From NCBI GenBank assembly GCA_963281255.1, contig OY725501.1, forward strand, positions 2,333,674 through 2,397,673: 64,000 nt of DNA, in the 5' to 3' direction. Below the pieces are notes generated by a model. The model worked only from the letters and a program-made list of their open reading frames with translations. It searched no databases and was not told the origin of the DNA. This document shows positions 1-64,000 of the stretch, in pieces. This DNA comes from Aphrocallistes beatrix. Its lineage: Eukaryota; Porifera; Hexactinellida; Sceptrulophora; Aphrocallistidae. Position 1 is the stretch's first letter. Each line of letters starts with the position of its first letter. A program made the position numbers and the translations under genes.

Positions 1-108
1 GATTTACTCTACATTTTTATTAATATACTACACACATATATATATACGTGTATATCAATAAAATTAATATCAATTTGATACCCCACCATATAATATAATA
101 TTAAGTGT

Positions 109-1359
109 CTACTCTACTGACATGACATTATGGTCGAACTTAGAAATGAGCTCCTTCGTTTTGATAAGGTAGAATTCGGGTCTCTTTGGTTGGTAGTCCA
201 GATAGTTCTCCTTGACGACAGCCGGTTCAATCTGGGTTCCCTCGTGCCACTCGTTATAGGAGGTGATGCTGATGAGTTCAGCACCGGAGTGCATCGCCTT
301 GAGGAAGTTCTCCTCGTAGTACTCCCCTCCTCTCCTCTCCTGAGAGTTCTGCACATTCCAAGGGCGTACTGCGGTATCGATATACCCAGGCCCCACGCTG
401 GGTATGAACAGCAGGTGCAAGCTCCTGGCTGTCCGACTCAGTTGCTGCCAGTTGTCTGGAGAAGATCCGTAGGTGAACTTTTTAGAAGCAAAGTAAGTGT
501 AGAACCCATCAAACCCTGCCGACTTGATGCTAGCGACGTCCCCACTGTTCACGAGCAGGCCTACAACCACGGAGTCCAGGGGAGTGCCCCTGATAGAGTG
601 CTGCCCCCCAGGTGTCAACACCTGTGCCCACTCCTCTGAGGGTATGAGGTAGGAGTCGTAGACGTAGAGGAGAGGCCTGTCCGAGGCGGGGTGTGTGTAG
701 AGCGCGGGATGGCGAGCGTAGGTGCGCACGATGTACTCGATGTCTCCTCGCACGGAGGCAGCGGTGCGGCCTGTGTACGGCTCGAGGTGGAATGTGAGTT
801 TGATCGAGAAGGTGTGTGCGATGTCGAGGAGGAGGGGGACGAGCGGGTCGGGGGGCTTCCCTTCTTCATCAGACTTGCCAGGCGGGTACCAGGAGAGGAC
901 CGCCACCCCCGCGCCGCTCCGGCTTATGTCGGACATGTGCTGGCGGATCACCGCCGGGTCTGACGAGCTGTAGCAAGCGAGGGAGGGGTAGAAGTTAGCG
1001 CCGATGTCCTTGGGAGGTCTGTGGCGCGTGTTGACAGGGAACAGCTTGGCTGTCTGGCTGTTCCAGTGGGGGAGGTGCTTGTGGTCCCAGTGGTAGTAGG
1101 CTCCATCCCTCTCGGGCGTCCCGAACCATGCGTAGTAGAATATGTGCGTGTTGTAGCTGAGGGACGTGGGCCGGAGGGTGTGAGGGGGAGCAGCAGCTAG
1201 AGAGGAGGGAGGGAGAGGGGCACTCCTTTCCACCGCGCTGACTGGCTCGTCAGCTGACAGCTTACTCATCCCCGAGTCAATCACGTATATTAAGCAGATG
1301 CTCCCTAGCAGCAGCACACAGACCAAAACGATACGCTTCACACGGCCTACGTTCACCAT
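109..1359 (-). CDS. MANEA: Glycoprotein endo-alpha-1,2-mannosidase (GH99), single exon
   Basis: The 416-residue product is a Golgi-type type II membrane enzyme: a short basic N-terminus, a membrane helix at about residues 10-27, a Ser/Pro-rich stem to about 65, then the GH99 domain. Family signatures are visible: FYYAWFGTP near the domain start, LSWYPPG, HLEPYTGR, and YNEWHEGTQIEPA near the C-terminus. The two glutamates of NEWHE (E370 and E373) match the essential pair of GH99 enzymes, which cleave internal alpha-1,2-mannosyl bonds of glucosylated high-mannose N-glycans. Length is near that of animal MANEA (about 460). There is no intron, and the first Met is followed directly by the signal anchor. 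AT-rich DNA downstream contains an AATAAA on the minus strand (complement of 16-21). MANEA and MANEAL cannot be separated from sequence alone; the symbol means orthologue group. Confidence 0.93.
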   Translation of the reverse strand: MVNVGRVKRIVLVCVLLLGSICLIYVIDSGMSKLSADEPVSAVERSAPLPPSSLAAAPPHTLRPTSLSYNTHIFYYAWFGTPERDGAYYHWDHKHLPHWNSQTAKLFPVNTRHRPPKDIGANFYPSLACYSSSDPAVIRQHMSDISRSGAGVAVLSWYPPGKSDEEGKPPDPLVPLLLDIAHTFSIKLTFHLEPYTGRTAASVRGDIEYIVRTYARHPALYTHPASDRPLLYVYDSYLIPSEEWAQVLTPGGQHSIRGTPLDSVVVGLLVNSGDVASIKSAGFDGFYTYFASKKFTYGSSPDNWQQLSRTARSLHLLFIPSVGPGYIDTAVRPWNVQNSQERRGGEYYEENFLKAMHSGAELISITSYNEWHEGTQIEPAVVKENYLDYQPKRPEFYLIKTKELISKFDHNVMSVE

Positions 1360-2057
1360 TTAACAGAGTCAACTGAATTCTTCATTCAATGTGAGAATGT
1401 GCTGATTCGTTAAACTAATGCATATTGTGTAACGTGTGGAAATAATAAGAAATTAAGTCAGAATTTCGGTTCAGATGGAAATATTAATGCGGAGGATGTT
1501 ATTAATCGTTCACAATTCTCTTTCGATTTTTGATGCATTCAAATTCATAGTTTTGCTCAGCTATGATTTCAACTCCCGAGATCATAGGTACCAAGGGCTC
1601 ATCCCTATAATCCCCACAAGAACTGCTCTCACCGTATAAAATTAACACTTTCAGAAAATAGAATTACGTCCAGGAAGTATTCTAAAGTCCAAGCAAGCCT
1701 AGTAGACGCAAGAATGGTCTGGTAGTGCTTGTCTTCAGAAAAGCATTTCAACCTATCAAACACGGCATGGTCACGCTGTAGATTCAGGTCTACCATCTTC
1801 ACTGTTGAGATCGAGAATATGAAAATAGCATCGATATAATTATACAAACTGCAAGACACAGGAGATATAGTAAATTAATATAAACAACTAATACACAAAT
1901 AAAAATAAATAAAATCTTTAATTAATTCCTTAGAACGGAAGTGGGTTAAACGGATAAGATACTATTAGCTGTCCATGACTCCGCACCCAGGCCTAACCTC
2001 AGTTCCACCAAAATACTTTGAGAAATAACTACCTACTGAGAATGGAGAAGGCTTGAT
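1360..2057. other. Intergenic spacer
   Basis: AT-rich spacer between the GH99 gene and heparanase. It holds one short minus-strand open frame (1629-1859, 76 codons) with no recognisable domain, and I do not support it as a gene. It probably includes the GH99 promoter and the heparanase 3' untranslated region. Confidence 0.6.
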
Positions 2058-4046
2058 TTAGAGCTGGACGCTATCACCTGGAGGCGTAGTGCAAGGCTTG
2101 ATCTTAGCATCTGGGAATACGATGAAGCCGTACTGCTGCGAGGGGAATTGGAAACTAGCGGCGGCCGGACGTATATCGGGCAGAATGGCGGGCATAGTGT
2201 GGTTATCCGACATGACCAGCTGCTTACCATTGAGGTACATGTCCCTCCCGCCCCGTCCTGGCTCCCCACTGCTCAGCAGGTACCAGTGCTGAGAGGAGGC
2301 TACCATCCCCCCATTGGAGAGCTGCACCTCCCCAGGACTGGAGTCCAGGTTCATGAGGTACACAGCTACAGACCCGTTCGTTGAGCCGTTAAGACAGTGC
2401 GCATACATCCTCACCTGCCGGCCCCGCGCCGTATTCCCTGTTACGGCTAGAACCCGGTTGCTAAGCAACCGGCGGAATATGAGTGCGATCCAGTAGGCGG
2501 GGTTGGGACTGGCAGAGGAGAGATCTGAGGTGAGAGCGAGGAGGGAAGAGAACTGGGTACCGAACAAGGACTGCTTGAAGTAGATGGAGTGGTTGAGAGC
2601 TGCTGCTACTCCCAGCGAGTCTAGGAACATGAACCCTGTGAGATAGGTGTTGGATATGTTATCAGCCCCTCCAGCTGTGTAATCAGCTGATTCTCCCAGC
2701 ACCAGGGCGGCGGACTGCTGGTACTTCCGTTTCAGCATGAGGGCGTAGAGAGCTCTGTCTGGAGAGAGCAATTCGTAGAGGAAAATAGTTCGTATCAAGT
2801 AGGAGATTTAAAATATTTAAAACTACCCAAGAACTTGTCTAGGATCAGAGGGTCGTATGAGTAGGCGGGGTTGGCTATCTCAACTTGGTCGTAGAAGTGG
2901 TGATAAGAGACTCCGTCCAACACTCCAGAGGGAACGGACTTCAGAAATCGTTCGAGGTAGCCCTCAAGTAGAGGAGACGCTACGTCTGGTCCGAATAGGA
3001 AGGCTTTCCTTCTAAACTGCATTCCGTCGATAAGTGTCCGTGCAGTAGCAAAGTCATCCGCCAGCTATTAAATGTGAAAATAATTAGAGCAAGAAAGAAA
3101 ATATGAATTTTAAATAGGTGAAGACTCTGAGGTCTCAATCTCATAGACATAATACCCTCCAAAAGGATTCGTACGTCTTAAAATTCCAGGACAAAAATGT
3201 GATTAGATCCCGGGCGTAAATAACATGGAATTAGTAAGATACATTTTGCTTGGCACATACATGCCAACTGTCCCGTTTTTGGTGGGACGTCCCGCTTCTT
3301 TCACTCTTCTAATGAGCTAATTTTCATGAGTGTCCCGTTTTTACTTGAAATTTCCCCATTATGTCCCGCTTTTTTTGATACTATGTATAATAATTTTCTA
3401 TTACGTCCCGCCATGTCCCGCTTTTATCATGGCTCAGGTTGGTATGTATGTTGGCATTATGACACATTTTAAAAACAATTGGTTGCCTGGCCAGTCCCTG
3501 ACTAGCACGCACCTGTGACTCATTGACAGGGTATCCCTGCGAGAAGTAGAGGTCTGGCTCGTCTCCCAACTCGAAGTGGACTCTGCACTCTTCTCTCTCC
3601 TGATTCAATAGTTTAATATTCTCCATCAGCTCCTTAGCATTACTCGAATCCCATCCATTATTGTCTTGTCTTAGCAACAGATTCAATCCAAACGTGAAGT
3701 TAAGATTGAACGTTGAACTCAACGAACAGAACCTCTCAAATGCAGCGAGTGTGTATGGAGTCTGTGGAGGAGGTACGGGAGCCGAGGTTTGGAACACGTT
3801 ATGGTCCCCTTGAGTCCCTCCTAGCCTCACCCAGCACGGCGTAAGCGCACCCATCAATGCGATGAAACGCTTGTCATGGAAAAGACTGGCATTCCCAAAC
3901 TTGGGCAGAATCTGAGCATCTACGTTATAGGAGAGGTAGCGAGTGTCCGTGGTGAAGGCTAGGGCTCCTTCCTCGATCTTGAGCACAGCCAGACCGTGCA
4001 CGAGAGAAATGCAGGCGAGAATGCAAGCCAATCGTGTGAAACGCAT
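2058..4046 (-). CDS. HPSE: Heparanase (GH79 endo-beta-glucuronidase), 3 exons
   Basis: Exons on minus: 3513-4046, 2827-3064 and 2058-2758, joined through consensus GT-AG introns of 448 and 68 bp, give an open frame of 490 residues. A signal peptide (about 1-19) is followed by the N-terminal beta strand region (ALAFTTDTRYLSYNVDAQ) and the GH79 barrel. The acid/base is E163 in LGDEP (heparanases have GNEP). The nucleophile is E280 in LVLGESADYTAGGADN, restored exactly by joining exons 2 and 3. The C-terminal beta-sandwich region contains YAHCLNGS. The product is expected to be secreted or lysosomal and to cleave heparan sulfate. It is shorter than human heparanase (543), mainly in the linker removed by processing in vertebrates. 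The first intron carries a miniature transposon. HPSE versus HPSE2: the conserved catalytic glutamates favour an active HPSE type. Confidence 0.9.
3256..3456. mobile_element. Miniature inverted-repeat element, TGTCCCG-rich
   Basis: It lies in heparanase intron 1. Ends read ACATACATGCCAAC on one side and the inverted ACATACATACCAAC on the other. The interior repeats (A)TGTCCCG(C)TTTT motifs in both orientations. A related copy is at 14063-14157. No transposase is present. Superfamily not assigned. Confidence 0.55.
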
Positions 4047-4389
4047 TCAGTCCGAAAGCTGTGAAACGAGGAAATATTAAAGATGGATTCACTAAAGACA
4101 AAAAGCAACAGCATTTAAACTGGAAATATGTACATAGTATAGTAAAAATACACGTGTGATTTGTGAAATTGTGCTTAGAATTTGAACGTTGTATACTAGA
4201 AGTTGATGATCCATTCCTTTATATGATGGCTCTAAACATCTGATTCAAATTCAAGCACATTTGATAGAAAGAATTTTATAATTAATCAAGATTAATATTC
4301 TAAAAATTGTTATAAATTTAAATCTCACATTTAAAATTAACAAGACATCACATCACATCACATTATGAAATTAAAATCTAAATTATTTG

Positions 4390-6841
4390 CTAGAATTTAG
4401 TTTTAGCGCCTCTATCCTGTCCCACCCCCTCTCTCTTCCCGCCATAATGTCCCGCGTTCTCCATGTGGTGCTGCTCCCGACCAGCTGACCCTTTCTTTCT
4501 AGAGCTGTAGCCACCTCTGAATTCAGGCTTCTCACCTCTGTTGTTGCTTACATCTCTCTGATATTGATGATGGTTGTTGTGATGAAGGTATCTAAGTAAA
4601 CAAATGTTGAAATGTTAGAGTCTACGACTTAATCGTGATGCTTTAACTAAATGCATCCACTTTATAGCTCTACAAGTGCGGGAATCGGGATCTACATGAT
4701 TGAAATGCATGTGTTAGCCGTCGAGATCTCACTAAGACCTTTGAATACAGCTCAAGGTGTGAAGAAATGAATGTGTACTCATAGACCAGAGGGAATGTGC
4801 TTTAGAAAACAATGTTAGGTCCTATCACATCATTAAGATCTTGTATACACATTTGATTGACACTGGATTAGAACTTCGCATCGGACGGAAGAAAGTAGTC
4901 ACCGTCCATGCTAGAGGAATCTTCCCATAGGAACTGCACTGAAAAGATCAACCATTCGAACACGAATCTTGAAAAGTAAACTCACCCTCTGTTGTCCTGC
5001 TTCCAGTTCTTATTCGCGATATGGAACATCCCGGGCTCCACCGCCTCTACATCCCCCAGACTCAGCTCCTCAGGGAGCGCAGGAGCTCGCGAGTACCGGT
5101 TTGAATACATTCCTTTCTCGTTGAGTTTCTCCACGAACTCCTCTCCCTGCACTTCTCCTCCCACATCAAACGACACGTCATCGTACGTATCGTCGTACTC
5201 GTCGTCGTACTGCAGCTCTAGGCTGGCGAGCTGTCGCGTCTTCTCCGTGTTCTCTCTTCTGTTCAGGAACGCCTCCCCATCCCCGAACTTGTCCTTCTTC
5301 CCAGTGAAGACGCGGCTTGAATCGATATCGTCGCGGGTGTAGACATCAAATTCGTCTCCAGTGAAAATATTCTTTCTCTGAGAAACCAAGTCCAACTCTG
5401 GACATGAGGCCCCCTTCGGCGGGGGCGTGGGGTCCTCTTCAATTTGCACCGTCGGCATGCGTTCGCACAAGGTGTTGATGGCATGGGATACGTTCAGATT
5501 GTGCAGCTGCAACACTTCGCGGATTGTGGAGACGTGCACGTGTGGGAGGATGGCTTGTACGCTGCTCACCAATTGATCCGGTTCTGTGTTCACTTCCGGT
5601 TCTGTAGCCTTAGCTACATCTGAATCAGAGCTAAGCGGAGCTGTCAAGTATTCGAACTGAATCTCATCGATTACTCCAAAGTTTTTCAGCATTAAAAATT
5701 TCGTTTGAAGGTCAAAGTACTGCTGATATTCCCTGACCAGATACTTGGTCCCGATCAGGCAATTGCAAATAGTCAGGAAATCCTCAGCAATCGTCTGAAT
5801 CGACTCCAAATTGATCGATGTTTCAGAAAATTTCTCAAAAAAGTTATTTTCAAGTATATAAGACAGAGTTTTACAGAATTTAAGTTTAGTTCTTCTGAGT
5901 GAGCACTTCACAAATTCTCCTTGATCTCCCAACTTGCCCCTCTGCAACAACCAGGTGTGAACTACCGCAGGGACGTACATTTCATAGAAGTTCACTAAAT
6001 GGTTCACAAACGATGGCGTGAAACATTGACTGGCTGAGCCGCAAGTTGAGAGGAAACACTCAAGAGTGCAGAACACATCTTCGACATAGCGTATTATCTC
6101 TAAAAACTTGTCGAGGCTAAGAGATTTCGATCTTTTCTCTTCTAACCGAACCGGGCCATTTTCCTCTCCTTCGATCTTGAAATCGTAACCCAGTTCATCT
6201 GCGACCTTTTGCAGCAGTAACAGAGTGCACCGAATCATCTCTTGAATGTCGTAGAAATACTTGTACTGCTTCCGAAACAGCCCTTCCATCATTTCGCTCA
6301 GCAGCCCTCGGTTAGCTCGGTACAGCTTGCAGAGCTCCAGGATCTTGGGGAGATCGAACAGGTAGTTATCATAAACTATGTCTGCAAATGCAACAGCTGA
6401 CAGATCTGGGTATGTTTTATTTTTAGTATACTGTGCCTCTTTGTTTGTTCCCATCCTTAAAAATAATTTGAACATTAACTCTAAAAATTTTTGGAAAACT
6501 TCGCTAGATAAGACTTGGGGCGAATCTCGGATTGTTCGGGGTCCAATTTTGAGAAAAGAATCTATTAAAGTCTGAAGTTTGCAGTCAAACAAGACCTGCG
6601 ACCAGTACCGATGCAGCGGTAGCTTCAGGATAGTCGTGATGTCTTCAGACAAGGCGGAAACGGATCTGAACCAAAGTTCCTGATCGTCTGGACGGGATGA
6701 AGGAGGATATTCCCAGAATGGAAGGAAATCTATTTCGATAATCCATTTCAGATCTAACGCGGGTATCTTCTTCTGTTCACCTGATTTGGGATCTTCAAAA
6801 TTGAGAAGAATTCCCTCCAAACCGATTTCCTTTTCTACCAT
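4390..6841 (-). CDS. ASCC2: Activating signal cointegrator 1 complex subunit 2 (CUE domain), 2 exons
   Basis: Exon 1 is 4986-6841 and exon 2 is 4390-4591, with a 394-bp GT-AG intron. The joined product is 685 residues (human ASCC2 is 757). The N-terminal half matches the ASCC3-binding helical region (HRYWSQVLFD, AFADIVYDNYLFDLPKILEL). A CUE ubiquitin-binding domain lies at about 424-464 (LVSSVQAILPHVHVSTIREVL ... NVSHAINTLC). The C-terminus is acidic and then Arg/Gly/His-rich; its last 67 residues come from exon 2 (YLHHNNHHQYQRD...). ASCC2 recognises K63-linked ubiquitin and recruits ASCC3 for alkylation repair and for splitting collided ribosomes. The start is the first in-frame Met before conserved sequence. 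The exon-2 frame stays open to the stop at 4390-4392 with a good acceptor, so the join is well supported. Confidence 0.9.
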
Positions 6842-7803
6842 AACGTTAGGAACTAGAGTACTCCGATTAACTACAGATTTTTCTAAATGGCAATTTTCGG
6901 TTGCTTCTCAACAACCGAAAATAGCAGTAATAAAGCACTAACACAAAACTCTCAAAGCAGCCGTTACAATACTTTTTGGTAGTAAACGAGATTGTATACT
7001 CTGATTACATAACACACGAGTTGCATGAATTCCTTCGCTTTACCTAAATCGATTATTTCACTAATTAGCAGTTGTCAGCAGGTACTGTAATGCTGTTGAA
7101 GCAATAAAACCTTAGCGGACAGAGATCTATCCGTTTGTCCAGGTGGCTGATTATAACCTGATTTAAACCTTTCTGACAAGAACCTCCTACTGGACGTAAC
7201 TAGACAAACATACAATTATGCAATTCCACTATTATCAATCTCGACAAATAAGGCAAGTCAAGTCAAGTATAACAACCAACCAACATAAGTATTAACCAGT
7301 TTAACTAGTTTACCTAAGTTTTGAAGTAAATAAATGGTCAAAACTTCCTATGCGAAGGAAGGACCTCCAACTAAGGTCATATTTACTTGACTCAATGTTC
7401 ACCTGTTGCTTAGCAAACTATGTATATATTTTTTCAAATATTTTGCTGTAATGAGTATAACTAGACGGCTACAACTTTTCCAATGGAATTTCGTAGCATA
7501 CAAAAACTGTCCACTGACCTACGAACAAAACGATCAAAAATGTGAAATTTATCATTCTTAAAATCAAAAAATTATGAAATATTTCGAAATAAATATCAGG
7601 AATCAAGATTGACCACATTAAGGAATATAAATATAAAGTTAGAACTAAGACTGTCAGTCAGTAGGATAGCAGGGACGGAGATACGTACACAACGTGCATG
7701 CTATCTCAAAGGAACGCTGCACTAGGGCAAGATAGAAACCTGAAGAGACTCCAAATAGGAAGTTAATTCGATCGGAATCCGACATGGTCAAATCGGTGTA
7801 AGT
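6842..7803. other. Intergenic spacer upstream of ASCC2
   Basis: About 960 bp of AT-rich DNA with no coding signal, no clear inverted repeat and no RNA gene that I can see. It must hold the ASCC2 promoter and the 3' end of the SAYSD1 transcript. Confidence 0.6.
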
Positions 7804-8157
7804 CTATAATTGCATCCGAATCCCCTTGTCAACATGTTCTCCGGAGAAAGTCCCGGGCAGTCTCTGACAGTCTGGGTTGAATACTGAGTACGCACTCAGC
7901 TCCTGCTTGGACTGCCTCCTGCCCAGGGTGAGGAGGATGAGGGCGATGAGGGAGAAGGAAAAGAACACCAGACCGAACTCCAGCTGGACACAAACTGCCC
8001 AGCACAGAGCCCAGATGAGCAGCTCCGTGATGAAGATAGCTCTGTCCACGTTCTTTAGATCCGAGAGTGAGAAGTTCGAGGAGATGGAATCCCAACTGAA
8101 TAGAGAGTCAGACTTAGGAATGCTTGGTTGTGTCGCAGTCGTTTGTTTCCTAGCCAT
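7804..8157 (-). CDS. SAYSD1: SAYSvFN-domain protein, single exon
   Basis: 117 residues. The diagnostic SAYSVFNPDCQRLPG motif lies near the C-terminus (about 89-103), preceded by two hydrophobic segments (about 43-60 and 62-79). The C-terminus is short, with a soluble N-terminal segment rich in Ser/Thr. In animals this ER membrane protein senses UFMylated ribosomes at clogged translocons and helps degrade stuck nascent chains. Human SAYSD1 is 183 residues; the missing part is the poorly conserved N-terminus. The frame opens with an ATG and I see no upstream in-frame extension. Confidence 0.9.
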   Translation of the reverse strand: MARKQTTATQPSIPKSDSLFSWDSISSNFSLSDLKNVDRAIFITELLIWALCWAVCVQLEFGLVFFSFSLIALILLTLGRRQSKQELSAYSVFNPDCQRLPGTFSGEHVDKGIRMQL

Positions 8158-8467
8158 CTAGCTTAGAACTTCCTCTTCTAATTAGCTCGTTCGACAAATT
8201 CCCTTCTAACAGTGCAGTGCAACGGTAAATAGAATTTTGTGAAAGGAAATTTTAGTAATGTCAACAGCAAACTCAGCATTTCTCGGTCACATATGGCGCT
8301 TAAATTGGATATACATACCATGGAGAATTGATTTACTAATTACCGTAAATAAAAAATACATATTTACAAAACATTGTCAGACGTAGTTTTAGCATACTAG
8401 CACCTGATCGTCATTACGCACCAAGGTTGTAGTATCTCCATTGAACCAGGATCAGGAGGCGGTGCGG
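8158..8467. other. Intergenic spacer
   Basis: Short spacer between the SAYSD1 start and the MGRN1/RNF157 stop. No feature recognised. Confidence 0.5.
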
Positions 8468-9957
8468 TCAGGTGATGGTGATGTCAGAGGGTGCGGCAGC
8501 CAGGGGGCTAGGAGAAGGAGAGAAATTGGGGTTGCAATAGGTGTTTGCCGGGTACGGGGCGGCCGCTATATCCAGCTCCTGCGTCGGGAGGGAGGGAGGG
8601 GAGGTGCCGCCAGCTGTGGACGCGAGGTGAGAAGGCCTACTCCGGCGAGGTGACGTCATCCCGTGCACCGCCTGGAACAGAGAGGAGTTCTGGTAGCCTT
8701 GAGAGGCGAATGTGCCGGATGGCGCGAGCGGAGGGGAGGGAGGGGGCTGGGGGGGCTTGAGGAGAGGTCTGATGCGCAGGAGAGCCTGGAACTCAGTGCG
8801 GCAGACGGGGCACTTCTTGGACTGGTACTTGAGAGCGGAGGCGCACTGGGCACAAGTGGTGAGGTGTCTGCAGGGGAGGATGAGTGTGTCCTTAGCCTCG
8901 GCCAGACACACGATGCATTCCTCCCCGGGATCCAGCTGTAGCGAGGAGCAGGTGGTCTGCGAGTTGAGAGAGACAGCGTCCCCCTCGCCCTCTCCTTCCC
9001 CCGGCCGACTCAGTCCGTACACCTCCTGCAGGAGGAAGGTGAGGGAGTCCACGGTCAGCCGCTGCTTCAGCACCACCGGCTTGTGCCGGCACGCGCCGGA
9101 CTCCAGCGACAGGATGGTGGTGTGCGTCTGCCGCTGTAGACGGCTGCAGCCCGGCACCTGGATGGAGCCCTCGAGCTTGATGAGGAGAGGGTAGGTGGGG
9201 GATAGGGGGGAGAAGGAGAACTCAGGAGACATCTCCTCCTCCAAGCAGAGCTGAAACGAACTTTCTGAGAACCTGAGAGCGTCGCATTATAATACTACAC
9301 TCGTGCAGTTATACCTGTTTTCCTGACTTAAGTTAGAGAACAAATCAAATGACACTTGCAATGAAACCTACTGAGTAGTCACTATGTACCAGCCTTCCCA
9401 ACTCACTTCTGTCTGTATCCTGGCGGGTACGGGAACAGCTTGGAGCAGGAGGCGGGCCGAGTGGAGTTCTCCTGAGTCAGGAAGCTGGGGTTGTGCTCCA
9501 CTGGCACAGAGAGCAGCAAAGAGACCTGGCAATCCACCTCCGAATCGAACTCGAACTCCAGCGAGTAGACCGGTCCCGCCCTCTCAGCTGCCTGCTCCAC
9601 CAGCCTGATGGAGTCGGTGCGCAGGTTGAGGAGGGAGTGGATGGCGGGGAGGGGCAAGGAGTCGGGGGCCCGCTTGAATGGGATGGAACCGGGCTCTGGA
9701 GGCAAGAAGTTGAGGTCGGATGAATCTCCAAACAAGTAACTCTGTAATTTGAGATTCGCAAACTTCTTCGTTCCCAGCTTGAAGTTGTCAGCGAAGTACT
9801 TCTTCCCAGGGGGCGGGGGGTACTGGTACTGTCTCCTGGAGAGCGGGAGTGGGGTGGAGGGAGCAGAGTCCGCTGCCTCCACGTCAGAGACGGGAGACAT
9901 GATCAGCCCCTGAGTAGAGGTGTCGTTCTGCGACGGGACCGGGAGGCTAGCACCCAT
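8468..9957 (-). CDS. MGRN1: RING E3 ubiquitin ligase of the mahogunin family, 2 exons
   Basis: Exon 1 is 9407-9957 and exon 2 is 8468-9272, joined across a 134-bp intron; the product is 451 residues. The acceptor at 9273/9272 was chosen over a nearer CAG because only it keeps the frame, and it restores KFSESSFQ, which matches the conserved family stretch before the FDLD-like region. The N-terminus is MGAS, with Gly2 a possible myristoylation site as in mammalian MGRN1. The central region is the family's beta-rich DAR2-like domain (SYLFGDSSDLNFL, NLRTDSIRLV, YSLEFEFDSEVDC). A RING lies at 303-341 (CIVC, LPCRHLTTC, CAQC-type spacing, CPVC). The tail is Pro/Ser-rich. It ubiquitylates targets such as TSG101 in mammals. 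Whether MGRN1 or RNF157 is closer cannot be decided here. Confidence 0.88.
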
Positions 9958-10080
9958 TAACTAACGCCTGTTAAATAGGTTCGTAAGAATAGGAATCGCT
10001 ATCGAAGTGATGTACCAGGTTCATTTAAATTTAAGTTTTATAAATTTTATAGGAAGTTATAATTTAGTGCGAGGGTTAAT

Positions 10081-10631
10081 TCCTTACTATTAAAACTCGA
10101 TTAATGTTTGTTTGTTTGTGTGTGTATATATATATATATATATATCTGTAACGAATTGATTGAAGAAACTGCCAGGCACAGAAAGCTGTTTTTTGGCATG
10201 TGGGAGTCTTTTGGCTATGGCCCCACTAAGTTCTGACCTCAGACGAAAATGTCGACTCATCATGGAGTTATGACGTCATTGTCACCTTTTTTTTAGAATT
10301 AGAATTTTCAGTTTTTCGACTATAACTCAGTCATTCGAGGTGATAGAAGGCTTAAATTTTAATAGAATATGTATATTAATATATCTCACATATGATGCAA
10401 CTATCATCAAAAAATGATGACTCATCACTTTGTTATGACGTCATCATTACGCATCAAAATTTAAAAAAATGACAAATTTGGTGATTTTTCGTGCGATATC
10501 GATTATAACAGTAGGACAGACGTATTTAGAGATGTTATCTCCCATATAATTAATCAATGGTGACCCCAGGCGCCTCCTGCGGACACAAAGTGTCCGCCAG
10601 CCGCGCAGCGCAAGCAAGCGAAGCGCGCTTG
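10081..10631 (+). mobile_element. Helitron-like non-autonomous repeat, family R1 (copy 1)
   Basis: It starts TCCTTACTATTAAAACTCGA and has a TG/TA microsatellite about 40 bp in. A conserved body follows (AACGAATTGATTGAAGAAAC; TTTTTGGCATGTGGGAG; TGACTCATCACTTTGTTATG). It ends in a GC-rich tail: a GCGGACACAAAGTGTCCGC hairpin, then CGCAGCGCAAGCAAGCGAAG and CGCGCTTG, followed by host T. No coding capacity. The same start and end recur at 16839, 24639, 46969 and, partly, at 53490 and 60896. Assignment to Helitrons rests on the TC start, the hairpin near the 3' end, the T flank and the lack of terminal inverted repeats. The end CTTG departs from the usual CTRR. Confidence 0.6.
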
Positions 10632-11056
10632 TAATAATAATAGAGGATAGCATTTACACTGGAGTGTATCAAGAATTTGTGTGCTTCTTGGTTTGTAGAA
10701 CTCTCAAATTGATTGAAACGCTAAGCAATTCATTCACCAAAATCTTTGTTATAAACTCTAAAGCATTGTTCAATATCCAGATTGTCTAGGCTGTAAGTCG
10801 AGATACGTCAACATAGATACATATCATAATGATATTCCTGGTGGTCATAGGTGATAAGTATTTCCAAGCCTCTCACAACGTGGGATATTCAAACTACGTA
10901 ACTATGCAATTCGATTCAGATATTATGAACAGAGAACTTAATGGCGATTATTTGCATCTGCTAACAATTGACTAGAATTACAACCCTTTAATCAGAAACT
11001 ATCAACCTAGAAGAGAGCAGCACTTGGAATGGGAACCTGACACCTCACAGTCACAG
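10632..11056. other. Intergenic spacer
   Basis: AT-rich DNA between repeat R1 and the EMC10 stop codon. Nothing recognised. Confidence 0.5.
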
Positions 11057-12078
11057 CTACTCGGCCCCTCCTTCCTCTCCTCCTCTCCCTAACACGGTCA
11101 TCAGGATGTAGACGATGAAGCCGATCAGCAGGTACTGCCAGTACTTCTGAAAGAAGGACTTCTCCTCTCCTCCCTTCTCCTTCCCCGCCTCCTTCTTCCT
11201 CTCGCCATCCAGGAAGGCCTGCACGGGGGGCTCGGGCCCCGGGAACTGGTGCGAGTGCAGCAGAGACAGACTGCTGCTGAATCGGTCCCGACCCTGACTC
11301 TTGACGCCTCGGGACCAGTCCTCCGACGAGACACAGCTCCTCTTGCTCTCGGAGAAGATGCTCATGATGCTACCTTAACGGTGAGAGTCCTGGAATTAAC
11401 CACAAACAACGGTCATCATTCGGATAGTTTTAATTGAGTCGATTAATCGTAAAACTCTAAAGCTATTTTCTAAGAACAAGTCCGTACGTGAAGTTGGCAT
11501 TAATAAAAAAGAATTAGTTTTATTCACTTTACTTAAAACTCTAAGAGTGAATCTCCTCAGAAGTTGAGAAATTCATGGTCAAGCAGTGGCGTAGCCAGGA
11601 ATTTACTTGCTAGGACACTGTTGGGCACATAATTATTAATGTCCGCTACGCCACCCTATTGGACGGTGGTTAATGCCGATGAACATCAAATAGGAGAAGT
11701 GGTAGGGAACTCACCTTTGGAGTCAGTGTACACGGTGATGAGGTCAGAGAGGTCAGAACAGAACAGGTGTCTACACTTGGTGAAGCTCTGCACGTACTGG
11801 ACGGAATTCGGGGGCTGAGTGGAGTCGTGTGGAGAGAAGGAGACGGGAGCCCTCAGGTAGTAGAACCCGTCCGACTCTGCCCGCGACCAGAGGCAGGAGA
11901 GGAAGCGGGACGGGACGGACTGCTGCGTGAAGTTCCCGGAGGAGGACTTCTCGTTCTTGACAGAGAGCACGCCTCTCGGCTCCCACGTCACCCCGTCACA
12001 GGAGTGTGAGAATTGCAGGGAGAGGAGAGAGGACAGGGAGAGGGAGAGACATGCGGAAAGGAGGAAGAGTGCTAGCAT
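11057..12078 (-). CDS. EMC10: ER membrane protein complex subunit 10, 2 exons
   Basis: Exon 1 is 11715-12078 and exon 2 is 11057-11373, with a 341-bp intron. The joined frame has 226 residues (human EMC10 is 262). It has a signal peptide at about 1-17, a lumenal domain, a single membrane helix at about 200-217 (YLLIGFIVYILMTVL) and a short acidic cytosolic tail. Family marks are the CSDLSDLITVYTDSKG block (vertebrates have LSDQLTLHVD..G) and KSFFQKYWQYL just before the helix (human KSFFAKYWMY). The acceptor at 11374/11373 keeps the frame; a nearer-looking CAG upstream would put a stop in frame. The EMC inserts tail-anchored and multipass proteins into the ER membrane, and EMC10 is a lumenal cap subunit. 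Confidence 0.87.
11584..11657. mobile_element. Short MITE with GTGGCGTAGC ends
   Basis: It lies in the EMC10 intron. The left end CAGTGGCGTAGCCAGG is mirrored by an inverted GGGTGGCGTAGCGGAC at the right. About 74 bp, no coding capacity. Ends of this kind are common in hAT-like miniatures. No clean target duplication seen. Confidence 0.5.
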
Positions 12079-12414
12079 TTATACTTCTAGACAGGAACAA
12101 TGTCAGAGATCATGATCCAATAAATAATGATGTGTTGAATCCCTTTTGTGTGAGTGATAATTATTTATGCGAAATTTCACGACTGTACTTAAGGTTAATA
12201 TTAGGTAAGAGCGAGTTATGATGTTTTAAAGTAAACTCATATTCGATTCAGCAGCAGCTGAGGTGAAAGCTGAGACCATTTTGCGTCGACTCCCGTCAAG
12301 AGAATCAAGATAGCAATAAAATTAGCTTTTGGGAGATTGGTTCTATGAGGGAATAAACTCGACTAATTTTTATCAATTACTAAAGTAAATCAATGACTTC
12401 ACAAAACTGATTGC
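12079..12414. other. Intergenic spacer
   Basis: 336 bp between EMC10 and DIMT1. No feature recognised. Confidence 0.5.
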
Positions 12415-14637
<2,223 letters not shown>

Positions 14638-15437
14638 CAGTATGTCTCATAATTATAAAGAAATTTTAGTTTACAATATTCCTGGTCATTTCTCAACGGA
14701 GAAGCAATAAAGTTGTACCACTGTGGTACATTTCGGTAGTCTTAGTTAACAGTAGTTACTTTATAGTCCTGTATTAGGTTGGTATGTGCGTTAATCACAT
14801 GGAAAATTATGTATTAGTCAAAATAATTATTTTCTGACATACCACATATTATGACACATATATACACCACATATTATGACGTCATGATGACTCGTCATTA
14901 TTTTCACATTTTCATGTTGCCGTTCATTTTCTCATTTATAATTTTTTTAAAGCATTATATAATCCATAATGTCTCAAGTAACCAAGAGAAAGCATGTTTG
15001 AATACTCTTAGATGAAAAGAAGTACTCAATTGAGGAGATTAGCCAACTGGCAGGTCTGCTCAAAAACATCGAAAGGGAGCGGGAAGGCCAGGTAAACTCA
15101 TACCTAAAATTAAAAATAGTGTAGTAAAACACATTAGTTCTAACCCCTCTATATCTCTAAGAGCATTGTCAAATAAATGCCTTGTCAAAACATTCAAATG
15201 CTCTCAAAAATGAACTTGGCTCAGTTTGGAATATACTATCGACACGTTTTTCCTCGAGTTCTACTGGAAGTCAATGTCCAAGAGATGCCAAATTCTGATA
15301 GATACTCACGGCCATACACTAAAATATTAAATTTGAATATGTACCGAAACATCAAGGCCAATAAATTTAAACATGGCAGTTGTGTTTTACAGAAAATAAT
15401 CCTGTTGGAAAATTCTAAATAATTATGAGACATACTG
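14638..15437 (+). mobile_element. Degenerate Tc1-like transposon
   Basis: An 800-bp element bounded by inverted CAGTATGTCTCATAATTAT ends, with TA on both sides (14636-14637 and 15438-15439). About half the length of an intact Tc1 element, with internal loss. Confidence 0.75.
14970..15430 (+). pseudogene. Tc1-type transposase remnant
   Basis: Fragments in two or more frames resemble the Tc1 N-terminal helix-turn-helix: MSQVTKRKHV then a stop, EEISQLAGLLKNIER, then after a frame change the AT-hook-like GRPGKLIPKIK and ISLRALSNKCLVKTF. Later pieces contain DTHGHT-like sequence. Several stops and at least one frameshift make it non-functional. The DDE domain is largely missing. It lies inside the TA-flanked element described separately. 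Confidence 0.65.
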
Positions 15438-15607
15438 TACAGGGGGCTAGCTTTAACGATCATTTTACATATTTTTATGATCTTAAATATATAGTTAATA
15501 CTTGTACAAATATAAAAATATAAGAACATTGAAAAAACATAAAAAATAAACAACCTTGTTCAGCATAAAACAATTGGAACGCAGTCAATAACATTATAGA
15601 CCATGCA

Positions 15608-16414
15608 TTAGTCTATAGGTCTGGGTTTATTCATGTGCGGCTTGACACAATTCTGATAGGTCGGGTCTCTCGGAGGCAGAGGCGGGGCATGTGCTGCACT
15701 GGGAGAACCGCTGGTGTTGACATAGATGACCTCACTAGCTAAGTTCCTGCTGTCATACTGCAAGGAGGGCATGGTGTTAGCCTTAGGCGAGACGGGGCTG
15801 TTCATTAGGTTTATCTGACCAGGTCTCTTCGGCTGTACCAGGGCATGCCCGGGACCTATCCAGTCCGACCCGACAGCGGGACGGGACATGATAGGGCTGC
15901 TAGGAACGGCGCTTTTCGGGACGACTTGAGGAGGAGGAGTGGGACTGAATCTAGGAGACCTAGGCGACATCTCAGTCAGTACCGGGCACAAGCACGATGT
16001 TTGCAGAGAGTAGGAGAGTCTGGTCAGCTGTTGGGAGAGAATAAGCTTCTGATTGAGAGAGAGGGGCTTCGACAAAGAGTCAATTTCTGTAATGAGATCT
16101 CTCAGTTGAGGAGGCAGGCTGTCTAGAGAGCCAGGCTCTAAAGATTCTTCCTGGAAATTGTTCGACTGGTCCTGGATAATGATTGTGTTGGTCATATAGT
16201 CTCCATCCGAGCCAGGGTCTAGCATTCCGAACTTGGGCACCCTGAAGAGTTCATTGGTGTGAGCGTTGAATGGGGAAGGCCGCAGCTGCTCTGAGACAGG
16301 CACTGCATCTTCGAGAGCTGGCAGCTGTTGCGAGTTGTAGTAGCCAGGATCTGTTTCTGATTGATAGAGGTTGTAGGGAGAGTAATTCGAATTATGATTA
16401 CGATCTAAGCTCAT
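15608..16414 (-). CDS. Unrecognised Ser/Pro-rich protein, single exon
   Basis: 268 residues with no known fold. The N-terminus is rich in Asn/Tyr/Ser (NYSPYNLYQSETDPGYYNSQQ). A short helical acidic patch follows (about 98-130: LPPQLRDLITEIDSLSKPLSLNQKLILSQQLTRL), then many SP/TP sites (RSPRFSPTPPPQ, NSPVSPKA), and near the C-terminus PPLPPRDPTYQN, a class II-type SH3 ligand followed by a tyrosine. This suggests a cytoplasmic scaffold or adaptor; that is inference. The frame is long and open with coding-like composition. The stretch upstream contains GACAG/GTACGT on minus, which could be the donor of an untranslated first exon. It could instead be the last exon of a longer gene, but no upstream coding exon is obvious. 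Confidence 0.6.
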   Translation of the reverse strand: MSLDRNHNSNYSPYNLYQSETDPGYYNSQQLPALEDAVPVSEQLRPSPFNAHTNELFRVPKFGMLDPGSDGDYMTNTIIIQDQSNNFQEESLEPGSLDSLPPQLRDLITEIDSLSKPLSLNQKLILSQQLTRLSYSLQTSCLCPVLTEMSPRSPRFSPTPPPQVVPKSAVPSSPIMSRPAVGSDWIGPGHALVQPKRPGQINLMNSPVSPKANTMPSLQYDSRNLASEVIYVNTSGSPSAAHAPPLPPRDPTYQNCVKPHMNKPRPID

Positions 16415-16838
16415 TACGACTGGATGCAGTTATCATATCGGCATAATCATGACACGTACCTGTCTCAAGTCAAGGCAAGAGAGAGAGTGAAAGCATAACT
16501 AAGCTTTGTTAGAATCGAGAAAGATATTTTTCGACTATCAACAAAACACATGATAATGTTATATGCCATTACTGTACGTGTATTAAAAGTCCTCAAGTAA
16601 TGTATACCGTATGCTGCCTGTCACGCTTTAACCGGTCCCCTCTTGCCATAACTGGTCAGGCATATACTTTAATAAATTACTATTACTCAGCACTTTCCTT
16701 ACATTGTAATCCCTATTGTAACATGATAATACATCAAAGTGCACAAGTCTGATATATGATCAGGTTCACGAGCCCAATCCCAAATTCAAAAGAATTTACA
16801 TTCCGATCAGATCCTTTTGATAAAGTTTTCTAGTCTAA

Positions 16839-16860
16839 TCCTTACTATTAAAACTCGATG

Positions 16861-16895
<35 letters not shown>

Positions 16896-17389
16896 GTAAC
16901 GAATTGATTGAAGAAACTGCCGGGCGCAGAAGGCTGATTTTTGGCATGTGGGAGTCTTTTGGCTATGGCTCCAGTAAGTTCTGAGTTCAGAGCAAAATGT
17001 CGACTCATCATGGAATTATGACGTCATTGTCACATTTTTAAAAGTTAAGCAACACAGTTATTCGGGTATAACTCTGCCATTATAGGAGATAGAAGGCTGA
17101 AATTTTAATAGAATATGTATACTAACATACCTCACATATGATGCGACTTTCATCAAAAAATGATGACTCATCACTTTGTTATGACGTCATCATTACGCAT
17201 CAAAAATTTTAAAATTGACAAATTTGGTGATTTTTCGAGTGATATCGATTAGCACAGTAGAACAGACATATTTAGAGATGTTATCTCCCTTATAATTAGC
17301 CAATGTGACTCCAGGCGACCGAAGGGAGCCTCCGGCGGACACGAAGTGTCCGCCAGCCGCGCAGCGCAAGCAAGCGCGAAGCGCGCTTG
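16839..17389 (+). mobile_element. Helitron-like repeat R1 (copy 2)
   Basis: Full-length copy from TCCTTACTATTAAAACTCGA to GCGCGCTTG, left flank A, right flank T. It has a long (TA)n run at 16865-16890. The tail contains the GCGGACAC/GTGTCCGC stem. No coding capacity. Confidence 0.6.
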
Positions 17390-18845
17390 TACAATTTAAA
17401 GTAGAATGCCTTTAAAGATTTCAGAAAAGTTAAACAATATTGTCAAAAGAGCACAGAATGTGGTTTTTAAAAAAGTATCATTTTGGACAAAAAATGTTAA
17501 AATTTGTAATTATCTACCTAAAAAACTCTTTGGTGGCTATATTCAACCTGAAATACCCGCTTGGTGCAATACATCTCTAACCATCATAACGAGTTTTCAT
17601 TATTTTCTCATTTGTATGGTGCATTTCGAAGCAGAATTGTCTCCTATTTCAATGACTGGTTCAGAATCGTGAAAAAAAAGATTGAGTTATGGCGTTTTAA
17701 AGTATAAAGTTTCCAATCTTTCTGACTGTTTCAACTTCAAAGTTGCCAAAGGTGGCGTTTGTTGTTGTTGTTGTTTTGTTTGTTTATCTGTAGAGATCTA
17801 CAAATTTTTATTAAAAAATAGGGAATTTTTGCGAATATCAGATTTTGAACTCTTTAGCGTAATTTAATATTTAATAAAAGTAAATTGTTAAGCACGCATT
17901 CGTAACTATCATTAAATCAGTTTCTAGTCCGAATTATCCCGAAGGCCCGTTAATAAATTGTCATTAAATTCTTAAATATTGAAAATATGTATAATACTGT
18001 GAGCATTTTCGGTCGAAATTAATTAGATTGTAAATTATGAAGCGGCATAAGTAAAAATACAATTACATACGTAATATGATTGATTTAAGTCATAAAAAAA
18101 ATCACCGGTTATAAGAACATGTCGGTTATAAGAACCCTAACTCGATTGACCGAATCTCTTGTATTCAGCTCCATTGAATTCTTACCGGTTATAAGAACAT
18201 TCCACTCGAAAACGGTTGACATATATCCTATATAATTTATGCCGGTTATAAAAACATGTTCTTATAACCGGCATCTACTGTTTTTAACTATTTACTTGAA
18301 TCTTACTAGATAACAATAATAGCAGGCATCCACTATACCTAGTTTACGTTTAGTGAATAAGCCCTAGTTTGGAATCAATGGGAATGGCATATGAGGATTA
18401 TGATATTGAGCAGAAAATAATTATTGAAATAGCACTGCATGGGACAATGGATTACACGGGATTTCTGTATCGTATTTTTCATTTAGATTCAAGTAATGTT
18501 ACACTAAATTAAATAGACTCAACCCGCATCTAAGCCATGTTAGATGTGAAAACTGGAACATAGATATTTCATCACTAACACAATGTGATCAAAATATTAA
18601 CAGTTCTTCAAGTCTACAATAAAATATTCTAACTAGCAGGACAATCAGACTATAGAGTTACAAAAGTCAGAAACTAAATCAAATGTAAACAAATAAAACA
18701 GATTTAACTAATATGAAGAGACAATAGTAAGTGACGCTAATAGTATAAGCACTCCTCAAAATAGTCATGCTTCGCGACTAGCATCCATTGCTATCCTTAG
18801 TAATTTTACCATTAATAATATCAATAACGTATTTGTATCATATTT
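17390..18845. other. Gene-free spacer with a TTATAAGAAC repeat cluster
   Basis: AT-rich, no supported gene (an 88-codon open frame at 17406-17672 is not convincing). At 18103-18275 the motif CCGGTTATAAGAACAT occurs four times in direct orientation and once inverted, ending CCGGCATCTACTG. This resembles the subterminal repeats of a pogo/Tigger-like element end. Confidence 0.5.
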
Positions 18846-21800
18846 TCAATTGGCTCTTCTGTAGATTGGAGCAACATATCCCTGCTTGATGTTGTTGACT
18901 GCGCAACGAGAGCCACAAGTCTCGCATTGCAGGAAGTAGAGTCGGAGATCTTTCTGCAGAACAGAGTCAGGGGACTTGCATGTGTGGCAGGTCACGTATT
19001 CCTCTGAAAGAAATGGATAAGATAGCGAACTGTGTGGGTCAAATGTGTGTAACAGTTAGGCTTGTCACATTCTCTAACTCATTCCTGAACTTTGCAAGTA
19101 AAATAAAAAAGACTTTTATACGCGTAATGCAACTAATTTTATGAGATGAACAAACATCAAACCACTGAGTCCTCATACACGTGTGTTGTAAAGTATATTA
19201 GTATTGGGTACTATAACTTACTGATATAGCCTCGTAGTACGGACTCGATCTGTGCTCCATTAAATCTCCCTTTAATTATCAGCTGATTGTTACCATCAAT
19301 TGCACCGCTAGTATAATGAAAACGTAATACCGAGATCTTCCAGGCAATAGACGTTACAGTGGAACCTGTCTATAACGAACACCCAAAGGACTGACCACAA
19401 TTACATACAGTGGAGTCTCCCCAAACGGACACTCCAAAAAGCGGACAAACCTCGTGGAACGGAATGAATTTACTATATACGTATGCAGGGTTACATCCAG
19501 CTTTCCAAAGTCATACGCCTAAATGGGCGCCACCATTTTCTACGCGCCTAGACTCTGCATTTTTATATATGTTTTATGCCACGCGCCTAAGTAGGCGTAT
19601 GCCGCGCTCCTAGCCCCAAATAATCATACGCTTAATTATGATCCATGGAATCAAATACGCGCCTCTAGGCGCGCCCAGTACGCCTAGATGAAAGCCTGTA
19701 CGTATGTAATAGTTAATCGCTCTCCAGAAGCGGACATCTCTCTACAACGGACAAAAGCCATATCCCCAATGTGTCCTCTGTAGAGGTACATTTTAATGTA
19801 AAAGTTGGCATGAGACTGTATCCAAGTGACCGGAATGTACAGGTGACCGCGAAATAGAGTGGCCGTCATAGCAGGTTCCAGCGTATCATGAATACTTACA
19901 AAGCTCCCAGCTCAGCTATCAGATAAGATAGTACGTGCTTAGGCTGTCTATGGAGTCTAAGAATAAATATTATATAACAATCCAATTAATTGCAATAAAT
20001 AAGCTCAAAGGAATGAAGGTGCTCTAGATCTCAGACATCATATGCAACTTTATTATCATATGCAACTTTATTATCATATGCAACAAATTCAGATTTCAAG
20101 TCCAAAATCGTCGGATTATTGTCAGTTTTGATGTATCACCGAAAATTAGAGATTATGGGAATATACAACTAACATTTTAAATCTGAACGGAAATTATATT
20201 TTCACCGCATCCTATCCTGCCTATAGTCCTACTCGTTTACACAATAATGACTCAAAAGGGAAATTGAAGCTATTGATTGTGAGCTTACGCTTTGCAGGTG
20301 TCTTTGAAATTAACAAACGAAGTCCTCGCGCCTATCCTTACAACGTGAGGAGGCTTTATCACAATCTTCTTCTTCTCAGCAGGCCCTTTCTTAGGATTGA
20401 GAGCGAATACTCGAGCCAGAAGCTGTTAGAAGACAGTACACGCATGAGTAAATGCTGGTCAAAAGCAGGGATGTCAATCCAATCGATCAAAATTTTGACA
20501 ATTGATATCGAGGGCATCCTTGGTTAAGTGAAAATTTGAAATATATATACAAATTCAGGGCTGCTTATTGTGAACTAAGTACCAAGGGATCAAAAAATTA
20601 TGCATGAAAGTCAGACTTCCCATTAACTGGACTTAACCTATGTAAGTAATAAAATTGGGGTGAGAAGGTTTGTTCATAATAAACGAATGTTCATATTAAG
20701 CGGCCCTGATGTAAGGCTAGGAGAACTGGTCACCTCTTCATACAGGTACTCCTTGTCATTGTATGCGTACGGCTGATTTGCATCGTAATTGTCTGAGAGA
20801 GAGCTTGTCTGGTTTGATTCAGCTGTAATAAAATATTAGTTAATCGAACAAGTAATATATTCAGAGAGCTAATTAGGGGTATATACGATAATTGTTGGAA
20901 TTGAACGGTTGTGATTTCTAAACTCTCATCCAGCAGAACTCCGTTCTATCTCTAGTCATAGGATTCTATACACAAAAAAATGGTGCACCATGGCCTACTT
21001 AATACACGGCCGTGTATGTCACCGAGAAGGTCAGTTTTACACAATTCAAAATTTACCTAGACCGATAAATCAAACAAAAAATGAATGTTTAAACCATAAC
21101 TCAAAAGGTATAGATCGTAGACACTAAGAAATTAGGCGGCCCCCAGATTGCCCATCACTGGTCTACACGAAGTCTATATCTTTTTGATATGAAATAATAT
21201 CTCAGAGATTAAAAATGTTGTGCAACTCACAGATATTTCCTGTGTTATCAAGTCCCATTGAAGTCAGGATTTTGGTTATTTCAACGTTATCAAACGAGAT
21301 ATCCTAGAGGTAATTACCGTAATTACGTAGTAACCAAATTTAAGATCAGGAATGCAACTTCATTACTATAGCGATAATAAACTCACGTTTCTCCGTCTCT
21401 TCTTCTTCTTGGGCATCTTCTCATACTTGGCTATGATAGCTATCTCAGAAGGAGGTACGACGATGGTCACTCTCTTCACCTGCTCATCCAGTAAGGCTGG
21501 TTTAGCTGGCCTTTTCTATGATACAATCATCAGAATTATTAGCCAATACTTTCAGAACTTTCAAATTCACTGTTAAACTGTTACTTACGGAAGGTTTCTT
21601 GGTTGGGAGTGTAAGTATCGGGGCTATTTCTCCTGAAAAGAACAAACACATGCTAATACAACCTGTCAATGCTAGAATGCTATCAAACACACCATCTGGA
21701 GGTGAGGAGGGAGAGAGAGCTTCCTCTGGGCTTCCATTCTCAATTTGAGGAACATCAAGATCTAAAAGAAGGGGCTTTTCTTTTGGTCCCTTCTTCTTCT

Positions 21801-21964
21801 TCTTCTTACTTAGCTTGAGATCTTCGATTAATTTCTAAAGATTGAAATCGGCGTTTAGGAGAAGTTTGGACCGATAAGAGAATTAGTGGGTGTGTGATGT
21901 AGTTAAATGACTTGTGTAGTATGATTACCTCTTCTAATTCCTTGTACTCTGTATCGTCTGTCAT
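18846..21964 (-). CDS. EIF2S2: Translation initiation factor eIF2 subunit beta, 10 exons
   Basis: Ten exons on minus, all with GT-AG borders: 21929-21964, 21693-21834, 21589-21632, 21387-21515, 21231-21303, 20734-20822, 20289-20422, 19900-19956, 19222-19307, 18846-19003. Together they give 948 nt, an unbroken frame of 315 residues (human 333). The protein has lysine-rich blocks ([20 protein letters not shown]) like the K-boxes that bind eIF5 and eIF2B-epsilon. The conserved core has [35 protein letters not shown] and [13 protein letters not shown]-terminal C2-C2 zinc finger (CHTC ... CETCG) ends in [12 protein letters not shown]. eIF2 carries initiator tRNA to the 40S subunit. The intron between exons 8 and 9 (19308-19899) holds two nested transposons, yet the flanking splice sites are intact. 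Confidence 0.95.
19357..19883. mobile_element. Pogo/Tigger-like MITE in an EIF2S2 intron
   Basis: The left end CAGTGGAACCTGTCTATAAC is mirrored by inverted CGCTGGAACCTGCTATGAC at the right, with TA on both sides. The interior holds further AGCGGACA-type repeats (CAGTGGAGTCTCC, TCTCCAGAAGCGGACATC). It is split by the hAT-like insertion at 19486-19698. Confidence 0.65.
19486..19698. mobile_element. hAT-like MITE with 8-bp target duplication, nested
   Basis: A 213-bp element with ends CAGGGTTACATCCAG and inverted CAGGCTTTCATC, flanked on both sides by TACGTATG (19478-19485 and 19699-19706). The interior is rich in TACGCC/GGCGCG motifs. It is inserted into the pogo-like element at 19357-19883. 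Confidence 0.8.
20039..20085 (+). repeat. Short tandem repeat, about 19-bp unit
   Basis: ATCATATGCAACTTTATT is repeated two and a half times within an EIF2S2 intron. Confidence 0.7.
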
Positions 21965-22722
21965 GAGCTGATGCCAATACTACCTAGTTACCTTATTATC
22001 TTGGTGTGAGTTGAAGGATCTGTATGATAACTGAACTAACTAACCTATTAAACACTTCTGCATATAAATATTAATACTTTATTCAAGTTGGATTGCAATT
22101 GAGTTCAAGAGTTTGCAAATTTATAGGTCCCAATTGTCTGGGCTGTTCACTATTTACAGAAATTCTCCTGTAACAGGATTTTCACAAATAATTATCCCTC
22201 TGTATGTACGATTATCGAAAATTACTCCACTAAAAAGAGATGTTTTGAATACAATCTAATATGTATATGTAGTAAAATATTTTAATAGTATTATGTTTAA
22301 TACATTTTAAAGGACAATGATTCATAATTGAATTGAGACGGAATTCATGTGTGTAACCACCATGACATGAACAGAACCACGAAATGGTAGACTGCCTAGC
22401 TCGTAGGTTATGCTAGTCTGCCCAATTACTGTGTCGCCACAATTATTAAATTATTTAGCATTAACCTATTATATTAAAACTCAATCTTTGAAATAATTAC
22501 CACTCTATAAATACAAGTTTGCCATTGTTCCAACGCTATTTCGACAAAATACGTAAATGAACAAATACGGAAAAACAGAAATCTACATTGAACCATTTGT
22601 AGTATAATGGACATAACATTTGCAAATGCAACATCAGGAGTTCTCATAAAGGGTAGCATACACGATCTTGAATATCAATATAGACATGCAGAACTGAAAC
22701 GATTCATTAGCTTGAAAGCTTG
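21965..22722. other. Intergenic spacer
   Basis: AT-rich spacer between the EIF2S2 start and the stop of the membrane protein gene. Nothing recognised apart from probable promoter and 3' UTR sequence. Confidence 0.5.
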
Positions 22723-25700
22723 TCATACGCTATCAGAACTGACAGAGTCGTTTAGCTGCGAGAGAGTTATCCCCGCAAGATGTCTCGCATTGCCGCGGGA
22801 GGTAGAGTCAGAGTCTTCGAAATGGAAGGTAGCGTGAGGCTGTGAGGGACTGGTGGGAGATCTCGCGAGCTTGTAGAGATGGTGGTTACTAACAGAGAGG
22901 GGAATGGAGTCAGAGGGTTTGAAATCTTCTTCAGTCACCTCACTGGGCTCCAGATATGAGGCGGTGTGGGTACTATTAAGTGTACGTCTGTAGGGATAGG
23001 GGCCCGGTGGGTCGGGGGATCGAGGAGGAGAATCGTATATGATATTCTCCTCTTGGTCATAATTGGTACTCGTCCTAATTCCGCATCTGCTGCGATTAAA
23101 GAAAGTCAGATTATTGGACAGAGCTTGCGTCAGACTGATCTTCGCTCCAGGCTGCAGCATGCTCCTATCGCTGGAACTGTTTTTGATAGATTCGTGCTTT
23201 TCAAGGGCGGGACCCACCTTCTCATAGTCCCCCAGCACGATCGAGGAGCTCTCACTCATGCACTTGAGTCTGGTCCCGGGTCTGCTGGGAAGGGGCTGGG
23301 AGGATTTGGGTGTGGTCTCTTGGGTAGCTACCCTCTCATTGAAGAAGCGTATCATGTTAACGTAGTCTCTGGATTTAGGAGTGCGTCTGATCGTGCTGTA
23401 TACCGCCAGGCTTTCGGGAGTGAGGGTGTCGTAGAATCGGATGAGGATAGAGAGGTTACGCTGACTCCTGCACAGAATGATGAGGAGGATTAGGATGGCG
23501 AAGAGAGAGACGAGTAGAAGAGATGAGAGGCAGCTGGCGGTAGAGATCAGTGCTACGAGGTAAGATCTCGTTGTCGCGGGCGGACGAATAAGTACTAGAG
23601 AATTGAATACATTGTCTCCTTCTGAGTTGTGCATTTCTATTTCAGTTAATGTGAGTTCATTTTCAAACTCTATAGCTACCTGGAGATAGTCTGTGAAGAG
23701 GGGAGTCGTGAAGTTTATGGTAGCTGTGGTATTTGAAAACATGCAATTAATCATAGGGACTGTCCCTGGGGAATAGACCATTACATCTGTTATAGGCATA
23801 GTTGCGACTAAATGATGTATTATAATTGCTTGAATGCTAGTGGCTCTGTAGAATGAAAAGGCGAGGGAAAGGTGCGAACTGTAATTTGAGGCATTCCAAG
23901 TGAGACAAGAATTGGAAATAATTCCTAACAATAAAAAAGTCAGATAATGTTTAAAAACCAGCAGACTTCAAAAAATATCAACTTACCATCGACCAAGAGG
24001 CCACCATTTCCATACACAATTCCCTTCTCAACCTGATCAGAGCTAGAAATGCAATTCTGGTTATTCGGCTCTGGGAAGCTGTACTGCAACAGATTCGATG
24101 TTGTGAATGGGTACGAGAGATTGGAAAGGTGACGTCCAAACAGCTGTGCCTTGATGGAACCCTCTGCTCCGAATAATCCGTAGCCAAATATCTAACAACA
24201 GATGGCATAGTTTTCACAAATAGATATAAACATATGGAAGCACATGATACTCCTACGATATGCCACATACAGTTCCTCGATATAGTATTGGTATGCATCG
24301 TGGTATTTTAAGAAGTGTCTATAAAATATGGGATATATAAACATACAACATCGCGCTATATATATCATATATTAGGGGATTGTAGGAATTGTATATCTGT
24401 TTTTCAATATATTCCTACATATAGTATAATATATGCAGTAGGCAATATATTGAAAAGCTGATTTTGGCATATCCCGGAGAATTTTGTGAGTGGCTCAAGA
24501 AAGATCGAGTGCAGAGTCTAAAATGGAGATAACAGAATGACTCATATAAGATGCTAAGATGTTACATGGTCATTATACATCAAAAATCTAATAAATAACT
24601 AATACGTTTGTAATTGGGGAAATATAACTAATATATTATCCTTACTATTAAAACTCGATTAATGTGTATATATGTATATATATATATCTCTGTAACGAAT
24701 TGATTGAAGAAACTGCCGGACGGAGAAAGCTGATTTTTGGCATGTGGGAGTTTTTTGGCTATGGCTCCAGTATTTCTGAGCTCAGACGAAAATGTCGACT
24801 CATCATGAAATTATGACGTCATTGTCACATTTTAAAAGTTAAGCAACACAGTTATTCGGGCATAACTCAGCCATTATAGGAGATAGAAGGCTGAAATTTT
24901 AATAGAATCTGTATACTAACATACCTCACATATGATACTATCATCAAAAAATGATGACTCATCACTTTGTTATGACGTCATCATTACTCATCAAAAATTT
25001 TTAAAAATTGATAAATTTGGTGATTTTTCGTGCGATATAGATTATAACAATAGGACAGACTTTAGAGTTGTTATCTCCCTTATAATTAACCAATGTGACC
25101 CCAGGCGACCGAAGGGAGCCTCCGGCGGACACAAAGTGTCCGCCAGCCGCGCAGCGCAAGCAAGCGAAGCGCGCTTGTATCTTATATATTAAAACTCTAG
25201 GATTTTTTTGTTTTTTTTGTTTGTTTGTTTGTCCGAATTGATTGAAGAATTGACAAGTCGTAGAGATACGAAAATTGGCATGTAGGCGTCAAATGATAAA
25301 TCTAGGATTAAGTTCGAAGATTTAAGCGAAATGCTCACACCTCGCCGAGATAGGTGACAAAATGTGCTGACCAATCAAATTCGATTATTTTATAATGCAA
25401 ATACATTGGAATAAAATAGTATTGACTTATGCATACAATCCAAAGGACTATTTGTGATTGAAAATCATTGGTTTATGTGAGAACCAATCAATTATCAGCC
25501 TTTTATAATGCCATTCACACGATTCTATTTCATATAAATGATTGAATACTGCTATTTTGAGTCTATAATTTGATTGTTAACAACAATTAAAGTGTGCTAT
25601 ATGCTACGATCAATCAATTCGATTATAAAATAACTTTTAACGCAATGTGAACTTTGTGTATTCAAATTGAGCTTACATTCAGGATTAGTTGACTTAATAC

Positions 25701-26878
25701 GAAGTAAATTATATTTATCACGAAACAAAATTTCTGCTACAGTTCTGATTTCATTAATGTAACCGTAGACGAATGACAATCCAGCGTACTTAGTATAAAA
25801 CAAGAGAGCGACATATTGTTTCTCTAATATCCCCAAGCGCCCACTGTGTAAATCTGCGGACACGCAGTGTTTGCCACCCGCGCAGCGCAAGCAAGCGAAG
25901 CGCGCTTGTACACCATTAAAGTGGTGCGCAGATGCACAGTATAATTCACCACATTATTCATGTGAAGTCGAAAATGATTAGCCATCATGGATGATGAGAT
26001 TGATGTCGTAATTGTCATATTTTCATCTTTTAATTATTCTGAATTTATATGCATAGTATGTATCCGTTGTACAATGGGAGTAATAAAAGGTGCTTAAGAC
26101 GGCCCGTGTCGAAGCGCACTTGTAGCTATCAATTCTCGATATGTCATTTCATCCTACGCGTATGTATTATGGATAAATGTTAAAATAGCTGCAGAATCTG
26201 GCGGCATCGTTAAACCAAATTCAATTCAAACTGGGAATGAGGTTAAAGTTCGGTTGATGAATAAATTTTTGCATTCACTCTGTCTGCAAATACTAAAAGC
26301 ACCGAAACCTGTGACTGATCGTGCTATCGTAGTGGCTAGGCTCTGCTCCCGCTCCGAAATATGCCTTTGTTGAAATAATGAATAATGCATATCTTGTGTA
26401 CCACAGCAAAACTAGGTTATATAAAGGAATAACTTACCACGAATGTGCTAGGTTGGATCGGCTTCTGGAATTTGATTCTCTGAGATTCCCCCTTCTCCAG
26501 ATGGATCAGATCTCCTGCAGTTAGAGAGGAGTTATACAAGCTCGCAAATTGAATAGGAGAGAGCTGAGAGTCTGTGTACGTTGAAAAGGCTAATGAGAAA
26601 GTGCTAATATTTGAAGTGGGGCTATTGCATATGCTGATTTCTGTCAGCCAGAGTTCCGTGCTGAAGATGAATTTGAGACGAGAATGAGTTGGGAAACTAA
26701 GCTTCGACTCAATCTTGTCAGGGCTGCTCTGTGAATCAGGAGCATCACATCTGGCGACATGAGAACCTGAATTGTTGCTCAAAAGACAATAAATTGGTAC
26801 TCCGCAGAGTTTCGAGTATACTGAAGCAGTGCACGAGAGAATTGTTACTAGACTGACGACGATAGTCCTGTAATACAT
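22723..26878 (-). CDS. Novel single-pass membrane protein with tyrosine-motif tail, 3 exons
   Basis: Exons 26438-26878, 23987-24191 and 22723-23924 join with consensus splice sites into 615 residues. There is a signal peptide (about 1-22) and an extracellular region of about 310 residues with many N-glycosylation sites and few cysteines. It has two similar halves built around short beta-type stretches (STELWLTEISICNSPTSN and NELTLTEIEMHNSEGDN), reminiscent of galactose-binding-like jelly rolls. One membrane helix lies at about 336-366, followed by a cytoplasmic tail of about 250 residues. The tail carries VYSTI, DYVNM (Y403; fits both the YxxM PI3-kinase and the YxN Grb2 binding patterns), DYEKV, IYDSPP and SYLEP (YxxP), plus Ser/Pro stretches. 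No catalytic domain. It looks like a receptor-like substrate for tyrosine kinases, but no named family is recognised. Intron 1 (2.2 kb) holds two Helitron-like repeats. Confidence 0.75.
24639..25177 (+). mobile_element. Helitron-like repeat R1 (copy 3)
   Basis: From TCCTTACTATTAAAACTCGA to GCGCGCTTG, flanked by A and T. Two bases later a family R2 copy begins in the same orientation. Lies antisense in intron 1 of the novel membrane protein gene. Confidence 0.6.
25180..25908 (+). mobile_element. Helitron-like repeat, family R2 (copy 1)
   Basis: It starts TCTTATATATTAAAACTCTA and has GTCCGAATTGATTGAAGAAT near the 5' end. It ends in the same GC-rich tail as R1 (CGCAGCGCAAGCAAGCGAAG, then CGCGCTTG), followed by T. 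The middle differs from R1. No coding capacity. Confidence 0.55.
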
Positions 26879-27589
26879 TGCGCGTGTTTAGTCAGGCGAT
26901 CAGGAGAATAAATGTATCTTACATTAATTTATTACTGTTTTGCAATGTATTAGCTATATAAGTGCTACCATAGCTAGTCTATCGGGTGCTAATTTGATTT
27001 AACCAGTGAAATGAGTGCCTATGATAAACTAGTACTCTTGTATCAATACATCAAATGACTACAGGCAAAGAGGCAAACAATCTATTGAAGATAAAATATG
27101 TGGTATATTCTAAAGCATATGCTCCAACCACGCAATACATACTTGGTTTGTAATAGAGGGATGCGAAATAACCAGATTTGATATGGGGGTGAGTTGCTGA
27201 ATGCTCGCCACCTGCAAATTCTAAAATGTAATGTAACATCACCACATACATGAGCAAATGGGAACACATGATTGAAGAAATTTTAAATGGAATGTAGGAG
27301 TGTCCACTTGATAAATATGATGAGTTCATCAATCAGCATTAGCCATATCATGCCTTACGATATTATACGAGCTTAATAAGATTAGTATTTCCATAAATAT
27401 TCTAGGCCATTGAAATATACATGAAAACTCTAATTGTACCGTGCACAATAAACCTTAAGAATGTTTATCAGCAAGCATGATATCTAAATTCATATATCCG
27501 TTAAAAAATTGAGTAGTCATCATATTATGCGCAATAGGAAACATTCAAGATTAAATAGGTGAATTTGTGAACTGCTTTATAAAGGTTAA

Positions 27590-27757
27590 TATTCGGTAAA
27601 ATGGAACTTGTTAACTTTCTTACTCTTCACCTAATATCTCCGAAAGCCCCGAAGGGGACTTTTGGGAATTTTAAGGAGGGGAATATTAAAGTCCAAAGTT
27701 CTTGGGACAAAACAAGGATTTTTTGAAATTTTCAAGATCGACCCATTTTACCGAATA
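27590..27757. mobile_element. Miniature element with TATTCGGTAAAATGG ends
   Basis: 168 bp bounded by TATTCGGTAAAATGG and its inverse CCATTTTACCGAATA. The right end abuts the R1 fragment at 27758. Part of a diverged copy (AAATCGACCCATTTCATAGTA) is seen near 30515-30550. Confidence 0.6.
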
Positions 27758-28030
27758 CAAGCGCGCGCTTCGCTTGCTTGTGTTGCGCGGCTAGCAGACA
27801 AATTTTTTTATGAGTAATGATGACGTCATAACAGAGTGATGAATCATCATTTTTTGATGATAGCTGTGTCACATGTGAAAAATATTAATATACACATTTT
27901 ATTTAAATTTCAGCCTTTTATCATCTAAAATGGCTGAGTTATAGTCGAAAAATTTCCAATTATGAAAAAATGTGACAATGACGTCATAATTCTATGATGA
28001 GTCGACATTTTCGTCTGAGGTCAGACAGAT
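27758..28030 (-). mobile_element. Helitron-like R1 fragment, reverse orientation
   Basis: Begins with the reversed tail (CAAGCGCGCGCTTCGCTTGC) and continues through the reversed body to the CGACATTTTCGTCTGAGGTC segment. The GCGGACAC hairpin and the family start are missing, so it is internally and 5' truncated. Confidence 0.55.
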
Positions 28031-28470
28031 CTTGAAAACCGCTCGAGTTAGATTTTCAAAAGTAGACAAACTCTATTTCCTATTAAGTGAAATTATGATT
28101 TTAGAATATGTGGTTCCACTACCAAACCATGCTTGATACCTTGCCAATGGATGTACGAGTTTTGATGGAAAGAAGGGGAAAATAATTTGTACAAACAAAT
28201 ACGTACTAATATTCGCATTAAATTATGGAATATTGAAAATAAATGATCAAATGCACCTACCACATAATAATATTTGTTTATAATATTCTATATATGCCTT
28301 TACATACTAACTAATACATGACTTGCCAAGTGACCTAATAAATGGAAGAATTCCCAGACAAGCTCAAAGAATTTGGAATCAATATTGTACAAAAGTATAT
28401 GGACAACCCACTCTGCGTCTTGCGTTTGTGCGCGGAAGCTGTAGAGAGGAGCTGTAGATTAGCGAACGAG

Positions 28471-31400
28471 TTAGGATTGTGTTCGTGATACATTGGGCGC
28501 GGATACCGATGAGGTGTTGGGGTTGGTAGTGGTACTTGGGGTCTTGTTTAGGAGGGCGTTGAAGAACTGAGATATCATTGAGTCACCGGACGCACGGTTT
28601 TGATCTTGATCAGCGGGAGGCTAATTGGAGGAGAAATGTTTAAACCGGAAAACGGCAATGTGGAAAATCATAACAACATTAGTTTTGTAAATAAGAACCA
28701 GGTAAGTCTGAAATCATTTGGGACAGAAATCTTCGAACAGATCTTGTGATCCATTGGTTTGTGGAAAATTGAAAGATGGAACAGGTTAAATTAATGTAAT
28801 AGTATTTCTTTACAAACCTTAGATGGCGTCTTCATTGAACTAATCGATCTGTCTTTGCTCTAAAGTGTTTATCAATAAAACCGTTACATGGAGAAAGGGG
28901 ATACCATAATAGTATTAAAATTCAGTTCAAAATCTTTAGGATAAATTGGATTTAGACATATCCGAAAATAATGAAATTTCAAACTACTCATGTGTGATGA
29001 CCAAAATGATTCACATAAAAAAGGTAATGTTGCTTCAGGGATGGAAGAAACATGAGTATTACGTACTGACCATATTGGCTTGGGAGTGGGTAGAATGAGG
29101 ACCTGCATGTCTGTGAGGTGTCTTCTCAGATCTATCAATGGCAGCCTATAATAGAGTTATCATAATTATACATATACATATGTAAAAAGAAGATACTATT
29201 ATATAATAATTTCGTTAAAAATGTGATCGAAAGTGATTAATATCCGCGACTCATTGTGATTGCTACATTCGATTTGTGCACATCGGTTTAGGTTACTGTC
29301 GAAAATACATATTGAATCTCTCCATTGAAAATGGCTTAAAAATGAATTCGGTGATTTTTTTTGAAATCGTGGAATAAGATCATTACAAGGTCAAAAATTA
29401 AGAAAAAGTAATCATGCCACCTATAGTGGATTTTTTCTCAATTTTCTTTCCTTAAAAGGTGGGACCAAAGTGACAGTATAGTATGCTATTCAAAATAATC
29501 CATTCTCCAGCCTAAAACCGGTTTTTGTGATACACCACTCCCCAGATTAGCATTACTGACCTCTCCAAAATGTTACCTGCCCAATCAGCCTCATCGACGA
29601 TCCTAAAAGACGATAACCTCTTCCTCATTTATGAACCCGAATCTAAACAACTTGCTGAGTGCAGAAATACCCTTTCGCTAAATGCGTCGCAATAGCAACC
29701 ATTCTCACGACAACAGAGAAAAACCATGAAAACGATAAAAGTCCGAAATAAATCGCTAGAAGATTACGAAAAGCTCCTTCCAAACGTCCTTCGCAAAAAA
29801 TTCCGAGAAATCTTCGTAGTCCTAACTCAAGGACTACCCAACCATTCGGAAAAGCAAGGCTGTCCAGTCGCAGCCTACGACATGAAACGGCAAGCGTTTA
29901 GACAAGCTGCACCCAACAACTTACAGAGACCCAAATGACAGGACTAGTATATTCCTCTACGGTCACCGCATTTAAAATGCACAACGTTTGCGGCCGTCGT
30001 CGCTACCCTCGCACAGAAGAGAACCATAAACATGGTACACCTTCCCTAAAGAATTTCCCGCACAAACGACACCCGAATGCCTTAGTGGTACTCGTACCTA
30101 CCAAGCACATCAAAATCCTAAAACTATTTGTTCAAACTTTATATTACTTTTTACAGAATTGAGTTTACCTCAGATTTGAAGCTTCAATAATCATAATAGT
30201 TCTAAATATTCGAATATGTTTATGTATTCAGCATTTTGGTTCTAATTTCCATCTCAAAGAGGAAATCCAATTAAGCGGAAAAACTCAATACATCTAATTG
30301 TTTTTTAGTTATAGCGGTTTCGATTTCGGAACAATATAATTTGTAGAATCACATAAACATTCTGATGAATTTACAAAATCATAATTCCAAACCAAAATTG
30401 ATATGTATTGACATGTAATACAGGTTAACACCTACTTAAACATTTCTTATCTAACCCCTCGGAGCTAAGGAGGAAAATAAGAAAGTTAAGTTCTTTGCTC
30501 AAATCAAAGTTTTAATTTTCAAAATCGACCCATTTCATAGTAAAACAGTGTTATGGATTGTTGTATTTATGAATACTCTTAGTGATGATTAGTAATGAGT
30601 TTGGAAAATCATTTATCTCTTCCAAATGTGACTGTTTTTTCAACCAATACGGCGTTTCGAACTTTTGAGCTCCGGGGGTTTAAGGTGCACGAAAAAAATA
30701 AGCTCCGGGGCGCTTATTCAGGGAAAGACGATATATTGAAAACATCCGCGAATTAAATAATTAAACAAATAGCAAAAAGTGAGTTTCGAATTGTCCCTAG
30801 GCTTGCGGCCAATATTTCGCAACTAAGTGTACTATGTAGCTATGGGTAAATATATTAATTCAGTAATGGAGAATCATTATGAGGGTGAAGTATGTTATGT
30901 CTGGTGACTTACGGCCTTTAAGCTTGTATAAAATTCTTGAACCAACCACTTGCTTTTGTCTCAAGTGGGTAGCCTAGGGACACGGCTCACAATATAACAT
31001 CCTAAACATTAAGTATTTATATTGAACAAAAGAAGTGGATTGTTTCAATGGGTTATCAAGAAATCTGTTGACACAAGTCAAATCCAAGTGGATCCATTCA
31101 AAGCCATGAATAGCGTCACTACTATGAATACTCAACAGTATCTACAATGTAGTATAATTATGTTTCAATAGTACTATAGTAGATCTGATATCTATTCATG
31201 CTAATGAGACTAGAGGCAGTACTGAAATTTTTTTAAATAATGCGTTTTGCTAATACGTAAATATAATATTAAAGACCAGATCATTTCTTGTGGTGTATCG
31301 CCTAGCCTGGGGCATGAGCCAAATTAGATAACTTTCTGTCTCAGGAGTAGTTATGCATATGATAGCACACAACGAATGTATAAATTCATCAAGTCACTCA

Positions 31401-32362
31401 ATCCTAACAGTACCCTCTTAGACTGCTAACCATACTCCAATGCATATTATACTCGTGAATCCCTCTCAAACACTCACGATGCCATAGCACTCTCATGACC
31501 CTTTCAATTCCCTACGACCCTACCCATTATGAATACCGCCTACACGACATATTAGAAACATACGTATAATAGATACCTCGCCGGAAAAGAACAAGCAAGA
31601 CCACTCCCATAAGCTATGCGTAGTTGTAACTGTCTATTAGTGAAAAAGCACAACTGCACTCAATAAGAATATTCCCCCAAGCACCACAAATTAATTATTT
31701 TTCAGCAGTTAGATAAAACTATCTGGCGATGTCAAATTATAAAAAGCCCCTTACAGATGGAATGAAAGTGTGCTTCCAACATAATTATTTAGAAAATACC
31801 ATGTAAAATGTTATTGAGTCACCGTACCCCAATTTTAGATTTTTGCTGACTCATCATGACGTGATTATGATGAAAGTTTTCTATTTCATCTTATTTGGAA
31901 ATAATGACTCGGATTTGCTGAGTCAACATGGTGTCATCATAATGAAGTCAATATAGTATATTGAATATTTTCCCCGCCTATACCAGGAATGTGCAGCGTC
32001 ATTTCCTGTTTAAGCCATATAAATTTGGGGTCCAGACTATAAATAGAAAAGACCCCAGGTAAAAGTGGCATTAATTAAATAACTAAATTAGATAACAATT
32101 CAAAACATTCTACTGACCTCAACGTCAATGAGAAAGAGTTGGTCTTCATCACAAGCTGCAATATCTTGGTCGAATTTGGGCTAAAAATACATAAAATGAA
32201 CATTTGATCGCTTCATATCTAAAGTATGAATAAATTGAATTGCTGTTGACCTTAATAAATTCAGGCCTCTTGATGACGGTATTGTAGGACTGATCTTTCG
32301 AGATTGTGCGCAGATGGTCATTCAAAAAAGCGATCTTATCCTCATTATCCCATCCTGCGGGT
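28471..32362 (-). CDS. DYNC1LI1: Cytoplasmic dynein light intermediate chain, C-terminal exons only
   Basis: Five consecutive exons on minus join in frame: 32251-32362, 32118-32180, 29071-29145, 28818-28859, 28471-28620. They encode the last 146 residues plus a split codon. The first reads (I)PAGWDNEDKIAFLNDHL, matching the LIC block FIPAGWDN. The second carries DEDQLFLIDVE (LIC: EDDQVFLMKLQ). The last has SMISQFFNALLNK, matching LIC NFFNSLLSKK, a C-terminal adaptor-binding helix that engages BICD/Hook-type cargo adaptors. The N-terminal Ras-like G domain (about 350 residues) should lie upstream, beyond 32362, but I found no matching exon before 34861. Either a very long intron spans the kinase cluster, or the gene is truncated. 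Introns carry a mariner-like relic. DYNC1LI1 versus DYNC1LI2 is not resolvable. Confidence 0.78.
29156..32117. other. Long dynein LIC intron, mostly unassigned
   Basis: About 3 kb between the second and third visible LIC exons. Two stretches (about 29560-30160 and 31380-31690) are strikingly poor in G and rich in C and A on plus, unlike their surroundings. The first carries short plus frames of 70 and 75 codons with no recognisable domain. The rest is AT-rich. Confidence 0.4.
29225..29490. mobile_element. Relic related to the mariner-type MITE at 46725-48236
   Basis: CACATCGGTTTAGG, CCATTGAAAATGGCTTAAAA and CATGCCACCTATAGTGGATT match, in the same order, the inverse of 47840-48080 within that element. 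Ends are not preserved. It lies in a dynein LIC intron. Confidence 0.55.
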
Positions 32363-32750
32363 CTAAAATAAATGTAAGAAAGAATAAACAACTCTACATA
32401 TTGGATCGTAAGGAAAAAAGTAGTGAATAGAAGCAGCGGCGGCAGTGGCGCACCGTCACCGATGGGACTACCCCGGGCTAAGAGTTTTTTTATGGGGAAT
32501 GTGTAAAATTTTGAAAGATTCCAACAAGTTTGAAAGGTTCTGCATTCATTTAGTTTGTTTCTATAGAATATCATAAAGTGGTCCCGATGTTTGGAAAAAT
32601 TCAAAACCGTGCACAGGCTGGGTTTAATTGATTGAAAACAACAAAATTTGATACCTTGGGGATGTAATTATATTCGTCAATAACATGTTTACAATTCTCT
32701 AGAATTTCGTAATATAAGAACAGTCAGAATCTAGTGTGTTTTGCGTCCTA

Positions 32751-32852
32751 TTAAGGGCGTAGCCAGTGGCGCTGACAAGGGCCTGCCAGGGGCTACGGTC
32801 CGTCTTAACTGGGCCTACGGGCAGGCTCTGCAGGCCCATTGGCTACGCCTAT
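32751..32852. mobile_element. hAT-like MITE with 8-bp target duplication
   Basis: A 102-bp element with near-terminal inverted GGCGTAGCCA repeats, flanked on both sides by GCGTCCTA (32743-32750 and 32853-32860). Confidence 0.75.
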
Positions 32853-33069
32853 GCGTCCTATCCTTCTATGCTATATCTATCGAGCATTTCATTTTAAATC
32901 TGTAAGAGTTAAGGTGCATATAAACATTTTGTTGATTTTTGTGCCACCATATTGAGCACACTCGCAGTATGATACGTATCCCAAATTTCATCAAAATCAT
33001 TTGAGGATAAAGACCTTTAGTTTAGTGTATCAAATCGATGGGGTTATTTAATAGATATTGCCATAGCTG

Positions 33070-33415
33070 TATATAAGGCTCCTGTACGTATATAAGGCCT
33101 CACAGCAACTTGCGGATTTGGGACTAAGGATGCGGTAGAAGATGGTTGAACCGTAGCCTACAACGGATATATGTACTTTGATACCATGTTTATATATGCT
33201 GGTAATACATTCTTAATGCCTATTCTGCATGGTTAACGATTTTAGGCTAATCGTGTATTAATCCATTCGGCTACTACTTCATCCCTAGTCCATGATTTTC
33301 AGTCTACTGTGAGGCATTATTAGAGTAGGCTACGGTTCAACCATCTTCTACCGCATCCCTAATCCCAAATCCGCAAGTTACTGTGAGGCCTTATATACAG
33401 TAGGCTATGATATTG
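33070..33415. mobile_element. Foldback element, short nested copy
   Basis: The outer arms read TATAAGGCCTCACAG..ACTTGCGGATTT then GATGCGGTAGAAGATGGTTG, and are repeated inverted at the right. Inside them sits a second subfamily copy bounded by GTAGCCTAC and its inverse. The same arm sequences bound the large palindromes at 58934-60404 and 62101-63920. Confidence 0.65.
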
Positions 33416-33547
33416 CCAAACATTAAACATCTATATACTCTTCTATCCACTTCTTTAAAAACAGCCTTTCAATAAAATTGCTCACGAAAATAGTTTATAT
33501 ATTGAAATTTATTACAAATTTCTCAGCAAAATAGAAAAAGTGGAATA

Positions 33548-34126
33548 CAGTAAAACCTCTCAGATCCGGGCAGTCCCGTCCGAACAGTGTCCGGATCTTA
33601 GAATTGTCGGATCTCAGAATTTTGTCCAGTATAGCATGCGAAACCGGTAAGTGTACAGTAATGGAAACTTATATGGCAGCGAGTTCTATTTCCTTATAAA
33701 GCGGCGATTTGTACACTCTTTTGGGAGGATAAGAGTGCTTTTTTCTCTTTGACGGAGAAATCAGCAGATAATTGATTCAATTCAGTTCCTCCATATAAGT
33801 AATTCAGTGCAGTAGATATTTATGCAAGCTGCATATACTTCTCAGTTTAACATGGACTGGGTTTAATTTCATTATCCAGGTATCAAGCTTGTTGTGCACA
33901 CAAGAAGCATATTAGTTGAATTCTATTCTGAGAACCGGACAGCTCTAAATTTCAATGCTCTGAGATCCGGACATTATCCATTTATTTTCTACCCATAATT
34001 TTTATGAATTTTTGTGTCGAATATTTTCATTGGTAGTAGAAAAAAAGTATTAAATTTCGTGGAAAAATGTGCCCGGTCTAGGGAGGTGTCCGGATCTAAG
34101 AAATCCGGATCTCGGAGGTTCGACTG
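33548..34126. mobile_element. Pogo/Tigger-like MITE (579 bp)
   Basis: Ends CAGTAAAACCTCTCAGATCC and inverted CAGTCGAACCTCCGAGATCC, TA on both sides. Subterminal GATCCGGAC repeats in both orientations. No transposase. Confidence 0.75.
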
Positions 34127-34861
34127 TATTTGAATATTAAGCGATATATTCGAGTATGTTCTTTTTTAAGTACACTTTTTAATATAACTTTAATAACTAA
34201 ATCTATTTCAGCAAAAAAACAAGATATCAGGGGAGGATGTGGGATAAACTTTCTTAAAAGGAGTGCGCTCCAGGTGAGTCCGCTCCTGAAAAAGGAGAGC
34301 ACACCGGAAATCTTCCTACCTAAGCCTAATTAGGCTAGAGCTACACTGAATGTTGAAAATAAGCATGAATGCACTAGATCCATATTCAAATTATTTCTGG
34401 TTATTAGGAAATATTCTGCAAAATTTAGAGATACGCAAATCATGTGAGGTAAAAACTAATGCATACGCAGATCAAAAATGAATACTAGAAATAATGCTAC
34501 TTCCGTAAGCAGTGTAGTAAAGGACAAAGAGCTAATAATCCATAGAATCATTCTCCACGAGTTGTTCTATGGAACTAAATGATTCATTACCATAAGATTG
34601 CGTTTCACTACTATCAAATTGGTAAAATGCCTATGCTGTAACCTAGCTAAATCGACCGTTTTATTCTAGAGATTCCAATTTAATCGGTATTAATAGAAAG
34701 TTGATGAACTAATAAAATACTATTGGAAATGAATGATAAATGAATTCTGAAGCATAGTCCTCATACTTGCAGTCAAATATATAAATATGAGGAAGTAGTT
34801 CAAATCCAAAAATACATGTTATATTAATGTTATATTAATAGCGATTAAAAAGTCAATTAAA
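34127..34861. other. Spacer upstream of the plus-strand receptor kinase
   Basis: AT-rich. No supported gene and no dynein LIC N-terminal exon seen on minus. It presumably includes the promoter of the receptor kinase starting at 34862. Confidence 0.5.
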
Positions 34862-36826
34862 ATGAGGCAATTTATCCTGCTTTCAATAGTGTGCAGCATA
34901 ATCTGGCACGTGCAAACAGAAATCTGCCGGCCTGAAGGAAGTACAAGATTATACAACTCTACCATTATCCAGGTTTGTTATAGCAGCGGGGGAGAGAGAA
35001 GATGGAGCTTTATATGCGACGAAGATTGGGATAATATTACCCTGAACGTGTACTGCAGGCAGGTAGGCTACGTTAGGAGTCGTGGCTTGTATTCGAATGG
35101 CAGTGAAAGCAACGAAGCTGATTCCCAGAGCAAATGTAGTGGAAATGAGCGCTCACTAATTGAATGTAGAACTCTTCTAAGTGAGAAAATGAATTGCGTA
35201 TACGTACGCGTCAACGAGAGTGAGGAATGCCGCCTGTGTCAGGCTGACAGTGAGTGCGGAGAAGGAATCTGCAGACATGGGAGATGTGAGTGTAGGGGAA
35301 ACTGCACAGACCAGATCTGTTATCAAGGTAGTTGCGATTTGCTCGCGAATGAAGGACATAGTGAGTTGATTCCAATCGTCATCATACCCTTAATTGCTGT
35401 GGGGATGGGAGTGGCGATAACAATAATTGGAGTTGGATGGCTGTGGGTCTTGCACAGAAGAAGAACTAAATCAACTGATACGATAAGTTCTGAAAAGAAA
35501 AAAGGGCCATCAGCCAGTTTAACTATAAAGCACTGTGATCTAGAAATGGGAAACGGGAATGTCACAGAATCAGAGGAAGGACTAATCAATGAAAGATTTA
35601 ACATATATGCACAACATTTTGAAACATCCCATCAAGAAGCTACCCCCTACCTAATCCCCTCAGTATTAAACAAAGAAGAAATCCATTCACTCGAGAGCGA
35701 GCTATACAGTGTTCTGGTGGAAGGAGAAGTGGCAGAGTACAGTGCTTATGCACAATCTTGCGGAATCGATCAAGAGACTTACATGAAACTGACACTGAAA
35801 TATCAAAAATCATTCCCTGATTACGAAACTGAGATATGCATAGATAATTCAAGAACAAACTCAATCTACATAGATCCCCCTTCTAGTCTGCCTCAGCTAG
35901 AGAACGTGTTCGGACAATGTCTGAACGAGATCAGGAGGAAGGACATCCAGATGGGAGAAGAGTTCGCATCCGGACAGTTCGGAGTGGTGTATCGGGCTGT
36001 CTACCACACTGAGAAAGGAGACATTCCTGTCGCCATCAAGACACTGAAGGAGGCTGCCAACACGGACACAAAGGTGGCATTCATGCGAGAAGCGGCCATC
36101 CTAGCTCAGTTCCAGCACCCTAACGTCCTCCGGATGATCGGAGTCCTCACAACTCAGCAGCCCTACATGATGGTGACGGAGCTACTCAAGACAGAACTGG
36201 AAGAACTATTGCTGAAATTAAGGGTTTTACAAACAAGCAAAGAGGAAGCTACCAAACGTATGTCTTATGCTCAAATTGTAAATCTCCCTCCTCTACTCCT
36301 CAGATTCTGTCAAGAGATAGCCGCCGGGATGAAACACCTGTCAGAGAAACACTTCATTCACAGAGACCTGGCTGCTCGGAATGTGTTAGTGGCGAAAGAT
36401 CTCTCTTGTCGAATCGCAGATTTCGGTATGTCCCGTGAGCTCCACTCTGACAGTGAGTACTACACCTCGTCAGGAGGTCGTGTCCCGCTACGCTGGACAG
36501 CTCCTGAAGCCGTCTTCTACAATAAATACTCAGAGAAGTCGGACGTGTGGTCGTTCGGGATGACGATGTATGAGATATGGTCGTTGGGAGATAAGCCTTG
36601 GGGAGAAAAAGCTTCAAACCAAGAAATAATCGAAGGGATGTCAAATGGAAGGGAGCTATCTCCTCCTACTGGGTGTCCTAGAAAAGTGAAGCAAGTGATG
36701 AAGGGGACTTGGGACAGGGATATTTCCTCTCGCCCTACATTCTCTAATGCTCTGGAAATGCTATCCGGAATTCAACTTCCTGTGGCCTCTCTATCCGTGG
36801 ATCAAGCTCAAAGTGACCATCTGTAA
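34862..36826 (+). CDS. SRCR-EGF receptor tyrosine kinase, intronless
   Basis: 654 residues. Signal peptide about 1-19. One SRCR-like domain about 20-125 (WSFICDEDWDNITLNVYCRQVGY, then CSGNERSLIEC). A Cys-rich EGF-like segment about 126-160 (CGEGICRHGRCEC). Membrane helix about 168-195, then a juxtamembrane region of about 165 residues with many tyrosines. The kinase domain starts near 360: glycine loop GEEFASGQFGVVYR, VAIK lysine K393, HRDLAARN with D502, DFG D520, an activation loop with paired tyrosines (SEYYTSSGG), and VPLRWTAPEA. All catalytic residues are present, so activity is expected. Compared with its three neighbours it has an 11-residue longer stretch after the hinge (RVLQTSKEEATKRMS), a different ectodomain and a different C-terminal tail, yet most of the kinase DNA is nearly identical. 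It is the only family member here on plus. Confidence 0.92.
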   Translation: MRQFILLSIVCSIIWHVQTEICRPEGSTRLYNSTIIQVCYSSGGERRWSFICDEDWDNITLNVYCRQVGYVRSRGLYSNGSESNEADSQSKCSGNERSLIECRTLLSEKMNCVYVRVNESEECRLCQADSECGEGICRHGRCECRGNCTDQICYQGSCDLLANEGHSELIPIVIIPLIAVGMGVAITIIGVGWLWVLHRRRTKSTDTISSEKKKGPSASLTIKHCDLEMGNGNVTESEEGLINERFNIYAQHFETSHQEATPYLIPSVLNKEEIHSLESELYSVLVEGEVAEYSAYAQSCGIDQETYMKLTLKYQKSFPDYETEICIDNSRTNSIYIDPPSSLPQLENVFGQCLNEIRRKDIQMGEEFASGQFGVVYRAVYHTEKGDIPVAIKTLKEAANTDTKVAFMREAAILAQFQHPNVLRMIGVLTTQQPYMMVTELLKTELEELLLKLRVLQTSKEEATKRMSYAQIVNLPPLLLRFCQEIAAGMKHLSEKHFIHRDLAARNVLVAKDLSCRIADFGMSRELHSDSEYYTSSGGRVPLRWTAPEAVFYNKYSEKSDVWSFGMTMYEIWSLGDKPWGEKASNQEIIEGMSNGRELSPPTGCPRKVKQVMKGTWDRDISSRPTFSNALEMLSGIQLPVASLSVDQAQSDHL

Positions 36827-37653
36827 AGAATTGTCCGTAAGAGTGGTTTTAAAATATACTTATGTATAAAAGCATGTGTTAATATATAATTATAACTACG
36901 TACATAATGTTAATAAAGCACAGATGGGAGAAATAGACATATATACTCAGAGTTTGGAGGGATCATAGATTTATGAAGTCTGAGGTATTTAAATAGACAA
37001 AGTATATTTAATAAATTAAGATCTAATTGTGATCAAAGCTGATTTAGTGGTCGCGCAAGGTAGGCTTCAAAGATGAAATTAGTTTCTTTGCCAATCAGAA
37101 GTACGTCTTTTGCAATTTTAAGGTAAATTAATTTATTCGAAATATTTAGGTCATTGTTACATTTATTAATTCAAGAGGGAACACTCCAGCGTCAAATCTT
37201 CAATCAGCTCATGTGATTAAAGTAATTCTACTTTTGCCATATCAAAAAATCAAGCATTAGATACGCAGATAATGAGGTTTAAAATGAGCTAGAACAGTAG
37301 CATTTTTCGCTCTAAGAAAAGTCTTACGCAGTCACATGGTGATATATCAACTTTTGACAGCTGTATTGCAAATCTGATTTAATACTTGTATATGGCAATA
37401 ATTCGTCTATCGTATACGGTTTTTGATTTGTCGGTCTAATTAAATTTTGAATAGTGTTAAAATTGGCCTTATATTTCTCTGGCCTTCCGGTGACATACAC
37501 GGCCGTGTATCAAGTAGGGAATGACTCAGTTTTAAAAATATAATTAAAAAGTCTTCTTTTCAAACACAATTAAAAACAACCAAACAATGCATGCAATATG
37601 GGGAATGGAAAAAAGATAAATATACACTAAAAAGAATAAAAATACCCAGACTA
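36827..37653. other. Spacer between convergent receptor kinase genes
   Basis: AT-rich region between the stops of the plus-strand and first minus-strand kinases. AATAAA-type motifs occur on both strands near the stops. No gene seen. Confidence 0.5.
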
Positions 37654-39966
37654 TCAAAAAACATGTTGGAGATCAAGATAGAGGTCCTGAGCTAGGACAG
37701 GGTCATTCCCTAGACAGAGAGAAGGTTCATTCACACCGGAAATAGGAGGAGGGAGCTGAATATCAGTCAGCATCACCTGCGCATCAGAAAAAGTAGGACG
37801 AAAGGAAGCATCTGCTCTCCAGGTTTCCACCATGACACGGTACACGTCTCGAGGACAGCCAGTGGGAGGAGACAGCTTCTTACCCTGACTCATCCCTTCA
37901 ACGATCTCATCGTTCGAGGTATACAAACCCCAAGGCTTTTCTCCCAACGACCATATCTCATACATCGTCATCCCGAACGACCACACGTCCGACTTCTCTG
38001 AGTATTTATTGTAGAAGACGGCTTCAGGAGCTGTCCAGCGTAGCGGGACACGACCTCCTGACGAGGTGTAGTACTCACTGTCAGAGTGGAGCTCACGGGA
38101 CATACCGAAATCTGCGATTCGACAAGAGAGATCTTTCGCCACTAACACATTCCTCGCAGCCAGGTCTCTGTGAATGAAGTGTTTCTCTGACAGGTGTTTC
38201 ATTCCGGCGGCTATCTCTTGACAGAATCTGAGGAGTCGAGGAGGGAGATTCTGTCTGTGTGCGGGATCAGCTGATTTCATTTTCAACAGTAAATCTGTCA
38301 GTTCTGTCTTGAGTAGCTCCGTCACCATCATGTAGGGCTGCTGAGTTGTGAGGACTCCGATCATCCGGAGGACGTTAGGGTGCTGGAACTGAGCTAGGAT
38401 GGCAGCTTCTCGCATGAATGCCACCTTTGTGTCCGTGTTGGCAGCCTCCTTCAGTGTCTTGATGGCGACAGGAATGTCTCCTTTCTCAGTGTGGTAGACA
38501 GCCCGATACACCACTCCGAACTGTCCGGATGCGAACTCTTCTCCCATCTGGATGTCCTTCCTCCTGATCTCGTTCAGACATTGTTCGAACACGTTCTCTA
38601 GCTGAGGCAGACTAGAAGGGGGCTCTATGTAGATGGGTTCCTCGTTAGGAGATTCTTTAACCAGTATGTCATACAGAGGATTCTCGAGTGTACTTGAGAT
38701 AGCAACCAACTTGTGATAAGCTACCTGATCCATCCTAGGTAATTGTTCATACAAGTTCCAGTTGCCCACTTCTCCTTCTACAAGACCTTCACAATATTCA
38801 TTATTTGTTAGGATGCAATTATTACTAATTGTCGGCACTAGATATTCTTGGACATCTTCACTATCTATAGTTCGTTTTCCTATCTCAGCATAAGCATAAT
38901 CTCTATCCATCAGTGAAGACTCATTGATAGCAGTGTAGTTAGGGTCTCCGTTGATAATGACAGTATTTTGATTTTCCACTTGACTATTCAAACTCGGTAT
39001 TCCAGATAACTCAGCATATATGGCGGTCTCGTCATTATCTGTTGAACCTTTAGTTCTTTTCCTACGAGAGCAGAATATACACGACAGTACCAGAATGACA
39101 ATGGTGAGAATAGTCAGGATGACGAGAATGGCTATGATAGGAACTAAAATGGGAATCAGCATCAACGACATCCTTGACTGCTGAGTTGAAGCTACAGATT
39201 GAGTAGACAAACTAGAGGAGGGAGTAGTGGAGGTAGTCGAAGGTATGCTAGGACTGGGAGGTGTGTTAGGAGGTGTAGGAGCTACTAGTAAGCCACTACT
39301 AGACAAGGTAGATGTGGACGTTACGTCATTAGGTATGGAATCGGTTGATGTAGAGCTTAGGCCACTGTTCTTAGATAGAATGGATGACACTATGCCACTA
39401 TCACCAGAAGAAGTGGAGGTAGTAGGTGGTGTATCGGGATTCGTTAGTGATGCAGAAATAGTTGAGCTGGTACTTGTAGCTTGTACAGTGTATGTGGAGG
39501 GGAAGAATGTAGTTGAATAAGCTGTGCTAGTGACCACACTTGAAGAGAAGCAATGTGTAGATGGGTCATAGAGTGGGTATCTACATTCTGAGTCTCTAGT
39601 TGTATATGCACAACTTAGCAAATTAAGTTCATCACCAACGCAATCAACATTGGAAAGTTTAACTTCATTAGCGCCATAATTAAAAATGGATCTCCCAGAT
39701 ACAGAATTAGCTCCTGAATATCCAAACTGTCTACAATACACATTGATGGTATTCTGATCCCAATCTTCATCATAACAAATATTGGTCCATTCTAAGGAAC
39801 CCGTGACATTAGTGCAGACTTGAATAGTATCACAGTTATAATCGTCACATTCTGAACCAAAGAAAAATTGATCAGATCTTAACTTTCCTCGAATGCTACA
39901 TTCTTCTGACTCAACAACATTGGCAGATAATGCAAGTACAATCAAGCATAAGAATATAAATTTCAT
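37654..39966 (-). CDS. SRCR-mucin-stalk receptor tyrosine kinase, copy A, intronless
   Basis: 770 residues. Signal peptide about 1-20 (ALSANVVES end). SRCR-like domain about 23-140 (EWTNICYDEDWDQNTINVYCRQFGY; DCVGDELNLLSC). A Ser/Thr/Pro-rich mucin-like stalk of about 120 residues, then a membrane helix about 267-297 followed by CSRRKR. The juxtamembrane region has repeated tyrosine motifs (IYAEL, NYTAI, YAYAEI, IYIEP). The kinase has K503 (VAIK), D601 (HRDLAARN) and D619 (DFG), all intact; the C-terminal tail ends in DLYLDLQHVF. The start at 39966 is secure because the frame upstream reaches a stop without another Met. A single-pass surface receptor; ligand unknown. It belongs to a segmentally duplicated group with the genes at 44318 and 54604. 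Confidence 0.93.
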   Translation of the reverse strand: MKFIFLCLIVLALSANVVESEECSIRGKLRSDQFFFGSECDDYNCDTIQVCTNVTGSLEWTNICYDEDWDQNTINVYCRQFGYSGANSVSGRSIFNYGANEVKLSNVDCVGDELNLLSCAYTTRDSECRYPLYDPSTHCFSSSVVTSTAYSTTFFPSTYTVQATSTSSTISASLTNPDTPPTTSTSSGDSGIVSSILSKNSGLSSTSTDSIPNDVTSTSTLSSSGLLVAPTPPNTPPSPSIPSTTSTTPSSSLSTQSVASTQQSRMSLMLIPILVPIIAILVILTILTIVILVLSCIFCSRRKRTKGSTDNDETAIYAELSGIPSLNSQVENQNTVIINGDPNYTAINESSLMDRDYAYAEIGKRTIDSEDVQEYLVPTISNNCILTNNEYCEGLVEGEVGNWNLYEQLPRMDQVAYHKLVAISSTLENPLYDILVKESPNEEPIYIEPPSSLPQLENVFEQCLNEIRRKDIQMGEEFASGQFGVVYRAVYHTEKGDIPVAIKTLKEAANTDTKVAFMREAAILAQFQHPNVLRMIGVLTTQQPYMMVTELLKTELTDLLLKMKSADPAHRQNLPPRLLRFCQEIAAGMKHLSEKHFIHRDLAARNVLVAKDLSCRIADFGMSRELHSDSEYYTSSGGRVPLRWTAPEAVFYNKYSEKSDVWSFGMTMYEIWSLGEKPWGLYTSNDEIVEGMSQGKKLSPPTGCPRDVYRVMVETWRADASFRPTFSDAQVMLTDIQLPPPISGVNEPSLCLGNDPVLAQDLYLDLQHVF

Positions 39967-40935
39967 CTCAGAAAATAATGGTAAATAAAATAGTACTATA
40001 TAAAGTTACCAGGTACTTACTTAGTAAAAGAATAATGGTAAATATATAAAGAAAGTCCTAATAATGAAATAAGATATTTATTCGAGATGGTTGTAATGGT
40101 ATCCACTTACATATTCATGGGGTTAATTAACCAAGAATATGTAAGTGTAGTAATTTCTTCCTACCACTTCACGTAATTAAATGAAGAAATCATATTCAAA
40201 AGTACTTTAATATATGGGTCAAAATTTAAAAGGATATATGTACGCTCATACATCTTATCAAGTAGTATGTAGAGATGTTGGCTTTTAAATGTATGAATCA
40301 GACCGGATCTTTTATGCCTCAATGTATTTGTGTTTGTTTTTTACAATTAAGAAATAACAAATTTATTCGCATATTAATATTGAAAATACACCAAGGGGAT
40401 ACAAGTATTTGAACATTTCATTATTTCACATACAAATTGTACATTTGAATCAGTCACTGTTGAATTTTTCGAATTAATCATTAATTCCTAACTTTTTAAA
40501 TTTTAACCACTAGTATATACATTATGGCAATGAATTAACTATGGTGGGTCAGGCCGATAAAATTATTCCTTGAGTTGAGTAATTATTTAGATACAAGCGC
40601 ACTTCGTGCACTTGCATAGCACGGCTAGCGATGACTTGAGCTAAGAATCCACTGTATATACAATTGGTATACATGTGTTAATGATCAGTCTATGATTAAG
40701 TTCGAAGATCCAAGCGAAATTTTCACACCTCTGCAAAAAAATATTTTTATACAAAATGCATGACTTCACTCTCACAATAGAAATCATTGTTCGACACTAT
40801 AATAGATTGTCATTGTTATTAATACTTCAAAGCAATAACTTATATAGATGTCTCAATTTTGTGTATAGAAATAAAAAAGGTCATGTGTATATTTTCACAC
40901 CGTTATACGAGATTTTGAAAATATGCTAGATATTA

Positions 40936-42272
40936 CAGGGGCATTCAATAAATACTAATCACGAAATATATTTCAATGAAAGAGTATTACTAACCCAGTC
41001 AACTCAATCCAATTATATACAACCATATTTTAACTCTATAACAAAACTTAGAGGGAGTTGATTACTCCATTATTTCTCGAGTAACAGTGATTTTAGATAT
41101 CTACATTTTGGACTATCATATTTTGCATGGCTTCTTGTCCTAATTACTCTGAAATTGAGCAACGGACGTATGTCAAATTTCGCACTATTCTCGAAATCCC
41201 TGCAAAGTCTATTTATGAGGAGCTGGCAATGATATGTGGAGAAGATTCTCTATCATATTCGACAGTCAGAAGGTGGGTAAACCTGTTCAGGGAAGGCAGG
41301 GCCTCTGTCCAAGACGCCCCTCGTCCTGGAGCACCAAAACTGGCGACCAACAGTGACAAATTGAGTGAGGTAAAGGAATACGTCGACTCTTTCCCCCATT
41401 CTTCGGTTGAGGACGTAGCTAACAACGCTGGCATTTCAACGGGAAGTGCACACGCGATTCTGAAGTCAGAGTTGGAACTGAGGAAGGTCCAAGTGCGATG
41501 GGTACCACATTGCCTGACTTCTCCACAAAAGGCCGCTAGACTCGAAATGGCCAAGGAAAACCTCAGAATCTATGAACGGTGTGACCCAAGACGGTTATTA
41601 GAGATAGTAACAGGGGATGAAACTTGGATACGATTCAAGCCACCGATCAGAAAACAAGATGGTAGGGTATGGCTGAAAAAAGGAGAGGTGCCCCCAGCTG
41701 TTTGCGTGTCCGACTTTCGTGCCCCGAAGGTCTTATACTGTATATTTTTCGATGGGCTAGGGCCTGTAGCCCAGATCCCTGTTCCCAAAGGCCAAACACT
41801 TACTGGACAATTCTACGCTGATGTGGTGTTACCTGAGGTTGAGAAATCGTACCTTAAGCGTCGTCCAAAGACTGGAACACGTGGTCTCAAAATTTTGCAT
41901 GATAATGCCAGACCACATAAAACCTTGGCTGTCAGGCAGAAAATTAAAGATATGGGTATGCACGAAGTCCTCCATCCACCTTACTCCCCTGATATAGCCC
42001 CATGTGACTTCTGGCTGTTCAGAAAACTAAAAGATCACCTCTCTGGACGCGAATTTGAAGATCGGCTGAGCCTTGGTCGGGCAGTTTTCCAATACCTCGA
42101 AGTCATACCCAAGGATGAGTATATGAAGACGTTTGAAAATTGGATTAAAAGGCTAAATTCTGTTGTAAAGTATAAAGGAGATTACTTTGAACATTCTTAG
42201 TAAAAATCATCCAATTTACACAATTAATTTTTTTTTTGGTGGGGTGTGATTAGTATTTATTGAATGCCCCTG
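40936..42272 (+). mobile_element. Mariner transposon, apparently complete
   Basis: 1,337 bp, with perfect terminal inverted repeats of about 27 bp beginning CAGGGGCATTCAATAAATAC, and TA on both sides (40934-40935 and 42273-42274). Contains one uninterrupted transposase gene. Length and structure are those of autonomous mariners. The insertion splits a degenerate R2-like repeat. Confidence 0.9.
41127..42200 (+). CDS. Mariner transposase (DD34D), intact
   Basis: 357 residues, unbroken. The N-terminal paired helix-turn-helix DNA-binding region (about 8-115) has RTYVKFRTILEIPAKSIYEE and a second HTH around FPHSSVEDVANNAGIS; the linker is RWVPHCLT (WVPHxL motif). The catalytic triad is D164 (GDETW), D259 (HDNARPH) and D294 (YSPDIAPCDFWLF), with exactly 34 residues between the last two, the mariner signature. 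It cuts and pastes the element that encloses it, at TA sites. All motifs are present, so it may still be active or very recently active. Its terminal repeats are identical for about 27 bp, which supports youth. Confidence 0.93.
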   Translation: MASCPNYSEIEQRTYVKFRTILEIPAKSIYEELAMICGEDSLSYSTVRRWVNLFREGRASVQDAPRPGAPKLATNSDKLSEVKEYVDSFPHSSVEDVANNAGISTGSAHAILKSELELRKVQVRWVPHCLTSPQKAARLEMAKENLRIYERCDPRRLLEIVTGDETWIRFKPPIRKQDGRVWLKKGEVPPAVCVSDFRAPKVLYCIFFDGLGPVAQIPVPKGQTLTGQFYADVVLPEVEKSYLKRRPKTGTRGLKILHDNARPHKTLAVRQKIKDMGMHEVLHPPYSPDIAPCDFWLFRKLKDHLSGREFEDRLSLGRAVFQYLEVIPKDEYMKTFENWIKRLNSVVKYKGDYFEHS

Positions 42273-42641
42273 TAGCTTCCAACGGTTTACATGGGGTTTT
42301 TAGGGGTGTAGATTCCAAATATCGTATTTTCGATCTTTTATGGATATATTTTTTGTCTACAGTGCTTTCATAAAGTAAACAAATTGAAATGGATTAGTGA
42401 AAGTATCAATGTTTATGACCCGTAGGTGCTTCTGAATTTGATTATATTCCCTGGCGTCCACAGGGAGACTCTGCGAACACGACAGCTCTTGATGGAAAAC
42501 AAGTTGACAACGTTCGTATAATGTAGAAACAGTTCTGTTTTAGTACCACATGGGAAGAATGAAGACATCGCAGCAACACGATAATCTCAAGACAAAATAA
42601 AGTTAGTGCGCGCGAAAGGTACAATATTGTAGAAACACCTG

Positions 42642-42875
42642 GTGGATATGAATCAGCTGACTATTTATACAATAAATGTCAATTTTGCATTCGATCGTAA
42701 CGTTTGTACGCAGGCTACTCGCCCATCTAAATTCAGGTTCTCATCCACTGATCAAAGGGACGGTTTCAGCTCTCAAGTAAAAAGAATAAAATGGCCAGAG
42801 TCGATTCATGCCGTCCCACTCACGAAAGAACTGGAAATTTTAACTATTTTTCTCGAGAAAATTAAAACTTTCTAG
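42642..42875 (+). other. Conserved short open frame in the duplicated flank (copy 1)
   Basis: 77 codons, open in both duplicate units (also 50503-50742), with the core NFAFDRNVCTQATRPSKFRF and VKRIKWPESIHAVPLTKELE. No known domain. Similarity between copies is expected from the recent duplication, so coding status is unproven. Listed because the frame survives in both. Confidence 0.25.
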
Positions 42876-43541
42876 TTTATATTAATATTTTCACACATTG
42901 ACTAAACTTGTATTTAAAAATATTCACCTACGTATGAAAAATTCAATGATTATGCTAAATAGAATTATCATGTTACGGAAAGAGGTAAAATAAAAGAGCA
43001 GTTTCTAGATTTGTCTAGAAAGATTATAAACATCTCTATATTACGTATATATTCATATTTTCACAGCTACGGCAAGTGACAGTTTTAATGATCGGTCTGT
43101 CGATTGACATTTTCAATGAATGGTTTAGAAGAACAACATCTTACATGAAGGTTAAATTTGTTGAAATGGAATTAATATACCAATTCAATTTGAAAATGAG
43201 TAATTATTTTAGTTGTTTCTATGTGAACCGGTTACTAGTGCAAACTGGCCACAAGGCTGGATTCGGTTAACCGGCTAATCGTTGGCCAAATATTTCAATA
43301 TCAGGTTAAAGATTAATCAAAAGATCCATATTTCAACCAATTAATATTGACTTTGGTTAAACAGTTAACGCCCTGGAGGAAACCAAAATAACCGAACACT
43401 AAAATCGGTTAACCAACCCCAGCCCTGCCGACAACTATCATGGCAAAATAATTAAAACAAAATGAGTGGATAGTTACTACTCATTTGAATCCATTCATAT
43501 CAATTCAACTAAATAGACAACTCAATATACTTTAATTAAAA

Positions 43542-43725
43542 CAAGCGCGCTTCGCTTGCTTGCGCTGCGCGGCTGGGGGACACTCTGTATCCGCCGGAGG
43601 CGTCTGGGATCACATTGATTAATTCTAGGCGAGATAAGATCTCTAAATACTTCTGTCCTACTGTTATGATCGATATCGCACGAAAAATCACCAAATTTGT
43701 CAATTTTTAAAATTTTTGATGCGTA
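43542..43725 (-). mobile_element. Helitron-like R1 tail fragment, reverse orientation
   Basis: Begins with the reversed tail CAAGCGCGCTTCGCTTGCTT and runs to AAAATTTTTGATGCGTA. The 5' two thirds of the element are missing. It lies at the junction where unit 1 similarity to unit 2 stops. Confidence 0.55.
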
Positions 43726-43901
43726 TGTATATCACGTATGTATATCAAGTATATCATCACTTTCCAAATGACTTATGCCTTTTAACTATTTAGAAAGTTA
43801 CCTTATAAAACAATACATCCAGACTATGTATTAGAATACTGTCTACTCTTAATTAAAATTACGTACTACATAAAGCAATACTTCTGGTAATTCCTAGCAA
43901 T

Positions 43902-44007
43902 TAGAGGTCGCAAGCCCGGCCCGAGCCCGAAGCCCGATCGGGATCGGGCCTCAGTCTGTCGGGTCGGACCGGGCTCGTGCAGAGAATTAGGCCCGATGCG
44001 ACCTCTA
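43902..44007. mobile_element. hAT-like MITE, CCCGAGCCCGAAGCCCG-rich, 8-bp duplication
   Basis: 106 bp with inverted TAGAGGTCGCA ends, flanked by CTAGCAAT on both sides (43894-43901 and 44008-44015). The interior is GC-rich and itself palindromic. The same element with the same duplication lies at 54196-54291. Confidence 0.8.
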
Positions 44008-44317
44008 CTAGCAATACACCAAGTACAACTGGTGTGACTGGATCAAAGCCTGGCACCATGGTGTAACTCACTCAGCTTATCAATTATGCTGAAATATATT
44101 ATCTTAAACACGCATACAGATACTCAGAATCAGCCTGAAGTATGTTATGTACGATTATGGGATTTCCGGGTCTGCGAAGCGAACTAAGCTATCATCAAAA
44201 CATTGTTTTTAACCAAAACTTAATAAAATAAAACATCAAACAAAATAATACATGCAACAAAAGGGGATAAACAAAGGAAAGATACACGCTGAGCTTGAAC
44301 CTGAATTTATCAGATTC

Positions 44318-46426
44318 TTACTTAACTAGCTGGAGATCAAGATAGAGGTCCTGAGCTAGGACAGGGTCATTCCCTAGACAGAGAGAAGGTTCATTCACAC
44401 CGGGAATAAGAGGAGGGAGCTGAATATCAGTCAGCATCACCTGTGCATCAGAAAAAGTAGGACGAACGGAAGCATCTGCTCTCCAGGTTTCCACCATGAC
44501 ACGGTACACGTCTCGAGGACAGCCAGTGGGAGGAGACAGCTTCTTACCCTGACTCATCCCTCCAACGATCTCCTCGTTCGAGGTATACAAACCCCAAGGC
44601 TTATCTCCCAACGACCATATCTCATACATCGTCATCCCGAACGACCACACGTCCGACTTCTCTGAGTATTTATTGTAGAAGACGGCTTCAGGAGCTGTCC
44701 AGCGTAACGGGACACGACCTCCTGACGAGGTGTAGTACTCACTGTCAGAGTGGAGCTCACGGGACATACCGAAATCTGCGATTCGACAAGAGAGATCTTT
44801 CGCTACTAACACATTCCTCGCAGCCAGGTCTCTGTGAATGAAGTGTTTCTCTGACAGGTGTTTCATTCCGGCGGCTATCTCTTGACAGAATCTGAGGAGT
44901 AGAGGAGGGAGATTCTGTCTGTGTGTGGGATCAGCTGATTTCATTTTCAACAGTAAATCTGCCAGTTCTGTCTTGAGTAGCTCCGTCACCATCATGTAGG
45001 GCTGCTGAGTTGTGAGGACTCCGATCATCCGGAGGACGTTAGGGTGCTGGAACTGAGCTAGGATGGCAGCTTCTCGCATGAATGCCACCTTTGTGTCCGT
45101 GTTGGCAGCCTCCTTCAGTGTCTTGATGGCGACAGGAATGTCTCCTTTCTCAGTGTGGTAGACAGCCCGGTACACCACTCCGAACTGTCCGGATGCGAAC
45201 TCTTCTCCCATCTGGATGTCCTTCCTCCTGATCTCGTTCAGACATTGTCCGAACACGTTCTCTAGCTGAGGCAGACTAGAAGGGGGATCTATGTAGATGG
45301 GTTCCTCGTTAGGAGATTCTTTGACCAGTATGTCATACAGAGGATTCTCGAGTGTACTTGAGATAGCAACCAACTTGTGATAAGCTTCCTGATCCATCCT
45401 AGGTAATTGTTCATACAAGTTATAGTTGCTCACTTCGCCTTCCACTAAATGCCCATACAACTCATTATCTATTGAGGAGTAATTATCATTAATTGGTGCT
45501 AGATATTCTTGGACATCTTCACTATCTAGAGTTCGTTTTCCTATCTCAGCATAAGCATGATCTCTATCCATCAGTGAAGTCTCATTGATAGCAGTGTAGT
45601 TAGGGTCTCCGTTGATAATGACAGTATTGTGATTTTCTACTTTACTATTCAAACTCGGTATTCCAGATAACTCAGCATACATGGTGGTCTCGTCATTATC
45701 TATTGAACCTTTAGTTCTTTTCCTACGAGAGCAGAATATACACGACAGTACCAGAATGACAATGGTGAGAATAGTCAGGATGACAAGAATGGCTATGATA
45801 GGAACTAAAATGGGAATCAGCATCAACGACATCCTTGACTGCTGAGTTGAAGCTACAGATTGAGTAGACAAACTAGAGGAGGGAGTAGTGGAGGTAGTCG
45901 AAGGTATACCAATACTTGTAGCTTGTACAGTGTATGTGGAGGGGAAGAATGTATTTGAATAAGCTGTGCTAGTGACCACACTTGAAGAGAAGCAATGTGT
46001 AGATGGGTCATAGAGTGGGTATCTACATGCTGAGTCTCTAGTTGTATATACACAACTTAGCAAATTAAGTTCATCACCAACGCAATCAACATTAGAAAGT
46101 TTAATCTCATTATCACCATAATAACGATAAGATCTATAAACGCCATCTAAACCCCCAGATACAGAATTAGCTCCTGAATATCCAAACTGTCTACAATACA
46201 CATTGATGCTATTCTGATCCCAATCTTCATCATAACAAATATTGGTCCATTCTAAGGAACCCGTGATATTAGTGCAGACTTGAATAGTATCACAGTTATA
46301 ATCGTCACATAATGAAATAGTGGAAAATGGATCAGATCTTAACTTTCCTCGAATGCTACATTCTTCTGATTCAACAACATTGGCAGATAATGCAAGTACA
46401 ATCAAGTACAAGAATAGAAATTTCAT
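44318..46426 (-). CDS. SRCR-mucin-stalk receptor tyrosine kinase, copy B, intronless
   Basis: 702 residues from the Met at 46426. The frame extends 15 codons further (to 46471), but copy A has a stop in that extension and the chosen Met begins the shared signal peptide (KFLFLYLIVLALSANVVES). SRCR-like domain as in copy A, with an extra GLDGVYRSYRYYGD segment. The mucin-like stalk is much shorter, with about 65 residues of the Ser/Thr region absent compared with A. Membrane helix about 197-230. Kinase intact: K435, D533 (HRD), D551 (DFG). The juxtamembrane region differs from A around residues NDNYSSIDNELYGHLVEGE, which it shares with copy C. It sits downstream of the hAT-like element at 43902 and upstream of shared flank, so it is unit 2 of the duplication. 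Confidence 0.93.
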   Translation of the reverse strand: MKFLFLYLIVLALSANVVESEECSIRGKLRSDPFSTISLCDDYNCDTIQVCTNITGSLEWTNICYDEDWDQNSINVYCRQFGYSGANSVSGGLDGVYRSYRYYGDNEIKLSNVDCVGDELNLLSCVYTTRDSACRYPLYDPSTHCFSSSVVTSTAYSNTFFPSTYTVQATSIGIPSTTSTTPSSSLSTQSVASTQQSRMSLMLIPILVPIIAILVILTILTIVILVLSCIFCSRRKRTKGSIDNDETTMYAELSGIPSLNSKVENHNTVIINGDPNYTAINETSLMDRDHAYAEIGKRTLDSEDVQEYLAPINDNYSSIDNELYGHLVEGEVSNYNLYEQLPRMDQEAYHKLVAISSTLENPLYDILVKESPNEEPIYIDPPSSLPQLENVFGQCLNEIRRKDIQMGEEFASGQFGVVYRAVYHTEKGDIPVAIKTLKEAANTDTKVAFMREAAILAQFQHPNVLRMIGVLTTQQPYMMVTELLKTELADLLLKMKSADPTHRQNLPPLLLRFCQEIAAGMKHLSEKHFIHRDLAARNVLVAKDLSCRIADFGMSRELHSDSEYYTSSGGRVPLRWTAPEAVFYNKYSEKSDVWSFGMTMYEIWSLGDKPWGLYTSNEEIVGGMSQGKKLSPPTGCPRDVYRVMVETWRADASVRPTFSDAQVMLTDIQLPPLIPGVNEPSLCLGNDPVLAQDLYLDLQLVK

Positions 46427-46968
46427 CTCAGAAAATAATGGTGGCAAAAAAAGGTACGATAAAGTTACCAAGTACTTATACAGTAAAAGAATAATGGTAA
46501 ATATATAAAGAAAGTCCTAATCATGAAATAAGATATTTATTCGAGATGGTTGTAATGGTACTCCACTTACATATTCATGGGGTTAATTAACCAAGAATAT
46601 GTGAGTGTAGTAATTTCTTCCTACCACTTCACGTAATTAAATGAAGAAATCATATTCAAAAGTACTTTAATATATGGGTCAGAAATTAAAAGGACATATG
46701 TACGCTCATACATCTTATCAAGTACTTAGGGCATTCAAAAAGTTTTCATCCCATATCTGTATCTCAAATGATAGTGAAAATAGGGGATATTTTCGATTTG
46801 TCCATTGTATTCCTTAGGCTTAGGGGATCAGCTCCCAATTTATATATTGGTTTATTTTAAGAGGACAATTATTGTGGTTCTTACATTAGATTTTTGTACA
46901 TCGGTTTAAGGTAGTCGCTTCGAATGTGATTTTGGGGTTCCCTTTGGTATATTCCAGTTCTGAGCAAA

Positions 46969-47706
46969 TCCTTACTATTAAAACTCGATTAATGTATATA
47001 TATATATACGTATATATACAGTCGACTCCGCTTAATAGGGCCACATCGGTCAGAGGACATTTTGACCCGATTAAGCGGAGGACCCTATTAACCGAAAATA
47101 TTTTGCATTAGCTTCTATGTGTGAGAGCTATTCCGGTCCTGCCAAAAGTGGTTCGATTAAGCGGCTGACCCGATTAAACAGTGGCCCTATTAAGCGGAGT
47201 CGACTGTATATAATATATATATATGTAACGAATTGATTGAAGAAACTGCCAGGCGCAGAAAGCTGATTTTTGGCATGTGAGAGTATTTTGGCTATGGCTC
47301 CAGTAAGTTCTGAGCTCAGACGAAAATGTCGACTCATCATGGAGTTATGACGTCATTGTCACATTTTTAAAAGTTAAGCAATACAGTTATTCGAGCATAA
47401 CTCAGCCATTATACGTAGGAGATAGAAGGCTGAAATTATAATAGAATCTGTATACTAACATATCTAACATATGATACAACTATCATCAAAAAATGATGAC
47501 TCATCACTTTGTTATGACGTCATCATTACTCATCAAAATTTTAAAAATTGATAAATTTGGTGATTTTTCGTGCGATATACATAGATTATAACAGTAGGAC
47601 AGACGTATTTAGAGATGTTATCTCCCTTATAATTAACCAATGTGACCCCAGGCGACCGAAGGGAGTGTCCGCCAGCCGCGCAGCGCAAGCAAGCGAAGCG
47701 CGCTTG
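46969..47706 (+). mobile_element. Helitron-like repeat R1 (copy 4), split by a MITE
   Basis: Start TCCTTACTATTAAAACTCGA, end GCGCGCTTG followed by T. The TA microsatellite near the 5' end is the insertion point of the 188-bp element at 47019-47206. The GCGGACAC arm of the tail hairpin is deleted in this copy. Confidence 0.6.
47019..47206. mobile_element. Pogo/Tigger-like MITE (188 bp), nested
   Basis: Ends CAGTCGACTCCGCTTAATAG on both sides in inverted orientation, TA target, inserted into the TA run of the R1 copy. Confidence 0.85.
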
Positions 47707-48652
47707 TTTAGATTAAAACTGATCCCTCCATCGAATTCTACGCATCAGCTAACATATAGATTGACTTCTCTAAAGTATTCTAGTTTTAGGCCAAGGAATA
47801 TTGTGTTTTGAAGTGGTTTATTACTACTACTTTTGTCCCTCTTTTTAAGTGGCGAAAATTAGTCAAAAATACACTAAAAGTGGCATGACATTTTTCATTA
47901 CGAGCAATACTATTGAACACCTCCCGTTTACTTTTTCACATTGGTTCTTAATTATTTAACCTTTTAATGATCTTATTTTACGATTTTCACAATTTATATT
48001 CTCCAAATTTAGTTTTAAGCCATTTTCAATGGAAAGATTCCAATTATTGGACAATACTCTAAACCGATGTATAAAAATCTAATGTAGGAACCAAAATAAT
48101 TGTCCTCTTAAAATAAACCAATATATTATTTGGAGCTGATCCCCTAAGGAATACAATGGACAAATCGAAAATATCCTATTTTAACTATCATTTGAGATAC
48201 AGATATGTGATGAGAACTTTTTGAATGCCCTTGAAGTAGTATGTAGAGATGTTGGCTTTTAAATGTATGAATCAGACCGGATCTTTTATACCTCAATGCA
48301 TTTGTGTTTTTTTACAATTAAGAAATAACAATTTTATTCGCATATTAATATTGAAAATACACCAAGGGGACAAAAGTATTTGAACATTTCATTATTTCAC
48401 ATACAAATTGCACATTTGAATCAGTCACTGTTGAATTTTTCTAATTAATCATTAATTCCTAACTTTTATTAACCAGTGCCACCTTATGCCATATACTTCC
48501 ATTTCAACCACTATATACATTATGGCAATGAATTAACTATGGTGGGTCAGGCTGATAAGATTATTCCTTGAGTTGAGTAATTATTTAGATACAAGCGCGG
48601 TTCGTGCACTTGCATAGCACGGCTAGCGATCACTTGGGCTGAGCTAAGAATC

Positions 48653-49971
48653 CAGTGGAGTCGCTATCATAGTATACTTTCCCCAAAACTAGTAATATAA
48701 TTAATATCAATGCTGCAATTTCTCGAAATACTCTCCTTGATGCTGTATAACTAGTTTTAGCCTCTTAATCGAACCCAAAAAACTTTTTTGAAGTCTTCTC
48801 GCGGTATACCTTTCATATACTGAAAATCGCCGATCCGAGGTAAGCCCGACTTTCGAATTCACTCCCTGACAGGTGTTTCTTCAGCTTAGGGAAGAGCCAA
48901 AAGTCGCATGGAGCGAGGTCTGGTGATTAGGGAGGATGATCTAGCTCTATAACTCTCAGACTTTCCAACTTTTCCCTTACCAGCTTGGTCTTGTGGGGTC
49001 GGGCATTATCATGCAATAATCTCAATCCTCGAGTCCCAGTCATTGGCCGTCGATTGTGGTATAATTTCTCAACCTCAGATAGGCACTCATTCATGTAAAA
49101 TGATCCAGTAATAGTGGTATTCTTGGGGACACAAATCTGGCACACTGGACCATAAGAAAAAAATATATGCAGTACATAACCTTGAGGTTCCGGAAGTCAT
49201 GTCGAGGGATCATTGGTGGGTCCAGGGCCTTTAGCTACCCATACTTTGTTAGCTTCCTTTGACAAAGGCTCGCTATAACACACCCAAGTCTCATCACCGG
49301 TCACGATCTCGAATAGACTCCTGGAGTCGGTTCTATCGAAGTCAGAAAGCAACTTTTGAGCACATTGAACCCTCTTAGTTTTCTGGGCCTGTGTTAGTGC
49401 ATGCGGGACCCATCGAGCGCAGATTTTCCTAAATTGCAAATTGTCACGCACAATGGTATGAGCGGTTCCCGTTGAGACCCCAACTGCATTAGCTATCTCC
49501 ACCAATGAAATATGAGGGTCTTCCTCAAGTAATTCGGAAACCTCGAGGACACATTTGTCACTGGCGCCGGAAATCGGCTTCCCTGCTCTGGGCTTATCTT
49601 CTATCGACTCTCTTCCCTCACGAAAACGTCGAGTCCAGTCAACTATCGTGGAATATGGAAGAGTTCTATCATTATAAACCTCAATCAAATCCTTGTGGAT
49701 GTCGGTTGGAGAAAATTGGAGCAGTGTACGAATCTTTACATAGGCTCGCTGCTCAATTTTGAAATCTGCACTCTCGGAAGCCATAATAAATGCCAGTATA
49801 TAAAAATGCCAAACTAATAATAGCCACATTTTAAAAACAGAATTGAAAAAGTTAAGTATCATTTGAAAGAGCATCGGTAGGGTTACATTATATATGCTAA
49901 CCGAATTCTGAACCAAATGAAACAACCAAGATATATCGCAATAACGACTACTTATTGAACGTCCGTAGTAC
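48653..49971 (-). mobile_element. Second, degenerate mariner element
   Basis: Boundaries come from comparison with the empty duplicate (40640-40680, GAATCCACTGTATATACAAT). The right end reads, on minus, ACGGACGTTCAATAAGTAGT; the other end retains only the inner part of the repeat (GGAGTCGCTATCA), so it is truncated by about 15 bp. Confidence 0.7.
48750..49784 (-). pseudogene. Mariner transposase pseudogene (DD34D)
   Basis: It begins at a Met at 49784 (ASESADFKIEQRAYVKIRTL), with the paired HTH, the WVPHALT linker and GDETWV. A deletion/frameshift near 49150-49210 (after VWVAKGPGPTNDPS) breaks the frame. The next piece has HDNARPHKTKLV; then the Tyr of the PPYSPD motif is a stop codon (PP*SPDLAPCDFWLF). 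Further stops follow. The spacing of the last two aspartates is still 34. It is clearly diverged from the intact transposase at 41127, so it is a different mariner lineage. Confidence 0.85.
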
Positions 49972-50502
49972 AATTGGCATGTAGGTGTCAATGATCAGTC
50001 TATGATTAAGTTCGAAGATCTAAGCGAAATTTTCACACCTCTGCAAAAAAAAGTTTTTAGGGATGTAGATTCCGAATATTTTATTTTCAGATCAATAAGA
50101 TATTTTTTTTGTTTACATTTATTTACAATTGCTACATAAAATAAACAAATTCTAAAAATTAGCTAGATAATAGCTTCAATTGTTTTTAGGGGTATATATT
50201 CCAAATATCGTATTTTCGATCTTTAATGGATATATTTTTTGTCTACATACAGTGCTGTCATAAAGTAAACAAAATTGAAATGGATTAGTGAATTTTATTA
50301 TATTCCCTGGCGTCCACAGGGAGACTCTGCGAACACGACAGCTCTTGATGGAAAACAAGCTGACAACGTTCGTATAATGTAGAAACAGTTCTGTTTTAGT
50401 ACCACATGGGAAGAATGAAGACATCGCAGCAACACGATAATCTCAAGACAAAATAAAGTTAGTGCGCGGAAAGGTACAATGCTGTAGAAACACCTGCTGG
50501 AT

Positions 50503-50742
50503 ATGAATCAGCTGACTATTAATACAATAAATGTCAATTTTGCATTCGATCGTAACGTTTGTACGCAGGCTACTCGCCCATCTAAATTCAGGTTCTCATC
50601 CACTGATCAAAGGGACGGTTTCAGCTCTCAAGTAAAAAGAATAAAATGGCCAGAGTCGATTCATGCCGTCCCACTCACGAAAGAACTGGAAATTTTAACT
50701 ATTTTTCTCGAGAAAATTAAAACTTTCTCTAGTTTATATTAA
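50503..50742 (+). other. Conserved short open frame in the duplicated flank (copy 2)
   Basis: Counterpart of 42642-42875, nearly identical, reading on by a few codons at the 3' end. Function unknown and coding status unproven. Confidence 0.25.
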
Positions 50743-51601
50743 TATTTTCACACATTGACTAAACTTGTATTTAAAAATATTCACCTACGTATGAAAAATT
50801 CAATGATTATGCTAAATAGAATTATCATGTTACGGAAAGAGGTAAAGTAAAAGAGCAGTTTCTAGATTTGTCTAGAAAGATTATAAACATATATTACGTA
50901 TATATTCATATTTTCACAGCTACGGCAAGTGACAGTTTTAATGATCGGTCTGTCGATTGACATTTTCAATGAATGGTTTAGAAGAACAACATCTTACATG
51001 AAGGTTAAATCTATTGAAATGGAATTAATATACCAATTCAATTTGAAAATGAGTAATTATTTTAGTTGTGAACCGGTTACTCGTGCAAACTGACCACAAG
51101 GCTGGATTCGGTTAACCGGCTAACCGTCGGTCAACGGTTAAGGAAATCTTAGTTCGGTTAGCCGATCTCCTTTATTTTCTAAATATTTACACTAATTTCA
51201 TTGTTTTTCGACGGAGATTCAAGAATATTATTTCTAAAAATTTGATAATACAATATAATTTCTATTTTCTAACCATATAGTATATTTCGAGACCACTACA
51301 ATTATCAAATATTTCAATATCAGGTTAAAGATTAATCAAAAGATCCATATTTCAACCAATTAATATTGACTTTGGTTAAACAGTTAACGCCCTGGAGGAA
51401 ACCAAAATAACCGAACACTAAAATCGGTTAACCAACCCCAGCCCTGCCGACAACTATCATGGCAAAATAATTAAAACAAAATGAGTGGATAGTTACTACT
51501 CATTTGAATCCATTCATATCAATTCAACTAAATAGACAACTCAATATACTGTAATTAAAATAATGAATTCATAAATTTAAAACTCGATTAATGTGTGTAT
51601 A

Positions 51602-52725
51602 TCTTATATATTAAAATGCTAGGATTTTTTTGTTTTTGTTTGTCCGAATTGATTGAAGATTTGGCAAGTCGTAGAGATACGAAAATTGGCAGGTTGGTGT
51701 CAAATGATGAATCTATGATTAAGTTCGAAAATCTAAGAGAAATTTTCACACCTCTGCAAAAAAAATGGAAAACAATTTTTCACACCTTTTCTATACAAAA
51801 TAAAGGACTACACTATCACAATATAAATTATTGTACGACACTACAATAGATCGTCATTGTTAATAATACTTCAAAGCCACAACTTATGTTTGATATCTTA
51901 AATGTATTATAGTGTATAGCAATAAAAAATATTATGTGCATATTTTCACACCTTTTGAAGAATTTTGAAAAATATGCTAGAGACTAGCTTCCAACGGTTG
52001 ACATGTGGGTTTTAGGGGTGTAGATTTAGAATATCATATTTTCAGATCTATATGATAAATTATTTGTTTACTTTTGTTTACATTATAAAGATAAAGTAAA
52101 CAAATGACAAAAATAAGCTAGAAACTAGCTTCCAACGGTTAACATGGGGTTTTTAGAGGTGTAGATTTCGAATATCATATTTTCAGATCATTATGATAAA
52201 TTATTTGTTTACTTTTGTTTACATTAGATACATAAAGTAAACAAATTACAAAATGAGCTAGAAACTAACTTCCAATGTTTGACATGGGGTTTTCAGGGTT
52301 TAGATCTTGGATATTATATTTTTGTATCCATATGAGAAATTACATGGTATAACAAAAGTGTTGTCACCCTAGATTATTTATCATTATGCTTGATTGATAT
52401 CGAACCAATAGAAATCAAATACAAAACTCTTAGCCTGTCGTGAGCTATCACGCATTACCATATTTTATGACATCACACCATTTGTGAAATGCACTTTTCC
52501 TTTCCCATTATCAAATTTTTGTTCACCTATTAAATTTGTGCTAAGATGAAAGGTGACAACACCTTTGTTACACCCTGTATTTGTTAACTTATGCTCACAA
52601 TATTTATATAAATTAAACAATTTCCCAAAATAGGCTAGATTGGGTCATTCCAGGCGCCCGTAGGGCGACTCTGCGGACACGTAGTGTCCGCAAGCCGCGC
52701 AGCGCAAGCAAGCGAAGCGCGCATG
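51602..52725 (+). mobile_element. Helitron-like repeat R2 (copy 2)
   Basis: Start TCTTATATATTAAAATGCTA; tail GCGGACACGTAGTGTCCGC hairpin, then CGCAGCGCAAGCAAGCGAAG and CGCGCATG. The interior holds about three direct copies of a roughly 135-bp unit (near 51975, 52108 and 52248) containing CTTCCAACGGTT, GACATGGGGTTTT and TTGTTTACTTTTGTTTACA. The next R2 copy starts at the very next base. Confidence 0.55.
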
Positions 52726-53489
52726 TCTTATATATTAAAATGCTAGGATTTTTTTGTCCGAATTGATTGAAGAATTGGCAAGTCGTAGAGATACGAAAAT
52801 TGGAAGGTAGGTGTCAAATTATGTATCTAGGATTAAGTTCGAAAAGCTAAGCGAAATTTTCACACCTCTGCAAAAAAAATGGAAAACAAAATTTCACACC
52901 TTTTCTATACAATACTATGTACGGCTTCAATCTCACAATAGAAATCATTATAATACACTATTGTAGGCTGCCATTGTTATTAATACTTCAAAGCAATAAC
53001 TTATATAAATGTCTCAATTATATATGATAGTGTATGGCAGTAAAAAAGGTTATTTGTATATTTTCACAACTTTATATACATATTTTCACACGATTTGACG
53101 AATTTTGAAAATTATGCTAGAGACTAGCTTCCAACGGTTGACATGGGGTTTTTAGGGGTGTAGATTTCGAATATCATATTTTCAGATCGATATGATGAAT
53201 GTTTTGTTTACTTTTGTTTACAATAGATACATAATGTAAACAAATTACAAAAATAGGCTAGAGACTTGCTTCCAACGGTTGACATGGGGTTTTCCGGAAT
53301 GTAGATTTAGAATATTTTATTTTCAGATCTATATGATAAATTATTTGTTAACTTATGTTTACAGTATTTATATAAAGTAAACAAATTCCGAAAATAGGCT
53401 ACATTGAGTAACTCCAGGCGCCCGCAGGGCGACTCTGCGGACACAAAGTGTCCGCAAGCCGCGCAGCGCAAGTAAGCGAACCGCGCTTG
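52726..53489 (+). mobile_element. Helitron-like repeat R2 (copy 3), head-to-tail
   Basis: Start TCTTATATATTAAAATGCTA directly after the preceding copy. Two internal 135-bp-type units (53107 and 53250). The tail is GCGGACACAAAGTGTCCGC, then CGCAGCGCAAGTAAGCGAAC and CGCGCTTG. Confidence 0.55.
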
Positions 53490-53935
53490 TATATATATGA
53501 AACGAATTGATTAAAGAACAGAAAGCTGATTTTTGGCATGTGTGAATCTTTTGGTTATGACTTCACTAAATTCTGACTCAGACGAAAATGTCGACTCATC
53601 ATGGAATTATGACGTCATTGTCACCTTTTTTAAATAATTAGAAATTTCAGTTTTTCGACTATAACTAAGCCATTTCAGGTGATAGAAGGCTGAAATTTTA
53701 ATAGAATGTGTATAATCATATATCTCAAATATATTACAATTATCATCAATTATCAAAATGATGACTCATCAATCTGTTATGACGTCATCATTACGCATCA
53801 AATAAATTAAAAAATTGACAAATTTGGTAATTTTTTGAGTTTTATCGATTATAACAGTAGGACAGACGTATTTAGAGATTATATCTCCGTTATAATTAAT
53901 CAATGTGACCCCAGGCGCCCAAAGGGCGCCTGGTG
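53490..53935 (+). mobile_element. Helitron-like R1 copy 5, truncated at both ends
   Basis: Follows the R2 copy directly. It starts in the TA run (TATATATATGAAACGAATTG), keeps the R1 body, and stops at CAGGCGCCCAAAGGGCGCCTGG without the GC-rich end. Confidence 0.55.
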
Positions 53936-54195
53936 TCTATCTATATAGCCTACTATAAAACTATGTAAGGATCATTTCGAACGAATTCGAATGTTCGGTA
54001 TATTCGGTTCAGCTCTAATAAAAACAGCTATGCTTACACAAACTAACGAAATAGAGTATTACTATTTCATCTGCTATAGGAATAAATTCCCAAGAGCATA
54101 GAAGTATACATCCAGATTATATATTAGAATCTTGTCTACTCTTAATTAAAACTACGTACTACATAAAGTAATACTCCTAGTGAATTCCTAGCAAT

Positions 54196-54291
54196 TAGAG
54201 GTCGCAAGCCCGGCCCGAGCCCGAAGCCCGATCGGGATCGGGCCTCAGTCTGTCGGGTCGGGCAGATAATTCAGGCCCGTTGCGACCTCTA
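54196..54291. mobile_element. hAT-like MITE, duplicate of 43902-44007
   Basis: Same ends and the same CTAGCAAT flanks (54188-54195 and 54292-54299). About 10 bp shorter inside. The identical target duplication shows that it was copied with the segment rather than inserted twice. Confidence 0.8.
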
Positions 54292-54603
54292 CTAGCAATA
54301 CACTAAGCACAACTGGTATGACTGGATCAAAGTCTGGCACCATGGTGTACCTCACTCAGCTTATCAATTATGCTGAAATATATTATCTTAAACACGCATA
54401 CAGATACTCAGAATCAGCTTGAAGTATGTTGTGTACGATTATGAGATTTCCGGGTCTGCAAAGCGAACTAAGCTATCATCAAAACATTTGTTTTTAACCA
54501 AAACATAATAAAATAAAACATCAAACAAAATAATACATGCAACAAAAGGAGGATAAACAAAGGTAAGATACACGCTGAGCTTAAACCTGGAATTATCAGA
54601 TTC

Positions 54604-57588
54604 TTATTTAACTAGCTGGAGATCAAGATAGAGGTCCTGAGCTAGGGCAGGGTCATTCCCTAGACAGAGAGAAGGTTCATTCACACCGGGAATAGGAGGA
54701 AGGAGCTGAGCATCAGTCAGCATCACCTGTGCATCAGAAAAAGTAGGACGAAAGGAAGCATCTGCTCTCCAGGTTTCCACCATGACACGGTACACGTCTC
54801 GAGGACAGCCAGTGGGAGGAGACAACTTCTTACCCTGACTCATCCCTTCAACGATCTCATCGTTCGAGGTATACAAACCCCAAGGCTTATCTCCCAACGA
54901 CCATATCTCATACATCGTCATCCCGAACGACCACACGTCCGACTTCTCTGAGTATTTATTGTAGAAGACGGCTTCAGGAGCTGTCCAGCGTAGCGGGACA
55001 CGACCTCCTGACGAGGTGTAGTACTCACTGTCAGAGTGGAGCTCACGGGACATACCGAAATCTGCGATTCGACAAGAGAGATCTTTCGCCACTAACACAT
55101 TCCTCGCAGCCAGGTCTCTGTGAATGAAGTGTTTTTCTGACAGGTGTTTCATCCCGGCGGCTATCTCTTGACAGAATCTGAGGAGGAGGGAAGGGAGATT
55201 CTGTCTGTGTGCGGGATCAGCTGATTTCATTTTCAACAGTAAATCCGCCAGTTCTGTCTTGAGTAGCTCCGTCACCATCATGTAGGGCTGCTGAGTTGTG
55301 AGGACTCCGATCATCCGGAGGACGTTAGGGTGCTGGAACTGAGCTAGGATGGCAGCTTCTCGCATGAATGCCACCTTTGTGTCCGTGTTGGCAGCCTCCT
55401 TCAGTGTCTTGATGGCGACAGGAATGTCTCCTTTCTCAGTGTGGTAGACAGCTCGATACACCACTCCGAACTGTCCGGATGCGAACTCTTCTCCCATCTG
55501 GATGTCCTTCCTCCTGATCTCGTTCAGACATTGTCCGAACACGTTCTCTAGCTGAGGCAGACTAGAAGGGGGCTCTATGTAGATGGGTTCCTTGTTAGGA
55601 GATTCTTTAACCAGTATGTCATACAGAGGATTCTCGAGTGTACTTGAGACAGCAACAAATTTGTGATAAGCTACCTGATCCATCCTAGGTAATTGTTCAT
55701 ACAAGTTATAGTTGCTCACTTCTCCTTCCACTAAATGCCCATACAACTCATTATCTATTGAGGAGTAATTATCATTAATTGGTGCTAGATATTCTTGGAC
55801 ATCTTCACTATCTAGAGTTCGTTTCCCTATCTCAGCATAAGCATAATCTCTATCCATCAGTGAAGTCTCATTGATAGCAGTGTAGTTAGGGTCTCCGTTG
55901 AGAAAGACAGTATTTTGATTTTCTACTTGACTATTCAAACTCGGTATTCCAGATAACTCAGCATATATGGCGGTCTCGTCATTATCTGTTGAACCTTTAG
56001 TTCTTTTCCTACGAGAGCAGAATATACACGACAGTACCAGAATGACAATGGTGAGAATAGTCAGGATGACAAGAATGGCTATGATAGGAACTAAAATGGG
56101 AATCAGCATCAACGACATCCTTGACTGCTGAGTTGAAGCTACAGATTGAGTAGACAAACTAGAGGAGGGAGTAGTGGAGGTAGTCGAAGGTATACCAGTA
56201 CTTGTAGCTTGTACAGTGGAAGTGGAAGGGAAGAATGTAGTTGAATAAGTTGTGCTAGTGACCACACTTGAAGAGAAGCAATCAGTGCAGTAGAGTGCAG
56301 AAGTGGTGGAGGTATCCGAAGGTATGACAGGACTGGGAGGTGTGATAGGAGGAGGTGTAGGAGCTACTAGTAAGTCACTACTAGACGAGGTAGATGTGGA
56401 CGTTACGTCATTAGGGATGGAATCGGTTGATGTAGAGCTTAGGCCATTGCTCTCAGATGGAATGGATGACTTTATGCCATCATCACCAGAAGAAGTGGAG
56501 GTAGTAGGTGGTGTATCGGGATTCGTTAGTGATGCAGAAATAGTTGAGCTGGTACTTGTAGGTTGTACAGTGTATGTGGAGGGGAAGAATGTAGTTGAAT
56601 AAGCTGTGTTAGTGACCACACTTGAAGAGAAGCAATTAGTGCAATCGAATGCAGAAGCAGTAGTGGAGATAATCGAAGGTATGCTAATTCTGGGAGTTGT
56701 GTTAGGAGGCGGTGTAGGAACTAGTAAGCTACTAATAGACAGAGTAGACGTTATATCAATAGAGGTGGAAGGAGTAGAAGTAGGAATCAGTGAATTACTA
56801 CTGATAGACAAAGTGGTTGTTAAAGATGTTGCGTCATTAGCTATGGAATTAGTTGATGTTGAGATTACGCTATTGTGAGAGATAACATTGTTTATAATCG
56901 AAGTGGGAGTAGAAGGAATCTCAACGCTTGTTAGAGGTATGGTAGTAAGGGTTAAATGAGAAGATCTTAAGCTGGTGCTTGTAGCTTGTGTCCCATATGT
57001 GGAGGAAAAGAATGAACTTGAGAGCTGATAACTAGAGATGGTAGGATATTGTGTGGCTAAATTAGCTGTTGTGTCCATGACCACATTTGAAGAGAGAGCG
57101 GAAGATGATGAACTGATGCTGGGAGTGAGGGTACTAGAGGATGAATCGATGGGACTATCTGTTTTGTTGTAACATTGGTTAGGTAGGTCATAGAATAAGT
57201 AGTCACATCTTGAATCTGTAATAGTATATCCACAACTTAGCAAATCCGATTCATCACCAGCGCAATTAAGACTAGAAAGTTTCATTACGTTATTGAAGCA
57301 CCCATTGCCGGTTATAGGACAAGTGCGACTAGCCCCAATAGGGTTAGCTCCTGAATATCCAAACTGTCTACAATACACGTTGAAGGTATTTTGATCCCAA
57401 TCTTCATCAAAACAAATAATAGTCCATTCTAAGGGATCCGTGACATTAGTGCAGATTTGAATTGTATCACAATCCATGCATGGACCAGGAAATATCATGT
57501 TTCTTAACTCTCCTCTACTTTTACAAATTTCTGATTCAACAACATTGGCAGATAATGCAAGTATCAAGCATAAGAATAGAAATATCAT
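54604..57588 (-). CDS. SRCR-mucin-stalk receptor tyrosine kinase, copy C, intronless, longest stalk
   Basis: 994 residues from the Met at 57588, chosen by alignment with copies A and B; the frame extends 15 codons further upstream. Signal peptide (ends ALSANVVES), then an SRCR-like domain about 20-140, more diverged than in A and B (CKSRGELRN, GASRTCPITGNGC). A very long Ser/Thr/Pro-rich stalk of about 350 residues follows. It contains three versions of a module beginning (C)FSSSVV then ..YSTTFFPST, with NPDTPPTTSTSSGD and DSIPNDVTSTST blocks, so it grew by internal duplication. Membrane helix about 492-525. The kinase is intact: K727, D825 (HRD), D843 (DFG). The tail is nearly identical to that of copy B. 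Probably heavily O-glycosylated and extended from the surface. Confidence 0.93.
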   Translation of the reverse strand: MIFLFLCLILALSANVVESEICKSRGELRNMIFPGPCMDCDTIQICTNVTDPLEWTIICFDEDWDQNTFNVYCRQFGYSGANPIGASRTCPITGNGCFNNVMKLSSLNCAGDESDLLSCGYTITDSRCDYLFYDLPNQCYNKTDSPIDSSSSTLTPSISSSSSALSSNVVMDTTANLATQYPTISSYQLSSSFFSSTYGTQATSTSLRSSHLTLTTIPLTSVEIPSTPTSIINNVISHNSVISTSTNSIANDATSLTTTLSISSNSLIPTSTPSTSIDITSTLSISSLLVPTPPPNTTPRISIPSIISTTASAFDCTNCFSSSVVTNTAYSTTFFPSTYTVQPTSTSSTISASLTNPDTPPTTSTSSGDDGIKSSIPSESNGLSSTSTDSIPNDVTSTSTSSSSDLLVAPTPPPITPPSPVIPSDTSTTSALYCTDCFSSSVVTSTTYSTTFFPSTSTVQATSTGIPSTTSTTPSSSLSTQSVASTQQSRMSLMLIPILVPIIAILVILTILTIVILVLSCIFCSRRKRTKGSTDNDETAIYAELSGIPSLNSQVENQNTVFLNGDPNYTAINETSLMDRDYAYAEIGKRTLDSEDVQEYLAPINDNYSSIDNELYGHLVEGEVSNYNLYEQLPRMDQVAYHKFVAVSSTLENPLYDILVKESPNKEPIYIEPPSSLPQLENVFGQCLNEIRRKDIQMGEEFASGQFGVVYRAVYHTEKGDIPVAIKTLKEAANTDTKVAFMREAAILAQFQHPNVLRMIGVLTTQQPYMMVTELLKTELADLLLKMKSADPAHRQNLPSLLLRFCQEIAAGMKHLSEKHFIHRDLAARNVLVAKDLSCRIADFGMSRELHSDSEYYTSSGGRVPLRWTAPEAVFYNKYSEKSDVWSFGMTMYEIWSLGDKPWGLYTSNDEIVEGMSQGKKLSPPTGCPRDVYRVMVETWRADASFRPTFSDAQVMLTDAQLLPPIPGVNEPSLCLGNDPALAQDLYLDLQLVK

Positions 57589-58933
57589 CTCAGAAAATAA
57601 TGAGTAAATAATAATGTACCCCAGAGTTACCAAGTACTTATACAGTAAAAGAATAATGGTAAATATATAAAGAAAGTCCTAATAATGAAATAAGATATTT
57701 ATTCGAGATGGTTGTAATGGTGTCCACTTACATGTCCTTAGAGCTAACATTCTTCACATGTATTCAATCACGTAGCAATTAGATTAAAGTTTAAAAGTGT
57801 ATCACTGGATAAATTGATCAGAGATAGAAATGATAATGACGTTATGCATTTTTATCAAGTATGGATGGACAGATTGTTGGTATGAGTGGAATTTAAAAAT
57901 GTAAAGAATAGTAACACAGACTCTTTTAAGGACTGTAGGGGTTCAATCTCGGGTCCATTGTGTATTATTGATATCTCAAGTTGCCTTACCTCAACTATGT
58001 ATGTGTGGAATGTGAGTTATGTGGTTTTCACACCTGATTTTCATACATTTTTGATCAATTTTGATGATATTCTGACCTGTTTTAAACAAATTTGTAACAA
58101 ATCTGTAGAATTCCCAGCATTTATATGGCTTCAGTGCCATAGGAAATGGCTGGGAGACATCCGCGATATCGGGGACACTGTGTCCCATCTGGGCATTCTA
58201 CGGTTAAAGCGTTTTTAGTGACTGAATTTCAGAGAAAAGATGATGACGGTTGATTCGAAAAACTAGAATATTTATAATGGAATGCTATTACACTCCAGCG
58301 TTGCTATGGAAACGCATTTTTTACTATTTGAGCCTATATCTTTAAAAGCGTTGTAGTGAAACATTCAAATCTGGATGTAATATTTGATAGGCAATGGGAA
58401 ACTTTCTCTTAGCTCCAAATACATTACCTGATTTACTATCTATTTTCACGATATCCACCTGTTCTGTTTCCGGATGTAGAGTGACTATTCACCAGATCGT
58501 GTAAATTGCAGGGTTGCCATGGGGATTCCCACAGGAATTCTATGGGAATGGTATGGGAATGGGAATTGAAATTTCATTCCCACGGCAAACCTGGTAAATT
58601 GTGAATATGTTCCTGTAGTTAGACAATATTTTATATTTTAACAACTAGTTGATTCTGAGAATATGAAGAAATACAACCGTTGGAACGGGACAGGGCAGCT
58701 CATTCAAGAAAGCAGTGGTTCATTGAGATGGGCCCGGGGTTTAATCATCTTCGATCCACATCCGAGTCCACACTAAGAAAATTTAAAGAACTGTTGTTAT
58801 AGAGTTTAGAAAGCCTGCCTCCTATGGTAATGAAAGCTTCAAATATACCTTGGAAACCACTGAGAGAATTTACTTCCCAAATATTGTGCCTTGTGAAGGC
58901 ATACCAATTGATGCACAGCCTACGTAACCATAG
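57589..58933. other. Spacer upstream of kinase copy C
   Basis: The first about 130 bp match the promoter-proximal flanks of copies A and B (TAATGGTAAATATATAAAGA), then similarity ends near 57735. A 110-codon plus frame at 57886-58218 has no recognisable domain and is not supported. 58250-58420 resembles the arms of the foldback family (CACTCCAGCGTTGCTATGGA). Confidence 0.5.
58509..58593. mobile_element. hAT-like MITE (85 bp) with 8-bp target duplication
   Basis: Ends CAGGGTTGCC and inverted CAGGTTTGCC, rich in GGGAATG; flanked by GTAAATTG on both sides (58501-58508 and 58594-58601). Confidence 0.85.
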
Positions 58934-60404
58934 CCATAGCCTACTGTATATAAGGCCTCACAGTAACTTGCGGATTTGAGACTAGGGATGCGGTAGAAGA
59001 TGGTTGAACTAATACATGAGCTGCCTTAAATCATTAACAAAGCACAATATAGCTTAGGAATGTATTACTAGCATATATAAATATGGTGTTAAAATGCCCA
59101 TATCCGTTGTTAAAATTTAGATTAGTCACCATATTGTTGCGCAATAGGTTATATTTGTGACAAATTTGGTGATTTTCAGAGGTCGTTTAAAGACTAGACC
59201 ATAGCATTCTAATACACTAAGGCAATGGCGCAGACCTTTTTTTCTGGACCATGGATTGGTTAAACGAGCTAAATGAATTTTTCTGAAAATGGTTAGAATA
59301 TGCTGGTATATAACTTCGTATATTATATTATGATCCTTTTCGTTAATACTACATCGATTTTCTTCAAAATGGTTCGAGGATGGCACTGTAGAGAATTTGT
59401 GGTTAAACTAATTTTAAGCAACCATATTACTTATATATTAACATACTACTTACTTGTTTTAAAATCAACCACATGAATTATATATTTATTTGCTACCTTG
59501 TTGTGAAGTTTTACAAATCACTGTCTTTTCCTATACACGCCTCAAAGTTGATCCGAAACACTCCACATAAGCATCCATATTTATTACTCTTCCGGAACGA
59601 CATGTCCATGGTCCAGAAAAAAAGGTCTGCGCCATTGCCTTAGTGTATTAGAATGCTATGACTAGACTTTCTAAGTACTATTTTTATTATAAAATTTTCC
59701 GCATAGAACTGAGATGTGAATGGGTTAATTAATTAATAGGAAAATTTGGATTTCTTTCATGGAATGTTGCACATTCCAGTGTTGCTACGGAGACGTGTTT
59801 TGGTCAGTTGGGATCATATCTTGACAACCGCAAGAGCTAGACATTCAAATGTAATATCATTTGATAGCCAATAGACTATTTCCTATTAAGTGATAATATA
59901 ATTTATTTGTCTAAATTCAATGGTTTACGAGTTATTAGACAATTTATCATATTGGTCACATTTGGTAATTTGTCGTATATCTCATAAACCATTGAATTTA
60001 GACGACGAAATTATATTATCGCTTAATAGGAAGTAGTATATTCGCTATCAAATGGAATTACATTTGAATGTCTAGCTATTGTAGTTTTAAGATATAACCC
60101 CAACTGACCAAAACACGTTTCAATAGCAACACTGGAATGTAGCAACATCCCATGAAAAAAATCCAAATTTTTCCTATTACCCCCATTCACATCTCCGTTC
60201 TAAGCGGAAAATTTTATAATAAAAATACTTGTGTCCTTAAACGACCTCTGAAAATCACCAAATTCGTCACAAATATAACCTATTGTGCAACCATATGGTG
60301 ACAAATCCAAATTTTAACAATGGATATGGGCACTTTAACACCATATTTATATATCTTCTACCGCATCCCTAGTCCCAAATCCGCAAGTTACTGTGAGACC
60401 TTAT
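58934..60404. mobile_element. Giant foldback (palindromic) element, right end truncated
   Basis: The left arm starts CCATAGCCTACTGTATATAA and GGCCTCACAGTAACTTGC. The right arm is its inverse for several hundred bases (GACCTCTGAAAATCACCAAA; CATTGAATTTAGAC), with the palindrome centre near 59945. The outermost right bases are missing, where the element at 60405 begins. No protein coding. The left arm is interrupted by the insertion at 59200-59659. Confidence 0.7.
59200..59659. mobile_element. Inverted-repeat element nested in the foldback arm, 8-bp duplication
   Basis: 460 bp. The first about 55 bp (CATAGCATTCTAATACACTA, AGGCAATGGCGCAGACC) are repeated inverted at the right. Flanked by GACTAGAC on both sides (59192-59199 and 59660-59667). 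Confidence 0.8.
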
Positions 60405-60896
60405 GGGGCGCCTGCATTAGTTCGAATTTGGACAGTTGGCATTAGTTCGACAATAATTTCAGACAGTTGGCATTAGTTCGACAGTAATTTCAAACAGTTG
60501 GCATTAGTTCGACAGTAATTTCAGACAGTTGGCATTAGTTCGACAGTAATTTCAGACAGTTGGCATTAGTTCGACAATAATTTCAGACAGTTGGCATTAG
60601 TTCGAATTCTGTATGTAGTCGTTAGTTCTATATGATCAATTCTTGATTTTTGTTCATTGTTATGCTTCCAAACCTCACAAAATTAAAATGACACTTTCAC
60701 GGTCAATTTGACGTTGTTTCAAACTTAAAATGCCTACTTTCACTTTCTGCGATTATTTTCTCCGCAACCATATTTCTGTTAACGAATGTCTACTCTCTAT
60801 AAAATCTCCTAATTATGAGTAGAATTAATGCCAACTGTCTGAAATTATTGTCGAACTAATACCAACTGTCCAAATTCGAACTAATGCAGCGGCCCC
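60405..60896. mobile_element. Inverted-repeat element with internal tandem array
   Basis: Ends GGGGCGCCTGCATTAGTTCG and inverted GGGGCCGCTGCATTAGTTCG. The left arm is expanded into a tandem array at about 60423-60610, while the right arm keeps only one to two units. Confidence 0.7.
60423..60610 (+). repeat. Tandem array, about 33-bp unit, five to six copies
   Basis: Unit: CAGTTGGCATTAGTTCGACA followed by ATAATTTCAGA with small variants (ACAATAATTT / ACAGTAATTT). Direct repeats without unique spacers. Confidence 0.9.
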
Positions 60897-61935
60897 CCTT
60901 ACTAAAACTCGATTAATGTGTGTGTATATATGTATATACACTACCCGGACAAAAGTATTCGACCACCACGAAAACCTCCATACAAATAGTATTAAAGTAG
61001 ATCTATTCAAAATGGAATATGTAATCAAACAGAATAGATATTCTATTTTTGATTTCAGATTCGTAAACTACACATCCGAATTACTAATTTTTGAAACTTT
61101 CAATACAAATACTAATTCTCATGTAGAAAATTACCAACCTCTGCCACTTTGTGTCACTAATCGCCATCATATATAATGGCTGTGACTCGGGACAAGTAGC
61201 ATCAAGTATCAAAGGTAGATATTTATAATTTTGGGAGTTAGTAATTGAGTTGAGGATCTCAATTATGAGTAATTAGAATGTGTAGATTAGGAATTAGAAA
61301 TCAAAAATAGAGTATTTCTAACAGTTTGATTACATATTGCTTTATGTACGGATCCACTTTAATACTATTTGTATGGAGGTTTCTGTGGTGGTCGAATACT
61401 TATGTCCGGGTACTGTATATAGTATATATATATATACGTATATATCTGTAACGAATTGATTGAAGAAACTGCCGGTCATAGAAAGCTGATTTTTGGCATG
61501 TGGGAGTTTTTTGGCTATGGCTCCAGTAAGTTCTGAGCTCAGACGAAAATGTTGACTCGTCATGGAATTATGACGTCATTGTCACATTTTTAAAAGTTAA
61601 GCAACAGAGTTATTCGAGCATAACTCAGCCATTATAGGAGATAGAAGGCTGAAATTTTAGAATCTGTATACAAACATACCTCACATATGATGTAACGATA
61701 ATCAAAAAATGATGACTCATCACTTTGTTATGACGTCATCATTACTCATCAAAATTTTAAAAATTGAAATTTTGGTGATATTTGTGATATATCGATTATA
61801 ATAGTATGGCAGATGTATTTAGAGATGTTATCTCCTATATAATTAATCAATGGTGACCGCAGGCGACCGAAGGGAGCCTCCGGCGGACACAAAGTGTCCG
61901 CCAGCCGCGCAGCGCAAGCAAACGAAGCGAGCTTG
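60896..61935 (+). mobile_element. Helitron-like repeat R1 (copy 6), split by a Tc1-type MITE
   Basis: The 5' end is slightly damaged (CCTTACTAAAACTCGATTAA). The body is complete, and the tail GCGGACACAAAGTGTCCGC then CGCAGCGCAAGCAAACGAAG ends GAGCTTG before T. A 477-bp element sits in its TA run. Confidence 0.6.
60939..61415. mobile_element. Tc1-like MITE with long arms, nested
   Basis: Ends CACTACCCGGACAAAAGTAT and inverted CAGTACCCGGACATAAGTAT, with arms similar over about 200 bp. TA on both sides. Inserted into the TA microsatellite of an R1 copy. Confidence 0.85.
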
Positions 61936-62347
61936 TTTGCAATCAAACCATAATGTTTTAAATAGATTTGACTACGATAAAATGCAGTGTTTAGGATAAG
62001 TACTGTTGTTAATTTATATTGTATCCTTACTAATTAAAACTTAATGCTTCGATTAAAATGCTTGTATATACGTAAGTTCCTATAATTTTATGTGTCATAC
62101 CATAGCCTACTCTAATAATGCCTCACAGTAGACTGAAAATTATGGACTAGGGATGAAGTAGTAGCCGAATTGATTAATACACGATTAGCCTAAAATCGTT
62201 AACTATGCAGAATAGGCATTAAGAATGTATCACTAGCATATATAAACATGGTATCAAAGTACATATATCCGTTGGAAAAATTTCGATTAGTCATCATATC
62301 ATTGCGCAACAGGTCATTCTAAGGACAATTTTAGTGATTTTCTAAGC

Positions 62348-63117
62348 CAGGGGTGCTCAAACTATTAAATCTACGGGCCACTTTAAAAATTAGGCTCCGC
62401 CTTACGGGCCACAAATCATAGATCGCCTCTGGCTTTAGTTTAATCAATTTTCAAGCTATATATTTGTAGAGTACACTCGAACCTCTCTTATCCGGACCTC
62501 CGATATCCGGGCACCTCTCTCAACCGGGCAGCCCTTTCGACATTTAGTCAATATGCATAGTCCTATTTTCAAGTCGATTATTAACCACAATTCGAGCAAT
62601 CATTATCATGTAATATTATTTAATGAACTTTGATAATGAATTTGGAAGATAATTGCGACATCTAGTATATTCAGGGGTAGATACTGCTTAAAATGTATTA
62701 ATCAATCGCAATGGAATAGTTTCTTTTCCTTTATAGAATATCTGTTTTACAATCACCTCTCTTATCCGGAACTCAAATTTTGATAACCTCTAAGTTCCGG
62801 GCACTAGATATTGTTTAAACTCACCCATTACACAAATTGACAGTTTTAACACTATAAACTGCTATTCAAGTTGATTTCTGAGTTACGGGCACCTCTCTTA
62901 TCCGGACCTCCGATATCCGGACAATTCTGTTATCCGGGCACCCTCCGGTCCCGCACTGCCCGGATAAGAGAGGTTTGAGTGTATCTATAATTATTTCTAT
63001 ATGGTGTTTAGAAAAAACAATTATTATCTGTGACCATTGAAGCACGTCAATATACTGTATATATATAATTAATGAAAACAAGCGAATTATCCGCGGGCCA
63101 TAGTTTGAGCACCCTTG
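62348..63117. mobile_element. hAT-like element (770 bp) with 8-bp target duplication
   Basis: Ends CAGGGGTGCTCAAACTAT and inverted CAAGGGTGCTCAAACTAT, typical of hAT. Flanked by TTCTAAGC on both sides (62340-62347 and 63118-63125). GCGGGCCA/GGGCCACAA motifs near the ends. No transposase. Contains a pogo-like MITE. Confidence 0.9.
62474..62981. mobile_element. Pogo/Tigger-like MITE (508 bp), innermost
   Basis: Ends CACTCGAACCTCTCTTATCC and inverted CACTCAAACCTCTCTTATCC, TA on both sides. Interior repeats of CTCTCTTATCCGGA. Confidence 0.85.
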
Positions 63118-64000
63118 TTCTAAGCTGTTTAAACCCTATTTCTAAATGGTATTAAGGTGTGATTTTTGTGTAGAACCAAGATTAGTACGAGCATTTTGAA
63201 AAATTCTAAATTTTTCAATGGAATGTTGTTACATTCTGCGTTGCTATGGTAAAGCATTTTGGTCTGTTTGGGCCATTTCGTGCAAACTGTAGTAGCTAGA
63301 TCTTCAAATTTGATCGTGTTTGATAGGCAGCCTACTTCCTATTAGGTGATAATACAACTTGAACTTCTAAATTCAACGAGTTTTGAGTTTTGGGTTGATT
63401 TTAAGAATGTGACCAAAACACTAAATTGTCGCATAACTCTATAGTCTGTGAATTTAAAAGTTTAAATTGTATTATTACCTAATAGGAAGTAGCCAATTTC
63501 CTATCAAACACGATTAAATTTGAAGATCTAGCTACAGTTTGTACGAAATGGGCCAAACTGACCAAAATGCTTTACCACAGCGACGCAGGAATGTAACAAC
63601 ATTCCATTGAAAAATTCTAAATTTTTCAAATCAACTCGTACTAATCTTGGTTCTACACAAAAATTCTACCTTAATAACATTTAGAAGTTGGCTTAAAACA
63701 GCTTAGAAAATTGCCAAAATCGTGCTTAAAATGACCTGTTGCGGAATGATATGATGACTAATCGAAATTTTGACAACGGATATATGTACTTTGATGCCAT
63801 GTTTATATATGTTGGTAATACATTCTTAATGCCTATCCTACATGATTAACGATTTTAGGCTAATCGTGTATTAATCCATTCGGCTATTACCGCATCCTTG
63901 GTTATTTTACTGTGAGGCATTTGTATGATATTATTTGTATGAGTTTGTCACATTTACACTTCTACCACCGTTTAGGTATGTATACATTCTTTCAAACCAG

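What the first reader, a model, noticed from the sequence alone, without database searches (positions are those of the whole stretch)
34862..57588. Four intronless SRCR receptor tyrosine kinases with near-identical kinase DNA but different ectodomains
The kinase-coding DNA is almost the same in all four genes, even in the plus-strand gene, whose ectodomain (SRCR plus EGF-like) and C-terminal tail are quite different. In that gene, near-identity starts around 35868, is interrupted by a unique insert at about 36197-36285, and stops near 36602 within the kinase C-lobe. Such sharp borders, on an inverted copy, point to gene conversion or ectodomain swapping rather than simple recent duplication. 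The logic (variable outside, constant signalling inside) resembles a self/non-self or pathogen-sensing repertoire, and SRCR domains are often innate immune receptors. The function is inference.
Basis: partly seen in the sequence, partly recalled or inferred. Interest (0 to 1): 0.8.

Follow-up and report, generated by a model that had tools for sequence, protein, structure and literature searches.

The report
Receptor kinases trading their kinase halves
In this animal genome, cell-surface tyrosine-kinase receptors with different outer parts have copied or swapped kinase DNA with one another, and some ephrin-type receptors did the opposite, which gives a natural series for studying how receptor families combine sensing and signalling parts.

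Summary
Four single-ORF SRCR receptor tyrosine kinases lie in the window. In the plus-strand gene (A1) near-identity runs 35864-36200 and 36281-36603, is broken by a divergent island and stops at 36604. Mean dS, A1 against six relatives: SRCR saturated, juxtamembrane 2.3, tract 1 0.021, island saturated, tract 2 0.091, C-lobe end 1.5. Constraint cannot give this; sequence exchange does. The island is more likely A1's own old D-E loop than a new insertion. The family has eight members, one on another contig. The signature recurs: kinase-limited tracts on C10, C11 (710 nt, 100% identical) and C12, and a C4 gene with an ectodomain like one C9 gene and a kinase half like another. Some Eph-like receptors show the reverse: shared ectodomain stretch, saturated kinase. 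Kinases of the four kinase-tract clusters have raised GC3, which fits GC-biased conversion but does not prove it. Gene conversion is well supported; direction is unsettled; an immune or self/non-self role is untested. I found nothing like it for animal receptor tyrosine kinases in ten searches of an open-access library.

The parts
34862..36826 (+). A1: intronless SRCR receptor tyrosine kinase, 654 aa, inverted relative to A2-A4, convergent with A2
35864..36200 (+). A1 exchange tract 1 (end of juxtamembrane and kinase N-lobe to alphaD); mean dS to six relatives 0.021; GC3 0.68
36201..36280 (+). A1 unconverted island: long alphaD-alphaE loop; dS saturated; GC3 0.26
36281..36603 (+). A1 exchange tract 2 (alphaE to C-lobe); mean dS 0.091; GC3 0.57
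36604..36826 (+). A1 unconverted C-lobe end and tail; mean dS 1.5; GC3 0.38
37654..39966 (-). A2: SRCR receptor tyrosine kinase, 770 aa, with Ser/Thr-rich stalk
37928..38250 (-). A2 counterpart of tract 2
   Evidence: (pair I1)
38298..38634 (-). A2 counterpart of tract 1
   Evidence: (pair I5)
44318..46426 (-). A3: SRCR receptor tyrosine kinase, 702 aa
44592..44914 (-). A3 counterpart of tract 2
   Evidence: (pair I2)
44962..45298 (-). A3 counterpart of tract 1
   Evidence: (pair I4)
54604..57588 (-). A4: SRCR receptor tyrosine kinase, 994 aa, with a long, internally repetitive stalk
54878..55200 (-). A4 counterpart of tract 2
   Evidence: (pair I3)
55248..55584 (-). A4 counterpart of tract 1
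   Evidence: (pair I6)

Best explanation
These are members of a large set of mostly single-exon receptor tyrosine kinases of an early-branching animal (probably a sponge: recalled, not tested). Pieces of their DNA have been exchanged between paralogues on the same and on different contigs. In family A the kinase core was shared by ectopic gene conversion between A1 and the A2-A8 lineage. The conversion stopped at the juxtamembrane segment, skipped the non-homologous alphaD-alphaE loop and stopped again before the C-lobe end, so A1 keeps its own SRCR ectodomain, loop and tail (the dS steps and borders are shown; the order of events is inferred). Among A2-A8, A4 and A5 have old SRCR domains on cytoplasmic halves that are nearly alike (shown); whether the halves were homogenised or the SRCR parts acquired is not decided. 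Likely cause (inferred): after duplication only the constrained kinase keeps enough identity to start recombination; each event restores identity and permits the next, and repair bias may raise GC3. The ectodomain falls below that threshold and drifts or is selected apart. The expected product is a receptor whose outside changes while an interchangeable active kinase and tyrosine-rich juxtamembrane segment keep signalling (inferred from motifs).
For: dS contrast along A1. Sharp borders and exact-run test. The same kinase segments are saturated against non-family kinases (pS 0.62-0.94; A1 and A2 each against 7 kinases, 14 comparisons per tract), so low dS is not a property of kinase codons. Independent cases: C11 pair 0 of 159 synonymous sites differ in the tract against 190 of 243 before it; C12 pair 8.5/228 against 162/226; C10 L038/L039 11/198 against 232/310. 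C4 chimera: two matches abut at C4:6104998-6105003, and the kinase-half match runs on 426 nt past the ORF end; ectodomain and cytoplasmic trees of nine genes reject each other (AU p 0.001 and 6e-42). Control: in 6 of 6 pairs among Eph-like L001, L003, L004, L006 silent divergence before and from the kinase on does not differ (Fisher p 0.097-1.0). GC3 excess over the value expected from amino acids: +0.22 (15 kinases in tract clusters) against +0.08 (20 others), Mann-Whitney p 7e-7; inside A1 it follows the tract borders.
Against: Direction is not resolved: A1 sits on a near-zero branch at the base of the family in the tract tree and shares some states with the C10 outgroup; a tree with A2-A8 as a clade without A1 is equally good (AU 0.573 against 0.427). 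Tract 2 dS of A1 (0.091) matches that among A2-A8 (0.080), so one exchange at the start of the A2-A8 radiation would explain tract 2 without continuing conversion. GC polarity of segregating sites is not informative (S>W 4, W>S 2 in tract 1; 10 and 7 in tract 2). The Eph ectodomain tract of L007/L008 shows no clear GC3 excess; two kinases without a detected partner (L046 0.54, L048 0.58) come near or overlap the converted range (A1 0.56); A1's SRCR GC3 is also fairly high, 0.49. The 15 GC3 values come from only four clusters. The Eph control genes are uneven in small windows (pS 0.04-0.44). No expression data.
Confidence: 0.85

Rival explanations
1. Simple recent tandem duplication with strong purifying selection on the kinase and relaxed ectodomains; no exchange between paralogues.
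For: A2, A3 and A4 share flanking DNA and have alike cytoplasmic halves.
Against: Selection on protein does not hold silent sites; dS of A1 falls from 2.3 to 0.021 at a border of a few bases and rises again. The same segments are silent-saturated against other kinases. At blastn E 1e-5 the A1 region (33001-37200) matches the A2 and A3 regions only in 35864-36781.
Confidence: 0.03
2. A passive homology ratchet only: conversion happens wherever identity is left, with no selection for a diverse sensing repertoire. The pattern 'constant inside' is a by-product of kinase constraint.
For: Borders fall where homology ends in A1 (juxtamembrane, D-E loop, C-lobe end) and are not at one fixed domain boundary across the clusters. 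Some Eph-like genes show the reverse, with an ectodomain stretch shared and the kinase saturated (L007/L008; L005 against four genes). SRCR pN/pS ratio 0.92 among close copies.
Against: Does not by itself explain why four of the five non-Eph groups found (A, C10, C11, C12; not C9/C4) are kinase-limited, nor why A1 stayed under constraint outside the tracts (dN/dS 0.25-0.49 in juxtamembrane and C-lobe end, with dS near saturation).
Confidence: 0.5
3. Domain exchange by ordinary crossing-over or duplication with a break, giving chimeric genes (ectodomain swap) and not non-reciprocal conversion.
For: The C4 gene has one breakpoint just inside the membrane and its kinase-half match continues past the ORF end.
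Against: A1, the C11 pair and the L007/L008 pair have two-sided tracts with diverged DNA on both sides, which a single crossover does not give.
Confidence: 0.15
4. RNA-mediated conversion or retrocopies: intronless genes overwritten by reverse-transcribed mRNA.
For: Genes are single-exon; the C12 tract ends at the stop codon (match ends 4277301, stop ends 4277300).
Against: The C9/C4 kinase ORFs end at an apparent splice site inside the C-lobe, and the C4-C9 match runs on 426 nt beyond it, so that exchange was DNA-level; A2-A4 share DNA beyond the coding frame.
Confidence: 0.08
5. Assembly artefact: copies collapsed or mis-joined.
For: The C11 tract is 100% identical over 710 nt.
Against: A1 differs from its relatives at 1-3 of 318 columns in tract 1 and 6-12 of 324 in tract 2, the C4 gene differs from both parents by pS 0.13-0.15, and flanks are saturated.
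Confidence: 0.03

Closest known systems
Arabidopsis OAK (OUTGROWTH-ASSOCIATED PROTEIN KINASE) receptor-like kinase cluster, PMC3136440 (passages read)
   Same: Tandem receptor kinases in which a gene-conversion tract covers one functional part: a 2.7 kb identical fragment from 13 bp upstream of the start to the first 60 bp of the kinase sequence.
   Different: Plant receptor-like kinases; the converted part there is the ectodomain, in A1 it is the kinase. Here it recurs in several clusters and across contigs of an animal genome.
Eph receptors
   Same: Of the 60 best PDB chains listed for the A1 kinase most are EphA/EphB (E about 1e-61 and weaker), then the NGF receptor; the top row is a chain named EGFR (9p9u_A, E 1.5e-87), which I did not examine.
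   Different: Pfam reports no ephrin-binding or SAM domain in A1-A4 at E<=0.01; they have SRCR. The genome has separate Eph-like genes with SAM.
SRCR innate receptors (CD5L, CD163, DMBT1, MARCO) and sponge SRCR repertoires
   Same: SRCR domain by Pfam and PDB sequence match of the A3 domain; large SRCR sets are reported in sponges (Halichondria, PMC8242945, passages).
   Different: Those SRCR proteins are not tyrosine kinases (recalled). In the passages of PMC8242945 that I read I saw no SRCR-tyrosine kinase fusion.
Holozoan receptor tyrosine kinase domain shuffling and the 'longDE' insert, PMC8662651 (passages)
   Same: Diverse ectodomains on related kinases; the A1 island lies at the D-E loop.
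   Different: That work describes shuffling between families over deep time; 'gene conversion' occurs 0 times in its main text. Here tracts are recent and base-resolved.

Membership tests
Receptor tyrosine kinase | Tyrosine kinase domain with intact catalytic motifs | tested here: met
   PF07714 E 2e-81 to 3e-80 in A1-A4; VAIK, HRDLAARN, DFG and APE read in the alignment. A8 has HRY in place of HRD.
Receptor tyrosine kinase | Single membrane span with extracellular N-terminus | tested here: inconclusive
   Hydrophobic segment between ectodomain and kinase read by eye; no predictor run.
Receptor tyrosine kinase | Ligand-induced autophosphorylation | not testable with these tools
   needs experiment
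SRCR superfamily | SRCR domain over curated cut-off | tested here: met
   PF00530 34.3, 38.9, 34.8 and 30.1 bits for A1-A4, cut-off 26.1; A6 33.8 and A8 35.6, A5 25.1 just below. AlphaFold of the A3 domain failed (pLDDT 31).
Eph receptor | Ephrin-binding domain and SAM | tested here: not met
   none reported in A1-A4 at E<=0.01
Ectopic gene conversion (concerted evolution) | Silent divergence low inside, saturated outside, sharp two-sided borders | tested here: met
   independent cases
Ectopic gene conversion (concerted evolution) | GC-biased signature | tested here: inconclusive
   GC3 raised in 4 of 4 kinase-tract clusters and follows the A1 borders, but site polarity and the L007/L008 tract do not show it
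Self/non-self or pathogen-recognition repertoire | Positive or balancing selection, polymorphism, immune-cell expression | not tested
   one genome only; SRCR pN/pS ratio 0.92 among A2, A3, A6, A8

The most novel reading that the evidence does not exclude
The genome runs a combinatorial receptor system. A pool of kinase cassettes is kept interchangeable by repeated, GC-biased conversion and by swaps across contigs, so that fast-changing SRCR and other ectodomains are always tied to a working signal. Eph-type receptors are maintained the opposite way, with a constant outside and a variable inside. This would be an evolved sensing or allorecognition repertoire at the base of animals.
Probability: 0.22. 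Interest if true: 0.82.

Novelty: new variant of a known kind. Interest (0 to 1): 0.62.

Why it matters
Receptor tyrosine kinase families expanded in early animals, and their ectodomains and kinases are known to have been shuffled, but the process is usually seen only as old outcomes. Here several exchanges are young enough to map to the base, in both directions (kinase-limited and ectodomain-limited), within and between contigs. That makes testable whether the homogeneity of kinases in such families is selection for interchangeable signalling or a by-product of recombination needing identity. It is also a practical warning: kinase-domain trees of such families can be wrong for the genes that carry them.

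Tried and rejected
Simple duplication with constraint was rejected by silent-site profiles. A new insertion into A1's kinase was judged unlikely: the alignable codons of the island are also saturated and its length matches C10 kinases; amino-acid identity to C10 over it is only 0.26, so descent is not proven. Direction of conversion was tried by tree and AU test: undecided. Structure of the SRCR domain was predicted from an 8-row alignment: pLDDT 31, unusable, no fold search made. GC polarity at segregating sites: too few sites. Positive selection on SRCR: not shown. Organism: TGF-beta domains found, 5 places, which I take as a sign of an animal (recalled); no Wnt match, which the tool itself calls uninformative because no control rang. 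Literature: ten library searches listed no paper that I could recognise as describing kinase-limited conversion in animal receptor tyrosine kinases; I saw listings and abstract starts only, except passages in three papers. The library lacks most subscription journals.

Full report
What is there. The window lies at C15:2333674-2397673 of a 100.5 Mb, 28-contig genome. Four single open reading frames carry SRCR and a tyrosine kinase domain: A1 34862-36826 (+), A2 37654-39966 (-), A3 44318-46426 (-), A4 54604-57588 (-). A1 and A2 are convergent. DNA and protein searches of the same genome add A5 (C15, beyond the window), A6 (contig C3), A7 (C15, truncated with an in-frame TAG) and A8 (C15; the catalytic HRD reads HRY). 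The genome has five TGF-beta matches, which I take as a sign of an animal; that it is a sponge is my recollection of such gene sets and was not tested.

The borders. Positions at which A1 differs from all six full-length relatives (A2-A6, A8) are dense up to 35863, absent from 35864 to 36200 except 36094, dense from 36201 to 36280, absent from 36281 to 36603 and dense again from 36604. Mean synonymous distance (Nei-Gojobori, A1 against six): SRCR saturated; transmembrane plus juxtamembrane 2.3; tract 1 0.021; island saturated; tract 2 0.091; C-lobe end and tail 1.5. The longest exact run of A1 with a relative is 128 to 230 nt, against a largest value of 30 to 44 in 2000 column shuffles. The same kinase segments are saturated at silent sites against kinases outside the family (pS 0.62-0.94; A1 and A2 each against seven kinases, 14 comparisons per tract), so low silent divergence is not a property of kinase sequence.

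The island. It lies in the alphaD-alphaE loop and is 27 codons long in A1 against 16 in its relatives. The 16 alignable codons are saturated, and the C10 kinases have a loop of the same length class, though only 26% identical. I read it as A1's own old loop left standing between two converted stretches, not as a later insertion.

Among the other copies. For A4 against A5 the SRCR dS is 0.94 while transmembrane-juxtamembrane dS is 0.025 and tract 1 dS 0.028. A2, A7 and A8 share one juxtamembrane block type and A3, A4, A5 and A6 another, although A2 and A3 have the closest SRCR domains. Runs of shared polymorphic sites are longer than expected after Bonferroni correction at 0.05 in 8 of 15 pairs: five of these runs lie in the juxtamembrane segment or C-lobe end (A3-A4, A4-A5, A3-A5, A2-A5, A5-A8), three in the SRCR or stalk (A2-A4, A3-A8, A6-A8). 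So the copies are mosaics, mostly but not only in the cytoplasmic half.

Other clusters. I compared 37 receptor kinase ORFs by all-against-all blastn (hits of at least 85% over 80 nt), those for which searches gave loci. One search gave 151 matches to PF07714, a lower bound for a family that also covers Ser/Thr kinases, so this is not the whole kinome. C11 pair L049/L051 (convergent): 710 nt, 100% identical, 0 of 159 silent differences inside and 190 of 243 before, with a further 104-nt stretch at 93% in the 3' flank. C12 pair L050/L052 (convergent): 8.5/228 against 162/226, the tract ending at the stop codon. C10 quartet: L038 and L040 are alike throughout (45/313 and 9/197), but L039 against L038 is 11/198 in the kinase half and 232/310 before it; L041, with almost no ectodomain, joins over the kinase with rising divergence at the C-lobe end (last window pS 0.28-0.34). 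C4 gene L058: ectodomain and membrane span like C9 L055 (33/252), cytoplasmic half like C9 L054 (34/224), the two matches abutting at C4:6104998-6105003; the kinase-half match continues 426 nt past the ORF end, so the exchange was at DNA level. Trees of the two halves reject each other (AU p 0.001 and 6e-42, nine genes). L054 and L059 show a weaker step (32/230 against 114/236). In all I count 23 of 37 ORFs in at least one domain-limited exchange: 8 in family A, 4 on C10, 2 on C11, 2 on C12, 4 on C9/C4 (L054, L055, L058, L059), and Eph-like L005, L007 and L008; the four Eph-like partners of L005 are not counted.

The reverse case. Eph-like L007 and L008 share an ectodomain stretch (about residues 53-370 of the part held; 40-codon windows pS 0.00-0.15) with saturated kinases, and L005 shares part of its ectodomain with L001, L003, L004 and L006 (80-codon windows 0.08-0.27) while its kinase is saturated (0.73-0.79). 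The loci held for the Eph-like genes are shorter than their ORFs, so the first 150 residues or so were not compared. In 6 of 6 pairs among L001, L003, L004 and L006 silent divergence before the kinase and from the kinase on does not differ (Fisher p 0.097-1.0), though small windows vary (0.04-0.44): receptor kinases in this genome do not show the step by default. The reverse case means that 'constant inside, variable outside' is not a law here.

GC3. Kinases of the four kinase-tract clusters (A, C10, C11, C12; 15 genes) have GC3 0.56-0.70, the 20 other receptor kinases 0.39-0.58, so the ranges just overlap; excess over the value expected from amino acids is +0.22 against +0.08 (Mann-Whitney p 7e-7). 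Two of the 37 ORFs were left out before this count: A7 (truncated) and L002 (GC-rich throughout). The C9/C4 and Eph genes were counted with the others because no repeated kinase tract was seen in them. Within A1, GC3 follows the tract borders: SRCR 0.49, juxtamembrane 0.36, tract 1 0.68, island 0.26, tract 2 0.57, tail 0.38. This is what GC-biased conversion would leave, but the 15 genes are four clusters, two kinases without a detected partner (L046, L048) are also high, the L007/L008 ectodomain tract is not clearly raised, and polarity at the few segregating sites is uninformative.

Direction and timing. A tree of the two tracts puts A1 on a near-zero branch at the base of the family; a tree with A2-A8 as a clade is equally good (AU 0.573 and 0.427). 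A1 shares several states with the C10 outgroup. The donor may therefore have been A1-like or the ancestor of A2-A8. Tract 2 is about as old as the A2-A8 cytoplasmic halves (dS 0.091 against 0.080); tract 1 is younger or further homogenised (0.021 against 0.014).

How it probably works. Ectopic gene conversion needs long identity (established knowledge). After duplication the constrained kinase keeps it, so conversion keeps renewing kinases while ectodomains drift or are selected apart (inference). Catalytic motifs are intact in A1-A6 as read from the alignment, and the juxtamembrane segments of the seven full-length genes carry 9 to 12 tyrosines, several in YxxL/I and YxxP settings, so an active receptor with many docking sites is the likely product (inference). 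Whether the variable SRCR domains sense microbes, self or development is open: SRCR pN/pS is 0.92 among close copies, showing weak constraint and no proven positive selection.

Known background. Conversion limited to one part of a receptor kinase is known in Arabidopsis OAK (PMC3136440, passages). Ectodomain shuffling of receptor tyrosine kinases over deep time is known (PMC8662651, passages). Sponges have large SRCR sets (PMC8242945, passages). I found no report of base-resolved kinase exchange among animal receptor tyrosine kinases in ten searches of an open-access library, which is not proof of absence. I therefore call it a new variant of a known kind.

Noticed in passing
C1:8866782 (L005), C1:7552591-7557376 (L007/L008): Eph-like receptors in which an ectodomain stretch is shared and the kinase silent-saturated, the mirror image of the window genes.
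   Followed up: partly
C9:92105-116523: Run of eight receptor tyrosine kinase ORFs on one strand that end at an apparent splice donor in the kinase C-lobe. Pfam finds SRCR in L053 and L055 but not in L054 or L059; the others were not all scanned, and the last (115063-116523) has almost no ectodomain.
   Followed up: partly
C15:2641396-2643714 (A8, L031): Otherwise intact family member with HRY in place of the catalytic HRD: a possible pseudokinase receptor.
   Followed up: no
window 41097-42200 (+) and 49197-49994 (-): Mariner/Mos1-like transposase ORFs between A2 and A3 and between A3 and A4.
   Followed up: no
window 51968-52342 and 53108-53401; 60431-60605: 141-bp tandem repeats between A3 and A4 and a 31-bp tandem repeat beyond A4's start.
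   Followed up: no
window 13735-13871 (+): U8 small nucleolar RNA, full-length Rfam match, 56.7 bits.
   Followed up: no
window 109-1359 (-), 12415-13371 (-), 8468-9286 (-): Glycosyl hydrolase family 99, rRNA adenine dimethylase and RING-finger ORFs.
   Followed up: no
C1:10790920 (L002): A receptor kinase ORF with GC3 0.74 before and 0.68 in the kinase; in none of the other 35 ORFs listed is the part before the kinase above 0.43.
   Followed up: no
A2-A6, A8 juxtamembrane segments: YTAI-x11-YAEI in six of six genes (not in A1), matching the spacing of an ITAM; chance not assessed.
   Followed up: no
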